From Vibrio sp. CDRSL-10 TSBA (lineage in GTDB: Bacteria; Pseudomonadota; Gammaproteobacteria; Enterobacterales; Vibrionaceae): 64,000 bases of DNA. The position numbers and the translations under genes are program-made. The notes under the pieces were generated by a model. The model worked only from the letters and a program-made list of their open reading frames with translations, was not told the origin of the DNA and ran no database searches. Location: contig CP155566.1 in NCBI GenBank assembly GCA_039696685.1, positions 3,100,001 to 3,164,000 on the forward strand, given 5' to 3'. Below are positions 1 to 64,000 of this stretch, piece by piece (the stretch's first letter is position 1; every line of letters begins with the position of its first letter).

Positions 1-159
1 ATGACATCGCCACAAGGTTACGCCGGACAGAAGTCAGCGATAGGATTGCTTGTGGCACCTATTCCTCACAGATATTTCGTGATAAGACCCGAAATTATCT
101 AGATATGGTGCCAGTAATGCAACTTTAATTTTTACCGACCACCAATATTGACGGGTAAG
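1..159. other. Spacer downstream of pilQ
   Basis: No gene is visible here. In vibrios pilQ is followed by aroK on the same strand, so this is probably the pilQ-aroK spacer, with aroK lying beyond the window edge (inference). I see no terminator hairpin. Confidence 0.4.
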
Positions 160-1591
160 TTACTGAATCACAACTTTCGGTGTGACGAAGATCAGCAGCT
201 CACCTTTACCGCTTTGCTGGTAACTGCGCCGGAACAATGCCCCCAGCCACGGCAAATCCCCCAGCAGCGGCACCTTATCCACCGTATGGCTGACACTGTG
301 CTGGAAAATACCGCCCAGCACCACGGTTTCACCGTCATTAACCAGCACCTGGGTACCTATACGCTGCGTGTTGATCGCAACCGCTTCACCGGTTCCGGTC
401 TGCACGACTTCGCCCGGCCGGTCCTGGGTGACATTCAGATCCAGCACCAGGCGATTATCCGGCGTAATCTGCGGTGTCACCTTAAGGCTCAGTACGGCCT
501 TTTTAAACGCCACGCTGGTCGCCCCGCTCGATGACGACTCGAGATACGGAATTTCTGTACCCTGCTCAATAAAAGCCGGCTGCTGATTGGTCGTGATAAG
601 GCGCGGACTAGAGATAATTTCTGCTTTCGACTCACGCTGCAATGCCGACAGTTCAAGATCAAGCAAGGTGTCAGAGCCAAGACGCGCCACCTGAAACGCA
701 ATCGTGGAAGCATTCAGTGAGGTGGCGGCCAGATTGACGTTGAGCCGGTCTTCCAGTGCAAGTTCGCCCGACTCATCCGCCAGGGCTGCGCCGGCAAACA
801 GATTCTCCTCCAGCGAAGCCCCTATCCGGCCATGCGCGGGAGAAGAATGAAATCCCCAGCGTACCCCAAGTTCATCTAAATCACCTTCATTGATACTGAC
901 AATACGCGCTTCAATCTGCACCTGCTTCACCGGCACATCGAGCGCTCGGACCATTTTCGCGATATCCGCAACGTTCGGCGCCAGATCGCGCACCAGCAGT
1001 GCATTGGTACGTTCATCAACACTGAGCGAAACCGCGCTCAGACAGCAAGCCAAAATTGCCGTCCGTCGCAATGATCGCCGCCATGTCCTGCGCTCTGGCA
1101 TAATGCACCGTGACCACCTGGCTCTGCAGCGGCGCCAGGAGCTGCGCCTGCTCCCTGTGATGCTGCGCCTGACGGGCAAACTCATCCTGCGGCGCAATCA
1201 GCATCACACCATCCGCCAGTTGCATCTCCAGCCCACGGTGGCGCAGGATAAGATTGAGTGCCTGCTGCCAGGTAACGTCCTCCAGGCGCAGCGTCAGCTC
1301 ACCCTGTACACTATCGGACACCACCAGATTGAACCCCTGATAATCCGCCAGCAACTGCAGCACACTGCGCAGCTCTATCGTCTGAAAGTTAAGTGAGATC
1401 CGGTCGCTTTCACCGGGCTTAGCTGGGCTGATATTCTTCGCCGCGCTGGTCGCCTTTTCGCTCGCCAGCACGGTCAGCGGACCGCTCACCGCCAGCATCA
1501 GCATCACTATCAGCAGGCGCAGCAGAGACACAACCGGCAATCTCAGCCAGGCAAAACGACTTACCGGTTCAGGACATCGCATCATATTCAC
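160..1591 (-). CDS. pilQ: Type IV pilus secretin PilQ (frameshifted as sequenced)
   Basis: Outer-membrane secretin through which the type IV (competence-type) pilus passes. The repaired product is about 476 aa. It has an N-terminal hydrophobic signal segment (about residues 18-42, ending near VLAS), a secretin/TonB N-terminal domain (ISLNFQTIELRSVLQLLADY), an N1-type domain and a C-terminal secretin domain (VEARIVSINEGDLDELGVRW, then VPLLGDLPWLGALFR). It is shorter than many PilQ proteins, and I see no room for AMIN domains. It is the last gene of pilMNOPQ and overlaps the pilP stop. The start is a GTG at 1591, with an ATG at 1585 as the alternative. One extra base in GAAAC at 1028-1032 (plus strand) splits the frame; reading GAAC restores it through LLSERGSLSVDERTNALLVR. 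Confidence 0.9.
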
Positions 1592-2073
1592 AGTGCGCTC
1601 AACTCCATTTTGATAGTCAGTGGCTCGGGCCGGTTACAGTTTTTATTCTCAGCCAGCACCAGCCACAACGAGCGAGCATCGATTCGTTCCACCCGCGCGT
1701 CTGCCAGTTGATCGCCGACCTTAACTTGCACCAGTTGCCCGGCCTGAATTTCAATCACAGCCAGGCGTTGCTGCTCATTACCTAGCACGGCTTTCAATAA
1801 CCAACCGCCCTCAGCAGGCCATGCTTCATCCTCCGGCCGCGGCAAAGGCAACACATTTCGGCAGAGCTCGGAAGCATCATCGGCAGTGGACGGTACTGCA
1901 AACGGATTACTGACCGCGCGATGGCGCTGGGCATCCGCTCCGCTCAACGGCTTTGCTTCGGCGGCAAAAGAGTCGGCAGTAAAGGGGGCGGCGGCGAAGA
2001 CACAATGTCCAGTCAGCACCAGCACCGCAGGCAATAGTCTATGGCTGAGACGCCGCATTCCTGATCTAGTCAT
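1588..2073 (-). CDS. pilP: Type IV pilus assembly lipoprotein-like protein PilP
   Basis: Inner-membrane-anchored periplasmic protein that links the PilMNO platform to the PilQ secretin. It has 161 aa, an N-terminal hydrophobic signal segment (LLPAVLVLTGHCVFA, possibly lipidated at the Cys), a linker, and a C-terminal beta domain (WLLKAVLGNEQQRLAVIEIQ). The ATG at 2073 overlaps the pilO stop and has GGGAG five bases upstream; an internal ATG at 2058 is a less likely start. The reading frame is intact. Confidence 0.88.
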   Translation of the reverse strand: MTRSGMRRLSHRLLPAVLVLTGHCVFAAAPFTADSFAAEAKPLSGADAQRHRAVSNPFAVPSTADDASELCRNVLPLPRPEDEAWPAEGGWLLKAVLGNEQQRLAVIEIQAGQLVQVKVGDQLADARVERIDARSLWLVLAENKNCNRPEPLTIKMELSAL

Positions 2074-2671
2074 CCTCACTCCCGAACTCATCATCACGCT
2101 GAAACTCATCAGCCAGATAGGTAAAACCGCGGGCACGGATCTGCAGCCGTGACTGATCCGGGGAGGTGCGCTGCCAGTGCACCTCAGCCAACAGCACACC
2201 AAAAGGCAGTGCCGCCAGATCGCGCATAAACTGCTGCAGCGCCGGATACTCACCACTGGCTTCCAGACGCAGTGGTACCCGCAGCAATTCCTCCTCAGGC
2301 TCCGCGGTTTGCCATTCAAGCCGGGTCAGCACCAACTGATGCTGCGCAGCCAACTGACTGATGTGATTTAACAAAGGCGCCAACTGGTGCTGACGAGGAA
2401 ACTGGCGCAGTAACGCCTCATGACTCGCCTGCAGCTCGGCATATTGGTCCTGCAAAGTCTGCAGTTCATGTTTCGCCTCAGCCAGTTGACGCAGATCCTG
2501 GCTGAGCTGCTCAATTTTCTGCTCGAGGGATGAGGCAAACCGCTGCTGAGGCAGCAGGTGCCACTGATAACCGACAGCTGCCACAATCAGCACCAGCAGC
2601 AGACGCAGCAACCACTGCGCGCCGGGTGGCCATTGCGCCATCTCACTGAGATCAAAGTGTAAATCACCCAT
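2066..2671 (-). CDS. pilO: Type IV pilus inner-membrane platform protein PilO
   Basis: Bitopic inner-membrane protein that pairs with PilN in the pilus alignment complex. It has 201 aa: a short cytoplasmic start (MGDLHFDLSEMAQWPPGAQ), a membrane helix (about residues 20-40, LLRLLLVLIVAAVGYQW), a periplasmic coiled coil rich in Glu, Gln and Leu, and a ferredoxin-like C-terminus. The ATG at 2671 overlaps the pilN stop as TAATG. The frame appears fused to pilN as sequenced, but that fusion comes from the extra base in pilN and is not real. Confidence 0.88.
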   Translation of the reverse strand: MGDLHFDLSEMAQWPPGAQWLLRLLLVLIVAAVGYQWHLLPQQRFASSLEQKIEQLSQDLRQLAEAKHELQTLQDQYAELQASHEALLRQFPRQHQLAPLLNHISQLAAQHQLVLTRLEWQTAEPEEELLRVPLRLEASGEYPALQQFMRDLAALPFGVLLAEVHWQRTSPDQSRLQIRARGFTYLADEFQRDDEFGSEDD

Positions 2672-3235
2672 TATGGCAGCACCGCCTGATCGGGCTGCAA
2701 CCGGAAACGACAGCTCAAACGGCTGATAAATGCTGCCAAAGCGATGTTCAGGAGCAGCAATAAGTTCGATATTGACAGCGCGGACTGGCGTTGCCTGTTG
2801 CAACTGTTCGAGCAGGTTGTGCAGACGGTCGGCGGCCAGGCTGACTCCGCGCACCTCCACCAGATCCGCGCTCTGCGTGACGCTGTCGAGATAGACACCA
2901 GATGGCACCGCTGAGGCCAGTTGCTGCATTAGTCGCTCCGCATGATGGCGCTGGTCCAGCAGTTGTTGCCAGGTTTCCTGATGCGCGCGTATACGAGTCA
3001 GCTTATGCTGCCACTCGGCAAGTTGCGGCAGATAGCGCGCCAACTGAGCAGACTGCAGCTGTAACTCGCCAAGCTGCTGCTGACGCTGAGTGATTGTGCT
3101 TTGTTGCTGCCAGGCCACCAAGGCGAGCAGCACCAGCCCGAATATTACCGAAGCCAGGCTGGCAACCATAAAACGGCGCTGAGCGGTAATGCGCTTCTGT
3201 TCGCGCCAGGGCAGGAAGTTCACCTCCGCGCTCAT
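2671..3235 (-). CDS. pilN: Type IV pilus inner-membrane platform protein PilN (frameshifted as sequenced)
   Basis: Inner-membrane partner of PilO; its cytoplasmic N-terminus binds PilM. The repaired product is about 187 aa and starts with the PilN signature MSAEVNFLPWREQKR, followed by a membrane helix (FMVASLASVIFGLVLLALVAW) and a Gln-rich periplasmic coiled coil. One extra base in GAAAC at 2704-2708 (plus strand) shifts the last 15 codons and runs the frame into pilO. Reading GAAC gives the ending FELSFRLQPDQAVLP and a stop that overlaps the pilO ATG. The start overlaps the end of pilM. Confidence 0.87.
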
Positions 3236-4215
3236 CGAACCGCCCCCGACAATAACTGCTGTTGCCAGCGTAAACCCGATAATGCCAGCGCCATCGCCAG
3301 GGCATAGCAATGCGGTTTCTCAGCCGGGCTTGCGCCGCCCGTCCGCTCCAGACCATCGAATGCCGAAAGCAATTCACAAGGCAGACCCGCAGTCAGCGGG
3401 GTGCTGAGCAGTTGTTCGGCTCCGCCGCCACACAGCCATAGTCCGGCCACCACATCACTGCCGTGCAGGGCTGACAGGCGTTGCAGTTCACGCTGCAGGC
3501 AATCAAGTAACATGTCGTCCGCCACAGCTCCGGCAACGGACGACATGACTGGGAAGGTTAAAGCCGGAGTCTGAGTAAAGCTCTGTTGTCTGTAGTAAAA
3601 ACTGCCGTCGGGCAGCTGCATAGTTAAGGTCAGCCACCGCTGGCCGACATCGACCAGCAGGCAGTCACTGCGCCCCTGCTGCACGCTGTACCAGTACCAC
3701 AAACCACGCATCACCTGACTGAGCAGGGCCAGTTGCAGAGGTTGCCATCCAGCCCCGCGCAGCGCATCGACCCGGCTTTGCACCACTTCACTCCGGGTCG
3801 CATACACCTGCCCCTCCTGCTTACCCTCAGCGCTAAGAGAATCAGATTGCATAATGTAATCCAGCTGCAGCGCATCAAGCGGCATGGGGGACTGCTGCGC
3901 AAAGGCCTGGTAGACCGCAAACTCTTGTTCGTTAGCATCTAAAGCACTATCTATTTGTATTTGTTTAGTTATTACCGAACTGTCCGGCACTGCCAGCGCC
4001 ACTTTACGACTAAATAGCGGTAATCCCTTTTTTAGTTCTTTGAGTTTCTTTACAATTTTCTGATAATTCAGCGTGTGGTTATCAGCGAAAATATCATCAG
4101 GTACGACTATCTCCTGACAACCGAGCAGCGAGTAAGATTCACGATGCGGTTTTAATAGCACGGCTTTAATACTGTGGTGGCCGATATCGACACCTGCAAC
4201 TAATGATTGACCCAT
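3232..4215 (-). CDS. pilM: Type IV pilus assembly ATPase-fold protein PilM
   Basis: Cytoplasmic actin-like protein that binds the PilN N-terminus and connects the pilus platform to the motor. It has 327 aa, with the actin-fold phosphate-1 motif near the start (VAGVDIGHHSIKAVLLKPHR) and a second sugar-kinase-like motif (CLLVDVGQRWLTLTMQL). It is the first gene of the pilMNOPQ operon, and each downstream gene overlaps its neighbour. I chose the ATG at 4215 because MGQSLVAG matches the family start; an in-frame ATG at 4242 would add nine residues. The frame is intact. Confidence 0.88.
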   Translation of the reverse strand: MGQSLVAGVDIGHHSIKAVLLKPHRESYSLLGCQEIVVPDDIFADNHTLNYQKIVKKLKELKKGLPLFSRKVALAVPDSSVITKQIQIDSALDANEQEFAVYQAFAQQSPMPLDALQLDYIMQSDSLSAEGKQEGQVYATRSEVVQSRVDALRGAGWQPLQLALLSQVMRGLWYWYSVQQGRSDCLLVDVGQRWLTLTMQLPDGSFYYRQQSFTQTPALTFPVMSSVAGAVADDMLLDCLQRELQRLSALHGSDVVAGLWLCGGGAEQLLSTPLTAGLPCELLSAFDGLERTGGASPAEKPHCYALAMALALSGLRWQQQLLSGAVR

Positions 4216-4422
4216 AAATAAGATTAACTCCAGTAACAACACTCTGTGACCAAGTGATTTGCAACGTAGCGCCAGGCGCTGAAAGCGATATTCGTAACAG
4301 AGCTCAGTGCGCCAAACAGCTTTATGCGAAAAATAGCTGCGTTACATTTTTAAGTGCTGAGGTTTTAGTCTAGAGTACAAGGGTTTCCATTAGGGCAGCC
4401 TCTACTAAACAGGGATTCTCCG
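4216..4422. promoter_or_regulatory. Divergent promoter region pilM / mrcA
   Basis: A 207 bp gap between divergently transcribed genes that must hold both promoters. I do not see a strong consensus site and assign no specific element. Confidence 0.5.
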
Positions 4423-6903
4423 GTGAAGTTCATAAAGCGTTTATTAGTATTTTCATTGATTTGCATTATTCTTGGAGTCACAACAATCTTTGGCTTCTAC
4501 TATTATGTAAAGCCTGACCTCCCAGATGTGGCGACACTGCGCGATGTAAAGTTGCAGACGCCAATGCAGGTCTTCAGTCGCGACGGCAAACTGATTGCTC
4601 AGTTTGGTGAGCAGCGCCGTATTCCGCTCAAACTGGACGAAATGCCGAAAGAGCTGGTCGAGGCGATCATCGCCACCGAAGACTCACGCTTCTACGAACA
4701 TTTCGGCTTTGACCCAATCGGCATCACCCGTGCCGCGTTCGCTGTCATTGCGACCGGCAGCGCTTCTCAGGGTGCGAGTACCATTACGCAGCAGCTGGCA
4801 CGTAACTTTTTCTTGTCCAACGAGAAGAAGATCATGCGAAAAATCAAAGAGATTTTTATCGCCGTGCATATCGAGCAACTGCTGAGCAAAGACGAAATCC
4901 TTGAGCTGTACCTGAATAAAATTTATCTCGGCTACCGTTCTTACGGGGTCGGCGCGGCCGCACAGGCCTACTTTGGTAAAGAAGTGAAAGATCTGACCTT
5001 AGGTGAGATCGCCATGATCGCTGGTCTGCCAAAAGCACCGTCGACCATGAACCCTATCTACTCGCTTGAGCGTGCGACCCATCGTCGTAACGTGGTACTG
5101 CAACGTATGCTGGATGAGAAATACATCACCCAGGCGCAGTATGAAGAAGCACGGAACGAAGTATTGCAGTCACGCTACCACGGTGCGGAAATTTCGCTTA
5201 ACGCACCTTACGTCGCCGAAATTGCCCGCGCCTGGATGATCGACCGCTACGGCGAAGATGCGTATACCTCAGGTATGAACGTCTACACCACTGTCGATTC
5301 CAAACTGCAGAAAGCGGCCAATCGCGCCGCGCTGGATAACCTGCTGGCTTATGATGAACGCCACGGTTACCGCGGTGCGGAAAAAGAACTGTGGAAATCA
5401 GGTCAGGCAGCATGGGACGAAGAAAAAATTCGCGACCATCTGCAGGATGAGCCGACCTACAACGATCTCTACCCTGCTGTCGTGGTGAAGGTTGACCAGC
5501 AATCCGCTCAGGTTTGGGTCAAAAACAACGGCCTGCAAACCATCGTCTGGGATGATATGAACTGGGCCCGCCGCTTCATCACCGATGAACGTCAGGGCGC
5601 GCTGCCAAAAGCGGCCGGTGACATCATGGCGGCTGGTCAGCAAATCTGGGTACGTCAGTTACATCAAGATGATGCAGAGCAACAACACTGGAAACTGAGC
5701 CAGGTACCGAATGCGCAGACCGCATTTGTTGCCATGGACCCGGAAAACGGAGCAGTCCGAGCTCTGGTCGGCGGCTTTAACTTCGTCCACAACAAGTTCA
5801 ACCGTGCGACGCAGTCAGTACGTCAGGTCGGCTCCAGTATCAAGCCGTTCATCTACTCTGCCGCGCTGGATAAAGGCATGACCCTGGCCAGTCTGATCAA
5901 CGACGCACCGATTAACCAGTGGGATCAGAGCCAGGGCACCGCATGGCGTCCGAAGAACTCGCCACCGACTTATGGCGGCCCGACCCGTCTCCGTATTGGC
6001 CTGGCGCAGTCGAAAAACGTGATGGCAGTGCGGGTACTGCGTGAAGTTGGCCTGGATGATACGCGTCAGTATCTGACCCGTTTTGGTTTTGAACTGGATA
6101 AATTGCCACGTTCAGAAACCATCGCACTGGGTGCCGGCAGCCTGACTCCGGTCAAGATGGCACAAGGTTACTCGGTCTTCGCCAATGGCGGCTACTATGT
6201 TGAGCCATACTACATCAGCAAAGTGATGGGCCCGTTCGGCGAACCTGAATATGAGGCGACACCGAAAGTTATCTGCCATCAGGCCTGTGACCAGACCGAT
6301 ATTAACGGCATCAGCGAGCAGGATGCGGACACTCAGTATGCACCACAAGTGATCTCTGAGCAGAACGCCTTCCTGGTGCGCGAAATGATGTACAGCAACA
6401 TCTGGGGTGGTGGTGACTGGCGTGAAGGGACCGGCTGGAACGGCACGGGTTGGCGCGCACAAGCGCTGAAACGCCGTGACATCGGTGGTAAAACCGGCAC
6501 AACCAACGATTCCAAAGATGCGTGGTACAACGGCTTTGCTCCTGGCATTGTCGCCACCGCCTGGGTCGGTTTTGATGAGCACAGCCGCGATCTGGGTCGC
6601 AGTACACCAAACCCTGCGATTGAAGATGATGTGTCTGGTGTGGAAGCCGGTGCGAAAACGGCTCAGCCAGCCTGGATCGAATTCATGCAGCAAGCCCTGC
6701 AAGGGGTTGGCGAGCAGGATAAGAAAGTGCCGGATGGCATCTCACGAGTGCGTATCGACCGCAACACCGGGCTGCTGACCAATAAGCTTGATGGCAGCTC
6801 AATGTTTGAGTACTTTGCCGACGGCACCGAGCCTGAGGATTACGTCAGCGAGTCGTCGACCAACAGTACCTACACCAACGATGAGAACGAATCCCTGTTC
6901 TGA
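4423..6903 (+). CDS. mrcA: Penicillin-binding protein 1A, bifunctional
   Basis: Peptidoglycan glycosyltransferase and D,D-transpeptidase anchored in the inner membrane. It has 826 aa: a membrane anchor (residues 5-28), a GT51 domain with the catalytic Glu86 in ATEDSRFYEHFGFD, an OB-like insert, and a transpeptidase domain with the nucleophile Ser471 in GSSIKPF, a SKN motif near 530, and KTGTTN at 690-695. The acidic tail is unstructured. The start is GTG (GTG AAG TTC), with AGGGA eight bases upstream. At 2.5 kb it is one of the longest genes here without the frameshift seen elsewhere, although it contains several GTTC sites. It is divergent from the pilus operon, as in other gammaproteobacteria. 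Confidence 0.95.
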   Translation: MKFIKRLLVFSLICIILGVTTIFGFYYYVKPDLPDVATLRDVKLQTPMQVFSRDGKLIAQFGEQRRIPLKLDEMPKELVEAIIATEDSRFYEHFGFDPIGITRAAFAVIATGSASQGASTITQQLARNFFLSNEKKIMRKIKEIFIAVHIEQLLSKDEILELYLNKIYLGYRSYGVGAAAQAYFGKEVKDLTLGEIAMIAGLPKAPSTMNPIYSLERATHRRNVVLQRMLDEKYITQAQYEEARNEVLQSRYHGAEISLNAPYVAEIARAWMIDRYGEDAYTSGMNVYTTVDSKLQKAANRAALDNLLAYDERHGYRGAEKELWKSGQAAWDEEKIRDHLQDEPTYNDLYPAVVVKVDQQSAQVWVKNNGLQTIVWDDMNWARRFITDERQGALPKAAGDIMAAGQQIWVRQLHQDDAEQQHWKLSQVPNAQTAFVAMDPENGAVRALVGGFNFVHNKFNRATQSVRQVGSSIKPFIYSAALDKGMTLASLINDAPINQWDQSQGTAWRPKNSPPTYGGPTRLRIGLAQSKNVMAVRVLREVGLDDTRQYLTRFGFELDKLPRSETIALGAGSLTPVKMAQGYSVFANGGYYVEPYYISKVMGPFGEPEYEATPKVICHQACDQTDINGISEQDADTQYAPQVISEQNAFLVREMMYSNIWGGGDWREGTGWNGTGWRAQALKRRDIGGKTGTTNDSKDAWYNGFAPGIVATAWVGFDEHSRDLGRSTPNPAIEDDVSGVEAGAKTAQPAWIEFMQQALQGVGEQDKKVPDGISRVRIDRNTGLLTNKLDGSSMFEYFADGTEPEDYVSESSTNSTYTNDENESLF

Positions 6904-6919
6904 TTGTCAGGCAAGATCG

Positions 6920-6949
6920 AAAAGAGGCTGAATATTCAGCCTCTTTTTT
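6920..6949 (+). terminator. Rho-independent terminator after mrcA
   Basis: Perfect stem AAAGAGGCTGAATATTCAGCCTCTTT followed by a T run. Because of the symmetric A and T runs it may also act on oxyR transcripts from the other side. Confidence 0.85.
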
Positions 6950-6985
6950 GTTTCTCTTTTTTGCTTATCAGCGTGAGATTAATGA

Positions 6986-7907
6986 TCAGGCAGCGGTCAG
7001 ACCGGTGGCGGTTTTCGGCAGCGCCATCAAACAGTCATGCATTGCCGCAGCCAGAGTCTCAAAACGCTGTCTGAGCGGAGAGCCCGGACGGTACACCAGT
7101 ACCAGGCGGCGCGAAGGAACCGGATTGACCGCTTTAACATAGCACACACCGTCTTTGACCTTTTCTGCAGGCAGCGACAGCTCAGGCAACAGAGTAATGC
7201 CGCCTCCGGCCGCAACCATATTGCGCAGCGTCTCCAGACTGGTGGCCTTAAAACGTTCATCATCCTGAGCGCCAGCAGCAAAACAGAAACCCAGCGCCTG
7301 ATCACGCAGGCAGTGACCATCGCCCAGAGCCAGTACGGTTTTGCCTTTCAGCTCCATCATGTCGACTTCATCACGCTCAGCCCACTCATGGCCGCACGGA
7401 ATCGCAATACTCATCGGTTCGACATAAATTTCCAGCTCTTTAAACGGTTCGGTTTCAGCAACCGACGCCAGAAACCAGACAATCGAGCTTCCCCTCTTCA
7501 AGCTGATGGATCAGCTGCTGGGTTTGTGCTTCATGCAGATAGAGTTCCAGCTCGGGAAAACGCTGTTTCAGAGTCGGTACAATACGCGGTAATAAATAGG
7601 GTCCCAGAGTCGGAATAAAGCCGATGTGCATCGGTCCGGTCATCGACCCACCCTGCCCGCTGGCCATATCTTTAAAGGTTTTCACCTCACTCAGAATCCG
7701 CTTAGCCTGCTCGACCAGCTGCAAACCGGCATCGGTAAACAGCACCCGCCGGCTGCTGCGCTCAAGCAGCACCGTACCCAGTTCATCTTCCAGCTTACGA
7801 ATTTGACCACTCAGGGTCGGCTGGCTGACGAAGCAGGCCTCAGCCGCTTTGCGGAAATGCTTATGCTCGGCCAAAGCTACCAAGTATTCAAAATCACGAA
7901 TGTTCAT
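6986..7907 (-). CDS. oxyR: Hydrogen peroxide regulator OxyR (frameshifted as sequenced)
   Basis: LysR-family activator of peroxide defence. The repaired product is about 306 aa, the usual length. It has an N-terminal winged HTH ([21 protein letters not shown]) and a regulatory domain with the redox Cys pair in [14 protein letters not shown] (about residues 199 and 208), which forms a disulfide on oxidation. One extra base in GAAAC at 7471-7475 (plus strand) splits it; GAAC gives [15 protein letters not shown]. It is divergent from the peroxiredoxin-glutaredoxin gene, with an OxyR-like site between them. Confidence 0.92.
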
Positions 7908-7918
7908 TGTGTACCTCT

Positions 7919-7955
7919 ATAGGATGTACCTATCAAAACCATAACATCAAACGAT
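7919..7955. promoter_or_regulatory. Predicted OxyR operator
   Basis: ATAG-N7-CTAT at 7919-7933, seven bases, then ATAA-N7-CGAT at 7941-7955. This fits the spacing of the published OxyR consensus (ATAG-N7-CTAT-N7-ATAG-N7-CTAT), with 14 of 16 core bases matching. It begins 12 bp upstream of the oxyR start and about 95 bp upstream of the peroxiredoxin start, so it could serve autorepression and activation together. Confidence 0.65.
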
Positions 7956-8050
7956 TAGAGCTATCAAAGTATTTATTCAATAATGGCGTCATCAACAGGG
8001 GGAAATCACTTTGCCCTGGACATGAATCTAAAACTTGGAAGGAAAACAGT

Positions 8051-8792
8051 ATGTTTGTATCGAAAGAAGGTCAGTCAGTCCCTCAGGTTACGTTCCCGAC
8101 TCGTCAGGGCGATCAATGGGTCAATGTCAGCAGTGATGAACTGTTTGCTAACAAAACCGTGATTGTATTCAGCCTGCCGGGCGCGTTCACCCCGACCTGC
8201 TCCAGCAGTCACCTGCCACGCTACAACGAACTGTTTTCGGTCTTCAAAGATCATGGCGTCGATGACATCATCTGTATGTCGGTCAACGATACCTTTGTGA
8301 TGAATGCCTGGAAAAACGATCAGGAAGCCGAAAACATCACCTTTATTCCTGATGGTAACGGCGACTTCACCTCAGGCATGGGCATGCTGGTCGACAAGCG
8401 TGATCTTGGTTTCGGTCAGCGTTCATGGCGCTACAGCATGCTGGTACGTAACGGTATCGTGGAAAAAATGTTTATCGAACCCAACGAACCGGGCGACCCG
8501 TTTAAAGTCTCTGACGCCGATACGATGCTGAGCTACCTGGCGCCGGAGTTTAAAACCCAGGAATCGATTACGGTATTCAGCAAACCGGGCTGTCCGTTTC
8601 TGTGCTAAAGCCAAGCAGAATCTGATTGACGCCGGTCTGCAGTATGAAGAGGTGATTCTGGGTAAAGATGCCACCAGCGTCAGCCTGCGCGCCATCACCG
8701 GTCGAACCACAGTGCCGCAGGTGTTTATCGGTGGTAAACATATTGGTGGCAGCGAAGAGCTGGAAAGCTACTTAATCAGCCGCAGCGCATAA
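8051..8792 (+). CDS. Hybrid peroxiredoxin-glutaredoxin (frameshifted as sequenced)
   Basis: Glutathione-dependent peroxidase that couples a Prx5-type peroxiredoxin to its own glutaredoxin reductant. The repaired product is 246 aa. The peroxidatic Cys50 lies in [10 protein letters not shown], and the glutaredoxin domain (about residues 172-246) has CPFC at 181-184, TVPQVFIGG and IGGSEEL. One extra T in GTTTC at 8596-8600 falls inside the CPFC codons; reading GTTC restores KPGCPFCAKAKQ. The ATG at 8051 starts the Prx domain directly; longer upstream starts have no homologous extension. It is divergent from oxyR and probably under OxyR control. Confidence 0.93.
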
Positions 8793-8864
8793 CCATCGCA
8801 AAGCGCCACATACTGAAGGAAGCCGTTCAGTAACCGATGACATTCACCAAATAAGCACGCCCCA

Positions 8865-8894
8865 CCGCCAGCCTCACAAGCTGGCGGTTTTTTT
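8865..8894 (+). terminator. Rho-independent terminator after prx-grx
   Basis: Stem CCGCCAGC / GCTGGCGG with a seven-base loop, followed by seven T. Confidence 0.9.
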
Positions 8895-9044
8895 GTCCGC
8901 GTGCCACAGGCCAAATGACGTTCAATAGCACAAATGCCACCGCTTGCTGTTTTTTTCCTGCTCGCCTTATACTGGAGTCCGCAGTCTCGATTCAGACTGA
9001 CGATAAGTGATTACGGATGAACGATTACAGATGAATAGAAGACG

Positions 9045-9308
9045 ATGAGTTGTTACGACTGTCAAACCCACTGGTTCTGGAAAAAAATCGGCCGCTGCCA
9101 ACGCTGTATGAATCAATTAACCGTGCTGTCGGTGCTGTGCTGGATTATCTGGTGGTTTACCTGCCGCGACACACCGCGCACGATTGAATCCATTACCCTG
9201 CTCATGGCGGCTTTTGCCTGCAATAGTTTGCTGTTACTGCATGTCTGGATGAAGTTCGTGATCCTGCCATTGCGTAAACACAGTGGCAAAGATAAGCGTG
9301 GTGAATAA
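9045..9308 (+). CDS. DUF3624 small membrane protein
   Basis: An 87 aa protein of unknown function that I recognise as the Vibrio DUF3624 family. It has two Cys pairs near the N-terminus (CYDC, then CQRC in GRCQRCMNQL), which suggests a small metal-binding knuckle, followed by two hydrophobic segments (about 24-38 and 48-68). The ribosome site is weak. It stands alone between the prx-grx and argHA terminators. Confidence 0.7.
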   Translation: MSCYDCQTHWFWKKIGRCQRCMNQLTVLSVLCWIIWWFTCRDTPRTIESITLLMAAFACNSLLLLHVWMKFVILPLRKHSGKDKRGE

Positions 9309-9340
9309 TTGACCATTGTAAATGGCGCAGGGCTGACAAG

Positions 9341-9375
9341 AAAAAAAGCCCTGAAACTAAGTCTGTTTCAGGGCT
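9341..9375 (-). terminator. Rho-independent terminator after argHA
   Basis: On the minus strand an 11 bp stem AGCCCTGAAAC / GTTTCAGGGCT is followed by a seven-T run. It lies about 130 bp downstream of the argHA stop. Confidence 0.8.
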
Positions 9376-9450
9376 CTCTTAGAGAGTTCTAAGAAAAAGC
9401 AGTGGTACAGTAATAGACCCTGCTTCCTCTTATTGGTTCCGATAAAAATC

Positions 9451-9470
9451 GATCTTTTTTGATCTTTTTT
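9451..9470. repeat. Tandem 10 bp repeat
   Basis: Two perfect copies of GATCTTTTTT between the argHA stop and its terminator. Function unknown; slippage in an AT tract is a sufficient explanation. Confidence 0.6.
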
Positions 9471-9504
9471 TAAGCGACGTTATGAATGCTTTATATTCAG
9501 CAGC

Positions 9505-11404
<1,900 letters not shown>

Positions 11405-11500
11405 TCACTTGCTTTTGCTAATATGATATTCGACCTGAAACAGGCGATTTATTGTGTTATTTGCCTACCCGTCAAAGTTACGGGAAGTTGAACAAAAAAT

Positions 11501-11535
11501 AAAGTAAAAATTCACTTTTTAAACATACTTATTCA
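11501..11535. promoter_or_regulatory. Predicted tandem ArgR boxes upstream of argHA
   Basis: Two matches to the ARG box core TGAAT-N4-ATTCA, at 11501-11514 (AAAGTAAAAATTCA) and 11522-11535 (AACATACTTATTCA). They are 21 bp apart, the spacing typical of paired ArgR half-operators. The region is very AT-rich and lies 120-155 bp upstream of argHA. Confidence 0.5.
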
Positions 11536-11579
11536 AAAATAACTGGATAACTATGCTTATAATCTCACACATACAACAA

Positions 11580-11604
11580 AGCCCGCTTGCAAGACAAGCG
11601 GGCT
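11580..11604 (-). terminator. Terminator-like hairpin after argG
   Basis: Ten-base stem AGCCCGCTTG / CAAGCGGGCT with a short loop, 40 bp past the argG stop. The T run on the minus strand is short and interrupted. Confidence 0.6.
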
Positions 11605-11644
11605 GAGATTCAGTTTAAAGCGTGTAGACGCAGGCTACGCCGGA

Positions 11645-12863
11645 TTATTTTTTCGCGGCGGCGTTCAACGCTCTGATACGACTAGACAGAGAGTACAGAC
11701 GGATGAAACCGCCCGCGTGGCTCTGGTCGTAAACTTCATCCGCGCCAAAGGTTGCAAACTCTTCTGAGTATAGGCTGTTTTCAGAACGTTTTTGCGTTGC
11801 TGTCGCCTGACCTTTGTAAAGCTTGATCACAACTTCACCGTTCACATCCTGCGCCAGTTCATCTGCCGCAGCGAACACTGCCTGACGCAGTGGAGTAAAC
11901 CAACGACCATCATACACCAGGTGTGATGCTTTAATGCCCAGCTCTTCACGGAATTCAAATGAAGTTTTATCCAGTACCAGTTGCTCAACAGCACGCAGAG
12001 CTTCCATGATGATGGTGCCCCCCGGAGTTTCGTAACAACCACGAGACTTCATACCAACCAGACGGTTTTCCACGATGTCGATACGACCCACACCGTGTTT
12101 AACACCTTTTTCGTTCAGGGCAACCAGTGCGTCGTATGGAGACAGTTTCCTGACCGTCAACCGCGACCACTTCGCCTTTAGCCACTTTCAGCGTCACGTA
12201 TTCTGCTTCGTTTGGTGCTTGCTCAGGATCCACTGTCCATGCCCAGCAATCGTCGTTTGGTGCATTCCAGGTGCTTTCCAGAACGCCACCTTCAGTCGAG
12301 ATGTGCCATGCGTTAGCATCACGTGAGTAGATCTTGGTCAGTGACGCCGCACAAGGAATGTTGCGCTCTGCCAGGTAATCCAGACACTCTTCACGGCTGA
12401 CCAGATCCCACTCACGCCATGGTGCAATCACGTGCAGATCCGGTGCCAGTGCAGCAAATGCGCCTTCGAAACGGATTTGGTCGTTACCTTTACCGGTACA
12501 ACCGTGTGCCAGTGCATCCGCACCCACTTTACGTGCCACTTCTACCTGAGCTTTAGCAATCACAGGACGTGCCATTGATGTACCCAGCAGGTATTTACCT
12601 TCGTAGTAAGCACCGGTTTTCAGAGTTGGGTAGATGTAGTCTTTAACCAGCTCTTCTTTCAGGTCAACCACGTAACACTCAGATGCACCTGATGCGATCG
12701 CTTTCTCTTCGATACCAACCAGTTCGTCAGCACCCTGACCCACATCGGCCACAAAGGCAACCACTTCACAGCTGTAGTTCTCTTTCAGCCATGGAATGAT
12801 CACAGATGTATCCAGACCGCCAGAATAAGCGACAACCACTTTATTTACTTGAACTTTGCTCAT
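11645..12863 (-). CDS. argG: Argininosuccinate synthase (frameshifted as sequenced)
   Basis: Condenses citrulline and aspartate with ATP to argininosuccinate. The repaired product is 405 aa, the short form typical of vibrios. It begins with the ATP pyrophosphatase P-loop ([18 protein letters not shown]) and has the signature [15 protein letters not shown]. One extra T in GTTTC at 12145-12149 splits the frame; GAAC on the coding strand gives [20 protein letters not shown]. It lies 180 bp downstream of argB, with a large inverted repeat in the gap. Confidence 0.94.
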
Positions 12864-12958
12864 GTTCTTTTATCTCCGATTCCCTGGCTCTGCGCTTGGC
12901 GGTTAGTGCTCAGGTTGTTTTGCTATGATGCTGTAAAAAATCTGCTTTCGTTTGGTAT

Positions 12959-13026
12959 CCCATCCGTTCAACACATTACGTTAAAAATCAATCTTTTCAA
13001 ACAGACGAGTTAACAAAACGGATGGG
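12959..13026. other. Long-range inverted repeat in the argB-argG gap
   Basis: CCCATCCGTT at 12959-12968 pairs with AACGGATGGG at 13017-13026, and a nested GTTAA/TTAAC pair (12980-12984 with 13010-13014) extends the fold. It begins 18 bp past the argB stop and has no T run. It could be an mRNA processing or stabilising structure, or a site that sets argG expression apart from argCB. Function not established. Confidence 0.5.
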
Positions 13027-13043
13027 TGAATAATTCAATATGT

Positions 13044-13835
13044 TTACTGCGGTAAAAACTGGGTGCCGATACTCTTTCCGGCAAACAGCTGAGCCAGTTT
13101 TTCCGGATAACGCCAGGTTGCCACTTCAATTGGACGGCCCAGATCCTGTGCCGCTTCCAGAGCCGCACGGACTTTAACAATCATGCCATCGGTAATCACT
13201 TTGGCTTCAATCAGAGCATCCGCCTGTTGCTGATTCAGGCTGTGGATCAGATGACCCTTGCCATCCAGTACGCCGCTGACATCCGACAACAGAACCAGCT
13301 CGGCATCCAGAGCCGCCGCCACTGCCACTGCCGCCTGGTCGGCATTGACGTTCATCAGCTGACCTTCACTGGTCATGCCGATTGAACTGATGATAGGCAA
13401 AGCGCCCGCTGCCAGCAGAGCATTCACCACGTCCGCTTTACCTGGTTTCGCCAGGCCCACAGCGCCCAGCTCAGGGTCCAGCTCCTCGACCTGACACAGA
13501 CCACCGTCCGCCAGGCTCAGACCGACCGCATTCAGACCGTCTTTAATCGCCTGGCCCTGCAACAGCTTGTTGGCTGTACCGGCCAGAGCGCCGGTGATGT
13601 AGCCAATCTGGTCGTAAGGGGTAACACGCAGACCATCTTTCTTCACCGTTTTGAGCTGCAGCTTTTCCATCAGTTCATCGACGATGTAACCACCACCGTG
13701 CACAATCACCAGCGGACGCTGCGCCTCAGCCTGGTATTGCGCCATCGCGCCAAACAACTTGCTCAGCGTTTCACTGCACGACAGCGCCGCGCCGCCTAAC
13801 TTAACCACTAATGGATTTTGTTTTGTATCCGTCAT
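13044..13835 (-). CDS. argB: Acetylglutamate kinase
   Basis: Phosphorylates N-acetylglutamate, the second step of arginine synthesis. It has 263 aa with the amino-acid kinase fold: [11 protein letters not shown] at the N-terminus, the glycine-rich [13 protein letters not shown] and [21 protein letters not shown]. It is nine bases downstream of argC and intact. Confidence 0.95.
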
Positions 13836-13844
13836 ACCTTACCC

Positions 13845-14850
13845 TCACACCAAAGCGGTCAGTTCATCGAAACCGTAGTGTATGTTCAGACATTGCATCG
13901 CTTGACTCGATGCGCCTTTTAATAAGTTGTCAATTGCCGAGACCACGATGACGTGCTCGCCCTGCACCTTCCAGCCGATATCACAGAAACGGAGTGAACT
14001 CAACATCCTGAATACGCGGCAGAGTGCTGGTATGCAAACGTACCGCCGGCTTGTCGCCGTATGCCTCAGCAAAGGCCTGTGCAACCTGCTCAGCGCTGAC
14101 ACCCGCCGCCAGTTTCATGGTGATGGTCGCCAGGATCCCACGCTTAAAGTTACCCAGGTGCGGCGTGAAAATCACATCACAACCGAGGTGAGTCGCAATT
14201 TCCGGCTGGTGACGATGGGTAAACACACCGTAAGGCTGCAGGCTGACTTCACAGAAACTGTTGGTCATGGTGGCTTTACGGCCTGCGCCCGTTACGCCGC
14301 TGACCGCATTAATCACCGGCCACTGCGCTTTATCGACCAGACCCGCTGCCAGCAGTGGTTTAATCGCCAGTTGCGAAGCCGTCGGATAACAACCGGCTAC
14401 CGCGACCAGCTGACTATTAAGAATAGCCTCTTGGTTCCACTCAGCCAGTCCGTACGCCGCTTCCGCCAGCCAGTCACCATGCTGATGCTGGAAACCGTAA
14501 TACTGATCATAAAAACCTTCACTCTGCACCCGGTAAGCACCTGACAGGTCAAACACCTGGCAGTTGTTGGCCAGGAAAACCGGCGCCAGATCGTGACTCA
14601 CTTCGTGTGCCGTCGCGAGAAATACCACATCACACTCTTGCGCGACCTGCTCCACATCCGTCAATGCCTGCACCGGCATATCGACCAGCCCCGCCAGTTT
14701 ACCGTGCAACTGGGCGATCGACTTTCCTGCATCGACGCTGTTGGCGGAAACGTATAAACCTGATAGCGTGAGCTCTGGGTGTTTGTGAACCATAAGAGCA
14801 AGTTCTGCTCCGGTGTAACCGCTTGCGCCGATAATGGTGGTTTTTAGCAT
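13845..14850 (-). CDS. argC: N-acetyl-gamma-glutamyl-phosphate reductase (frameshifted as sequenced)
   Basis: NADPH-dependent reductase, the third step of arginine synthesis. The repaired product is 334 aa, the family length. It shows the Rossmann start [17 protein letters not shown] and the catalytic Cys in [14 protein letters not shown]. One extra base in GAAAC at 13986-13990 (plus strand) splits the C-terminal part; on the coding strand GTTC gives [17 protein letters not shown]. It heads the argCB operon, divergent from argE. Confidence 0.93.
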
Positions 14851-14892
14851 CTCAAAGCATCCAAAGTGAAGGTAAATGATAATAGTTAAAAC

Positions 14893-14961
14893 TGATTATT
14901 GATTTACATTTAAACTGACTATTAATTTGTAAAAAGACCGGATTATTTGGTTTTTTATTCA
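14893..14961. promoter_or_regulatory. Predicted ArgR operator region argC / argE
   Basis: The AT-rich divergent promoter region has three partial ARG boxes: TGATTATTGATTTA (14893-14906), TGACTATTAATTTG (14916-14929) and TGGTTTTTTATTCA (14948-14961). Each matches 11-12 of 14 positions of TGAATWWWWATTCA. Spacing is not ideal (23 and 32 bp), so individual boxes are uncertain, but ArgR control here is expected from the family. Confidence 0.45.
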
Positions 14962-15029
14962 TTAAAAGTGATTTAATATGTGTTTTACATTTTCAGCGTT
15001 ATTCTGTCAATAGTAGGAGCAAGAATAAT

Positions 15030-16167
15030 ATGCAATTACCGAGTTTCCTCGAAGTCTATGAAGGCTTGATTTCGACCCCGTCGATCAGTTCCACGGACCC
15101 GCAATGGGACCTGGGCAATGAAAAGGTGATTGCCAAACTGGCGGACTGGCTTACTGCGCTTGGCTTTAGCGTTGAAATCGACCAGGTCGCTCCCGGCAAA
15201 CAGAACCTGATTGCCAAAAAGGGTCAGGGCGAAGGCGGCCTGCTGCTGGCCGGTCACAGTGATACCGTGCCATTTGACGAAGGACGCTGGAATTTTGATC
15301 CCCATGCCCTGACTCAGGCCGACAACCGCTTTTACGGTCTCGGCACCGCTGATATGAAAGGCTTCTTTGCGTTTATCTTCGAAGCGGTGAAAAAAGTCGA
15401 CTGGAACAAGCAGACCAAACCCCTGTACGTGCTGGCGACCTGTGACGAAGAAACCACCATGCTCGGTGCACGTCACTTTACTGAAAACGCACCGTTTCAG
15501 CCCGATTACTGCATCATTGGCGAACCGACCAGTCTGGTGCCGATCTACGGCCATAAAGGTCACGTTGCCAATGCGATTCGCGTGACCGGTAAGTCGGGCC
15601 ACTCCTCCAACCCGGCGCTGGGCGTCAATGCGATCGAAATCATGTATGAAGTGATGTTCGCGATGATGCAACTGCGCGACAAGCTGATTAAAGAGTACCA
15701 GCATCCGGGATTTGAAATTCCGCACCCGACACTTAACCTCGGCCATATCCACGGCGGTGACACACCAAACCGCATCTGTGGCTGCTGTGAACTGCACTAT
15801 GATGTACGTCCGCTGCCGGGCATCAGCCTGGATGGTCTGGATAACATGCTGCGCGGTGCCCTGAAAGAGGTACAGGAAAAATGGCCGGGCCGGATTGAAG
15901 TTGAACCTTTGCATGATGCGATTCCGGGTTATGCCTGTGATCACGACCATCCGTTTCGTGACTGACGTCAGTCAAATCTGTGAGCAGCCGGCGCAAACCG
16001 TCAATTACTGCACTGAGGCGCCGTTCCTGCAACAGCTGTGTCCGACCCTGGTGCTTGGTCCGGGCTCGATTGATCAGGCGCACCAGCCGGATGAGTTCCT
16101 CGCCTTTGACTTCATTGATCCGACCATCAATGTGTTATCAAAAGCCATGGTTAAATACTGCTTTTAA
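15030..16167 (+). CDS. argE: Acetylornithine deacetylase (frameshifted as sequenced)
   Basis: Zinc M20-family hydrolase that releases ornithine from N-acetylornithine. The repaired product is 378 aa. Metal-binding motifs are [17 protein letters not shown] and [13 protein letters not shown], with the catalytic Glu pair in [15 protein letters not shown]. One extra T in GTTTC at 15953-15957 removes the last 70 residues; GTTC gives [16 protein letters not shown]. It is transcribed away from argCBGHA. Confidence 0.93.
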
Positions 16168-16188
16168 AGTATGAATCTTGAATGACAG

Positions 16189-16222
16189 CCCCTGAGCAGA
16201 TTTTATTCGCTCAGGGGTTTTT
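16189..16222 (+). terminator. Rho-independent terminator after argE
   Basis: Stem CCCCTGAGC / GCTCAGGGG followed by five T. Confidence 0.85.
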
Positions 16223-16395
16223 GTAAGAAATTTTCAACAAAATTGGGGATTTGACTTAACAAGTGTTCAAATGATTGCTCAGCGGCATAAATGGAATTTT
16301 AGTATGTCGGGTTTGACTGTAGTGGACAAACATAGTTAGATTGTGTACTTAAGAAAAGAACAATGGATGTAATTTTTTTACAAGGCAGGATGACA

Positions 16396-19031
16396 ATGAA
16401 CGAGAAATACGCCGCGCTCAAAAGTAACGTGAGCATGCTTGGTCGCCTTCTGGGGCAGACAATTCAGGATGCCAGCGGTGACGTTATTTTAGAGAAAGTG
16501 GAAACCATCCGAAAACTTTCCAAATCTGCCCGCGCCGGCAATCAAGCCGACCGCGATAATCTCATTGAAGAGATTAAAAGCCTGAACAATGATCAGTTAA
16601 CGCCGGTTGCCCGCGCGTTTAACCAGTTTCTGAACCTGACCAACATTGCCGATCAGTACCACACCATTTCGCGTCACTGCGAAGAGCATGTGTGTGAACC
16701 TGACGCAATTCACGATCTGTTCAGCAAACTGAGCGACAACAGCGTCAGCAAACTCGATACTGCACAGGCGGTACGTGATCTTAATATTGAGCTGGTTCTG
16801 ACCGCACACCCGACGGAAATCACCCGTCGCACCATGATCAATAATCTGGTTAAGATTAATGAATGTTTATCGAAACTTGAGCTGAGCGATCTTTCGTCCA
16901 AAGAGCGCCTTAAAACCGAGCGTCGTCTGGAACAGCTGATCGCTCAGGGCTGGCACTCTGATGTTATCCGTAAACAGCGCCCGACTCCGCTTGATGAAGC
17001 CAAATGGGGCTTCGCTGTGGTTGAGAACTCACTTTGGCAGGCGGTACCTGAATTTTTGCGCGAACTGGACGTCAGCGTGAAAAACTACCTCGGCGAAGGG
17101 CTGCCTATCGATGCCCGTCCGGTCCATTTCTCCTCTTGGATGGGTGGCGACCGTGACGGTAACCCGTTTGTCACTCACACCATCACCCGTGAAGTGATGC
17201 TGCTGTCACGCTGGAAAGCGGCGGACCTGTATCTGGGTGATATCAATGAGCTGATCTCCGAACTGTCGATGACCAAGTGTAACGACACAGTTCGCGACCT
17301 GGCGGGTGAAGAAGAACACGAACCGTACCGCGCCATTCTGAAACGAGTGCGTTCGGTCCTGCAGGAAACGCTGGAAATTCTTGATGCCAAAGTGCACGGC
17401 CAGCAACTGGCGGTTAAAGCGCCGCTGCGTAACATCAGTCAACTGTGGGAGCCGCTGTACGCCTGTTACCAGTCACTGCACGAATGTGGCATGGGCGTGA
17501 TTGCCGATGGCTCACTGCTCGACACCCTGCGCCGCGTGAAAGCGTTTCGGCGTGCACCTGGTACGCCTTGATATCCGTCAGGAAAGTACCCGTCACTCTG
17601 ATGTGCTGTCTGAACTGACCCGTTATCTGGGCATCGGTGATTACGACCAGTGGAGTGAGCAGGACAAGATTGCCTTCCTGACTAACGAGCTGGCCTCTAA
17701 ACGCCCGCTGCTGCCGCGCGACTGGGAACCTTCAGCGCCGGTTAAAGAAGTTCTCGATACCTGTAAGATCATCGCGTCTCAGCCACGTGAAGCCTTTGGT
17801 GCCTACGTGATTTCCATGGCGCGCACTGCGTCTGACGTGCTGGCAGTCCATCTGCTGCTGCAAGAATGCGGCTGTCCTTACCGCCTCGATGTGTGTCCGC
17901 TGTTTGAAACGCTCGACGACCTCAATAACGCCGAAGCCGTGATTACCCAGCTGATGAGCATCGACCTGTACCGCGGCTTTATCCAGAACCACCAGATGGT
18001 GATGATCGGCTACTCCGATTCAGCCAAAGACGCCGGTGTGATGTCGGCGGGCTGGGCACAGTACCACGCGATGGAATCCCTGGTTAAAGTCGCCGAAGAA
18101 GCCGGTGTTGAACTGACCCTGTTCCATGGCCGCGGCGGTACTATCGGTCGTGGTGGTGCGCCGGCGCACGCCGCACTGCTGTCTCAGCCGCCAAAGAGCC
18201 TGAAAGGTGGCCTGCGCGTAACTGAGCAAGGTGAAATGATCCGCTTTAAACTCGGTCTGCCGGACGTGGCGGTCAACAGCTTCAACGTCTACGCCAGTGC
18301 GATTCTGGAAGCCAACCTGCTGCCGCCTCCGGAGCCAAAACAGGAATGGCGCGATCTGATGGAAGTGCTGTCAGACGTTTCCTGCGCGGCTTACCGTGCG
18401 GTCGTACGTGGTGAAGCGGACTTCGTCCCTTACTTCCGTCAGGCAACGCCTGAGCTGGAGCTCGGCAAACTGCCGCTTGGTTCACGCCCGGCGAAACGTA
18501 ACCCGAATGGCGGCGTGGAAAGTCTGCGTGCGATTCCGTGGATCTTCTCCTGGAGCCAGAAACCGTCTGGTTCTGCCAGCCTGGCTTGGTGCCGGCGAAG
18601 CGATTCAGCACGCCATCGATCAGGGTTACCAGGCACAGCTGGAAGAGATGTGTCGCGAGTGGCCGTTCTTCTCAACCCGTCTCGGTATGCTGGAAATGGT
18701 GTACACCAAGTGTAACCTGGATATTGCCCGTTACTACGACGAGCGTCTGGTGGATGAACCACTGCGTCCGCTTGGTCAGCGTCTGCGCGATCAATTGCAG
18801 AAAGACATCAAGACCGTGCTGAACGTGGAAAACAACGAGAACCTGATGCAGAGCGACCCATGGGGCCATGAGTCGATTCGCCTGCGTAACATCTACGTTG
18901 AGCCGCTCAACATGCTGCAGGCTGAACTGCTGTACCGTACCCGTCAGAGTGAACAGCCGGATCCGGAACTGGAAGAAGCCCTGATGGTGACCATCGCAGG
19001 TATTGCCGCTGGCATGCGTAACACCGGCTAA
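16396..19031 (+). CDS. ppc: Phosphoenolpyruvate carboxylase (two frameshifts as sequenced)
   Basis: Anaplerotic enzyme that carboxylates PEP to oxaloacetate. The repaired product is 877 aa. The catalytic His138 lies in [12 protein letters not shown], and the second active-site block is [14 protein letters not shown]. Two extra bases: GTTTC at 17544-17548 (GTTC gives [15 protein letters not shown]) and GAAAC at 18559-18563 (GAAC gives [18 protein letters not shown]). The two sites are 1,015 bp apart, the closest pair in the window. The start at 16396 has AGGA five bases upstream; an in-frame ATG six bases earlier overlaps that site. Confidence 0.94.
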
Positions 19032-19059
19032 TCGCCAGTATGAAATTCTAAAAATTAAC

Positions 19060-19090
19060 AAAAGATCGCATTTTTGCGGTCTTTTGTTTT
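19060..19090 (+). terminator. Rho-independent terminator after ppc
   Basis: Stem AAAAGATCGCA / TGCGGTCTTTT with a T run. One G-T pair in the stem. Confidence 0.75.
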
Positions 19091-19379
19091 ACTTGATAAT
19101 CTTATTGAGAATAATATCAGTTTTTCATTTGAAAACCGTATTGTATTCTACTTTATGCTTATTATTTAGATATACTACTGCTGCTCGATGACGGCATTTA
19201 ATAACAACAAGTCGCAGAGCGATACGTAGAGTATCAACCCTAGGTGATAAACGGCTTTAAGGTGACATGACAGCAGATTTCTGCTGACCAGAATCAGGCA
19301 CTGCATCAGAGAGTACCGCAGAGTACCCACGATGGCTGAATCTGGTGTAAAAAGTTTATTAACCATTTGGATTGAAGAC
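19091..19379 (+). promoter_or_regulatory. aphA promoter and leader region
   Basis: An AT-rich block with a TATACT -10-like hexamer at 19171-19176, then about 200 bp of apparent leader. In Vibrio cholerae and V. harveyi this leader is a target of Qrr sRNAs and the promoter is controlled by HapR/LuxR; I did not identify those sites base by base. Confidence 0.45.
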
Positions 19380-19920
19380 ATGTCATTACCACACGTTATC
19401 CTTACTGTTCTTAGCACTCGCGATGCAACCGGCTACGATATCACCAAAGAGTTTTCTGCGAGCATTGGCTATTTCTGGAAAGCCAGCCACCAACAAGTCT
19501 ACCGTGAACTGAATAAAATGGGTCAGCAGGGCCTGGTAACTTGTGTCCTGGAACCTCAGGAAGGCAAACCTGACCGTAAAGTTTATTCAATTACGGACGC
19601 AGGCCGCAGCGCTCTGGGCGAATGGTTCGACCAGCCGACCGCGCATCCGACAGTAAGGGATGAATTCAGTGCTAAATTGATGGCTTGTGCCGTTCAGCCT
19701 GCAGAAACCTTACCGGGCTCAACTGGGCGAGCTGATTGAAGAATCCCGTAAGCTGGTGACTCACTACAAAGAAATTGAGTCGGCTTACTACGCCAATCCG
19801 GCGGTAATGGATAAGCAGCAACGTCTTGAGCGTCTCACGCTGCGCCGTAATCTGCTGCTTCGCCAGGCCTGGATCAACTGGGCAGAAGAAGTGATTGCGG
19901 AAATGGATGCAATGGCATAA
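19380..19920 (+). CDS. aphA: Quorum-sensing master regulator AphA (frameshifted as sequenced)
   Basis: PadR-family winged-helix regulator that governs the low-cell-density programme in vibrios and activates virulence genes in V. cholerae. The repaired product is 179 aa, the same length as V. cholerae AphA. It starts MSLPHVILTVLSTRDATGYD and has the winged helix YFWKASHQQVYRELNKMG and a C-terminal antiparallel coiled-coil dimer domain. One extra base in GAAAC at 19704-19708 splits it; GAAC gives AVQPAEPYRAQLGELIEES. An in-frame ATG at 19332 exists, but the family start is 19380. Confidence 0.94.
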
Positions 19921-19943
19921 GCCACACCAACTGAACACCAAAC

Positions 19944-19976
19944 AAAAAGGATGATGCCGGGCATCATCCTTTTTTC
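19944..19976. terminator. Bidirectional terminator aphA / cysE
   Basis: Stem AAAGGATGATGC / GCATCATCCTTT flanked by A and T runs, between two convergent genes. Confidence 0.85.
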
Positions 19977-20033
19977 GTTTTAGCCTTGGGTGTCAACCCA
20001 GGCAGATTTTCTACCACTTAAGGTCAGGCAAGC

Positions 20034-20855
20034 TTAAATGCCATCTCCGCCGGTGAACGTCTGGGTACGGCCGTTGAACTGCTGATCCATATCCAGTGAC
20101 GGCTTCTGGGTTTTTGGCCGTCCGACGATACGCGCCGGCACCCCGGCGACTGTCGTGTGTGGCGGCACAGGTTGCAGCACCACCGAACAAGAGCCAATTT
20201 TAGCGCCCTCGCCGACTTCGATATTACCGAGAATTTTCGCTCCGGCACCGATCATCACCCCTTCACGGATTTTCGGGTGACGGTCACCGCTCTCTTTACC
20301 GGTACCACCCAGCGTGACGTCCTGCAGAATCGACACGTCGTCGCCGACCACCGCCGTTTCACCGATCACAATGCCGGTGGCGTGATCCAGCATGATGCCG
20401 CGCCCGACTTTCGCCGCCGGGTGGATATCCACCTGACACGCGACAGAAATCTGGTTCTGCATATAGGTTGCCAGTGCCTGGCGTCCTTGCTTCCACAACC
20501 AGTTGGCTACGCGGTGGCCCTGCAGGGCATGATAGCCTTTAAGGTACAGCAGCGGCATAGAATACATCGACACCGCCGGGTCACGGTTGACCGTGGCGCA
20601 AATGTCACATGCGGCGGCTTCAGCAATAGCCGGGTCTGATTTAAATGCTTCCTCGACCACCTCCCGTACCGCAATCGCCGGCATCGACGCTGTCTCCAGA
20701 CGGTTAGCGAGGATGTAGCTCAACGCAGCCGCCAGGCTGTCATGCTTAATAATGGTCGCATGGTAGAAACTGGCCAGCATCGGCTCCTGCTCTGCCTGCT
20801 CACGGGCTTCTTGTACTATGGTCTGCCAAACTTTACTTTGTGCACACTGTTTCAT
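20034..20855 (-). CDS. cysE: Serine O-acetyltransferase
   Basis: Makes O-acetylserine for cysteine synthesis. It has 273 aa: an N-terminal helical SATase domain (VWQTIVQEAREQAEQEPML), then the left-handed beta-helix hexapeptide repeats (VDIHPAAKVGRGIMLDHATG with the catalytic His). The C-terminal tail ends in Ile (FTGGDGI), as needed for insertion into the CysK active site. It is the last gene of a secB-gpsA-cysE cluster. Confidence 0.95.
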   Translation of the reverse strand: MKQCAQSKVWQTIVQEAREQAEQEPMLASFYHATIIKHDSLAAALSYILANRLETASMPAIAVREVVEEAFKSDPAIAEAAACDICATVNRDPAVSMYSMPLLYLKGYHALQGHRVANWLWKQGRQALATYMQNQISVACQVDIHPAAKVGRGIMLDHATGIVIGETAVVGDDVSILQDVTLGGTGKESGDRHPKIREGVMIGAGAKILGNIEVGEGAKIGSCSVVLQPVPPHTTVAGVPARIVGRPKTQKPSLDMDQQFNGRTQTFTGGDGI

Positions 20856-20946
20856 TATTCACTCTGCCTCTGGCTGTGTTCGGCACAACGGCGTACCGCG
20901 CAGCTCTTTTAATCCTTCAAAATTCTACCAAGCAGCTTGGTGGTGA

Positions 20947-21985
20947 TCATTCTCGTTCTGCTTTCTTGTCGCGCGCCAATAAGTCCTGAGCGGCCAGACG
21001 CGCGTCTTTGCCTTGATACAATACCTGATAAATTTGGTCAACGATTGGCATTTCCACACCCATACGCTGTGCCAGCAGCCACACCTCTTTGGTGTTGCGG
21101 TAACCTTCAACCACCTGACCGATTTCATCCTGTGCGGTATCGACATCTTTGCCCTGGCCAAGCGCCAGACCAAAACGGCGGTTACGTGACTGATTGTCAG
21201 TACAGGTCAGCACCAGATCGCCAAGACCAGCCATGCCCATAAAGGTTTCCGGCTGCGCGCCCAGTGCAGCGCCTAGGCGGCTCATTTCCGCCAGACCGCG
21301 GGTGATAAGCGCCGTACGCGCATTGGCACCAAACCCGATGCCATCCGACATCCCGGCACCAATCGCAATCACGTTTCTTCACCGCACCGCCCAGCTGCAA
21401 GCCGGTGAAATCACTGTTGGCATAGACGCGGAACGTCTTGCTGCAGTGGATTTTCTCCTGCAGCTGCTCAAGGAACTCAGCATCAGACGAGGCGACTGAA
21501 ATCGCCGTCGGCATGCCCATTGCCAGCTCTTTGGCAAACGTCGGACCGGACAGCACCGCCAGCGGATGGTTATCCCCCAGTACTTCACGGGCCACATCCT
21601 GCAGCAGACGGCCGGTTTCCGGCTCCAGCCCCTTCGTTGCCCAGCAGATACGGGTATCTTCGCGCAGATAAGGTTGCAGGCTGTTCAGCACAATACCGAA
21701 CACATGGCTGGGTACGACGACCAACAAATCACGACTCGCCTGCACCGCCTTTTGCAAATCGGCTTCAATGATCAGAGAGGGCGGGAAATCGATGCCCGGC
21801 AAAAAGGCATGGTTAGCCCGATCGGCTTCCAGACGTGCCATGTGCTCAGGATCATGTCCCCACAACACCACGTTCGCTCCGTTACGAGCCAGAGAAATCG
21901 CCAGTGAGGTACCGTAAGAGCCCGCACCGATCACGCTCATTGAAATCGCTTTACCGTAGGCATTATTTGTTTGTGAATCGCTCAT
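20947..21985 (-). CDS. gpsA: Glycerol-3-phosphate dehydrogenase NAD(P)+ (frameshifted as sequenced)
   Basis: Makes sn-glycerol-3-phosphate for phospholipid synthesis. The repaired product is 345 aa. It has the dinucleotide loop [20 protein letters not shown], the substrate region [12 protein letters not shown] and the catalytic Lys of [13 protein letters not shown]. One extra T in GTTTC at 21373-21377 lies inside that motif (GAAC on the coding strand). Downstream of secB. Confidence 0.94.
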
Positions 21986-22111
21986 TGTTCCGCCTGATAG
22001 CTATGCTCAGATGCACCAAAGCCCGGGCCTTGGTCATCGGTTTTGTTATTCTATACCCAAAACAGCGCGAGGTGCAGGCGCATTCGTCTGTTTTCCCTGA
22101 GTGAAAACAAA

Positions 22112-22151
22112 AATGCACACCGCACCTTGGTGTGTCAGTGCGTTGTGCATT
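22112..22151. other. Inverted repeat between secB and gpsA
   Basis: AATGCACA at 22112-22119 pairs with TGTGCATT at 22144-22151, around a smaller internal hairpin. There is no T run, so termination is doubtful; a processing structure is possible. Confidence 0.35.
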
Positions 22152-22207
22152 CAATAAGCCGCCGGTTGTCGCACCGCCGGCCCGGATGAGTCAGAAAACG
22201 GCAGCGA

Positions 22208-22675
22208 TTACGCTTGCGCTTCTTCCTGACCTGCCTGCTGTTGCAGGTAGTTCATGAACAGAGCATCAAAGTTAACTGGTGCCAGGTTCAGTTGTGGGAA
22301 AGTACCTTTTACCACCAGGCTTGAGATAGTTTCACGTGCGTACGGGAACAGGATGTTCGGGCAGAATGCACCCAGGCAATGAGCCAGCTGACCGGCTTCC
22401 ATCTGTTCAGCAGTAAAGATACCCGCTTGCTGTACTTCACACAGGAACGCGTTCTCTTCTTCGTTTTTCACTGTCACAGTCAGACGTAGCACGACTTCGT
22501 ATACACCTTCGCCCAGTTCACGGCTCTGAGTATCCAGATCCAGTTTAACATCCGGGTTCCACTCTTTCTGGAACATGGTTGGCGAGTTCGGTGCTTCAAA
22601 CGACACATCTTTCAGGTAGATACGTTGAATTGCGAAGTTTTGTTGCGGAGCTTGTTGTTGTGCTGCTTCAGCCAT
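22208..22675 (-). CDS. secB: Protein-export chaperone SecB
   Basis: Cytoplasmic tetrameric chaperone that keeps preproteins unfolded and delivers them to SecA. It has 155 aa, starting in the family pattern after a Gln/Ala-rich tip ([20 protein letters not shown]) and containing [17 protein letters not shown]. Upstream of gpsA-cysE as in enterobacteria, but no grxC lies between it and the rhodanese gene. Intact. Confidence 0.96.
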
Positions 22676-22855
22676 GATTTTGTCCTTAATACAGATAAAT
22701 TCGGGTCATAATGGTGGTGAGACTAACCGAGAGCGCGCTGCGGCATTAGAAACGATGCGTCATTCCGTGCCAGTCGTCACATCCGGTGCGAGTGGGTGCT
22801 GAGTTTGTAACCAGCACCACCGCCACCATTACAACCGTGTTTTGTTGCCCCGGAA

Positions 22856-23290
22856 TTACTTCTTGCCACGTACCAGCGGCAGATTCGCTTCGTTCCAGGC
22901 TACCAGGCCATTTTTCAGCAGATTCACTTTTTCGAATCCTGCTTTGGCTAACAGCTCAGCGCTTTGACGCGCAGTCTGACCGGTCTTGCATACCACAATG
23001 ATTGGGTCTGATTTATGACTTTCAAGGGCAGACAGATTACCGGCTTTGATGTCTGACGGTAAAATGTGAACTGAGTCAGTAATATGGCCACGTTTGTATT
23101 CGTCTTTGGTACGAATATCGACCACCACACCATTTTCACGGTTCATCAGTTGAGTAACCTGAGAGGCACTCACTTCTTTGTATGCGGCCGTAGCGGATTT
23201 AAACGTGGTAACGATCAACGCCACCAAAATACCTACCCAGGCCAACGATAGGATCATGTTCTGTTGAAAAAACTCAATGTATTCTTGCAT
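22856..23290 (-). CDS. Membrane-anchored rhodanese-like protein (YibN type)
   Basis: 144 aa with an N-terminal membrane helix (ILSLAWVGILVALIVTTF) and a single cytoplasmic rhodanese domain whose active-site Cys is in VVCKTGQTARQSAE. The family transfers sulfane sulfur; the specific acceptor is unknown. Its position before secB-gpsA-cysE matches E. coli yibN. Confidence 0.88.
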   Translation of the reverse strand: MQEYIEFFQQNMILSLAWVGILVALIVTTFKSATAAYKEVSASQVTQLMNRENGVVVDIRTKDEYKRGHITDSVHILPSDIKAGNLSALESHKSDPIIVVCKTGQTARQSAELLAKAGFEKVNLLKNGLVAWNEANLPLVRGKK

Positions 23291-23439
23291 ATCCTGTGCT
23301 CTTGCAATGGTGGTTCAAAACAGTCAAGGAGTATAGCGAGGTTGCCCGCATGACGCGAGCGCTTAGCGCGCAGAATCCCTGACCCAGGCCACGAAATTGA
23401 TCCCGGATGTTACCGGGATCCGCCGTCCGTGACCGGGCT

Positions 23440-24415
23440 TTACGCGCGTGGAAACGGAAACGCCGTCACCTTATCAATATGATCTTCACCCAGTGCCAGC
23501 ATGATCAGGCGATCAATACCGAGCGCAACGCCGGCACACGGTGGTAGTCCGGCCTGCAGCGCCGCAATCAGATGGTAGTCGATCGGCTGCGCCGTCAGTC
23601 CCATTTCTAAACGCTTGGCATTATCGCCCTCAAAACGTGCCAGTTGCTCGGCCGGGTTATCCAGTTCATGGAAGCCGTTAGCCAGCTCAATGCCTTTAAA
23701 ATAGACCTCGAACCGATCAGCCACCCGCGCATCGTGCGGGTTAATTTTGGCCAGCGCCGCCTGAGAGGCCGGAAAGTCATACACAAACGCCGGCACCTGC
23801 TGGCCGATGTGCGGCTCGATGCCAATACTGAACAGCAGTTGCAGCAGGGTATCGCGATCCTGCTCCGGCTCAGCAATATCACTCAGGCCGAGTTTCGCCG
23901 CCGCCAGTTTAAGTTCCGCCATACTGCCTTGCAGCGGACAGACGCCGAGGACAGTGATAAACGCCTGCTGATACGTCATGCGCTCAGCGGCGCCGATGCC
24001 AAGCACAAGTTGCAGCAGCGCATCCATTTCATCCATCAGCATGTGATGGTCAAATCCGACCCGGTACCACTCCAGCATGGTAAATTCCGGGTTGTGGTAA
24101 CGGCCGTTTCTCTTCATTGCGAAATGCTTTACCTATCTGGTAAATCGAACCGCTGCCGGCGGCCAGCAGGCGTTTCATGTGGAACTCCGGGCTGGTCATC
24201 AGATGCAGTTGCCCGCCATCGGCATAACCTGGCCCGACAAACTCGGTCTGAAAAGTATGCAGGTGGACGTCAGTCACCGTAGCGTGACTCATGGCCGGCG
24301 TATCGACCTCAAGGACATCACGGGCAGCAAAAAACTGCCGGATAGTATTCAGCAGCGCGGCACGCTGCTTAAGTTGCTGGATTGATGCAGTGGGCATCCA
24401 CTCTGGCTGGCTCAT
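23440..24415 (-). CDS. epmA: EF-P lysine ligase EpmA (frameshifted as sequenced)
   Basis: Class II lysyl-tRNA-synthetase paralogue (formerly PoxA/GenX/YjeA) that attaches beta-lysine to Lys34 of EF-P. The repaired product is 324 aa. It has motif 2 ([20 protein letters not shown]) and motif 3 ([15 protein letters not shown]) and lacks a tRNA anticodon-binding domain. One extra T in GTTTC at 24106-24110 falls in motif 2. The start at 24415 ([16 protein letters not shown]) matches the family; longer starts run into the promoter region. It is divergent from frdA, as in E. coli. Confidence 0.93.
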
Positions 24416-24482
24416 CTTCGTTCTTCTTCCAAACGCACAAGCCGCCAATTCTACCTGCTGGAGAACAAATTCCAAACAGTGA

Positions 24483-24498
24483 CGTGATCAAACTCACA
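24483..24498. promoter_or_regulatory. Predicted CRP site epmA / frdA
   Basis: CGTGA-TCAAAC-TCACA matches nine of ten core bases of TGTGA-N6-TCACA. It lies 224 bp before the frdA start in a 306 bp divergent gap. I did not find a convincing FNR site. Confidence 0.45.
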
Positions 24499-24721
24499 CC
24501 TGCGGCATTAAATATGCTCGCATGTGCAATACCGCCACAAAAGTCCAACCGAATCAATATTTGCCCCGCTGGCCTCTTCTACACTAGCTCTACCACTTAG
24601 GTACAGGTGGTGCGCAGCGAGTGCCAGCTCCCGTCTCTTTCCCGAAGCCAACCCGCTGCTGATTATAATTAAGAGGCTCGTGTCCGGCCTCGCCCAAATC
24701 TCAATACACCGGAGGATAACT

Positions 24722-26527
24722 GTGCAAACTCTCACCACAGATATCGCAGTCATCGGCGCTGGCGGCGCTGGTCTTCGTACGGCAATTGCCGCAGCCGAAG
24801 CGAACCCGAATTTAGAAGTCGCACTGATTTCCAAAGTCTATCCCATGCGTTCCCATACCGTGGCAGCCGAAGGCGGCTCAGCAGCGGTGGTCAAAGAAGA
24901 AGACAGCTTAGACAACCACTTTAACGACACGGTCGGCGGCGGCGACTGGCTGTGCGAACAGGACGTGGTGGAATACTTTGTCGCCAACTCGACCCGTGAA
25001 ATGATCCAGATGGAACAGTGGGGCTGCCCGTGGAGCCGTAAAGAAAACGGCGAAGTCAACGTGCGCCGTTTCGGGGGCATGAAAGTCGAGCGCACCTGGT
25101 TTGCCGCCGATAAAACCGGCTTCCATATGCTGCACACCCTGTTTCAGACCTCAATGAAATATCCGCAAATCAAACGCTTTGATGAGTACTTTGTGGTTGA
25201 TCTGCTGGTGGTGGACGGTGAAGTCCAGGGCCTGATCGCAATTCACATGTCCGAAGGTGAACTGGTTACTATCAAAGCCAAATCCGTCGTCCTGGCCACC
25301 GGTGGTGCCGGCCGGGTTTACCACTGTAATACCAACGGCGGTATCGTTACCGGTGACGGTATGGCGATGGCCTATCGCCACGGCGTACCACTGCGCGACA
25401 TGGAGTTTGTCCAGTACCACCCGACCGGCCTGCCGGGCACCGGTATCCTGATGACTGAAGGCTGTCGTGGTGAGGGCGGGATTATCGTCAACAAAAATGG
25501 CTACCGCTACCTGCAGGATTACGGCATGGGGCCGGAAACGCCGGTCGGCCAGCCGAAAAACAAATACATGGAACTTGGCCCGCGTGACAAAGTGTCACAG
25601 GCCTTCTGGCACGAGCAGCAAAAAGGCAACACCATTAAGCATCCGCTCGGCGATGTGGTCCATCTCGATCTGCGTCATCTGGGTGAAGAGTATCTGCAGG
25701 AGCGTCTGCCGTTCATCTGTGAACTGGCCAAGGCATACGTCAACGTTGACCCGGCCAAAGAGCCGATCCCGATTCGCCCAACCGTGCACTACACCATGGG
25801 CGGTATTGAAACCAACGGCCAGTGTGAAACCCGTATCCGCGGCCTGTTTGCGGTCGGGGAATGTGCGTCCGTCGGCCTGCATGGCGCCAACCGACTCGGC
25901 TCCAACTCACTGGCTGAGTTCGTGGTGTTTGGCCGCGTCGCCGGTGAACACGCCGTGCAGCGCGCCGCCTCGTTCCAGGGCTGGAATGACAGTGCCATTG
26001 CGCAGCAGGTCGAAGCCGTGGAAGCGCGTATCCAGGCTCTGCTCAATCAGCAGGGCGATGAAAACTGGGCCGATATCCGCACGGAAATGGGCCATGCGAT
26101 GGAAGCCGGCTGTGGTATTTACCGCGAGCAGGATCTGATGCAACAAACCATCGACAAGCTGGCCGAACTGAAACAGCGCTACCAGCATATCAGCATCAAA
26201 GACCAGGGTAAGGTGTTCAACACTGACCTGCTGTACGCCATTGAGGTCGGTTACGGCCTGGAAGTGGCCGAAGCCATGGTTCATTCCGCGATTCTGCGCA
26301 AAGAGTCACGCGGTGCCCACCAGCGTCTGGATGAAGGCTGTACCGAACGGGATGACGTCAACTTCCTGCGTCACTCACTGGCCTATTATCAGCACGGCGC
26401 CGCACCGAAGATCGACTACAGCCCGGTCACTATTACCAAGTCGCAACCGAAAGCCCGCCTGTACGGTGAAGCGGCCGAAAAAGCCGCCGCCGCAGAAGCC
26501 GCGCAGATTGCAGAGGAGCAGAACTAA
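24722..26527 (+). CDS. frdA: Fumarate reductase flavoprotein subunit
   Basis: Catalytic subunit of the anaerobic quinol:fumarate reductase. 601 aa with the FAD-binding start [20 protein letters not shown], the covalent FAD His in [13 protein letters not shown] and active-site blocks ([32 protein letters not shown]). It starts at GTG 24722, with GGAGG six bases upstream; an upstream in-frame ATG at 24524 would add 66 residues without family support. It overlaps frdB by one base. Confidence 0.95.
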
Positions 26528-27285
26528 TGTCAGCGAACCGAATTCAGAAAGTCGAAATTCTGCGTTACGACCCGGCGCGTGACAATGAGCCGTATCTGCA
26601 GGCGTTTGAAGTGCCGTTCGATGAGACCATGTCGGTCCTCGATGCGATTGGTTACGTCAAAGACCATCTCGATAAAGAGCTCTCGTACCGCTGGTCATGC
26701 CGGATGGCGATCTGCGGCTCGTGCGGCATCATGGTTAACGGCGTGCCGAAACTGGCATGTAAAAGTTTCCTGCGTGACTACCCGAACGGGGTCAAGATCG
26801 AGCCGCTGGCCAATTTCCCGATTGAAAAAGACCTGATTGTCGACATGACGCCGTTTATCGAGCGTCTCGAAGCCATCAAGCCATACATCATCGGCAACGA
26901 CCGTAAACCGGAAGACGGCACCAACCTGCAAACCCCGCAGCAGATGGAAAAGTACAAACAGTTCGCCGGTTGTATCAACTGCGGCCTTTGTTACGCCGCC
27001 TGCCCTCAGTTCGGCCTCAATCCGGAATTTATCGGTCCGGCAGCGCTGACTCTGGCTCATCGTTACAATCTTGACAGCCGTGACCACGGCAAAGCTGAAC
27101 GGATGAAGCTGATTAATGGTGAAAATGGTGCCTGGGGCTGTACCTTTGTCGGCTACTGCTCGGAAGTGTGTCCGAAACATGTCGATCCGGCTGCCGCCGT
27201 CAACCAGGGTAAAGTCGAGTCATCGATGGATTTTGTTATCGCGATGCTGAAGCCGGACGGTTCAGTGAAAACACAGGAGGCCTGA
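26527..27285 (+). CDS. frdB: Fumarate reductase iron-sulfur subunit
   Basis: Electron-transfer subunit. 252 aa with the [2Fe-2S] motif in [16 protein letters not shown] and two C-terminal clusters ([23 protein letters not shown]). The ATG overlaps the frdA stop (TAATG) and its stop overlaps frdC. Confidence 0.96.
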
Positions 27286-27671
27286 TGATGACGAACCGTA
27301 AACCTTATGTGCGTGAAGTAAAACGCACCTGGTGGCAGAATCATCCGTTTTACCGCTTCTACATGCTGCGCGAAGCGACGGTACTGCCGCTGATTCTGTT
27401 CACGCTGTTTATGCTGATTGGCCTTGCATCGCTGGTCAAAGGTGCTGATGCCTGGCACAGCTGGCTGGCCTTTATGGCCCATCCGGTTGTCGTAGCCATC
27501 AACATCGTGGCTTTGGCCGGCAGTTTACTGCACGCACAGACCTTTTTCTCCATGGTGCCGCAGGTGATGCCGATTCGCCTCAAAGGCAAACTGGTAGAAA
27601 AGAGAGTCATCGTTGCCACTCAGTGGGCCGCGGTGGCGGTGATCTCACTGATTGTTCTCATTCTGGTGTAA
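27285..27671 (+). CDS. frdC: Fumarate reductase membrane subunit C
   Basis: Membrane anchor and quinol-binding subunit, 128 aa (127 if the second ATG at 27288 is used). Three hydrophobic segments (about 29-50, 65-85, 105-127) and the conserved start [20 protein letters not shown]. Confidence 0.93.
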
Positions 27672-27681
27672 GGAGCCTGCT

Positions 27682-28044
27682 GTGATTAATACCAATCCAA
27701 AACGTTCAGACGAACCGGTATGGTGGGGATTGTTCGGTGCCGGCGGCACCTGGTTTGCCATGGTCACTCCGATCACCATTCTGGTACTCGGTATTCTGGT
27801 GCCACTTGGCGTGATTGACAGCGCAGCCCTGAGCTATGAGCGCGTCGCGGACTTTGCCACCAGCATTATCGGGGCCCTGTTTGTCATCGCCACTATCGCG
27901 CTGCCGATGTGGCACGCCATGCACCGCGTTCATCACGGCATGCATGATCTCAAACTGCACACAGGCGTGGTCGGTAAGATTGCCTGCTACGGCATCGCCG
28001 CGCTGTTCAGCGTATTAGCGGTAGTGTTTATCCTGATGATTTAG
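27682..28044 (+). CDS. frdD: Fumarate reductase membrane subunit D
   Basis: Second membrane anchor, 120 aa, with three hydrophobic segments and the family start [19 protein letters not shown]. The GTG at 27682 has AAGGAG six bases upstream; a longer in-frame ATG at 27652 overlaps frdC and is not supported. Confidence 0.92.
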
Positions 28045-28074
28045 TTCAGTGCTCAACACTGAGTTTTAAAAACA

Positions 28075-28103
28075 AAAAACCAGCGCCTGAGCGCTGGTTT
28101 TTT
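28075..28103. terminator. Bidirectional terminator frdD / efp
   Basis: Stem AAAAACCAGCGC / GCGCTGGTTTTT with A and T runs on either side, between convergent genes. Confidence 0.88.
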
Positions 28104-28116
28104 CATTAAGCCAAGC

Positions 28117-28684
28117 TTACTTCACGCGGCTTACGTATTCACCGCTGCGGGTGTCGACTTTGATGACTTCACCGATTTGGATGAACAGAGGAAACGCGTA
28201 CTACTGCGCCGGTGTTCAGAGTCGCTGGCTTACCGCCGGTGCCCTGAGTATCACCTTTCAGACCCGGGTCAGTTTCAGTCACTTCCAGCTCAACAAAGTT
28301 TGGCGGAGTTACCGTGATTGGGTTACCGTTCCACAGGGTCAGAGTACAAGTGTTGTTCTCTACCAGCCATTTTGCGTTTTCGCCAACAGCTTTCAGATCC
28401 GCCGGGATCTGCTCGAACGTTTCAGCGTTCATGAAGTGGTAGAACTCACCGTCGTTGTACAGGTAGTCCAGATCGATATCCATTACGTCGGCTACTTCAA
28501 CAGTGTCACCAGACTTGAATGTTTTTTCCAGAACTTTACCAGAAAGCAGTTTACGGATTCGTACGCGGTTGAACGCCTGACCTTTGCCTGGTTTTACATA
28601 CTCGTTTTCGAGAATGACACAAGGCTCATTATCAAGCATAATTTTAAGACCGCCTTTAAATTCATTCGTGCTAACAGTAGCCAT
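28117..28684 (-). CDS. efp: Elongation factor P (frameshifted as sequenced)
   Basis: Translation factor that rescues ribosomes stalled at polyproline. The repaired product is 188 aa, with the KOW-like N-domain and the modified residue Lys34 in [11 protein letters not shown]. One extra base in GAAAC at 28191-28195 (plus strand) truncates the third domain; GTTC on the coding strand gives [19 protein letters not shown] and the normal ending EYVSRVK. It is divergent from epmB, whose product makes the beta-lysine placed on Lys34. Confidence 0.94.
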
Positions 28685-28717
28685 TATTTCCTCTTACATT
28701 CTTCGAGTTAAAGTTTA

Positions 28718-29740
28718 ATGCCGCACATCATAACCCGAAAAGTCGAATCTGTTGAGCAAAACTGGATCCAACAGCTTGCGAATGGGATCTCCGATCCCGC
28801 GCAGTTACTCCAGCAGCTCGAGATCGATCCCAAGCCCTGGCAAAACGGATTTGCAGCACGTCAGTTGTTCGCACAGCGCGTACCGCAAAGTTTTGTCGAT
28901 CGGATGCAAAAAGGCAATCCGTACGACCCGCTGCTACGCCAGGTTTTGCCGCTCAGTGAAGAGTTTGAAGTGCATGCCGGCTACTCCAGCGATCCACTCG
29001 AAGAGCAGAACAACACCACGCCCGGCCTGCTGCATAAGTACCGTAACCGCGCGCTGCTGATCGTCAAAGGCGGCTGTGCGATTAACTGCCGCTACTGTTT
29101 CCGGCGCCATTTTCCTTATGCCGATAACAAGGGCAACAAAACCACTTGGCAACAAAGCCTGGACTATATCGCCGCGCATCCGGAGCTGAATGAAGTAATC
29201 CTGTCCGGCGGCGATCCGCTGATGGCCAAAGATCATGAACTGGCCTGGCTGATTGATGCGATTGGTGCCATTGCGCACATCAAACGGCTGCGCATTCATT
29301 CGCGTCTGCCGGTGGTGATCCCGGCCCGCATTACCGATCAACTGGTCGATCTGCTCGCCAATACCCGTTTGCAGGTCATCATGGTGACCCATATCAATCA
29401 TGGCAACGAAATTAACCTCGAACTGAAACAGCAGATGGCCCGTCTGCGCGCGGTCAATGTGACCCTGCTCAACCAGGGGGTGATGCTGAAAGGAGTCAAT
29501 GACAATGCCGACGCCCAGGTAGAACTGAGCGAAACCCTGTTTGATGCAGGCATTCTGCCCTATTACCTGCACGTGCTGGATAAAGTACAGGGCGCCGCCC
29601 ATTTCTTTATCAGCGACCAGCAGGCGAAAGCGATTATGGCGGAAGTCATGACCCGGGTATCCGGCTATCTGGTGCCCAAACTGACCCGTGAAATCGGCGG
29701 CCGCCAGAGCAAAACTCCGCTCGACCTCCATCTGGAATAA
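28718..29740 (+). CDS. epmB: EF-P-(R)-beta-lysine 2,3-aminomutase EpmB
   Basis: Radical SAM, PLP-dependent enzyme that isomerises L-lysine to (R)-beta-lysine for EF-P modification. 340 aa, with the radical SAM cluster C120-C124-C127 in GGCAINCRYCFRRHFPY and the glycine-rich VILSGGDPLM. It lies 33 bp from divergent efp. Intact. Confidence 0.94.
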   Translation: MPHIITRKVESVEQNWIQQLANGISDPAQLLQQLEIDPKPWQNGFAARQLFAQRVPQSFVDRMQKGNPYDPLLRQVLPLSEEFEVHAGYSSDPLEEQNNTTPGLLHKYRNRALLIVKGGCAINCRYCFRRHFPYADNKGNKTTWQQSLDYIAAHPELNEVILSGGDPLMAKDHELAWLIDAIGAIAHIKRLRIHSRLPVVIPARITDQLVDLLANTRLQVIMVTHINHGNEINLELKQQMARLRAVNVTLLNQGVMLKGVNDNADAQVELSETLFDAGILPYYLHVLDKVQGAAHFFISDQQAKAIMAEVMTRVSGYLVPKLTREIGGRQSKTPLDLHLE

Positions 29741-29856
29741 GCGCGCCAGACCAGGCTTCACAAGCGTTTTTTATCCACACCACTAAAAGCTTTTATTCGC
29801 ATCCCAACGCAATAAAACGCATACTTCGCCCTTTCCCAGCATCTGTGGAGGGCGAC

Positions 29857-30330
29857 ATGTCTGCGCTGGATTTTTTGTTTGATTTCGGGCCGTTCAGTTG
29901 GCCTGCGCTGATGTGTTGTGCCATCAACGGTTTCCTGATTGGCGTCGAACGCCAGACACGCGGTAAACCAGTCGGTATTCGCACCTCGATTCTGATTATC
30001 TCCGGCACTTACCTGTTTATGGCCATGGCCGTCTCGCTGTCACCCAATACGCTTGATCAGGCGCGGGTACTGGGTCAAATCATTACCGGGGTCGGTTTTC
30101 TCGGTGCCGGGGTGATGATGGCCCAGGATGGTAAGATTCATGGCGTGACTTCAGCCGCGGTAATTTGGGTACTGGCGGCGCTCGGCCTGATGATTGGTCT
30201 TGGCTATATGACGCAGTCAGTGATGATCACTGTGCTGGTGCTGAGTGTGCTGTACGGGGTCGACAAAGTCGAGAATACCTTCCAGAGTCTGCGCCGCGGC
30301 GTGCATCAGCGCCTGCGTCGTCGCCATTAA
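29857..30330 (+). CDS. MgtC/SapB family membrane protein
   Basis: 157 aa with four hydrophobic segments and the family hallmark IGVERQTRGKPVGIRTSIL followed by GVGFLGAGVMM. It resembles the short YhiD-like members without a C-terminal ACT-like domain. In other bacteria MgtC proteins modulate ATP synthase and magnesium or acid tolerance; the role here is unknown. The start at 29857 has GGAGG five bases upstream. Confidence 0.82.
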   Translation: MSALDFLFDFGPFSWPALMCCAINGFLIGVERQTRGKPVGIRTSILIISGTYLFMAMAVSLSPNTLDQARVLGQIITGVGFLGAGVMMAQDGKIHGVTSAAVIWVLAALGLMIGLGYMTQSVMITVLVLSVLYGVDKVENTFQSLRRGVHQRLRRRH

Positions 30331-30374
30331 CCGGCAAAAGTGATCTGTAACAATGGCCGGTTAAAATGACCGGT

Positions 30375-30404
30375 AAAAAGCGTTGCAATCGCAACGCTTT
30401 TTTT
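30375..30404. terminator. Terminator interrupted by IS copy 1
   Basis: Stem AGCGTTGC / GCAACGCT with loop AATC, flanked by A5 and T7. The IS entered exactly in the T7 tract, and the duplicated target is TTTTTTTG. The mgtC side still has stem and T run; modF, convergent on the far side, is now 1.3 kb from this hairpin. Confidence 0.88.
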
Positions 30405-30405
30405 G

Positions 30406-31697
30406 GGTTCATCGCGGCTTTCCGGGGAAAGCCGCTTTTATCTTTAAAAAAAAGTAATCGATATCTCGGTAGCCGTAGCCCATTCGTTTGATTAACTTTA
30501 TCTTGTTGTTTATCCCTTCGAGCGTACAGGTATTGAGTGGGTAGCTTGCAGAAGCAACGATGCCATGAAGATACGGTTTGAGCTTTCTCGCGAAGTCCAT
30601 AAGCGGCTTGATCCCGCTTTCTTGAACTTGCTCCCACCATACGTCCCATAAGTCTTCCGCTTCGCTTTCTGACTCGCACCTCCATAACTCTTTTAGCTGA
30701 GAGCCAAGTAAATACGTCACCATTAAGTCTTTGTTCATACTCAGTATCTCACTCAGATAGCTCTCCTGTTTACTGTCTAAATTACCTCTGTTTTTGAGGA
30801 GAAACCCAGCGTGAACGTTTCACCCATTGGCGCGCTTTCTTGTCCTGTTTGAGTTGATTAGCTTGGTCAACTCTGACTCTATCCATCACTTCCCGACCAA
30901 ATTTTGCGACCACATGGAATAAATCGTACACAATGCGGGCGTTAGGACAATGTCGCTGCACTTCGAGGTCGAAAGCCGTATTCATATCCATTGCAACCGC
31001 TTCTATGTTCTGGCCATGCTCACCGAGTAATTCAAAGAAGGGACGGATATCTTTTCGGCTGCGTCCAACGCCTATCCAAAGCACTTGATGCGTCTTAGCA
31101 TCCGCGATAACAGTGGCATAACGATGTCCCTTGAAGAGAGCAAACTCATCCATGACCAGCTGTCTCAGCTCTGCCCAGTTAACCTCTGGCACCGCATGTT
31201 GTAGCCGACGTTTATCTATCGCCTTAATCGTATGCCAATGAACCCCCGTCATCTGGGCGATATGTTTGATAGGAAGAAGAGGCAGCAACTGCTCAATGTA
31301 ACGTCTTAAGCGGTTAGTCAGGCGAGCAAAAGGTTCAAGCCAAGAAATAGATTCGGTTTTGATACCGCAGTCAGGGCACTTTATACGCCTTGTTTGTAGG
31401 GATAGCTCGACGGGTACGCCGAGAATCGTCGCTTCCTTAATCGTGCGCCACTGATAATCATGTATGGCTTGAACATGTTGCCCACATGAACATCGAGCAG
31501 TCGTGCTGGGTTGGAGAGTAATCGTGATGAGAGAAGACGTTTGTACAGACTTTACGACATGAAAGCCTTCCCAGAACGAGGATAGGAAAGTATGATTCGG
31601 CATGAAAACGGTAGTTTGTGTAAGGTTGTGTTTGGCGATGTAACCTTATCACTTACTACCGTTTTTGTTTTAAGTTCCCGCCAATCCGCGATGAACC
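30406..31697 (-). mobile_element. ISL3-family insertion sequence, copy 1
   Basis: 1,292 bp element with imperfect terminal inverted repeats that start GGTTCATCGCGG at both ends. It is flanked by a perfect 8 bp target duplication TTTTTTTG (30398-30405 and 31698-31705); eight-base duplications are typical of ISL3. It is the same length as copy 2 at 60002, encodes an identical transposase and lies in the opposite orientation. The transposase runs in the same direction as the adjacent modF gene, so modF read-through would enter it. Confidence 0.95.
30409..31603 (-). CDS. ISL3 transposase, copy 1 (frameshifted as sequenced)
   Basis: DDE transposase; about 397 aa once repaired. It has an N-terminal zinc-ribbon (CSCGQHV, then KCPDCGIKTES), an HTH region (IAQMTGVHWHTIKAID), catalytic-core motifs VMDEFALFKGHRYATVIAD and AVAMDMNTAF, and the Glu-containing NTCTLEGINNKIKLIKRMG. 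One extra base in GAAAC at 30801-30805 (plus strand) splits it into 273 and 109 aa frames; GTTC on the coding strand gives SRWVLLKNRGNLDSKQE. Copy 2 has exactly the same extra base. Confidence 0.92.
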
Positions 31698-31709
31698 TTT
31701 TTTTGTGCC

Positions 31710-33165
31710 TTACTGCCCGCTGCGCGAGTGGATGTCCACCCGGTAGCCCTGCCCGTTTTCAGCGACAAAGTCGACAAAATGATGCACCGCATCCAGCGCA
31801 TCTTCCTCGTGGTGAGTCACATACAGCAGCTGGCTGATCTGGCTTGAGGCAATCCGGTTCAGAGCATGGAATACCAGTTTACGATTGAGAAAGTCCAGCC
31901 CCTGATACGGCTCATCCAGAATCAGCAACGCAGGCTGTTTGATCAGTGCACGGCCAATCAGCAGCAGGCGCTGCTGACCATAGCCGAGTGAACGGAACCC
32001 GACTTTTTCCAGCTCGGCCATCTCCAGCATCCCCAGCCACTCACGCGCCAGGAGGATCTCTTTTTTACTCGGCTGCTGATAAAGACCAATCGAGTCATAA
32101 AAACCCGACACCAATACTTCCAGCGCGCTGCAGTTGACCCGGTACTGCAGGTGCAGTGCCGACGACACCACCCCAATGTGCTTTTTGACATCCCAGATGG
32201 TCTCGCCGCTGCCGCGCTTCATTCCCAGCACACGGATGTCATTGCTGTAGCACTGCGGGTGATCACCGAGAATCAAGCCCAGCAAAGTACTTTTTCCGCA
32301 GCCGTTTCGGCCCGCGTACCTGCCAGTGCTGACCGCGTTCAATCCGCCAGTTCACGCCGTGGAAAATCGGCGCATCGACGTACTCAACGGTGACGTTATT
32401 CATCTCGACCAACGGGTCGGGATACTCATGTGGACTTTGATGAGCCTGCATCAACGCTAGCATGGCATCACTTTTCTGCTCCGACAGCGCTTTCATCTGC
32501 GCCATTAATGGGTGTGAAAGCCAGTCAGCACGGCTTAAGGTCTGCACCAGTTTCTGCTCATCGAACAGCGCCACATCGGTGATAAACGGTGGCAGCTCAT
32601 CTTCGCGCGCAGTCACGATCAGCAGTTGCATCTGCTGCGCGAGTTGCTCAAGCAGTTCAGACAGATGAGCGCGGTGGGCGATATCCAGCCCGGAATAAGG
32701 TTCATCGAGGATCAGCAATTGTGGTTTAAGCGCCATAGCGCGGGCCAGCATCACCCGGCGGGTTTCGCCGGTCGAGAGCTGACGAAAGCCGCGCTGGCGC
32801 AACGCCAGCAGGTCCGTCTGTTGCAGTAAACGCTCCAGCTCCTCAGCACTGCAGCCGGTATCAAGTACCAGCTGTTCCACGCTCGAACCGTAGTCAATGC
32901 GATCCATAAAATCGGTGTCATCGTTAGCCAGTTCCAGATCGAGCAGACGCTGCTGTTCATGCAGCGAAACACAGGCAATACGCTCAGGCAAACCGGTCAC
33001 TGTGCCCTGCTGCGGGCTGAGTTCTCCACTCAAAACCCGCACCAGCAAAGACGCCGCGTTACTGTGGGTCGAGAACATGCCCCAGTGCTGGCCAGGTGTA
33101 AGCTGCCACTGTTCTATGGTGAGTGAGACCGATTCGGTCTGGTGTTTAAGCTGTTGAATCTGCAT
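31710..33165 (-). CDS. modF: Dual-ATPase ABC protein ModF (frameshifted as sequenced)
   Basis: Cytoplasmic protein with two ABC ATPase domains, linked by family to molybdate metabolism; precise role unknown. The repaired product is 484 aa. Domain 1 (about 1-240) has signature LSTGETRRVMLARAM and Walker B LLILDEPYSGLD, but its Walker A position reads STHSNAASLL and lacks GKS. Domain 2 has an intact Walker A (GPNGCGKSTLLGLI), GYGQQRLLLIGRAL and LLILDEPYQGLD. One extra T in GTTTC at 32304-32308 falls in the domain 2 Walker A. Start at 33165 with AGGA upstream. IS copy 1 lies just past the stop. Confidence 0.88.
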
Positions 33166-33278
33166 AACGTCCTTCCTTGGTAAGAGCCGATTAGTGTGCA
33201 AAAAGCGCCGCCGAATTACCAGTGCTTGTGTCATTTCACCGTGCACAAAGCTTCACTACAATCCTGGCAAACAGGCAT

Positions 33279-33306
33279 AAAAAAGCCGGAGTGTTCACTC
33301 CGGCTC
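33279..33306 (-). terminator. Rho-independent terminator after groEL
   Basis: On the minus strand, stem AGCCGGAGTG / CACTCCGGCT followed by a T run. Confidence 0.85.
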
Positions 33307-33327
33307 TCTTATGCATCAGGGGGATGA

Positions 33328-34993
<1,666 letters not shown>

Positions 34994-35020
34994 TTAATTA
35001 ATCGTTTTGATTCGGAGCAA

Positions 35021-35311
35021 TTACTCAACGATTGCCAGAATGTCGTTCTCAGACAGAATCAGTACTTCTTTGCCATCGATTTTTTCTGACTTGGTGCCGT
35101 AGCCTTCTGCAAAAATCACTGCATCGCCAACTTTCACGTCCAGAGGCAGAACTGTACCGTTTTCCAGAATGCGGCCTTTACCTACTGCAAGCACTTTACC
35201 GCGAGTTGACTTTTCAGCTGCAGAACCAGTGAGAACAATTCCACCAGCAGATTTAGATTCAACTTCTTGGCGTTCAACGATAACTCGGTCATGTAATGGA
35301 CGAATATTCAT
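35021..35311 (-). CDS. groES: Co-chaperonin GroES
   Basis: 10 kDa lid of the GroEL chamber. 96 aa, [19 protein letters not shown], mobile loop around [19 protein letters not shown]. First gene of the groESL operon, 54 bp upstream of groEL, with a heat-shock promoter upstream. Confidence 0.97.
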
Positions 35312-35378
35312 CGGTCGTCTCTCCTGATTAAATTTCCATTTGGTTGATGTAACGCTGGGTGACCAGCTTGTGAATGTT

Positions 35379-35407
35379 ATGTGGGGGATAAAACAGCATA
35401 ACCCAAG
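35379..35407 (-). promoter_or_regulatory. Predicted sigma-32 promoter of groESL
   Basis: On the minus strand CTTGGGT (35401-35407), a 14-base spacer, then CCCCACAT (35379-35386). This resembles the sigma-32 consensus CTTGAAA-N11-16-CCCCATNT. It lies about 68 bp before groES. Confidence 0.6.
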
Positions 35408-35559
35408 GGGGTGAAGTGAAAAAAATGTGATGAAATTAACGAATCTGCGCAGTCATTCACCAGCCACTGCACTGCGGCACGTTTTCCTTGCTTGTGTATA
35501 GTAAATAATTTGCTTTATTAACCTGATTATCCATAATAGATCAGAGGAATAAGAGGGAA

Positions 35560-36180
35560 ATGATGAAGACGATCGACCGGATTTTGCACACCATCAAACG
35601 TGAAGGTGCCGTGACCGCCAAACAGCTTGCCGAAGACTTAGGGATCACGACCATGGGGGCGCGTCAGCACCTGCAGGCATTAGAAGATGATGGTGTCCTG
35701 GCCTTCCATGATGTGAAGGTCAAAGTCGGCCGTCCGACCCGCCACTGGTCCCTGACCAAACAGGGCCATGATCAGTTTGCCGACCGCCACGGCGAGCTGA
35801 CCATTCAGGTTATCGAAGCGGTGGAACACATTTTCGGTAAAGAGGGGCTGGCTAAAGTCGCTGCCGAGCGTGAAGCACAGACACTGGCCCAGTATCAGCA
35901 AGCGGTGCAACACTGCCCTGATCTGGCCGCTAAGCTGGCAAGACTGGTCGAACTGCGCGAGCAGGAAGGCTACATGGCCGAACTGGAACAGACCGAGCAG
36001 GGCTACCTGCTGGTGGAAAATCACTGCCCTATCTGTAAAGCCGCCAAACGCTGTCCGAATCTGTGTCAGTCAGAGCTCAACGTGTTTCAGCGCCTGCTCG
36101 GCGATGAATGCCGGGTGGAGCGCAGTGAACATATCATTGCCGGTGAGCGGCGCTGTACCTACCAGATTTATCCGCTCTGA
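35560..36180 (+). CDS. SufR-type Fe-S/HTH transcriptional regulator
   Basis: 206 aa regulator of the SufR-like COG2345 type. An N-terminal winged HTH (ILHTIKREGAVTAKQLAEDL) is followed by a helical linker and a C-terminal Cys cluster: C156, C159, C165, C169, C184 and C199 (HCPICKAAKRCPNLCQSEL; GERRCTYQIYPL). In SufR, cysteines of this block hold an Fe-S cluster that controls DNA binding. The target here is unknown; no suf operon is near. It is divergent from groES. The two adjacent ATGs at 35560 and 35563 are equivalent. Confidence 0.8.
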   Translation: MMKTIDRILHTIKREGAVTAKQLAEDLGITTMGARQHLQALEDDGVLAFHDVKVKVGRPTRHWSLTKQGHDQFADRHGELTIQVIEAVEHIFGKEGLAKVAAEREAQTLAQYQQAVQHCPDLAAKLARLVELREQEGYMAELEQTEQGYLLVENHCPICKAAKRCPNLCQSELNVFQRLLGDECRVERSEHIIAGERRCTYQIYPL

Positions 36181-36329
36181 TCAGGTGCTGACAGGCTGTC
36201 ACACCGACAGCAGTCAGCACTGTCTCATTTTTGAGAAGACCCCATAGCCGCCGGGCAGTATGCTGTTTTGTCTCTTATGCTTTAGGTATTGATAAGTTCA
36301 TCAATGCCACACTGGCACAGGAGCAAGCC

Positions 36330-36678
36330 ATGTCCCCCCCACATTCCCATGAAGCCCTTCAGACACTGCCACCGTTTGATGAGCTGGTCGAAATGGCCAA
36401 AACCGATCCGGATGGATTTAGCCGCTTTAAGCACACCATGTGTCAGGAGATGATTCAGTCGGCCTCAGATACTATGCAAGCCAGACTGCAGGCCCAGCAG
36501 AGCCACATCGACCTGATCCTCAGTCAATGCAAAAACCCCGACCACGCCAATGTGACCCTGATGCGCGAAACTGTCGATGCAGATGGTAAAATTCCGCAAC
36601 GCGCTGGATGGCGACCTGGATGAACAGAGTGAAGCGCAGGTTATTCCATTCCGGCCGCGCAATGACACCTGGCGCTAA
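36330..36678 (+). CDS. DUF3135 protein (frameshifted as sequenced)
   Basis: Small cytoplasmic protein of unknown function, recognisable as DUF3135. The repaired product is 115 aa: PPFDELVEMAKTDPDGFSRF, a helical middle, and the ending EAQVIPFRPRNDTWR. One extra base in GAAAC at 36567-36571 shifts the last third; GAAC gives TLMRELSMQMVKFRNALDGD. CAGGAG sits six bases before the ATG. Confidence 0.75.
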
Positions 36679-36751
36679 CGCTCATACCGCAGAGCACGAC
36701 TAGCCCGCAAAGCGTAGTGTAAAATCAGCAAGTGTTGATAAATCAGCGCTT

Positions 36752-37210
36752 TCAGCGCTGCTCCGGCGGGCCGAACCGGTTGTGGTCTTCGACGGCGGGT
36801 AACAAGCCACACTCAATTAAAATCCAGCTGCCACACAGCAGCGCCAGCAGAGTCGCTCCGGTATCCAGCAAGGTTGGCGTGGCGACCATATCATCTTCAG
36901 CGCCCGGCACCATCATACGCCCGATCACCAAAGGCACATTAAGCAACAGCCACCAGCTGGTTTTATTGCGATCGTGCCAGCGTTTGGCGGTTACGGCCAG
37001 ATCGGGGATGAGCAATACCAGCAGCAGCAAAGGGATCAGCAGCGGAGCCAGCCCGGGCACCAGGCGGTTACACAGTTGAATAAAGACCACGATGCTCAGG
37101 TAATAGCACAGATTCCAGATCCAGAATGTACGCCGTCCGACCCGGCCCTGAAAAGAGAACAGCAACTGCTGTAAAAATTGTGAATCCAAAGACATAACTC
37201 TTAACGACAT
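36752..37210 (-). CDS. DUF805 inner-membrane protein
   Basis: 152 aa with the DUF805 pattern: FSFQGRVGRRTFWIWNL, four hydrophobic segments and the motif LAVTAKRWHDRNKTSWW. Function unknown. The start at 37210 has AGGAG upstream; 37195 is an alternative. It lies close to the isomerase gene upstream and may be cotranscribed. Confidence 0.8.
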   Translation of the reverse strand: MSLRVMSLDSQFLQQLLFSFQGRVGRRTFWIWNLCYYLSIVVFIQLCNRLVPGLAPLLIPLLLLVLLIPDLAVTAKRWHDRNKTSWWLLLNVPLVIGRMMVPGAEDDMVATPTLLDTGATLLALLCGSWILIECGLLPAVEDHNRFGPPEQR

Positions 37211-37242
37211 AACCTCTCCTTTGGGCCCGGACCGGCAGAATG

Positions 37243-37590
37243 TCAATGCATCACACTGCGGAAACAGGCCTGATCCAATTCACGAATACTGACCGATAAG
37301 CTGCGTACCTGCCCGGTCTGGCTGTCGAGCACTTGCATCAGCTGCTGCGATAACGTTTGCTTCTGCTCGGCGCTGTAACCGGACATCACTTCGACACTGA
37401 TATAGATAAAGTCTTCACTGTCCGCCTGATCACCAATCAACCAGTGATGGCAGCGCAGGGTGCGCGATTTCACCGTCAGCACATCAAATAATCTGCACTC
37501 AATCATCACCTGATGGAGATCTTCCAGCAGCCCCTGCACATTGACGCGCTCCTCGACCGAATTAGAGTACTCCAGCACCAAATTAGGCAT
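37243..37590 (-). CDS. 5-carboxymethyl-2-hydroxymuconate isomerase-like (tautomerase superfamily)
   Basis: 115 aa, CHMI family. Pro follows the initiator Met (MPNLVLEYSNSVEERV), which on Met removal gives the N-terminal Pro base used by tautomerases. HpaF itself acts in homoprotocatechuate degradation, but no hpa genes are near, so the substrate is unknown. The ATG at 37590 exposes Pro1; a GTG six bases earlier would not. Confidence 0.75.
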   Translation of the reverse strand: MPNLVLEYSNSVEERVNVQGLLEDLHQVMIECRLFDVLTVKSRTLRCHHWLIGDQADSEDFIYISVEVMSGYSAEQKQTLSQQLMQVLDSQTGQVRSLSVSIRELDQACFRSVMH

Positions 37591-37821
37591 ATTCACTTCC
37601 CTGTTACGTCATTTCATCATAGTAAACTGACACTAATAGCAAGTCGCAGCACAAAATCCGAGCATATCCCCTCTATTCTGTATAGCAGATCACTGCCGCA
37701 CGCGTGCCGCACTGGATAAGATCCCAGAAAGTCATGACCGGAGTCATGATCTGCTCAGTTTTATCTGTTATATTCAGTCGCAATCAGGTTTTTTTTATTA
37801 ATTGAAATTGGAGATATTCCT

Positions 37822-38593
37822 ATGCGTCGTCCTGTAGTGATGGGGAACTGGAAACTAAATGGCAGCAAAGCAATGGTAACTGAACTATTGGCTGGCCTGA
37901 ATGCAGAACTTGAAGGTGTAACTGGTGTTGACGTGGCAGTAGCGCCACCAGCTCTTTACCTGGATCTGGCTGAGCGTCTGATCGCAGAAGGCGGCAACAA
38001 GATGATCCTGGGTGCACAAAACACTGACCTGAACAACAGCGGTGCGTTCACTGGCGATATGTCTCCGGCTATGCTGAAAGATTTCGGTGCTTCTCACATC
38101 ATCATCGGTCACTCAGAGCGTCGTGAATACCACCACGAATCAGACGAGTTTCGTTGCGAAGAAATTTGCGTTCCTGAAAGAAAACGGCCTGACTCCGGTT
38201 TTCTGTATCGGTGAATCTGAAGCGCAAAACGAAGCGGGCGAAACTGAAGCAGTATGCGCACGTCAAATCAACGCAGTGATCGACGCTTACGGCGTAGAAG
38301 CTCTGAACGGCGCAATCATCGCTTACGAACCAATCTGGGCAATCGGTACAGGTAAAGCAGCGACTGCAGACGATGCACAGCGCATCCACGCTTCTATCCG
38401 TGCCCTGATCGCAGTAAAAGATGCAGCGGTTGCTGAGCAAGTGATCATCCAGTACGGCGGTTCAGTAAAACCTGAAAACGCAGAAGCTTACTTCGCACAA
38501 CCAGACATCGATGGTGCTCTGGTTGGCGGCGCATCTCTGGATGCGAAAAGCTTTGCAGCGATTGCTAAAGCAGCAGCAAAAGCAAAAGCTTAA
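37822..38593 (+). CDS. tpiA: Triosephosphate isomerase (frameshifted as sequenced)
   Basis: Glycolytic isomerase. The repaired product is 256 aa: [16 protein letters not shown] with the active-site Asn and Lys, His in [12 protein letters not shown], and Glu in [12 protein letters not shown]. One extra T in GTTTC at 38148-38152 splits it; GTTC gives [16 protein letters not shown]. Confidence 0.95.
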
Positions 38594-38606
38594 TCGCTTT
38601 TAGCAG

Positions 38607-38636
38607 TAAAAAAGGTCGGCTTGCCGGCCTTTTTTC
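38607..38636 (+). terminator. Rho-independent terminator after tpiA
   Basis: Stem AAAAAGGTCGGC / GCCGGCCTTTTT (one G-T pair) followed by a T run. Confidence 0.85.
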
Positions 38637-38794
38637 GTTGCTGCGCCTTCCCGCCAGCGCGCTAGTGCCTCCCGGCAATATCAGGTATCCTTGTCATATT
38701 GCGCTGCCACACTCGCCTAGCCGTCTTCACCAGTGCCCACAAGCGCGAGTCTCCCGGCGGCTTCACACACCACCAACCCGCTTGCAGAAACAGT

Positions 38795-40165
38795 ATGAAC
38801 GATAAACACGGCCTGCTCTCGGCACCGATTGCGCTGGTATTGCGCCAGATGACTATCCCTATGGTCGTCGGCATGATAGCGATTCTGATGTTCAATCTGG
38901 TCGACACCTTTTTCATCTCTCTGCTCGGTACTGATGCCCTGGCGGCGATCAGTTATACCTTTCCGGTCACGTTTGCCGTCAACTGTATCACCATGGGCAT
39001 CGGCGTTGGCTTATCGACCAGCATCGGCCGTCTGCTCGGCCAGGGCGATGCCCCGGATGCGGCCCGTTTTGCCACTCATGGTCTGATACTGGCTGTGTGT
39101 CTGGTCACAGTCGCCTCACTCAGTGGCTTCTTTACCATCGAGCCGCTGTTTCTGGCACTCGGAGCCAAACCTGAGCTACTGCCGCTGATCGAACAGTATA
39201 TGCAGGTGTGGTACCTGACGATTCCGCTGCTGGTGATCCCGATGGCCGGCAACAGCGCAATTCGCGCCACCGGTGACACCAAAACACCGGCTAAAATGAT
39301 GCTGCTGGCCGGAGCGATTAACGGCGGCCTCGATCCGCTGCTGATCTTTGGCTACGGTCCGTTTCCCGAACTGGGTATGCAGGGCGCGGCGATTGCCAGC
39401 GCTGTATCCTGGCTTGGGGCTCTGCTTGGCTCTGGTTATGTGCTGATCAAACGCGAACACCTGCTGGCTGTGCCGCGCCTCAGTCATTTGCTGCACGACT
39501 GGCGCCAGATCCTGAAAATCGGCACACCGGCCGCACTCTCCACCGCCATGAACCCGCTGTGCGGAGCCCTGCTGATGAAGCTGCTCTCCGGTCACGGTAC
39601 GGCAGCGGTGGCGGCTTATGGTGCGGCACAGCGGATTGAATCCATTCTGATTCTGGTGCTGATGTCACTGACTTCGGTGCTGACGCCGTTTATGGCGCAG
39701 AATCTGGGCGCGGGGAATCCGCAGCGCAGTTTTGCCGGCCTGTTCCTTAGCCTGCGTTTTGCCCTGCTGTTTCAACTGATGATTTTTATCATGATGGTGC
39801 CACTGAGTATTCCGCTCGCAGCGCTGTTCTCCCAAGAGCAGGCGGTACGCGACCTGTTGTGGCATTACCTGTTGGTGGTGCCGTTCAGCTATGGCTTTCA
39901 GGGAGTGGTAATGATGCTGGTATCAGCGCTGAATGCCCTGCATCTGCCGCTCAAGGCGTTTCAGTGGAGTTTTATGCGCCTGTTTGTGTTTACCCTGCCC
40001 GCGGCCTGGCTCGGGTCATGGCTGTTCGATATTGAAGGGTTATTTATCGGCATTGCCTGCGGTAATGTACTGGGCGGCTTGTTTGGTTATCTGTATGCCG
40101 TGCTGCTGCGCCGCCGTTTTAGCGCCGCGCAAACCCAATCGGACAGCTCCGCGGCGACGCACTAA
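38795..40165 (+). CDS. MATE-family multidrug/sodium antiporter
   Basis: 456 aa with about 12 hydrophobic helices in two similar halves (LRQMTIPMVVGMIAILMFNL; LKIGTPAALSTAMNPLCGAL). Typical MATE drug or cation efflux pump of the inner membrane; substrate not predictable. The ATG at 38795 starts MNDKHGLLSAPI, the usual short cytoplasmic lead. The ribosome site is weak. Confidence 0.87.
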   Translation: MNDKHGLLSAPIALVLRQMTIPMVVGMIAILMFNLVDTFFISLLGTDALAAISYTFPVTFAVNCITMGIGVGLSTSIGRLLGQGDAPDAARFATHGLILAVCLVTVASLSGFFTIEPLFLALGAKPELLPLIEQYMQVWYLTIPLLVIPMAGNSAIRATGDTKTPAKMMLLAGAINGGLDPLLIFGYGPFPELGMQGAAIASAVSWLGALLGSGYVLIKREHLLAVPRLSHLLHDWRQILKIGTPAALSTAMNPLCGALLMKLLSGHGTAAVAAYGAAQRIESILILVLMSLTSVLTPFMAQNLGAGNPQRSFAGLFLSLRFALLFQLMIFIMMVPLSIPLAALFSQEQAVRDLLWHYLLVVPFSYGFQGVVMMLVSALNALHLPLKAFQWSFMRLFVFTLPAAWLGSWLFDIEGLFIGIACGNVLGGLFGYLYAVLLRRRFSAAQTQSDSSAATH

Positions 40166-40234
40166 ACCGGCCACGTCAGTCGTATGGCTGTCCTTAACCA
40201 GCATCGCTTTATGTCTGCCAGCCATAATCTGCCG

Positions 40235-40288
40235 CCAGCAACAAGAACACGTCTGCTGGCAACAAGAACACTGTCTGCTGGCAACAAA
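40235..40288. repeat. Degenerate tandem repeat, about 21 bp unit
   Basis: Three successive units built on CTGGCAACAAGAACAC (the first reads CCAGCAACAAGAACAC, the third is cut to GGCAACAAAAAAG). They lie just before the rraA terminator. Probably replication slippage. Confidence 0.6.
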
Positions 40289-40310
40289 AAAGCCGGCAGT
40301 CAGGCCGGCT
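40285..40310 (-). terminator. Rho-independent terminator after rraA
   Basis: On the minus strand, stem AGCCGGC / GCCGGCT followed by six T. The T run lies within the last tandem repeat unit. Confidence 0.8.
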
Positions 40311-40325
40311 TAATTTCAGCAACGA

Positions 40326-40880
40326 TCAGAGCAGTCTGTCGTCATCATCCAGAATCTCTTCCAGTTCTTCCAGCACTTCATCTTCTTCACTGTCGAGACC
40401 ACTGTTAAGCGGTTCTTGTGACAAGATGATGCCGGTATTGTCCGCATAGAGATAATCTTCCGGCAGGAAAGTGACACCACCGAAATTGACCGGTACATCC
40501 ACTTCACCAATCCCCTGCGCGGTGGCACCGACCGGAATCGAGGCCATGGCCTGAATACCGATACTCATGTCTTCCAGCTCGTCCACTTCACGTACACAGC
40601 CGTAGACCACGATGCCTTCCCATTCGTTCTCTTCTGCCAATGCCGCCAGTTCAGCGTCAATCAGCGCTCGGCGCAGTGAGCCGCCACCGTCGATCAGCAA
40701 TACCCGGCCCAGGCCGTCCTGTTCGAGGGTTTCGCGGATAAGACCATTGTCTTCAAAACATTTAATGGTCGTGACCTGCCCCGCGAAGGAAGCACAGCCG
40801 CCAAAATTGCTAAACATGGGTTCTACCACATCCACCTGGTCGAGATAGATATCACATAACGCAGAGGTGTTATATTCCAT
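40326..40880 (-). CDS. rraA: Regulator of ribonuclease activity A, with acidic tail
   Basis: Trimeric inhibitor that binds RNase E and RNA helicases and lowers degradosome activity. 184 aa: the core is conserved ([39 protein letters not shown]). The last 25 or so residues form a very acidic tail ([19 protein letters not shown]) absent from E. coli RraA (161 aa). It follows menA, 75 bp downstream. Confidence 0.92.
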
Positions 40881-40955
40881 AGCTTGAGTCTCTTTGCGAA
40901 CAGTCTTTAAACGAGTATATCGGGTCGTTGAGTCAATGCAATGACATTGTGCACA

Positions 40956-41873
40956 TTAACTCGTCAGAGTTTGCGCGATAACTACCCCAACAAACAAAAG
41001 GTTAGTCACCAGCGAACATTTGACGATCGCCGGTAGCATAGGGGCAATCTGGGCCGGCTTTTGCGTCGCCCACACTGCACGGCTGTGGCGGGTAACAATA
41101 ATCAGGCTGAGCAGAAACGGCAGGCTGATCCAAACTGGTTTACTCTGCATCAGCAGATAGCCGCCAAACGCCACCAGCGCGCCAGCCAGCAGCAGAAAGT
41201 GATACTGCTTGGCTCGTTGCTGCCCCAGACGCACCGCCACGGTACGCTTGCCGCACTCGGCATCATTCTCGATGTCACGCATATTATTGACATTGAGCAC
41301 CGCGACCGCCAGCAGACCGCAGCCTAACGAGGGCAGAAACAGGCTCCAGTCAATCGAGCCGGTGTGCAGAAAGTAAGTGCCGGATACGCCGAGCAGACCA
41401 AAAAAGATAAACACCGACAAATCACCCAGGCCGACATAGCCATACGGCTTATTACCGACGGTATACGCAATCGCGGCCGCCATCGCCAGTACGCCAAGAC
41501 CAATAAAGGCCAGAATGCTCTGCAGACTGTCGAGGGCATACAGCACCAGTCCCAGGCCGGCAATGATGGTCAGCACCACATTAATGATGATCGCCTGCTT
41601 CATGTCAGCCAGCGATACCTCACCAGACTGGATGGCGCGCATCGGACCGAGACGTTTTTCGTTATCGGTGCCTTTGACGGCATCACCGTAGTCATTAGCA
41701 AGATTAGACAAGATCTGCAGCAGCGTCGCGGTTAACAGCGCCAGCACTGCAATGGCCGGAGCAAAACGGCCGGATGAGAAAGCCAGAGCACTGCCGGTAA
41801 AAATCGACACCAGTGCCAACGGCAGCGTTTTAGGGCGGGCGGCGTCAAACCAGATACGTAATGAATTCTTCAT
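40956..41873 (-). CDS. menA: 1,4-dihydroxy-2-naphthoate polyprenyltransferase
   Basis: Membrane UbiA-family prenyltransferase that makes demethylmenaquinone. 305 aa with eight or nine helices, start WFDAARPKTLPLALVSIFTG, and prenyl-diphosphate-binding Asp-rich motifs NLANDYGDAVKGTDNEKR and NVNNMRDIENDAECGKRT. Menaquinone is the electron donor for the fumarate reductase encoded nearby (functional link by inference). Confidence 0.94.
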   Translation of the reverse strand: MKNSLRIWFDAARPKTLPLALVSIFTGSALAFSSGRFAPAIAVLALLTATLLQILSNLANDYGDAVKGTDNEKRLGPMRAIQSGEVSLADMKQAIIINVVLTIIAGLGLVLYALDSLQSILAFIGLGVLAMAAAIAYTVGNKPYGYVGLGDLSVFIFFGLLGVSGTYFLHTGSIDWSLFLPSLGCGLLAVAVLNVNNMRDIENDAECGKRTVAVRLGQQRAKQYHFLLLAGALVAFGGYLLMQSKPVWISLPFLLSLIIVTRHSRAVWATQKPAQIAPMLPAIVKCSLVTNLLFVGVVIAQTLTS

Positions 41874-41926
41874 AGTGATGAGAGATTGATCAACATACGT
41901 TCAGTATACGCCCAATCTGAGAACAC

Positions 41927-41954
41927 AAAAAAGCCCACCAGATCAAGGTGGGCT
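41927..41954 (-). terminator. Rho-independent terminator after hslU
   Basis: On the minus strand, stem AGCCCACC / GGTGGGCT followed by six T. Confidence 0.85.
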
Positions 41955-41999
41955 CAGAAAAATGCACAATTTTATACTGTCAGAGTAAAACCGGGGCGA

Positions 42000-43332
42000 T
42001 TACAGGATGAAACGGCTCAGGTCTTCGTCTTCCACCAGCTCACCCAGACGAGCTCTGACATAAGCACCGTCAATGGTCAGGCTGTCGCCGGCTTTTTCGG
42101 TGGCGTCAAACGAGATTTCATCCATCAGACGCTCCATCACAGTATGCAGACGACGGGCACCGATGTTCTCCGTGGTCTCGTTGACCTGCCACGCAGCCTC
42201 TGCGATCTGCTTGATGCCGTCTTCGGTAAAGTCGACATTCACATCTTCCGTTTTCATCAGCGCAATGTACTGTTCGGTCAGTGAGGCTTTTGGTTCGGTC
42301 AGGATGCGCTTAAAGTCATTGCTCGACAGCGCTTCCAGCTCAACACGAATCGGCAGACGGCCCTGCAGCTCAGGGATCAGATCCGATGGCTTCGCGACCT
42401 GGAAACGCGCCCGAAGCAATAAACAGGATATGGTCGGTACGCACCATGCCATGCTTGGTCGATACCGTGCTGCCTTCAATCAACGGCAGCAGATCACGCT
42501 GCACCCCTTCGCGGGACACATCCGGACCTGAGCTTTCGCCGCGTTTACAGATTTTGTCAATCTCGTCGATAAACACGATGCCGTTGTTTTCAACATTGTA
42601 AATCGCCTGCTCTTTGAGCTCTTCCTGATTGACCAGCTTAGCCGCTTCTTCTTCAGTCAGTGCTTTCAGCGCTTCTTTGATTTTCAGCTTACGCTTTTTC
42701 TTGGTGTCGCCACCCAGATTCTGGAACAGACCCTGCAGTTGGTTGGTCATCTCTTCCATACCCGGAGGTGCCATAATCTCTACGCCCATCTGCGGCGCAG
42801 CGACTTCGATCTCAATCTCTTTATCATCCAGTTTATTTTCACGCAGTTTCTTGCGGAAAATCTGGCGGGTATTGGAAGACTCATCGTTGTGCTCTGCCTG
42901 CCCCCACGCATCGCGCGCCGGTGGCAGCAAGGCATCCAGAATACGCTCTTCCGCCAGCTCTTCGGCGCGGAATTTCACCTTCTCCATCGCCTGCTGATGG
43001 GTCAGTTTCACGGCCACATCGGTCAGATCGCGGATGATGGTCTCGACTTCTTTACCCACATAGCCCACTTCGGTGAACTTGGTGGCTTCGACTTTGATGA
43101 ACGGCGCGTTGGCCAGTTTGGCCAGACGGCGGGCGATTTCAGTTTTACCCACACCGGTCGGACCGATCATCAGAATATTTTTCGGCGTCACTTCGACCCG
43201 CAGGCTCTCTTCGAGCTGCATACGGCGCCAGCGGTTACGCAGTGCAATCGCAACCGCTCGTTTCGCTTTATCCTGCCCGATGATGTGACGGTTCAGTTCA
43301 TGGACAATCTCACGAGGAGTCATTTCAGACAT
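42000..43332 (-). CDS. hslU: HslU (ClpY) ATPase of the HslUV protease (frameshifted as sequenced)
   Basis: AAA+ unfoldase that feeds substrates to HslV. The repaired product is 443 aa: Walker [16 protein letters not shown], the intermediate I-domain, Walker [12 protein letters not shown] and the C-terminal [10 protein letters not shown] that inserts into HslV. One extra base in GAAAC at 42402-42406 (plus strand) splits it; GTTC on the coding strand gives [19 protein letters not shown]. Start at 43332 with AGGA upstream, 33 bp after hslV. Confidence 0.95.
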
Positions 43333-43365
43333 AATGCTTTCCTTCAATTCGGTGGCTGGCAGCGC

Positions 43366-43923
43366 TTACTGATCGCTGGTCGCTGGCAGCATTCCCTCAG
43401 GGATCTCCAGCTCTTCAATCGTATGATGGTGGTTGGTGAACACACAGATGTCACCGGCAATCTTCAGGGCTTTTTCCGCAATCTCGCGCGCATCCAGCTC
43501 GGTATTTTCCAGCAGGGCAATCGCCGCCGCCTGGGCGTAGTTACCGCCGGAACCAATCGCAATCAGGTCATGCTCCGGCTGCAGCACATCCCCATTACCG
43601 GTAATGATCAGCGACGCGGTTTCATCTGCCACCGCCAGAATTGCTTCCAGGCGGCGTAATGCACGGTCACTGCGCCAGTCTTTCGCCAGTTCAACCGCGG
43701 CTTTAGTCAGGTGTCCCTGGTGCATTTGCAATTTACTTTCGAAACGCTCAAACAGCGTGAATGCGTCCGCCGTACCACCCGCGAATCCGGCCAATACTTT
43801 GTTGTTGTACAAACGACGAACTTTGCGCGCGTTGCCTTTCATCACGGTATTGCCAAGCGAGACTTGTCCGTCACCTGCGATGACAACTTTGTTATTACGA
43901 CGTACAGATACGATGGTAGTCAC
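43366..43923 (-). CDS. hslV: HslV (ClpQ) protease subunit
   Basis: Threonine peptidase of HslUV. 185 aa. It starts with GTG at 43923, so that processing exposes the catalytic Thr in [20 protein letters not shown]; earlier in-frame ATGs would bury it. Also [17 protein letters not shown]. It has a slightly longer C-terminus than E. coli HslV. First gene of hslVU. Confidence 0.94.
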
Positions 43924-44014
43924 TAGGAACCCCTTTGTGGTTTTCACTATCAAGATAGTGGTTATATGAGGCTGGAAAATCAAAATTCAAGGGAAAGAAT
44001 CGCCGCCCCAACGC

Positions 44015-44041
44015 AAAACGCCCGGAGAAACTCCGGGCGTT
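44015..44041 (-). terminator. Terminator between ftsN and hslV
   Basis: Stem AACGCCCGGAG / CTCCGGGCGTT with a three-base loop and a short T run on the minus strand. The loop reads GAAAC across its edge and could itself carry the extra base seen elsewhere. Confidence 0.7.
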
Positions 44042-44054
44042 ACTGATATCAGGT

Positions 44055-44609
44055 TTACTGCTGCTCTTTCCAGATAGCGCAGGGTTCAATCTTGGCACGC
44101 TGCAGCTTATGCTTGTCGCGCTCGGCATCGCGCTTGAACTTGTACGGGCCGAGTACCACCCGAAACCAGCTGCTGCCTTCCTTATTGCGGATCTTACTGC
44201 TCAGGCCCTGAAAAGCGATATCCAGCTTGCGGGTTTCCGCCTGGTGCATGGTTTTGTATGCCCCGCACTGCATGATGTAAGGAATGTCCGACACCTGCAG
44301 TTCTTTAGCTTTGACCTCAATCTGGCGATTAGGCAGCGATTCCACGTAATCCCACTGTTCGGTCGGTGGTGGCGGCAGGCTGTTGGCCGGCTGCGGTTTA
44401 CTGACCGGCAGCGGCTTGGTTTCCACCACTTGCGGTGCGGGTGGCTCGGGATCCTGACTGAGCTGATACAAACCATAGCCAAAGCCGCCCGCCAGCAAGA
44501 GAGCCAGCAGACCACTGCGCCAGGGTTTTCTGCGTCGGGGAGTGGGAGTTGTTTTCCGGGTCGGCTTTTTCGGACTACGACCGCGTCTTACATAATCTTT
44601 ATTAGCCAC
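44055..44609 (-). CDS. ftsN: Cell division protein FtsN
   Basis: Bitopic divisome protein that triggers septal peptidoglycan synthesis. 184 aa, shorter than E. coli FtsN: a basic cytoplasmic N-terminus (YVRRGRSPKKPTRKT), one membrane helix (about 33-50), a Pro-rich linker, and a C-terminal SPOR domain (IPYIMQCGAYKTMHQAET; SWFRVVLGPYKFKRDAER). Position between cytR and hslVU matches E. coli. Confidence 0.9.
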   Translation of the reverse strand: MANKDYVRRGRSPKKPTRKTTPTPRRRKPWRSGLLALLLAGGFGYGLYQLSQDPEPPAPQVVETKPLPVSKPQPANSLPPPPTEQWDYVESLPNRQIEVKAKELQVSDIPYIMQCGAYKTMHQAETRKLDIAFQGLSSKIRNKEGSSWFRVVLGPYKFKRDAERDKHKLQRAKIEPCAIWKEQQ

Positions 44610-44737
44610 AAACTATTTCGAAAGTTGACAATTTTGTCTTCATGTTAATGCAGTTTCCTGCCGGATAACAGAGCAGAAATGGAAGCGGCGTGTCAAAATA
44701 CGCCGCTCACACTGAGATATTACTCGCGCTTAAAGCG

Positions 44738-45746
44738 CTAGATTGCACGTGGCGGAGCCGCGCTGTCGCGCACCACCAATTGGGTTTCCAGTAAGCGTGA
44801 ACCGGCCTGAACATCATTGCCACGCAGTAATTCCAGCATCATCAACATGGCCTGACGGCCAATCTCATAACGCGGCTGGGAAATGGTGGTCAGCGGTGGA
44901 TCGCAGTACTGGGCAAACTGAATGTCATCGAAACCGACCACTGACAGATCCTGCGGCACTCGTGTACCCAGACGTTTGGCTTCCTGAATTGCCCCAATCG
45001 CCATGGTATCGTTGTGGCAGAAAATCGCCGTCGGCGGCTCGGACAGCGCCAGCAGCTGACGCACAGCCTGAGCACCCGATTCAAATGAGAAATCACCACT
45101 CACACTGTAGTCCGGATTGCGGGTAATCCCCGAGCGGCGCAGTGCCTGCTGGTAACCCTGCTCGCGGAACTGGCACAGCACGGCCGTATCCGGGCCGGCA
45201 ATTTGCGCAACCCGCTTGTGGCCCATCTGAGTCAGATAGTTAACCGCTTCAAACGCCGAGGTCAGGTTATCAATATGTACCGTTGGCAACTCCAGTTTCC
45301 GGGGCAAACTCACACGCCATTACCATCGGCGGCAGGTTTTTCTGTTCCGGCTTACTGACATCAAACGGCAGGTCGGTGCCGAGCAGCAGCATACCGTCCG
45401 CCTGCTTGGTGAACACCAGATTCACAAATGAGCTTTCACGTTTTTTCTGCTGACCGCTGTCACCCAGCAACACCAGATAACCGTGCTCCATCGCCGCATC
45501 TTCAATGCCGCGGATGATCTCGGTGTAATACGGGTCACAGATATCCGGCACTATGGCCACAATCGTTTTGGACTCATTGCGACGCAGATTGCGTGCGAGA
45601 GAGTTAGGGGAATAACCAGCTTCTAACACCGCCTCTTCAACCCGTTTACGGGTCGAGGAAGAGACTTTCTCGGGATTCATCAGAGCACGCGACACTGTCG
45701 CCGTTGATACGCCTGCAAGCTGGGCAACATCCTTCATTGTCGCCAT
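44738..45746 (-). CDS. cytR: LacI-family repressor CytR (frameshifted as sequenced)
   Basis: Repressor of nucleoside uptake and catabolism that works with CRP; in vibrios it also affects competence. The repaired product is 335 aa: HTH MKDVAQLAGVSTATVSRAL, hinge, and periplasmic-binding-like effector domain. One extra T in GTTTC at 45295-45299 splits it; GAAC on the coding strand gives ACEFAPELELPTVHIDNL. Located between priA and ftsN, as in E. coli. Confidence 0.92.
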
Positions 45747-46001
45747 AGGGGGTACTGTCCTCTTTTCTCGGTTCTTAATAAAAATTCATCGTGTCTGAGA
45801 CACTGATTATCGTTATAGAGCGCCGCCGGGCATCCGGTTTGGCTGCTAACATTGCTTGGATTCACGCTTACCTGCTGCACGTTCGCTTAAGGTTCGCCAC
45901 ATTTACGCCAGCGAAAACGATTCACTGCGTGATTATGGCATTTAGTGTATTCCTTTCCGATGGGAAAGTTACGGTCTGATTAACAATTCTTGCATCACAA
46001 G

Positions 46002-46017
46002 TGTGATTTTTATCACG
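46002..46017. promoter_or_regulatory. Predicted CRP site in the 324 bp cytR upstream gap
   Basis: TGTGA-TTTTTA-TCACG matches nine of ten core bases of the CRP consensus. It lies 256 bp upstream of cytR in the 45747-46070 gap between priA and cytR. E. coli cytR is CRP-dependent, so the placement makes sense. I see no gene in this gap. Confidence 0.5.
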
Positions 46018-46070
46018 ATAAGAAGGATTTCATTTTCTGACAATTTTACCAGCAAGCCGGACGGGCCAGC

Positions 46071-48273
<2,203 letters not shown>

Positions 48274-48314
48274 AACAATCCGTCAGCAATAAAGTCAGTT
48301 AAGGACGCCACAGT

Positions 48315-48500
48315 CTACTGGAAGACGGGCATAAATTCGACCCGCACATGGCGGGCAAAAGGCCGCACGCCGCACACCGGCAGCAGTTCGGGTATCGGGT
48401 CTGGCGGCCAGCGGAGCCAACCAGCCATGCTCTGAGCGGCTGTTTTCTGTTGCTGGCTAAAATAACGCCGAAATCGGTTGATCCGGGCAGGCAGATTCAT
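48315..48500 (-). CDS. Possible 61 aa basic protein, uncharacterised
   Basis: An open frame in the 352 bp gap between priA and rpmE (MNLPARINRFRRYFSQQQKT... ending HVRVEFMPVFQ), 41 bp upstream of priA. It is rich in Arg and Pro. I do not recognise it, and its ribosome site is weak. It may be spurious; the remaining gap holds the rpmE promoter. Confidence 0.2.
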   Translation of the reverse strand: MNLPARINRFRRYFSQQQKTAAQSMAGWLRWPPDPIPELLPVCGVRPFARHVRVEFMPVFQ

Positions 48501-48625
48501 TAATATATCGCGCCTTAATGGTCCTCAGCAGTTCGCTGTGACCATGGCAATCGTATTATTAACGTTACGTGTGGTGTCCGGCTCAGACTCGGATGGCGAC
48601 ACGGCCCAATTTTTGAGGTTATCCC
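48501..48625 (+). promoter_or_regulatory. rpmE promoter and leader
   Basis: A TATTAT -10-like hexamer lies at 48554-48559. The leader has a GTGTC/GACAC inverted repeat (48574-48578 with 48598-48602) just before the GAGG ribosome site. E. coli L31 represses its own mRNA leader; whether this hairpin does so is inference. Confidence 0.35.
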
Positions 48626-48844
48626 ATGAAAGCTGGTATCCACCCAGAATACAAAGAAGTAAATGCAAGCTGCTCTTGCGGCAACACTTTCGTTTTCAAA
48701 TCTACTCTAGGTAAAGAAGAAATGCACCTGGACGTATGTGACAAGTGCCACCCATTCTACACTGGTAAGCAACGTGTTGTTGACACTGGCGGCCGTGTTG
48801 ATCGCTTCAACAAGCGTTTCGGCGCACTGTCAAGCAAGAAGTAA
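48626..48844 (+). CDS. rpmE: 50S ribosomal protein L31
   Basis: Zinc-binding (C+) type L31, 72 aa. Cys pairs are CSC near residue 16-18 and CDKC at 37-40. [20 protein letters not shown] start; tail [10 protein letters not shown]. Confidence 0.97.
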
Positions 48845-48867
48845 TTTTTACTTTACGCGAAGATTTC

Positions 48868-48894
48868 AAAAAGGACGCTACGGCGTCCTTTTTT
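48868..48894 (+). terminator. Rho-independent terminator after rpmE
   Basis: Stem AAGGACGC / GCGTCCTT with loop TACG and a T run. Confidence 0.88.
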
Positions 48895-49094
48895 CATGCC
48901 TGCCGTTTTAATACCTGCCATCTGCCCGCTCCCCGTTCTATGACTAAAGTCTATCCTGATCACAAAACAGCTGGTCTTATCAGCCAAAAACTCACGCATT
49001 TTGTACGATTATACAGCACCCCTGCCTAGTCACTATTTCAGGCATCAACTAGAATGTGCGCCCCTTTTCCAAAAATAATAAGAGAACCTCCCCT

Positions 49095-50376
49095 ATGTCC
49101 GACGACAATCGTCAAGAATTAAGCGCGGAAGAAGCATTCCGTCAACGTGCTCTGGATTACCACGCGCAGCCGACCCCGGGTAAAATCGCGGTCTCGATCA
49201 CCAAACCGGCTGACTCAGCCACTGATCTGGCGCTGGCTTACAGCCCGGGCGTGGCAGAACCAGTACGTGAAATCGCTCAGAATGTCGATAACGTTTACAA
49301 ATACACCGCCAAAGGCAACACAGTGGCGGTGATCTCAAACGGCACCGCGATCCTTGGCCTGGGTAACCTGGGACCAATGGCCTCTAAACCGGTCATGGAA
49401 GGTAAAGCGCTGCTGTTCAAACGTTTTGCCGGCCTCGATTCCATTGATATTGAAGTTAAACACCGCACCATCGATGAGTTTATCGACACCGTCGCTAACA
49501 TCGCTGACACCTTCGGCGGCATCAACCTGGAAGACATCAAAGCGCCGGACTGTTTTGAGATCGAGCGTCGCCTGATTGAACGTTGTGACGTGCCAGTGTT
49601 TCACGATGACCAGCACGGCACGGCGATCGTAACCGCTGCAGGCATGCTGAACGCGATTGAACTGCAAGGCAAAGAGCTGTCTGAGTGTGTGATTGTCTGT
49701 CTGGGTGCGGGCGCTGCAGCAGTGGCGTGTATGGAGCTGCTGATTAAGTGCGGTGCGATGCGTGAGAAGATCTACATGCTCGACCGCAAAGGTGTCATCC
49801 ACACCCGTCGTGACGACCTGAACCAGTACAAGCAGCTGTTTGCCAACAACACCGACAAACGCACACTGGAAGATGTGATTGCCGGCGCGGATCTGTTTCC
49901 TGGGTGTATCAGGCCCGAACCTGCTGTCTGCCGACGCGCTGAAGCTGATGGCTGACAAGCCTGTGGTGTTCGCCTGCTCTAACCCGGATCCGGAAATCAA
50001 ACCTGAGCTGGCTCACGCCGTGCGTGATGACCTGATCATGGGCACCGGACGCAGTGACTACCCGAACCAGGTCAACAACGTGCTGTGTTTCCCGTTCATC
50101 TTCCGTGGCGCGCTGGATGTACGTGCCAGCGAAATCAATGATGAGATGAAACTGGCGGCGGTCGAAGCGATTCGACAACTGGCCAAAGAAGAAGTGCCGG
50201 CAGCCGTACTGCAAGCCGCAGGCAGTGACAGCCTGACCTACGGTCATCAGTACATTATTCCTAAACCAATGGATCCGCGCCTGCTGCCTCGCGTGGCCAA
50301 AGCGGTCGCACAAGCTGCGGTTGACTCTGGTGTCGCACGTATCGAGATGCCGCTTAACTATATGCAGGATAAGTAA
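49095..50376 (+). CDS. Malic enzyme, short form (frameshifted as sequenced)
   Basis: Oxidative decarboxylation of malate to pyruvate. The repaired product is 426 aa: it matches the malic-enzyme part of MaeB (VAVISNGTAILGLGNLGPMA; CDVPVFHDDQHGTAIVTAAG; VCLGAGAAAVACMEL) but lacks the phosphotransacetylase-like C-terminal domain of E. coli MaeB. Cofactor NAD or NADP not decidable by eye. One extra T in GTTTC at 49895-49899; GTTC gives GADLFLGVSGPNLLSADAL. Confidence 0.9.
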
Positions 50377-50510
50377 GCAGCAAGATAAGTCACCCGGCAT
50401 GGAAGGTAAATAACCCAATATGCCGGACAAACAATCCGCTGACAGAATCGTTAATCCTGGCGGGTTAAAAATGCCCTGATGCTTAAAATGATCTGAGCGC
50501 TAAAAATGCA

Positions 50511-50541
50511 AAAACCCTGGTCACTGACCAGGGTTTTTTTA
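50511..50541. terminator. Bidirectional terminator malic enzyme / metJ
   Basis: Stem AAAACCCTGGTCA / TGACCAGGGTTTT with a T run, between convergent genes. Confidence 0.88.
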
Positions 50542-50563
50542 TGCTGATGCGGTGCACAGCGAC

Positions 50564-50881
50564 TTAGTCGTCATATGCCTCAAACTCAATACCCATCGCC
50601 GTCATCAGCGCTTTGGCCTCGGTCGGAATGTCATCCGGACGGTCTTTACGCAGGTCTTCGTCGGTTGGCAGCGGCTGACCGGTGTAGGCATGCAGAAACG
50701 CTTCACACAGCAGTTCACTGTTAGTGGCATGACGTAAATTATTGATCTGTCGACGAGTACGTTCATCCGTCAGCACTTTAAGTACCTTAAGCGGAATCGA
50801 GACAGTGATCTTTTTGACCTGCTCGTTCTTCTTCCCATGTTCCGCGTACGGGCTAATATATTCGCCGTTCCAGTCTGCCAT
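50564..50881 (-). CDS. metJ: Methionine repressor MetJ
   Basis: Ribbon-helix-helix repressor that uses S-adenosylmethionine as corepressor. 105 aa, the E. coli length, with the DNA-contacting strand [17 protein letters not shown]. The start at 50881 ([18 protein letters not shown]) is the family start; a longer frame reaches into the operator. Divergent from metBL. Confidence 0.96.
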
Positions 50882-50959
50882 TGCGCACCTTCGTAAATTT
50901 GAATTCGAGTTGAGTTTTTCAAAGACCCCAATTTTAGCGGGATTTACTGCCATAAGCAA

Positions 50960-50991
50960 AGACATATGGACGTCTAGAAGCGTTGACGTCT
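50960..50991. promoter_or_regulatory. MetJ operator, four tandem Met boxes
   Basis: Consecutive 8-mers AGACATAT, GGACGTCT, AGAAGCGT and TGACGTCT compare with the consensus AGACGTCT. They lie in the 332 bp metJ-metB gap, so they can repress both directions. No gene is visible in the rest of the gap. Confidence 0.8.
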
Positions 50992-51213
50992 TCTTTTTTG
51001 ACCAGTAAAGTGTGATGTTATTCACCGGTGTGAACATTTGCCTCATCGCTCACCCCGGAATTGGATTTACACATCGCCCGGAATTGTTTGAAATCCACTT
51101 ATCGCCCAGGCCGCGCAACCACGCGCCGGGCCCGTACCGAAAACGGTCGCAGACTGATGTTCGGTACCTGCTTTCAACAATTCAGGAAACACCAGACAGG
51201 AAAGGAAACGCTC

Positions 51214-52381
51214 ATGACCAATCGCAAGCCAGCCACCATCGCGGTTTCGCACCGGTATTGAATCTGACACTCAGTACCACGCCGTTGTTCCACCCATTTA
51301 TCTCTCAACCAATTATGGCTTTCCTGCATTTGGTGAAGTGCCAAAATACGACTACACCCGCTCCGGTAACCCGAACCGCGGCCTGCTGGAACAAGCCCTG
51401 TCTGAACTGGAATCCGGCGCGGATGCGGTAGTCACCAACTGCGGCACATCAGCACTTAACCTGTGGGTCTCGGCATTCCTGTCGCCGGGCGAAATCATTA
51501 TTGCACCACATGACTGCTATGGTGGTACTTACCGTCTGTTCAATACCCGCGCCAAGAAAGGCGATTTCAAAGTTTTGTTTGTTGACCAGTCTGACGACGC
51601 GGCAATGGCCGCAGCTTTTGCCCAGAAGCCAAAACTGGTGCTGCTGGAAACGCCGTCTAACCCGCTGGTACGTGTAGTGGATATTGAGAAAATCTGTCAG
51701 CAGGCGAAAGCAGTCGGCGCTCTGGTCGCGGTCGACAATACCTTTTTGACGCCTGTGTACCAAAAGCCGCTGCTGCTTGGTGCCGACTTCGTCGTGCACT
51801 CGACCACTAAATACCTCAATGGTCACTCGGATGTGATCGGCGGTGTGATCATCAGTAAAGACGCCGAACACGCCACCGAGCTGGCATGGTGGGGTAACTG
51901 TATCGGCGCCACCGGCACGCCGTTTGACAGCTACATGACTCTGCGTGGCCTGCGCACCCTGGGTGCACGTATGCGCGTGCATGAAGAGAGCTCGCAGCAG
52001 ATCCTCGATTACCTGCAAGGCCAGGAGCTGGTCAAAGTGATTTACCACCCTAGCCTGCCAAATCATCCGGGCCATGACATCGCCAAGAAACAGCAGCTTG
52101 GCTTTGGTTCAATGCTGAGCTTTGAATTCGGCGGTTCATTCGAGCAGCTGAAATACTTTGTCGGTGAACTGCAGCTGTTCTCACTGGCCGAATCACTGGG
52201 CGGTGTGGAAAGCCTGGTGTGTCATCCGGCCAGCATGACTCACCGCGCGATGGGCGAAGAAGCGCTGGCCGAAGCCGGCGTCTCTCAGCAGTTGCTGCGT
52301 CTGTCGGTGGGTCTGGAAGATGCGACCGATCTGATTGCCGATCTCGACCAGGCCTTCAACAAAGCCAAGGAGGCCTTTTAA
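51214..52381 (+). CDS. metB: Cystathionine gamma-synthase (frameshifted as sequenced)
   Basis: PLP enzyme that joins O-succinylhomoserine and cysteine. The repaired product is 388 aa: TRSGNPNRGLLEQALSELE, the PLP Lys in VHSTTKYLNGHSDVIGG. One extra T in GTTTC at 51244-51248 removes the first ten codons from frame; GTTC gives ATIAVRTGIESDTQYHAVV. AAAGGA lies before the ATG at 51214. It overlaps metL (TAATG). Confidence 0.94.
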
Positions 52382-54794
52382 TGTCGGTTTCACGTCAGCT
52401 GCATAAATTTGGTGGTAGCAGTCTTGCGGATCCGGAATGTTATCAACGAGTCGCGCACATTCTGCGTGACTATTCTCAGGCCGACGATCTGGTGGTGGTT
52501 TCTGCAGCCGGTAAAACTACGAACCGCCTGATTGAATTTCTTGAAGCGCTCAACAAAGACGGCCGCGCCGCGCACGAAGCGCTGCAGGCCCTGCGCCAGT
52601 TTCAGGTCCAGTTGATTGAAGGTTTGCTGGAAGGCGAAGCAGCAGATCACCTGCTGACCGAGCTGAGCGGCGAGTTCGTCGCACTGGGCGAGCTGACTGC
52701 ACCGCTTAGCAAAGCGCAGCAAGCCGCGGTTTCTCGGTCACGGCGAACTCTGGTCTGCCCGCCTGCTGGCGGCGCTGCTTAACCAGCAGCAATTGCCGGC
52801 TGTGGCTCAGGACGCACGTGCGTTTCTGCGCGCTGAAACCGGCACTCAGCCGGAAGTCGATCGCGCCCGCTCTTACCCGTTACTGAAAGAAGTCCTGGCC
52901 CAGCATGCCCATCACCGGGTGATCATCACCGGCTTTATGGCGCGCAACGAGCAAGGCGAAACCGTACTGCTCGGCCGCAACGGTTCTGACTACTCAGCAA
53001 CCGTGATCGGTGCTCTGGCCGATGCCGAACGCGTCACCATCTGGAGTGATGTGGCCGGCGTGTACAGCGCCGACCCCCGTCTGGTGTCGGATGCCTGTCT
53101 GCTGCCATTACTGCGCCTGGATGAAGCCAACGAACTGGCCCGTCTGGCCGCTCCTGTGCTGCACAGCCGTACCTTACAACCCGTCGCACAAAGCGCGATG
53201 GAGCTGCAGCTGCGTTGCAGCTACCAGCCAGAGTCGGGGTCGACCCGGATTGAGCGTGTGCTGGCCTCCGGCCGCGGTGCCAAAATCATCACTTCACTGG
53301 ACGAAGTCCTGCTGCTGGAACTGGCCTTTGGCCAGGGTCACGACTTTGCCCGTGCTCAGGCTGAAGTACTGGAAAAACTCAAACGTGCTCAGCTTGAACC
53401 GCTGGCTTTCGAGCTGCAGGCCGATCAGCACTGCCTGCGTCTGGCTTACACCACAGAGATCGCCTCCGGCGCGCTCTCCTTGCTGCAGGATGTGGCGATT
53501 GAAGCCGAGATTCGCCTCAAAGAGGGCTTCGCTCTGGTCGGCGCTGTCGGTGCGGGTGTCACCAAAAATGCCCAGCACAGCTACGGCTTTTTCCAGCAAC
53601 TGAAAAATGCGCCGGTCGAATTTATCAGCGAGGCCGAATCCGAGCTGAGCCTGGTTGCGGTGCTGCGTCAGTGTGATGTCAACCCGCTGGTGACCGGTCT
53701 GCATACCCAGCTGTTCCAGGCCCAGAAGCGGGTCGGACTGGCGTTGTGCGGCAAAGGCAACATCGGCTCAAGCTGGCTGAAACTGTTCGCGGAACAAAAA
53801 GACGACCTGGAAAAACGCTACGGCATGAACTTCGAGCTGGTGGCCGTGATCGACAGCCAGGCGTATCTGTTTAAACCGCAGGGTATTGATGCCGCCTCGG
53901 TACTCAACAGCTACGCCGATGAAGCGCAGCCGAACGACGGTCATACCTGGCTTAAACAGCTGGGCGCCATCCGGGGCTATGATGAAGTGATTGTGCTCGA
54001 TGTTACCGCCAGCGCCGACATTGCCAGCCTGTATCCGCAAATCGCCGAACAGGGCATGCACCTGATCTCTGCCAACAAAGTGGCAGGTTCTGCTTCGGGG
54101 GATTACTACTACCAGGTTAAAGATGCCTTCGCCAAGATCAGCCGTCACTGGCTGTACAACGCCACCGTAGGTGCCGGTCTGCCGATTAACCACACGGTCC
54201 GTGATCTGCGTGAGAGCGGCGACGACATCACCGCCCTGTCGGGCATTTTCTCCGGCACTCTGTCCTGGTTGTTCCAGCAATATGACGGCAGTGTACCGTT
54301 CAGCGAACTGGTTGATCTGGCCTGGCAGCAAGGACTGACTGAACCGGACCCGCGTAATGACCTCGACGGCTCAGACGTGATGCGCAAACTGGTGATTCTG
54401 GCGCGCGAATCCGGCCTGGACATCGAACCGGACAGCGTCAAAGTCGAGTCGCTGGTACCGGCCGAAACTGCAGGATTTGTCGCTGGATGATTTCCTGGAT
54501 CGCAGCCAGCTGCTCAACGAGCGTCTGGCCGAGCGTCTGGCCCGCGCCCAGAAGCAGGACAAGGTGCTGCGTTACGTTGCGCGTCTGGAAAAAGACGGTA
54601 AAGCTACGGTCGGTGTCGAAGCGCTGGATAAAGAGCACCCGCTCGCCAACCTGCTGCCGTGTGACAACATCTTCGCCATCGAGAGTAAATGGTACCGCGA
54701 TAATCCGCTGGTGATTCGTGGCCCGGGGGCCGGACGCGAAGTTACCGCCGGTGCGATCCAATCCGATCTCAACCGTCTGGCTGGTCAGCTGTAA
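52381..54794 (+). CDS. metL: Aspartokinase II / homoserine dehydrogenase II (two frameshifts as sequenced)
   Basis: Bifunctional enzyme for the first and third steps from aspartate to homoserine. The repaired product is 803 aa: kinase domain start LHKFGGSSLADPECYQRV, ACT-like middle, dehydrogenase domain VGLALCGKGNIGSSWLKLF and LISANKVAGS. Two extra bases: GTTTC at 52739-52743 (GTTC gives AVLGHGELWSARLLAAL) and GAAAC at 54464-54468 (GAAC gives VPAELQDLSLDDFLDRS). Confidence 0.94.
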
Positions 54795-54841
54795 TCACCA
54801 CTCTGCTCACGGCTAAAAACGGCTACTGATAAAAAACGTAC

Positions 54842-54869
54842 AAAGCTCGCCTGTTTGGCGAGCTTTTTT
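54842..54869 (+). terminator. Rho-independent terminator after metBL
   Basis: Stem AAAGCTCGCC / GGCGAGCTTT followed by a T run. Confidence 0.88.
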
Positions 54870-54925
54870 ACTATTATTCTGTAGAAACATACGTTAGCAG
54901 GATAAACGTCGAATATCACCTTCAG

Positions 54926-54942
54926 ACACGTCAATGACGTGT
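54926..54942. promoter_or_regulatory. Perfect 17 bp palindrome upstream of metF
   Basis: ACACGTCA-A-TGACGTGT, a dyad with a single central base, 172 bp before metF. It contains ACGTC cores that resemble Met boxes, but its symmetry differs from tandem Met boxes. The binding protein is unknown. Confidence 0.45.
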
Positions 54943-54982
54943 AATTGCTGACATTATTGTTGAAATAAGCTCACGATCAACA

Positions 54983-54995
54983 TGAAAAAAATTCA
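54983..54995. promoter_or_regulatory. Predicted MetR site upstream of metF
   Basis: TGAA-AAAAA-TTCA is a perfect match to the MetR consensus TGAA-N5-TTCA. It lies 118 bp before metF in the 319 bp metL-metF gap; E. coli metF is a MetR/MetJ target. Confidence 0.55.
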
Positions 54996-55037
54996 TATTT
55001 ACAATGTTGACATTAAAATGTATTCAAGACATTCTGT

Positions 55038-56008
<971 letters not shown>

Positions 56009-56049
56009 TCGGCTATTTGCCTGCCGGGCGGCAGGCATAACCAACCTGC

Positions 56050-56080
56050 AAAAACGCCGACCAGATGGTCGGCGTTTTTT
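56050..56080. terminator. Bidirectional terminator metF / zapB
   Basis: Stem AAAACGCCGACC / GGTCGGCGTTTT flanked by A and T runs, between convergent genes. Confidence 0.88.
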
Positions 56081-56097
56081 GATTCTTCAGGTCGTCG

Positions 56098-56340
56098 TTA
56101 TTCAACGTCGTCCATTTTACCCAGCAGGCTGCGGATACGCTCTTGCCATGCTGCGTGTTCTTGTTGAACTTGCTGCGCACGCTGCTCCAGCGCTTCACGC
56201 TCGGCTTTCAGCTCAGAAGCTTCAGTAGTCAGCTTCTGTTTCTCTTCTTTCAGTTCTTCAACTTCCATTTGCAGCAGGGCGATTGTATCAACCGCAGTTT
56301 GAATTTTCGCTTCTAATTGTTCTAGCACTTCAAAAGACAT
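56098..56340 (-). CDS. zapB: Cell division protein ZapB
   Basis: 80 aa almost entirely coiled coil ([20 protein letters not shown], heptads throughout), a Z-ring stabiliser that bridges ZapA and MatP. The gene order zapB-glpX matches E. coli, though here they are divergent. Confidence 0.92.
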
Positions 56341-56729
56341 GGTACTTACCTTTTCTTGATTCGGTCGAGGTGACGGTCACTTCAGTTATCTTTCCATTCT
56401 ACTCAGCCAAGCGCAGAGAAACACTCACTATATTCGATATTTTGCGCCATTCGCTTAAAAAAACAGCGCAAATTGACCTGGCGTTAACTTTACCAGCGGT
56501 TAACAAACATCCAGCCGCAAAAATTGTCTTATTGGCGCCGATTTTGATCCAGGCTAAGCCGTGCACAAATCAAAACCCGAACCTTGCCCGCTGAATATGC
56601 TAAACTTCGCGCAACTTTCCCCCTCTGGCTGACATGCCGCCACATACGACACGCGCAGCATGCGCTCAACACAGCATGATGGCAGCGCAGGACGCGAGAG
56701 GTTAACGATTTTTCAGGTTTGGAGTGAGC
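56341..56729. promoter_or_regulatory. Divergent region zapB / glpX
   Basis: A 389 bp gap with no credible gene. It holds an inverted repeat TTTGCGC / GCGCAAA around 56442-56472 and two GTTAAC motifs (56485 and 56501 regions). Function of these is unknown; both promoters must lie here. Confidence 0.4.
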
Positions 56730-57737
56730 ATGAAACGCGATTTAGCAATGGCTTTTTCACGGGTTACGGAAGGCGCTGCCCTGGCAGGCTACAAATGGCT
56801 TGGTCGCGGCGATAAAAACGCCGCTGACGGTGCCGCAGTAGAAGTAATGCGGACCTTATTAAATAAAACCGACATCCGTGGTGAAATCGTCATCGGTGAA
56901 GGCGAAATTGATGAAGCGCCGATGCTGTACATTGGTGAACAAGTCGGTTTGGGCGGCGATGAAGTCGATATCGCCGTCGACCCGATTGAAGGCACCCGTA
57001 TGACGGCGATGGGCCAGTCCAATGCTCTGGCAGTGCTGGCGGCCGGCGAACGTGGCAGCTTCCTCAAGGCGCCGGATATGTACATGGAGAAACTGGTGGT
57101 GGGTCCGGGCGCGAAAGGCTGTATTGACCTCGACAAACCATTGCAGGAAAACCTGGAGAATGTCGCCGCGGCGCTACATAAACCGCTCAGCAACCTGACG
57201 GTCATCACCCTGGCCAAACCTCGTCACGATAAAGTGATCGCTGAGATGCAAAACCTCGGCGTACGCGTTTTTGCGGTGCCGGACGGCGATGTGGCGGCCT
57301 CAATTCTGACCTGTATGCCTGACAGCGAAGTAGACGTGATGTACTGCATCGGCGGCGCACCGGAAGGCGTGGTGTCGGCTGCGGTGATCCGCGCGCTGGA
57401 CGGTGATATGCAAGGCCGTCTGCTGCCTCGCCATAAAGTCAAAGGCGACAGTGACGACAACCGTATCTGGGGTGCTAAAGAGCTGGAACGCTGTCAGGAG
57501 ATGGGGGTTGAAGCTGAAGTGATCCTCAAGCTGGAAGATATGGCGCGCAGCGATAATGTAATTTTCTCCGCTACCGGTATTACTAAAGGTGATCTGCTGG
57601 AAGGCATTACCCGCCAGGGCAATATTGCCACCACCGAGACGCTGCTGATTCGTGGCCGCTGCCGTACCATTCGCCGCATCAAGTCGATTCACTATCTGGA
57701 GCGTAAAGATCCGGAAGTGCGTGAAGCGATTCTGTAA
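56730..57737 (+). CDS. glpX: Class II fructose-1,6-bisphosphatase
   Basis: Gluconeogenic phosphatase. 335 aa: MKRDLAMAFSRVTEGAALAG start, metal site GEGEIDEAPMLYIGE and VDPIEGTRMTAMGQSNALA. Start at 56730 has GGAG five bases upstream; a GTG six bases earlier is less likely. It sits beside pfkA, the opposing glycolytic step. Confidence 0.95.
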   Translation: MKRDLAMAFSRVTEGAALAGYKWLGRGDKNAADGAAVEVMRTLLNKTDIRGEIVIGEGEIDEAPMLYIGEQVGLGGDEVDIAVDPIEGTRMTAMGQSNALAVLAAGERGSFLKAPDMYMEKLVVGPGAKGCIDLDKPLQENLENVAAALHKPLSNLTVITLAKPRHDKVIAEMQNLGVRVFAVPDGDVAASILTCMPDSEVDVMYCIGGAPEGVVSAAVIRALDGDMQGRLLPRHKVKGDSDDNRIWGAKELERCQEMGVEAEVILKLEDMARSDNVIFSATGITKGDLLEGITRQGNIATTETLLIRGRCRTIRRIKSIHYLERKDPEVREAIL

Positions 57738-57784
57738 GCGCACAGTGAATGGCCGCTATCGCGGATACCGATAGCCGCACAAAC

Positions 57785-57812
57785 AAAAAAGACCGCCGCA
57801 GCGGTCTTTTTT
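57785..57812. terminator. Bidirectional terminator glpX / pfkA
   Basis: Stem AAAAAAGACCGC / GCGGTCTTTTTT with loop CGCA, between convergent genes. Confidence 0.9.
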
Positions 57813-57835
57813 ACATCTGATACTCAGCAGCCGGC

Positions 57836-58798
57836 TTAGAACAGCTCTTCCGCAACTTTGTACAGATCTTTGCGCACCGGGCGCTTCATGTTTTCAATCG
57901 CGTCGATGATGTCGTGGTGAACCAGCTGCTCTTTCTGGATACCGACACAGCGGCCGCCGTAGCCTTCCATCAGCAGGTGCACAGCGTAGTTACCCATGCG
58001 CGATGCCAGCACACGGTCAAACGCAGTTGGTTTACCGCCACGCTGAATGTGACCAAGAATCGTCGCGCGGGTTTCGCGGCCAGTCGCTTTCTCAATCTCT
58101 TTCGCCAGTTGGTTGGCGTCCATCATCAGCTCAGTCAGCGCGATAATCGCGTGTTTTTTGCCTTTCTTGATGCCATCCTGAATGTTGGAGATCAACTGCT
58201 CCATGTCCAGGCCGGTTTCCGGTGTGATGATGTACTCACAACCACCCGCCACTGCTGACATCAGGGTCAGGTCACCACAGTGACGTCCCATGATCTCAAC
58301 AATAGAGATACGCTGGTGTGACGATGAAGTGTCACGCAGACGGTCAATCGAATCGATCACTGTGTTGAGTGCAGTCAGGTAACCAATGGTGTAATCCGTG
58401 CCCGCGATATCGTTATCGATAGTGCCTGGCAGACCGATACATGGGTAACCCATTTCAGTCAGTTTCTTCGCACCCATGTACGAACCGTCACCACCGATCA
58501 CAACCAGTGCATCAATGCCGTGTTTTTTCAGGTTTTCGATCGCTTTTTCACGCACTTCGACTTCACGGAACTGTGGGAAACGTGCCGAGCCCAGGAAGGT
58601 ACCACCGCGGTTAATTACATCAGACACGCTTGAGCGATCCAGCTGCTTGATGCGATCTTCGTACAGGCCCTGATAGCCGTCGTAGATACCATACACTTCC
58701 AGACCTGCGCCCAAGGCAGTACGAACCACGCCGCGAATTGCAGCATTCATGCCCGGGGCGTCGCCGCCACTTGTCAAAATACCGATCTTCTTAATCAT
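57836..58798 (-). CDS. pfkA: 6-phosphofructokinase I
   Basis: ATP-dependent glycolytic kinase. 320 aa, the E. coli length: [32 protein letters not shown], catalytic [15 protein letters not shown]. The ATG at 58798 has GAGGG upstream; a GTG six bases earlier is the alternative. Downstream of fieF. Confidence 0.96.
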
Positions 58799-59056
58799 GC
58801 TCACCCTCGATTTTTGGGAACTTAATATAATTTTTCTACACCGCCCGCTAACGACATTCAGGCGGCAAAAGCATTGTTATCTGTGCGTTATGTTACATTT
58901 CCTAAATAGGAATACTACAGTTATTGCACGATTTTCTGTAACTTTTTTACTTATGTAAGAGTATTACAGTTTTAGCCATTCCGGTTGTTGATTCACATCA
59001 GGATCAGGTTTCTTTCATGAACTGAGAAAAGATAGTCAAGATCACTGATATTTGCC

Positions 59057-59966
59057 TTACCAGCCCTGAAATTTTTGCTTCCTTTCCACTCCGAATACCA
59101 CGGAGTAAGGGTCCTGGTGAATCAGCACATCGGCGCCCGGAAATGCCTTGCGCAGCTTCGCTTCGACAATATCGGAAATACGGTGTGCTTCAATCAGGGG
59201 AATATTGTCATCGAGTTCCAGATGCAACTGGATAAATCTTACAGGCCCGGACATACGGGTACGCAGCTGATGCACCCCCATCACCCCTTCCACAGATAAT
59301 GAAATAGTGCGGATCTGAACCAGCTCTTCATCCGGCAGTTTATGATCCAGCAGAGTATGCACCGCGTGGTAAGCCATCCGGTAAGCGCTGTATAAAATGT
59401 AGATACCAATACCGACCGCAAATACCGCATCAGCCTGCTTGATACCGAACCAGCTCAGCCCCAGCGCAACCATGATCGCCGCATTCATCAGTAAATCGGA
59501 CTGATAATGCAGTGAATCAGCCGCAATCGCCTGGCTGCCGGTTTTGGCCACCACGGCCCGTTGAAACATCACCAGAGCCGCCGTGACCACCATGGCAAAC
59601 GCACTGACATAAATACCGTATTCCGGAGACTGCAATTCATGCGGGCGGAAAAAGCGGTCGACCCCGTTCAGAATCAGAAAGCAGGCAGAACCGGAAATAA
59701 ACATAGCCTGAGCCAGCGCAGCCAGCGATTCGGCTTTACCGTGCCCGAAGGTATGCTCCCGGTCAGCGGGCTGCAGCGAATAGCGCACCACCACCAGGTT
59801 GACCACCGACGCCGCAATGTCGAGCACCGAATCAATCAGAGAAGCCAGCAGGCTGACCGAAACCGGTCACCCACCAGGCGGCAATTTTACAAATCAGCAG
59901 CAGTGTCGCGACCGCAGTGGCCGTCCACGCCGCGGTGGTGACAAGTCGGGCGTATTCCTGTTTCAT
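59057..59966 (-). CDS. fieF: Cation diffusion facilitator FieF (frameshifted as sequenced)
   Basis: Inner-membrane Fe2+/Zn2+ exporter. The repaired product is 302 aa with six helices, metal site [16 protein letters not shown] and the C-terminal cytoplasmic domain [20 protein letters not shown]. One extra base in GAAAC at 59859-59863 (plus strand); GTTC on the coding strand gives [21 protein letters not shown] copy 2 starts 36 bp upstream of the ATG and has probably removed or displaced its promoter. Confidence 0.93.
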
Positions 59967-60001
59967 ATCACGTTACCAAATCAAAACAATGGCTTAATTA
60001 T

Positions 60002-61293
60002 GGTTCATCGCGGATTGGCGGGAACTTAAAACAAAAACGGTAGTAAGTGATAAGGTTACATCGCCAAACACAACCTTACACAAACTACCGTTTTCATGCC
60101 GAATCATACTTTCCTATCCTCGTTCTGGGAAGGCTTTCATGTCGTAAAGTCTGTACAAACGTCTTCTCTCATCACGATTACTCTCCAACCCAGCACGACT
60201 GCTCGATGTTCATGTGGGCAACATGTTCAAGCCATACATGATTATCAGTGGCGCACGATTAAGGAAGCGACGATTCTCGGCGTACCCGTCGAGCTATCCC
60301 TACAAACAAGGCGTATAAAGTGCCCTGACTGCGGTATCAAAACCGAATCTATTTCTTGGCTTGAACCTTTTGCTCGCCTGACTAACCGCTTAAGACGTTA
60401 CATTGAGCAGTTGCTGCCTCTTCTTCCTATCAAACATATCGCCCAGATGACGGGGGTTCATTGGCATACGATTAAGGCGATAGATAAACGTCGGCTACAA
60501 CATGCGGTGCCAGAGGTTAACTGGGCAGAGCTGAGACAGCTGGTCATGGATGAGTTTGCTCTCTTCAAGGGACATCGTTATGCCACTGTTATCGCGGATG
60601 CTAAGACGCATCAAGTGCTTTGGATAGGCGTTGGACGCAGCCGAAAAGATATCCGTCCCTTCTTTGAATTACTCGGTGAGCATGGCCAGAACATAGAAGC
60701 GGTTGCAATGGATATGAATACGGCTTTCGACCTCGAAGTGCAGCGACATTGTCCTAACGCCCGCATTGTGTACGATTTATTCCATGTGGTCGCAAAATTT
60801 GGTCGGGAAGTGATGGATAGAGTCAGAGTTGACCAAGCTAATCAACTCAAACAGGACAAGAAAGCGCGCCAATGGGTGAAACGTTCACGCTGGGTTTCTC
60901 CTCAAAAACAGAGGTAATTTAGACAGTAAACAGGAGAGCTATCTGAGTGAGATACTGAGTATGAACAAAGACTTAATGGTGACGTATTTACTTGGCTCTC
61001 AGCTAAAAGAGTTATGGAGGTGCGAGTCAGAAAGCGAAGCGGAAGACTTATGGGACGTATGGTGGGAGCAAGTTCAAGAAAGCGGGATCAAGCCGCTTAT
61101 GGACTTCGCGAGAAAGCTCAAACCGTATCTTCATGGCATCGTTGCTTCTGCAAGCTACCCACTCAATACCTGTACGCTCGAAGGGATAAACAACAAGATA
61201 AAGTTAATCAAACGAATGGGCTACGGCTACCGAGATATCGATTACTTTTTTTTAAAGATAAAAGCGGCTTTCCCCGGAAAGCCGCGATGAACC
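60002..61293 (+). mobile_element. ISL3-family insertion sequence, copy 2
   Basis: 1,292 bp, same ends and coding content as copy 1 but inverted relative to it. Perfect 8 bp target duplication TTAATTAT (59994-60001 and 61294-61301). It is inserted between the cpxP terminator and fieF, with the transposase reading away from fieF. Confidence 0.96.
60096..61290 (+). CDS. ISL3 transposase, copy 2 (frameshifted as sequenced)
   Basis: Protein frames identical to copy 1: zinc ribbon, HTH and DDE core. One extra T in GTTTC at 60894-60898 gives the same 273 and 109 aa split; GTTC gives SRWVLLKNRGNLDSKQE and a 397 aa product. If the extra base is a read error, the element should be active. Confidence 0.92.
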
Positions 61294-61374
61294 TTAATTA
61301 TACCCACATAGTGCTTGAATGTGAGTAAAAGATCATCACGCTCTGGCCGCAGCAACAGGCGGTAAGCCACAACG

Positions 61375-61398
61375 AAAACAGGCAGCCGAAGCTGCCTG
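61375..61398 (-). terminator. Rho-independent terminator after cpxP
   Basis: On the minus strand, stem CAGGCAGC-TTCG-GCTGCCTG followed by TTTT. It separates cpxP from fieF and lies 82 bp from the IS. Confidence 0.8.
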
Positions 61399-61416
61399 TG
61401 GTGTATTTCAGTGCGA

Positions 61417-61980
61417 TTATTGCGCCGATGCTGGTACTGGCTTTTTGCCTTGCTGACCTTTGTCGCCTTGATAACCATGCTCACCTTTCGAGCCTGGGTG
61501 TCCGCCACGCGGCCCTTCTTTCCAGCACTGCGTCATGCGCTCTTGTTGCAGTGACTCAAACTGGCTTTTCTGTTCCGCAGTCAGGACATTGAGCATCTGA
61601 TGACGCTTCTCCATCATGCGCACCCGGTGCTCGACTTGTTTTTCCGCCATCTGTTTGGCCAGTGCAGTCGCCGCGGCTTTATCAAAGTTTGGCGCCAGCA
61701 TTAATGCGCGCTCTTGCTGATGCAGCGCCTGCATCTCTTCTCTCATGCCTGCACGCGGCTGCTTTTTCATCTCTGCACGGCCTTGCTCGCGCAGGTTGCG
61801 CAGCTGCTCTTGTTGCGCATCGCTCAGGTTCAGTTGCTTAAACAGAGCTCGTTCAGCGCCGGGACCACAGTCACGGTCGTGCGGTCCTTTATCTCCACCC
61901 GCAGCCAATACGCTGGTGGCGCCAAGTGTGGCAGGTAAAATCAGTGCGGCAAGCATCCATTTTTTTACGTTTTTCATCAT
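61417..61980 (-). CDS. cpxP: Periplasmic stress adaptor CpxP
   Basis: 187 aa with a signal peptide (WMLAALILPATLGATSVLAA), two LTxxQ-type repeats (LSDAQQEQLRNL; LTAEQKSQFESL) and a Gly/Lys-rich tail (GSKGEHGYQGDKGQQGKK) unlike E. coli CpxP. The family inhibits CpxA and delivers misfolded proteins to DegP. Divergent from cpxRA across two CpxR-type sites. Confidence 0.88.
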   Translation of the reverse strand: MMKNVKKWMLAALILPATLGATSVLAAGGDKGPHDRDCGPGAERALFKQLNLSDAQQEQLRNLREQGRAEMKKQPRAGMREEMQALHQQERALMLAPNFDKAAATALAKQMAEKQVEHRVRMMEKRHQMLNVLTAEQKSQFESLQQERMTQCWKEGPRGGHPGSKGEHGYQGDKGQQGKKPVPASAQ

Positions 61981-62053
61981 CGTATCCTCTCAGGTTTCAC
62001 ATTTACTTACAGGCTGCTTTCGCAACGCTTGAGGTTAGAATACAAACTGCCAG

Positions 62054-62089
62054 GTAAAGTGACGTTTAGAGTGCGTAAATCTACGTAAA
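62054..62089. promoter_or_regulatory. CpxR operator region cpxP / cpxRA
   Basis: A perfect CpxR box GTAAA-TCTAC-GTAAA at 62075-62089. A second, partial one, GTAAA-GTGAC-GTTTA, lies at 62054-62068. This supports autoregulation of cpxRA and induction of cpxP. Confidence 0.75.
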
Positions 62090-62164
62090 GAGTGCAATCG
62101 GCGCTGATTCAGCGCACTATTTCGCAGTAAACTACATTCATCAACGCGGTTTTACGAGGCAGTT

Positions 62165-62851
62165 ATGGCGCACATTCTTCTTATTGATGACGACACCGAG
62201 CTCACCAGCCTGTTAAAAGAGGTCCTGAGCTATGAAGGGTTTGAGGTATCCGAGGCCAACGATGGCGAGGCGGGATTACAGGCGGTAGGTGAACAGACCG
62301 ATCTGATCCTGCTCGATGTCATGATGCCGAAAATGAACGGTATGGAAACCCTGAAAAAGCTGCGCGAAAACTGGCAAACGCCGGTCCTGATGCTGACCGC
62401 CAAGGGTGAAGAAATTGACCGCGTGATAGGCCTTGAGCTCGGCGCAGACGACTACCTGCCCAAACCATTCAGTGACCGTGAACTGCTGGCACGCATCCGC
62501 GCTATTTTGCGCCGCACCAATCCGCATCAGCCGGCCAAAACGTCTGATGTAATCGAGTGTCAGGATCTGCAGCTTTATCCCGGAAAGCAAGAAGCCTATT
62601 GTCAGGGTGAGCTGCTCGATCTGACCAGCACTGAATTTGCCCTGCTGGCCCATTTCGTCCAGAATCCGGGCGAAACCCTGACGAAAGAGTCGCTCAGCCT
62701 GGACGTGCTCGGCAAACATCTGGCCGCGTTTGACCGCGCCATCGACATGCATGTCTCGAACCTGCGCAAAAAGCTGCCCGAGCGCAGCGATGGCAAACCG
62801 CGAATTAAAACTCTGCGCGGACGCGGCTATCTGATGGTGCTGGAGGATTGA
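62165..62851 (+). CDS. cpxR: Envelope-stress response regulator CpxR
   Basis: OmpR-family regulator, 228 aa. Receiver domain with acidic DDD near the start, phosphorylated Asp in LILLDVMMPKMNG and Lys in DDYLPKPFSD, then a winged-helix effector domain (LTSTEFALLAHFVQNPGETL; RGRGYLMVLED). The stop overlaps the cpxA ATG. Confidence 0.96.
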   Translation: MAHILLIDDDTELTSLLKEVLSYEGFEVSEANDGEAGLQAVGEQTDLILLDVMMPKMNGMETLKKLRENWQTPVLMLTAKGEEIDRVIGLELGADDYLPKPFSDRELLARIRAILRRTNPHQPAKTSDVIECQDLQLYPGKQEAYCQGELLDLTSTEFALLAHFVQNPGETLTKESLSLDVLGKHLAAFDRAIDMHVSNLRKKLPERSDGKPRIKTLRGRGYLMVLED

Positions 62852-64000
62852 TGCGCTTACCCAAGTTCAACAACCTGTACGGCCGTATTTTTGCCATCTT
62901 CTGGTTTACCATGATGCTGGTGGTGATTGCTGTGTTGTCGCTGCCCCATCTTGATCCGCGCAAATCACGCGATATGCCGGCCGAGGCATACCAGCGCATG
63001 CTGCAACATAAAGAGGCGCTCGAAGATCGCTTTAGCGGCGATAAGAACCTGGCCCGAATCATCAAGGAAACTGGAGAGCCGCGCCGACGAACCGCATGAG
63101 AAAGGACCGCGCTTTTTTGTTACCGATCAGGAAGGCAATATCCTCACCACACGCAAACACCCTGATTTCAAACTGAAAGCACTACGTAACTTTACTACCA
63201 GTATCGAATCGGTGGAACAACCGCAACAACGCCTATATGGCCGCTATATGATAGCCGGACCAGCACCGATCAGCCTGGCAGGACAGGATTTACTGCTGTA
63301 TGTCGGCCTGCGCTGGGATCAGCCGCCACCATTTCTGCTGCGCCTGTTTGATCGCCCGCTGCAGCTGTTACTGGCCGTGATGCTGGTCAGCACACCGCTG
63401 CTGCTGTGGCTGGCCTGGGCACTGAGCCAGCCGGCACAACGCCTGGCTCAGGCCGCACAACGTGTCGCGCGTGGTGAATTTGAGGTAGATGCCAGTCTGG
63501 AAAAAGGCACCACTGAGTTTCGCCAGGCCGGACGCAGCTTCAACCAGATGGTAGAAGCGGTCAATCAGATGATTTCCGGTCAGCAGCGTTTGCTGTCCGA
63601 CATCTCGCACGAGCTGCGCTCTCCGCTGACCAGACTGAGAATGGCCAATGCACTGGCCACCCGTAAGCAGGGTTCCAGCCCGGAACTGGAGCGCATCGAT
63701 ACCGAAGCTCAGCGTTTGGAGCAGATGATTGGTGAACTGCTGGAATTGTCGCGCATGCAGACCAACAGTCAGATGAGTCGCGAAGTACAGCCATTGAGCA
63801 GCCTGTGGGAAGAACTGCTCAGCGATGCCCAGTTTGAAGCAGAGCAGATGAACAAGACTCTGACCATGGAAGACATTCCGAACCGCCATATCTCAGGCAA
63901 TCCGCCACTGCTGATGAGCGCGCTCGAGAACATAGTGCGTAACGCGATTCACTATGGCCACGACAAAATCGCGGTCCACTTCTCGGCTTCAGCCCAGCAG
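62851..64000 (+). CDS. cpxA: Envelope-stress sensor kinase CpxA (partial; frameshifted as sequenced)
   Basis: Inner-membrane histidine kinase. The visible part holds membrane helix 1 (residues 13-32), a periplasmic sensor domain, helix 2 (LLLAVMLVSTPLLLWLAWAL), HAMP, the phosphorylated His in LLSDISHELRSPLTRLRMA and the start of the ATPase domain (ALENIVRNAIHYG). One extra base in GAAAC at 63067-63071; GAAC gives RIIKELESRADEPHEKGP. The gene continues past the window. Confidence 0.94.

Follow-up and report, generated by a model that had tools for sequence, protein, structure and literature searches.

Why should so many housekeeping genes in one stretch of a Vibrio chromosome seem to be broken, each by an extra base and in the same short motif? 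The window, as we call the whole 64,000 nucleotides analysed here, comes from Vibrio sp. CDRSL-10 TSBA (contig CP155566.1, positions 3,100,001 to 3,164,000). A first-pass annotation had counted 30 insertions in it, each turning GTTC into GTTTC or GAAC into GAAAC. Codon-aware, frameshift-tolerant alignment of the window against the intact ORFs of two relatives, G046 and G056, gave 29 and 28 '+1' calls, respectively; when one duplicate and one unshared call off the motif are excluded for G046, and one unshared off-motif call for G056, 27 distinct sites are left, every one of them common to both relatives and located in GTTTC/GAAAC (Table 1). Thus 27 of the 30 insertions stand; for the one placed in pilN, no '+1' at the motif was found against homologues 24-29% identical. 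There were six '-1' calls against G046 and five against G056, the one common to both lying 12 codons from an alignment end. The two insertion sequence copies, judged from their own ORFs rather than against an intact copy, are identical over 1,292 bp, and both ORFs stop at residue 273, half-way through a DDE domain, with a GAAAC and a GTTTC at most 40 bases away.

Table 1. Features of the window broken by '+1' in GTTTC/GAAAC (alignment to relatives), with the two insertion sequence copies
Feature	Position	Strand	Observation
pilQ-like secretin gene	163..1815	-	one break; TIGR02515
oxyR	7022..7907	-	one break
peroxiredoxin-glutaredoxin gene (name from first-pass annotation)	8051..8783	+	one break; no NCBIfam match for ORF 7907-8608
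argH(A)	9508..11401	-	one break
argG	11648..12863	-	one break
argC	13848..14850	-	one break
argE	15030..16164	+	one break
ppc	16348..19028	+	two breaks
PadR-family regulator (aphA in first-pass annotation)	19332..19917	+	one break; PF03551
gpsA	20953..21985	-	one break
epmA	23443..24415	-	one break
efp	28100..28684	-	one break
ISL3-family insertion sequence, copy 1	30406..31697	-	ORF cut off early near GAAAC/GTTTC
modF-like	31719..33165	-	one break; match below curated cut-off
groEL	33352..34966	-	one break
DUF3135 gene	36330..36675	+	one break
tpiA	37822..38590	+	one break
hslU	42003..43347	-	one break
cytR	44741..45746	-	one break
priA	46074..48273	-	one break
malic enzyme-like	49095..50367	+	one break; match below curated cut-off
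metB	51248..52378	+	one break, close to start
metL	52381..54791	+	two breaks
metF	55111..55996	+	one break
fieF-like cation efflux gene	59060..59860	-	one break, close to start
ISL3-family insertion sequence, copy 2	60002..61293	+	same sequence as copy 1
cpxA	62848..64000, continues past window edge	+	one break

The motif holds 104 of the 117 '+1' calls in a first, larger stretch (C2:2900001-3164000; chance 4.3% each, p = 6e-126) and 140 of 160 in a held-out one (C2:2500001-2900000). Together, the 533 kb of coding sequence aligned in the two stretches have 277 '+1' breaks, 244 of them at the motif. The error rate per GTTC/GAAC site in this DNA is 5.8% (103/1,768) in the first stretch and 5.7% (140/2,452) in the held-out stretch. 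Both stretches together have 33 '+1' calls off the motif and 32 '-1' calls; 10 of 13 and 8 of 12 of these, respectively, are no more than 24 codons away from an alignment end in the first stretch, and 9 of 20 and 8 of 20 within 12 codons in the held-out stretch. Sense GTTC is hit at 49 of 761 sites and sense GAAC at 54 of 1,007, in agreement with the annotation's remark that both strands are about equally affected, and the plus strand counts 102 GTTTC and 141 GAAAC error sites. The presence of motif-bound one-base insertions in the assembly is therefore confirmed as an observation. Programmed frameshifting was rejected as their origin, because both the sense and the antisense strand are affected, as are many kinds of housekeeping gene, and the motif excess is found on both contigs. 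Since the insertions stand in the assembled sequence, they might also be genuine mutations of a decaying or hypermutating genome; however, the breaks affect 97 of the first stretch's 239 genes, including the window's core genes groEL, tpiA, efp, gpsA and priA, and a single motif and a regular spacing are involved, so that we give this explanation next to no credence.

The annotation had proposed instead that a modification of GAAC/GTTC is misread by the basecaller, and had suggested a genome search for dnd genes. That search revealed an island of dndBCDE and dptFGH at C2:1196009-1211314. Profile searches place homologues of dndC, dndD, dndE and dndB next to each other in it, with 551 bits for TIGR03183, a match above cut-off for TIGR03184, 583 bits for PADLOC DndB and a TIGR03185 match in two pieces of 247 and 235 bits (cut-off 246), while the dptFGH restriction partner, which accompanies many but not all Dnd systems, matches TIGR03238, TIGR03236 and TIGR03237, all above cut-off. 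The dndD gene is itself split in the assembly by a break at a GTTTC/GAAAC motif. The dptH gene also occupies two frames, and as its aligned break is at least 18 bases from the nearest motif, this may be a genuine gene loss. No cysteine desulfurase (DndA or IscS) turned up in the searched ORFs of the island. In the set and the order of its genes (dndBCDE, a DGQHR gene and dptHGF) the island agrees with E. coli C1, whose Dnd and Dpt proteins are 40-70% identical and whose DGQHR protein is about 30% identical to those of the present host, a Vibrio; compared with an E. coli island of the same gene order, DndC is 68% and DndB 67% identical. Within E. coli, dndC is present in 204 of 5,426 complete genomes. 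Across the order, dndD scored above cut-off in 22 of 394 genomes and was in two frames in CDRSL-10 TSBA only, which makes this signature rare among species representatives; one further genome of the 394 has a dndD fragment at a contig end.

The sequence around the errors points the same way. Dnd phosphorothioation had been described in the annotation as having no clear wider consensus, a description that fails here, as flanks count strongly. The 243 error sites differ from the other 3,977 in C at -2 (.51 against.38), A or C at -1 (.71/.47), T at +1 (.53/.20), A at +1 (.03/.39) and G at +2 (.39/.32). C[GTTC]T is the best context, [GTTC]A is almost never errored, and the ranking of contexts is nearly unchanged in the held-out DNA. 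An alignment-free count, relative to G046, finds an excess of GTTTC in the favoured contexts on both chromosomes, and also in another Vibrio genome, G085; the [GTTC]A class shows no such excess, nor do G056 and the 23 other genomes. By EcoWI-seq, the Dnd sites of Salmonella enterica Cerro 87 prefer C at -2, A or C at -1, T or G at +1 and G at +2 (PMC9521924). Our error sites share most of this bias, the exception being G at +1, which is not enriched (.20/.24); T is favoured there, followed by a mildly enriched C. Mapping in E. coli B7A found no consensus beyond the core (PMC6459556), and an in vitro assay saw little effect of flanks.

Distance between sites matters as well. No two of the 243 sites are closer than 532 bp, where about 47 gaps below 500 bp are expected, and the gaps peak at 1.5-2 kb. 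None of the 1,547 motifs that lie no more than 500 bp from an error is itself errored, compared with 25 of 36 C[GTTC]T motifs that lie 1.5-2.5 kb from one. A lateral-inhibition model with a reach of about 1.2 kb fits the spacing; the exclusion zone, of about 0.5-1.2 kb, is repeated in both stretches and hinted at in G085. The distance to GATC, compared with a Dam-parking idea in view, does not differ (79 vs 71 bp, p = 0.59), and adjacent marks show no pattern in their orientation, 81 pairs pointing the same way and 95 opposite ways.

These results bear on two further explanations. The strong dependence of the errors on context could reflect a plain k-mer error of basecaller or assembler that involves no modification at all. 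But of the 37 +-3 nt contexts that recur and have an error, 36 are mixed, being errored at some places and clean at others, which is not what a plain k-mer error would give; the empty zone around each error and the absence of the errors from 23 other genomes in the stretches tested likewise speak against it, and we regard it as very improbable. Somewhat less remote, and still improbable, is an overlooked methyltransferase that methylates a base of GAAC/GTTC, in place of phosphorothioation. Base modifications are known to give systematic nanopore errors, according to the available text of PMC10687267. Against methylation stand the small share of errored sites (5.8%, with the proviso that errors stand in for marks and may miss some), the way in which sites exclude one another over about 1 kb, the similarity of the flanks to those of published Dnd sites and the dnd genes in both affected genomes; restriction-target base methylation is typically above 95%, according to a review. 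The proposed modification is hence supported by the island, the flanks and the mixed contexts, and its phosphorothioate form is preferred to a methyl mark. We consider it very probable that the extra bases arose in sequencing or in consensus building, as errors at GpsAAC/GpsTTC marks set by the strain's own Dnd system.

The second affected genome, G085, has dnd genes too, and its dndC is itself broken at the motif. In 87 kb, the motif holds 17 of 22 '+1' calls (17 of 20 interior ones), and there are 14 '-1' calls; none of the poor-context sites is errored (252 unaffected), and C[GTTC]T does no better than other good contexts (2/32 vs 7/112). By contrast, 23 other Vibrio genomes, a set of 16 (13 with dndC above cut-off) and seven more, gave 0 interior '+1' calls at the motif in 337 kb aligned, whereas the same comparison found the motif in 17 of 17 '+1' calls in 32 kb of CDRSL-10 TSBA. 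Interior here means at least 20 codons from an alignment end in the set of 16 and at least 15 in the set of seven, and aligned lengths are short for some controls (G007, 3.1 kb; G065, 4.6 kb; G200, 8.2 kb, with 0 in the second stretch). The 13 clean controls with dndC may have assemblies polished with short reads, or may bear marks of another kind.

What, then, sets the spacing? We think it likely that phosphorothioate marks inhibit one another, each being surrounded by a soft-edged zone of about 1.2 kb in which DndCDE would seldom or never place another. The long-known partial marking of GAAC/GTTC would then be due mostly to this spacing rule and not to a weak enzyme, and protein-coding DNA would fill much as parked cars fill a kerbside, with a best-context site 1.5-2.5 kb from its nearest mark being marked about 70% of the time and one less than 500 bp away never in this sample. 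If the mark is a phosphorothioate, its even spacing could nevertheless be technical: polishing or the windows used for the consensus might produce it, or it might follow from majority-only calling. All of the evidence is consensus sequence, and exclusivity on single molecules would bar two close majority sites, so that a consensus sharpens the effect; optical mapping does show differences from molecule to molecule, in the available portion of PMC8053081. Yet the detection method recovered 237 of 239 close pairs in random synthetic genes, and both the zone of about 0.5-1.2 kb and the peak at 1.5-2 kb recur in the two stretches, with a hint in G085. Nor do we know of a polishing step that bars two errors 60-500 bp apart. 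A technical origin of the spacing thus seems to us a minority view, to be taken seriously and still rather unlikely.

The 23S rRNA genes are evidence to the contrary, both for the Dnd explanation as a whole and for the spacing rule, and do not fit a simple filling of the chromosome by mutually inhibiting marks. Ten of the 11 copies in the genome were examined and 0 of 10 has an insertion at the motif, the only difference from G046 being a shared one of two bases, where 2.6 errors per copy are expected (P = 0.08 for one copy) and far more if copies are counted separately. G085 has such an insertion in one of 10 copies examined. Strong transcription, or the building of a consensus in repeats, may lie behind the clean copies.

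The errors with their motif, flanks and spacing, and the dnd and dpt genes, are direct observations; sulfur as the mark, a long-read machine fed native DNA as the reader and an inhibition that acts during marking are what we infer from them. DndC, DndD and DndE, with a cysteine desulfurase, would place a sulfur in the backbone following the leading G of GAAC/GTTC, at sites chosen by the four-base core with its flanks and by distance. Each marked site would suppress marking for about 1.2 kb on either side, and therefore give a near-regular spacing of 1.5-2 kb. A single-molecule read of a marked site would gain one base in its run of A or T, and where the majority of molecules are marked, the extra base would be kept in the consensus.

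Such a system would resemble the Dnd (Dpt) systems of S. enterica Cerro 87 and E. coli B7A, which share the GpsAAC/GpsTTC core and mark a minority of sites, 12% of the motif in Cerro 87 by EcoWI-seq (PMC9521924, which lists GAAC, GGCC, GATC and CCA types of motif). With ELIGOS, nanopore errors were found at 3.9-4.4% of GAAC/GTTC motifs in native dnd+ DNA of Cerro 87 and at 0-0.6% after deletion of dndC (PMC9069010). That work compared reads with amplified controls, whereas here the '+1' is left in the finished consensus and is legible without reads. The available text of the Modpolish paper (PMC10687267) likewise describes systematic motif errors in long-read assemblies from DNA modifications outside the training data, the main fault there being mismatches at GCAGC/GCTGG and not indels; the word phosphorothioate does not occur in it. 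The mutual exclusion of marks suggests itself as the new element of this analysis: we found no description of a kilobase exclusion zone in the published accounts of Dnd that we consulted. Wu et al. reportedly described density-dependent phosphorothioation (2020, PNAS), with a constant total density of marks and a genome-wide effect involving GATC sites; theirs is a genome-wide density, ours a local exclusion distance with no effect of distance to GATC. An overall phosphorothioate level that is maintained when sites are redistributed is also mentioned in the accessible part of a review.

Two questions are open in the literature, as far as the available texts of PMC8053081 and PMC9521924 go: the reason for which no more than about a tenth of the motif carries a Dnd mark, and the means by which so few marks let the restriction partner distinguish self from non-self. 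Mutual exclusion of marks would explain the first. A kilobase exclusion rule would thus answer the question of minority marking and make that of self/non-self discrimination testable, as a restriction complex that scans the DNA would presumably meet one mark about every 2 kb. Some published long-read assemblies would, moreover, hold readable maps of phosphorothioation that can be found from broken genes alone, and many genes would falsely appear to be dead in the same assemblies, as do 97 of 239 in our first stretch.

The genome of Vibrio sp. CDRSL-10 TSBA (G000) comprises 4.90 Mb in two contigs, C1 and C2, and among the sets searched its nearest relatives by MrcA identity are the Vibrio genome G046 (88%) and V. 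furnissii CIP 102972 (87%). Frameshift-tolerant, codon-aware alignment of the window with intact ORFs of G046 and of the Vibrio relative G056 gave 29 and 28 one-base insertions ('+1' calls), respectively. Both relatives support 27 distinct sites, and all 27 lie within GTTTC/GAAAC, that is, GTTC/GAAC plus one base. The first-pass annotation had listed thirty frameshifts at this motif; its gene list stands at these 27 sites, while its pilN call was not confirmed. The two identical ISL3 copies are consistent with its frameshift calls there; both of their ORFs stop early at the same point, close to GAAAC/GTTTC. In the pil region, one unbroken ORF holds the PilN and PilO domains, and in the relatives separate ORFs of about 199 aa cover the two halves.

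Features and their coordinates in G000
Feature	Coordinates	Description
PilN/PilO ORF	window 2066-3310	414 aa
ISL3-family insertion sequence, copy 1	window 30406-31697	1,292 bp, identical to copy 2, inverted relative to it
ISL3-family insertion sequence, copy 2	window 60002-61293	
dnd/dpt island	C2:1196009-1211314	dptF, dptG, dptH, an ORF, DGQHR protein; then dndE, dndD, dndC, dndB on the other strand
ORF between dptH and DGQHR gene	L104 (C2:1190001-1210000) 14433-15011	192 aa, no NCBIfam match

The same kind of error is found over longer stretches. Aligned with syntenic G046 (239 genes, 221,892 bases), a first stretch, C2:2900001-3164000, gave 117 '+1' and 12 '-1' (one-base loss) calls; the motif holds 104 of the 117 insertions, against a chance of 4.3% each, and 97 of the 239 genes are broken at it. 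A held-out stretch, C2:2500001-2900000 (323 genes, 311,516 bases aligned), gave 160 '+1' calls, 140 of them in the motif, and 20 '-1' calls. Distinct error sites number 103 of 1,768 GTTC/GAAC sites and 140 of 2,452, respectively; some of the remaining non-motif '+1' and '-1' calls lie at alignment ends.

Read on the GTTC strand, the flanks of the 243 error sites differ from those of 3,977 unaffected sites: C at -2 (.51 vs.38), A or C at -1 (.71 vs.47), T at +1 (.53 vs.20, with A nearly absent,.03 vs.39) and G at +2 (.39 vs.32). Over both stretches, the error rate runs from about 26% in C[GTTC]T down to 0-1% in [GTTC]A. Published EcoWI-seq of Salmonella Cerro 87 found C at -2, A/C at -1, T/G at +1 and G at +2, with 12% of sites marked (PMC9521924), which is a good but incomplete match, as G at +1 is unenriched in G000. 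A study of E. coli B7A reports that there is no extra consensus (PMC6459556), and an in vitro assay reports little effect of the flanks (PMC4515589). Of 37 recurring ±3 nt contexts holding an error, 36 are mixed, errored in some places and intact in others, so something more than the local k-mer determines the errors. An alignment-free measure, GTTTC/(GTTC+GTTTC) per flank class, gave in the favoured classes (defined from the first stretch alone) 0.346 on C1 and 0.302 in other C2 stretches, compared with 0.227 in G046, 0.229 in G056 and 0.245 in 23 other genomes (500 kb); the [GTTC]A class lies at 0.20-0.24 in every genome set compared. This shows that the excess extends to the second chromosome.

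Unexpectedly, error sites repel one another. Against context-weighted draws from the same coding motifs, the first stretch has no gaps below 500 bp (20 expected; smallest gap 777 bp) and 27 of 1.5-2 kb (9.7 expected). The pattern reappears in the held-out stretch, with no gaps below 500 bp (27 expected; smallest 532 bp), three below 750 bp (38 expected; minimum over 3,000 draws, 22) and 35 of 1.5-2 kb (12.5 expected). With both stretches pooled, none of 1,547 motifs at most 500 bp from an error is itself errored (Fisher p = 1e-50). For C[GTTC]T the errored share is 0/57 within 500 bp of an error, 25/36 at 1.5-2.5 kb, 2/4 at 2.5-3 kb and 2/14 beyond, and past 2.5 kb the share drops likewise in other contexts, the poor class aside, for which numbers are too small; the drop arises perhaps because marks in unaligned DNA go unseen. 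Close spacing does not escape the method, which recovered 237 of 239 random insertions into synthetic genes, closely spaced ones included. A model of sequential marking with context weights set by hand, run over a coarse grid rather than formally fitted, fits with an exclusion of 1.2 ± 0.3 kb (misfit 13.0) and does not fit without exclusion (misfit 159).

The first-pass annotation had inferred a GAAC/GTTC modification, and G000 carries a dnd/dpt island on C2, with phosphorothioation genes and their restriction partner. Its gene order is that of the E. coli C1 island, with protein identities of 68% (DndC), 67% (DndB and DndE) and about 40% (DptF and DptG). Both dndD and dptH are split in the assembly, dndD at the motif and dptH, as aligned, 18 bases away from the nearest one. 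At the position of the 192-aa ORF of G000, E. coli C1 encodes a protein of the accessory gene regulator B family together with a short DndB-like gene.

Among 227 Vibrio genomes, 29, G000 included, have dndC over the cut-off. The gene takes two forms in the genus: in 8 genomes it matches in a single piece at 634-679 bits, and in the other form, to which that of G000 belongs, it matches in two parts, mostly at 520-552 bits. In another Vibrio genome, G038 (160 contigs, 91% complete), dndC lies in pieces over two contigs, C41 and C55. We picked the Vibrio genome G085 for testing because its dndC is split; the break is at the motif, and G085 has ORFs that match dnd stretches of E. coli and of genome G143. 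In 87 kb aligned, the motif holds 17 of 22 '+1' calls (17 of 20 interior ones), alongside 14 '-1' calls, and the site rate is 2.9%. None of the 17 motif errors falls in poor contexts, which hold 252 unaffected sites, and C[GTTC]T is no better than other good contexts. The favoured-class measure is 0.339. As far as 17 sites allow, the spacing agrees with G000: no gaps below 750 bp (2.0 expected, P = 0.11) and five of 1.4-2.2 kb (1.4 expected, P = 0.008). The controls were 16 other genomes, of which 13 have dndC, and 7 that lack it; over 337 kb none of their interior '+1' calls fell at the motif, and three '+1' and three '-1' calls lay elsewhere. Both affected genomes carry dnd genes, and dnd genes alone are insufficient for the signature.

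One result runs against this pattern. In G000, 10 of the 11 copies of the 23S gene were examined (for example at loci L189 and L197) and are free of motif insertions, though about 2.6 per copy are expected from context alone; in G085, a motif insertion is present in one of 10 copies. Marking may spare rRNA operons, or consensus building may treat repeats differently.

Nanopore sequencing of dnd+ DNA is already known to produce errors at GAAC/GTTC (PMC9069010). In the literature covered, which did not include the mapping papers of 2014 and 2020, we found no account of assemblies in which phosphorothioate causes '+1' insertions or breaks genes, nor a description of a kilobase exclusion zone, so any priority would be provisional. 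An optical mapping study gives 32% of Cerro 87 distances as 1.5-4 kb and 52% as 4-10 kb, and notes that spots on lambda DNA may contain more than one mark (PMC8053081); such mapping would hardly resolve the kilobase spacing scale.

Errors at Dnd phosphorothioate marks best explain the insertions, the dnd island, the flanks, G085 with the controls and the spacing, taken together. An error would stay in the consensus only where the majority of molecules are marked, and if each mark on a molecule keeps others away, no two majority sites could be close, so that the consensus would display the spacing rule sharply. How marks might inhibit one another can be guessed at. DndD has been modelled as Rad50-like (PMC12193691), from which one may imagine a complex that loads, scans and halts at an existing mark. 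Half-marked sites are a substrate in vitro (PMC4515589); alternatively, few enzyme copies combined with inheritance of marks via half-marked sites might keep the marks apart.
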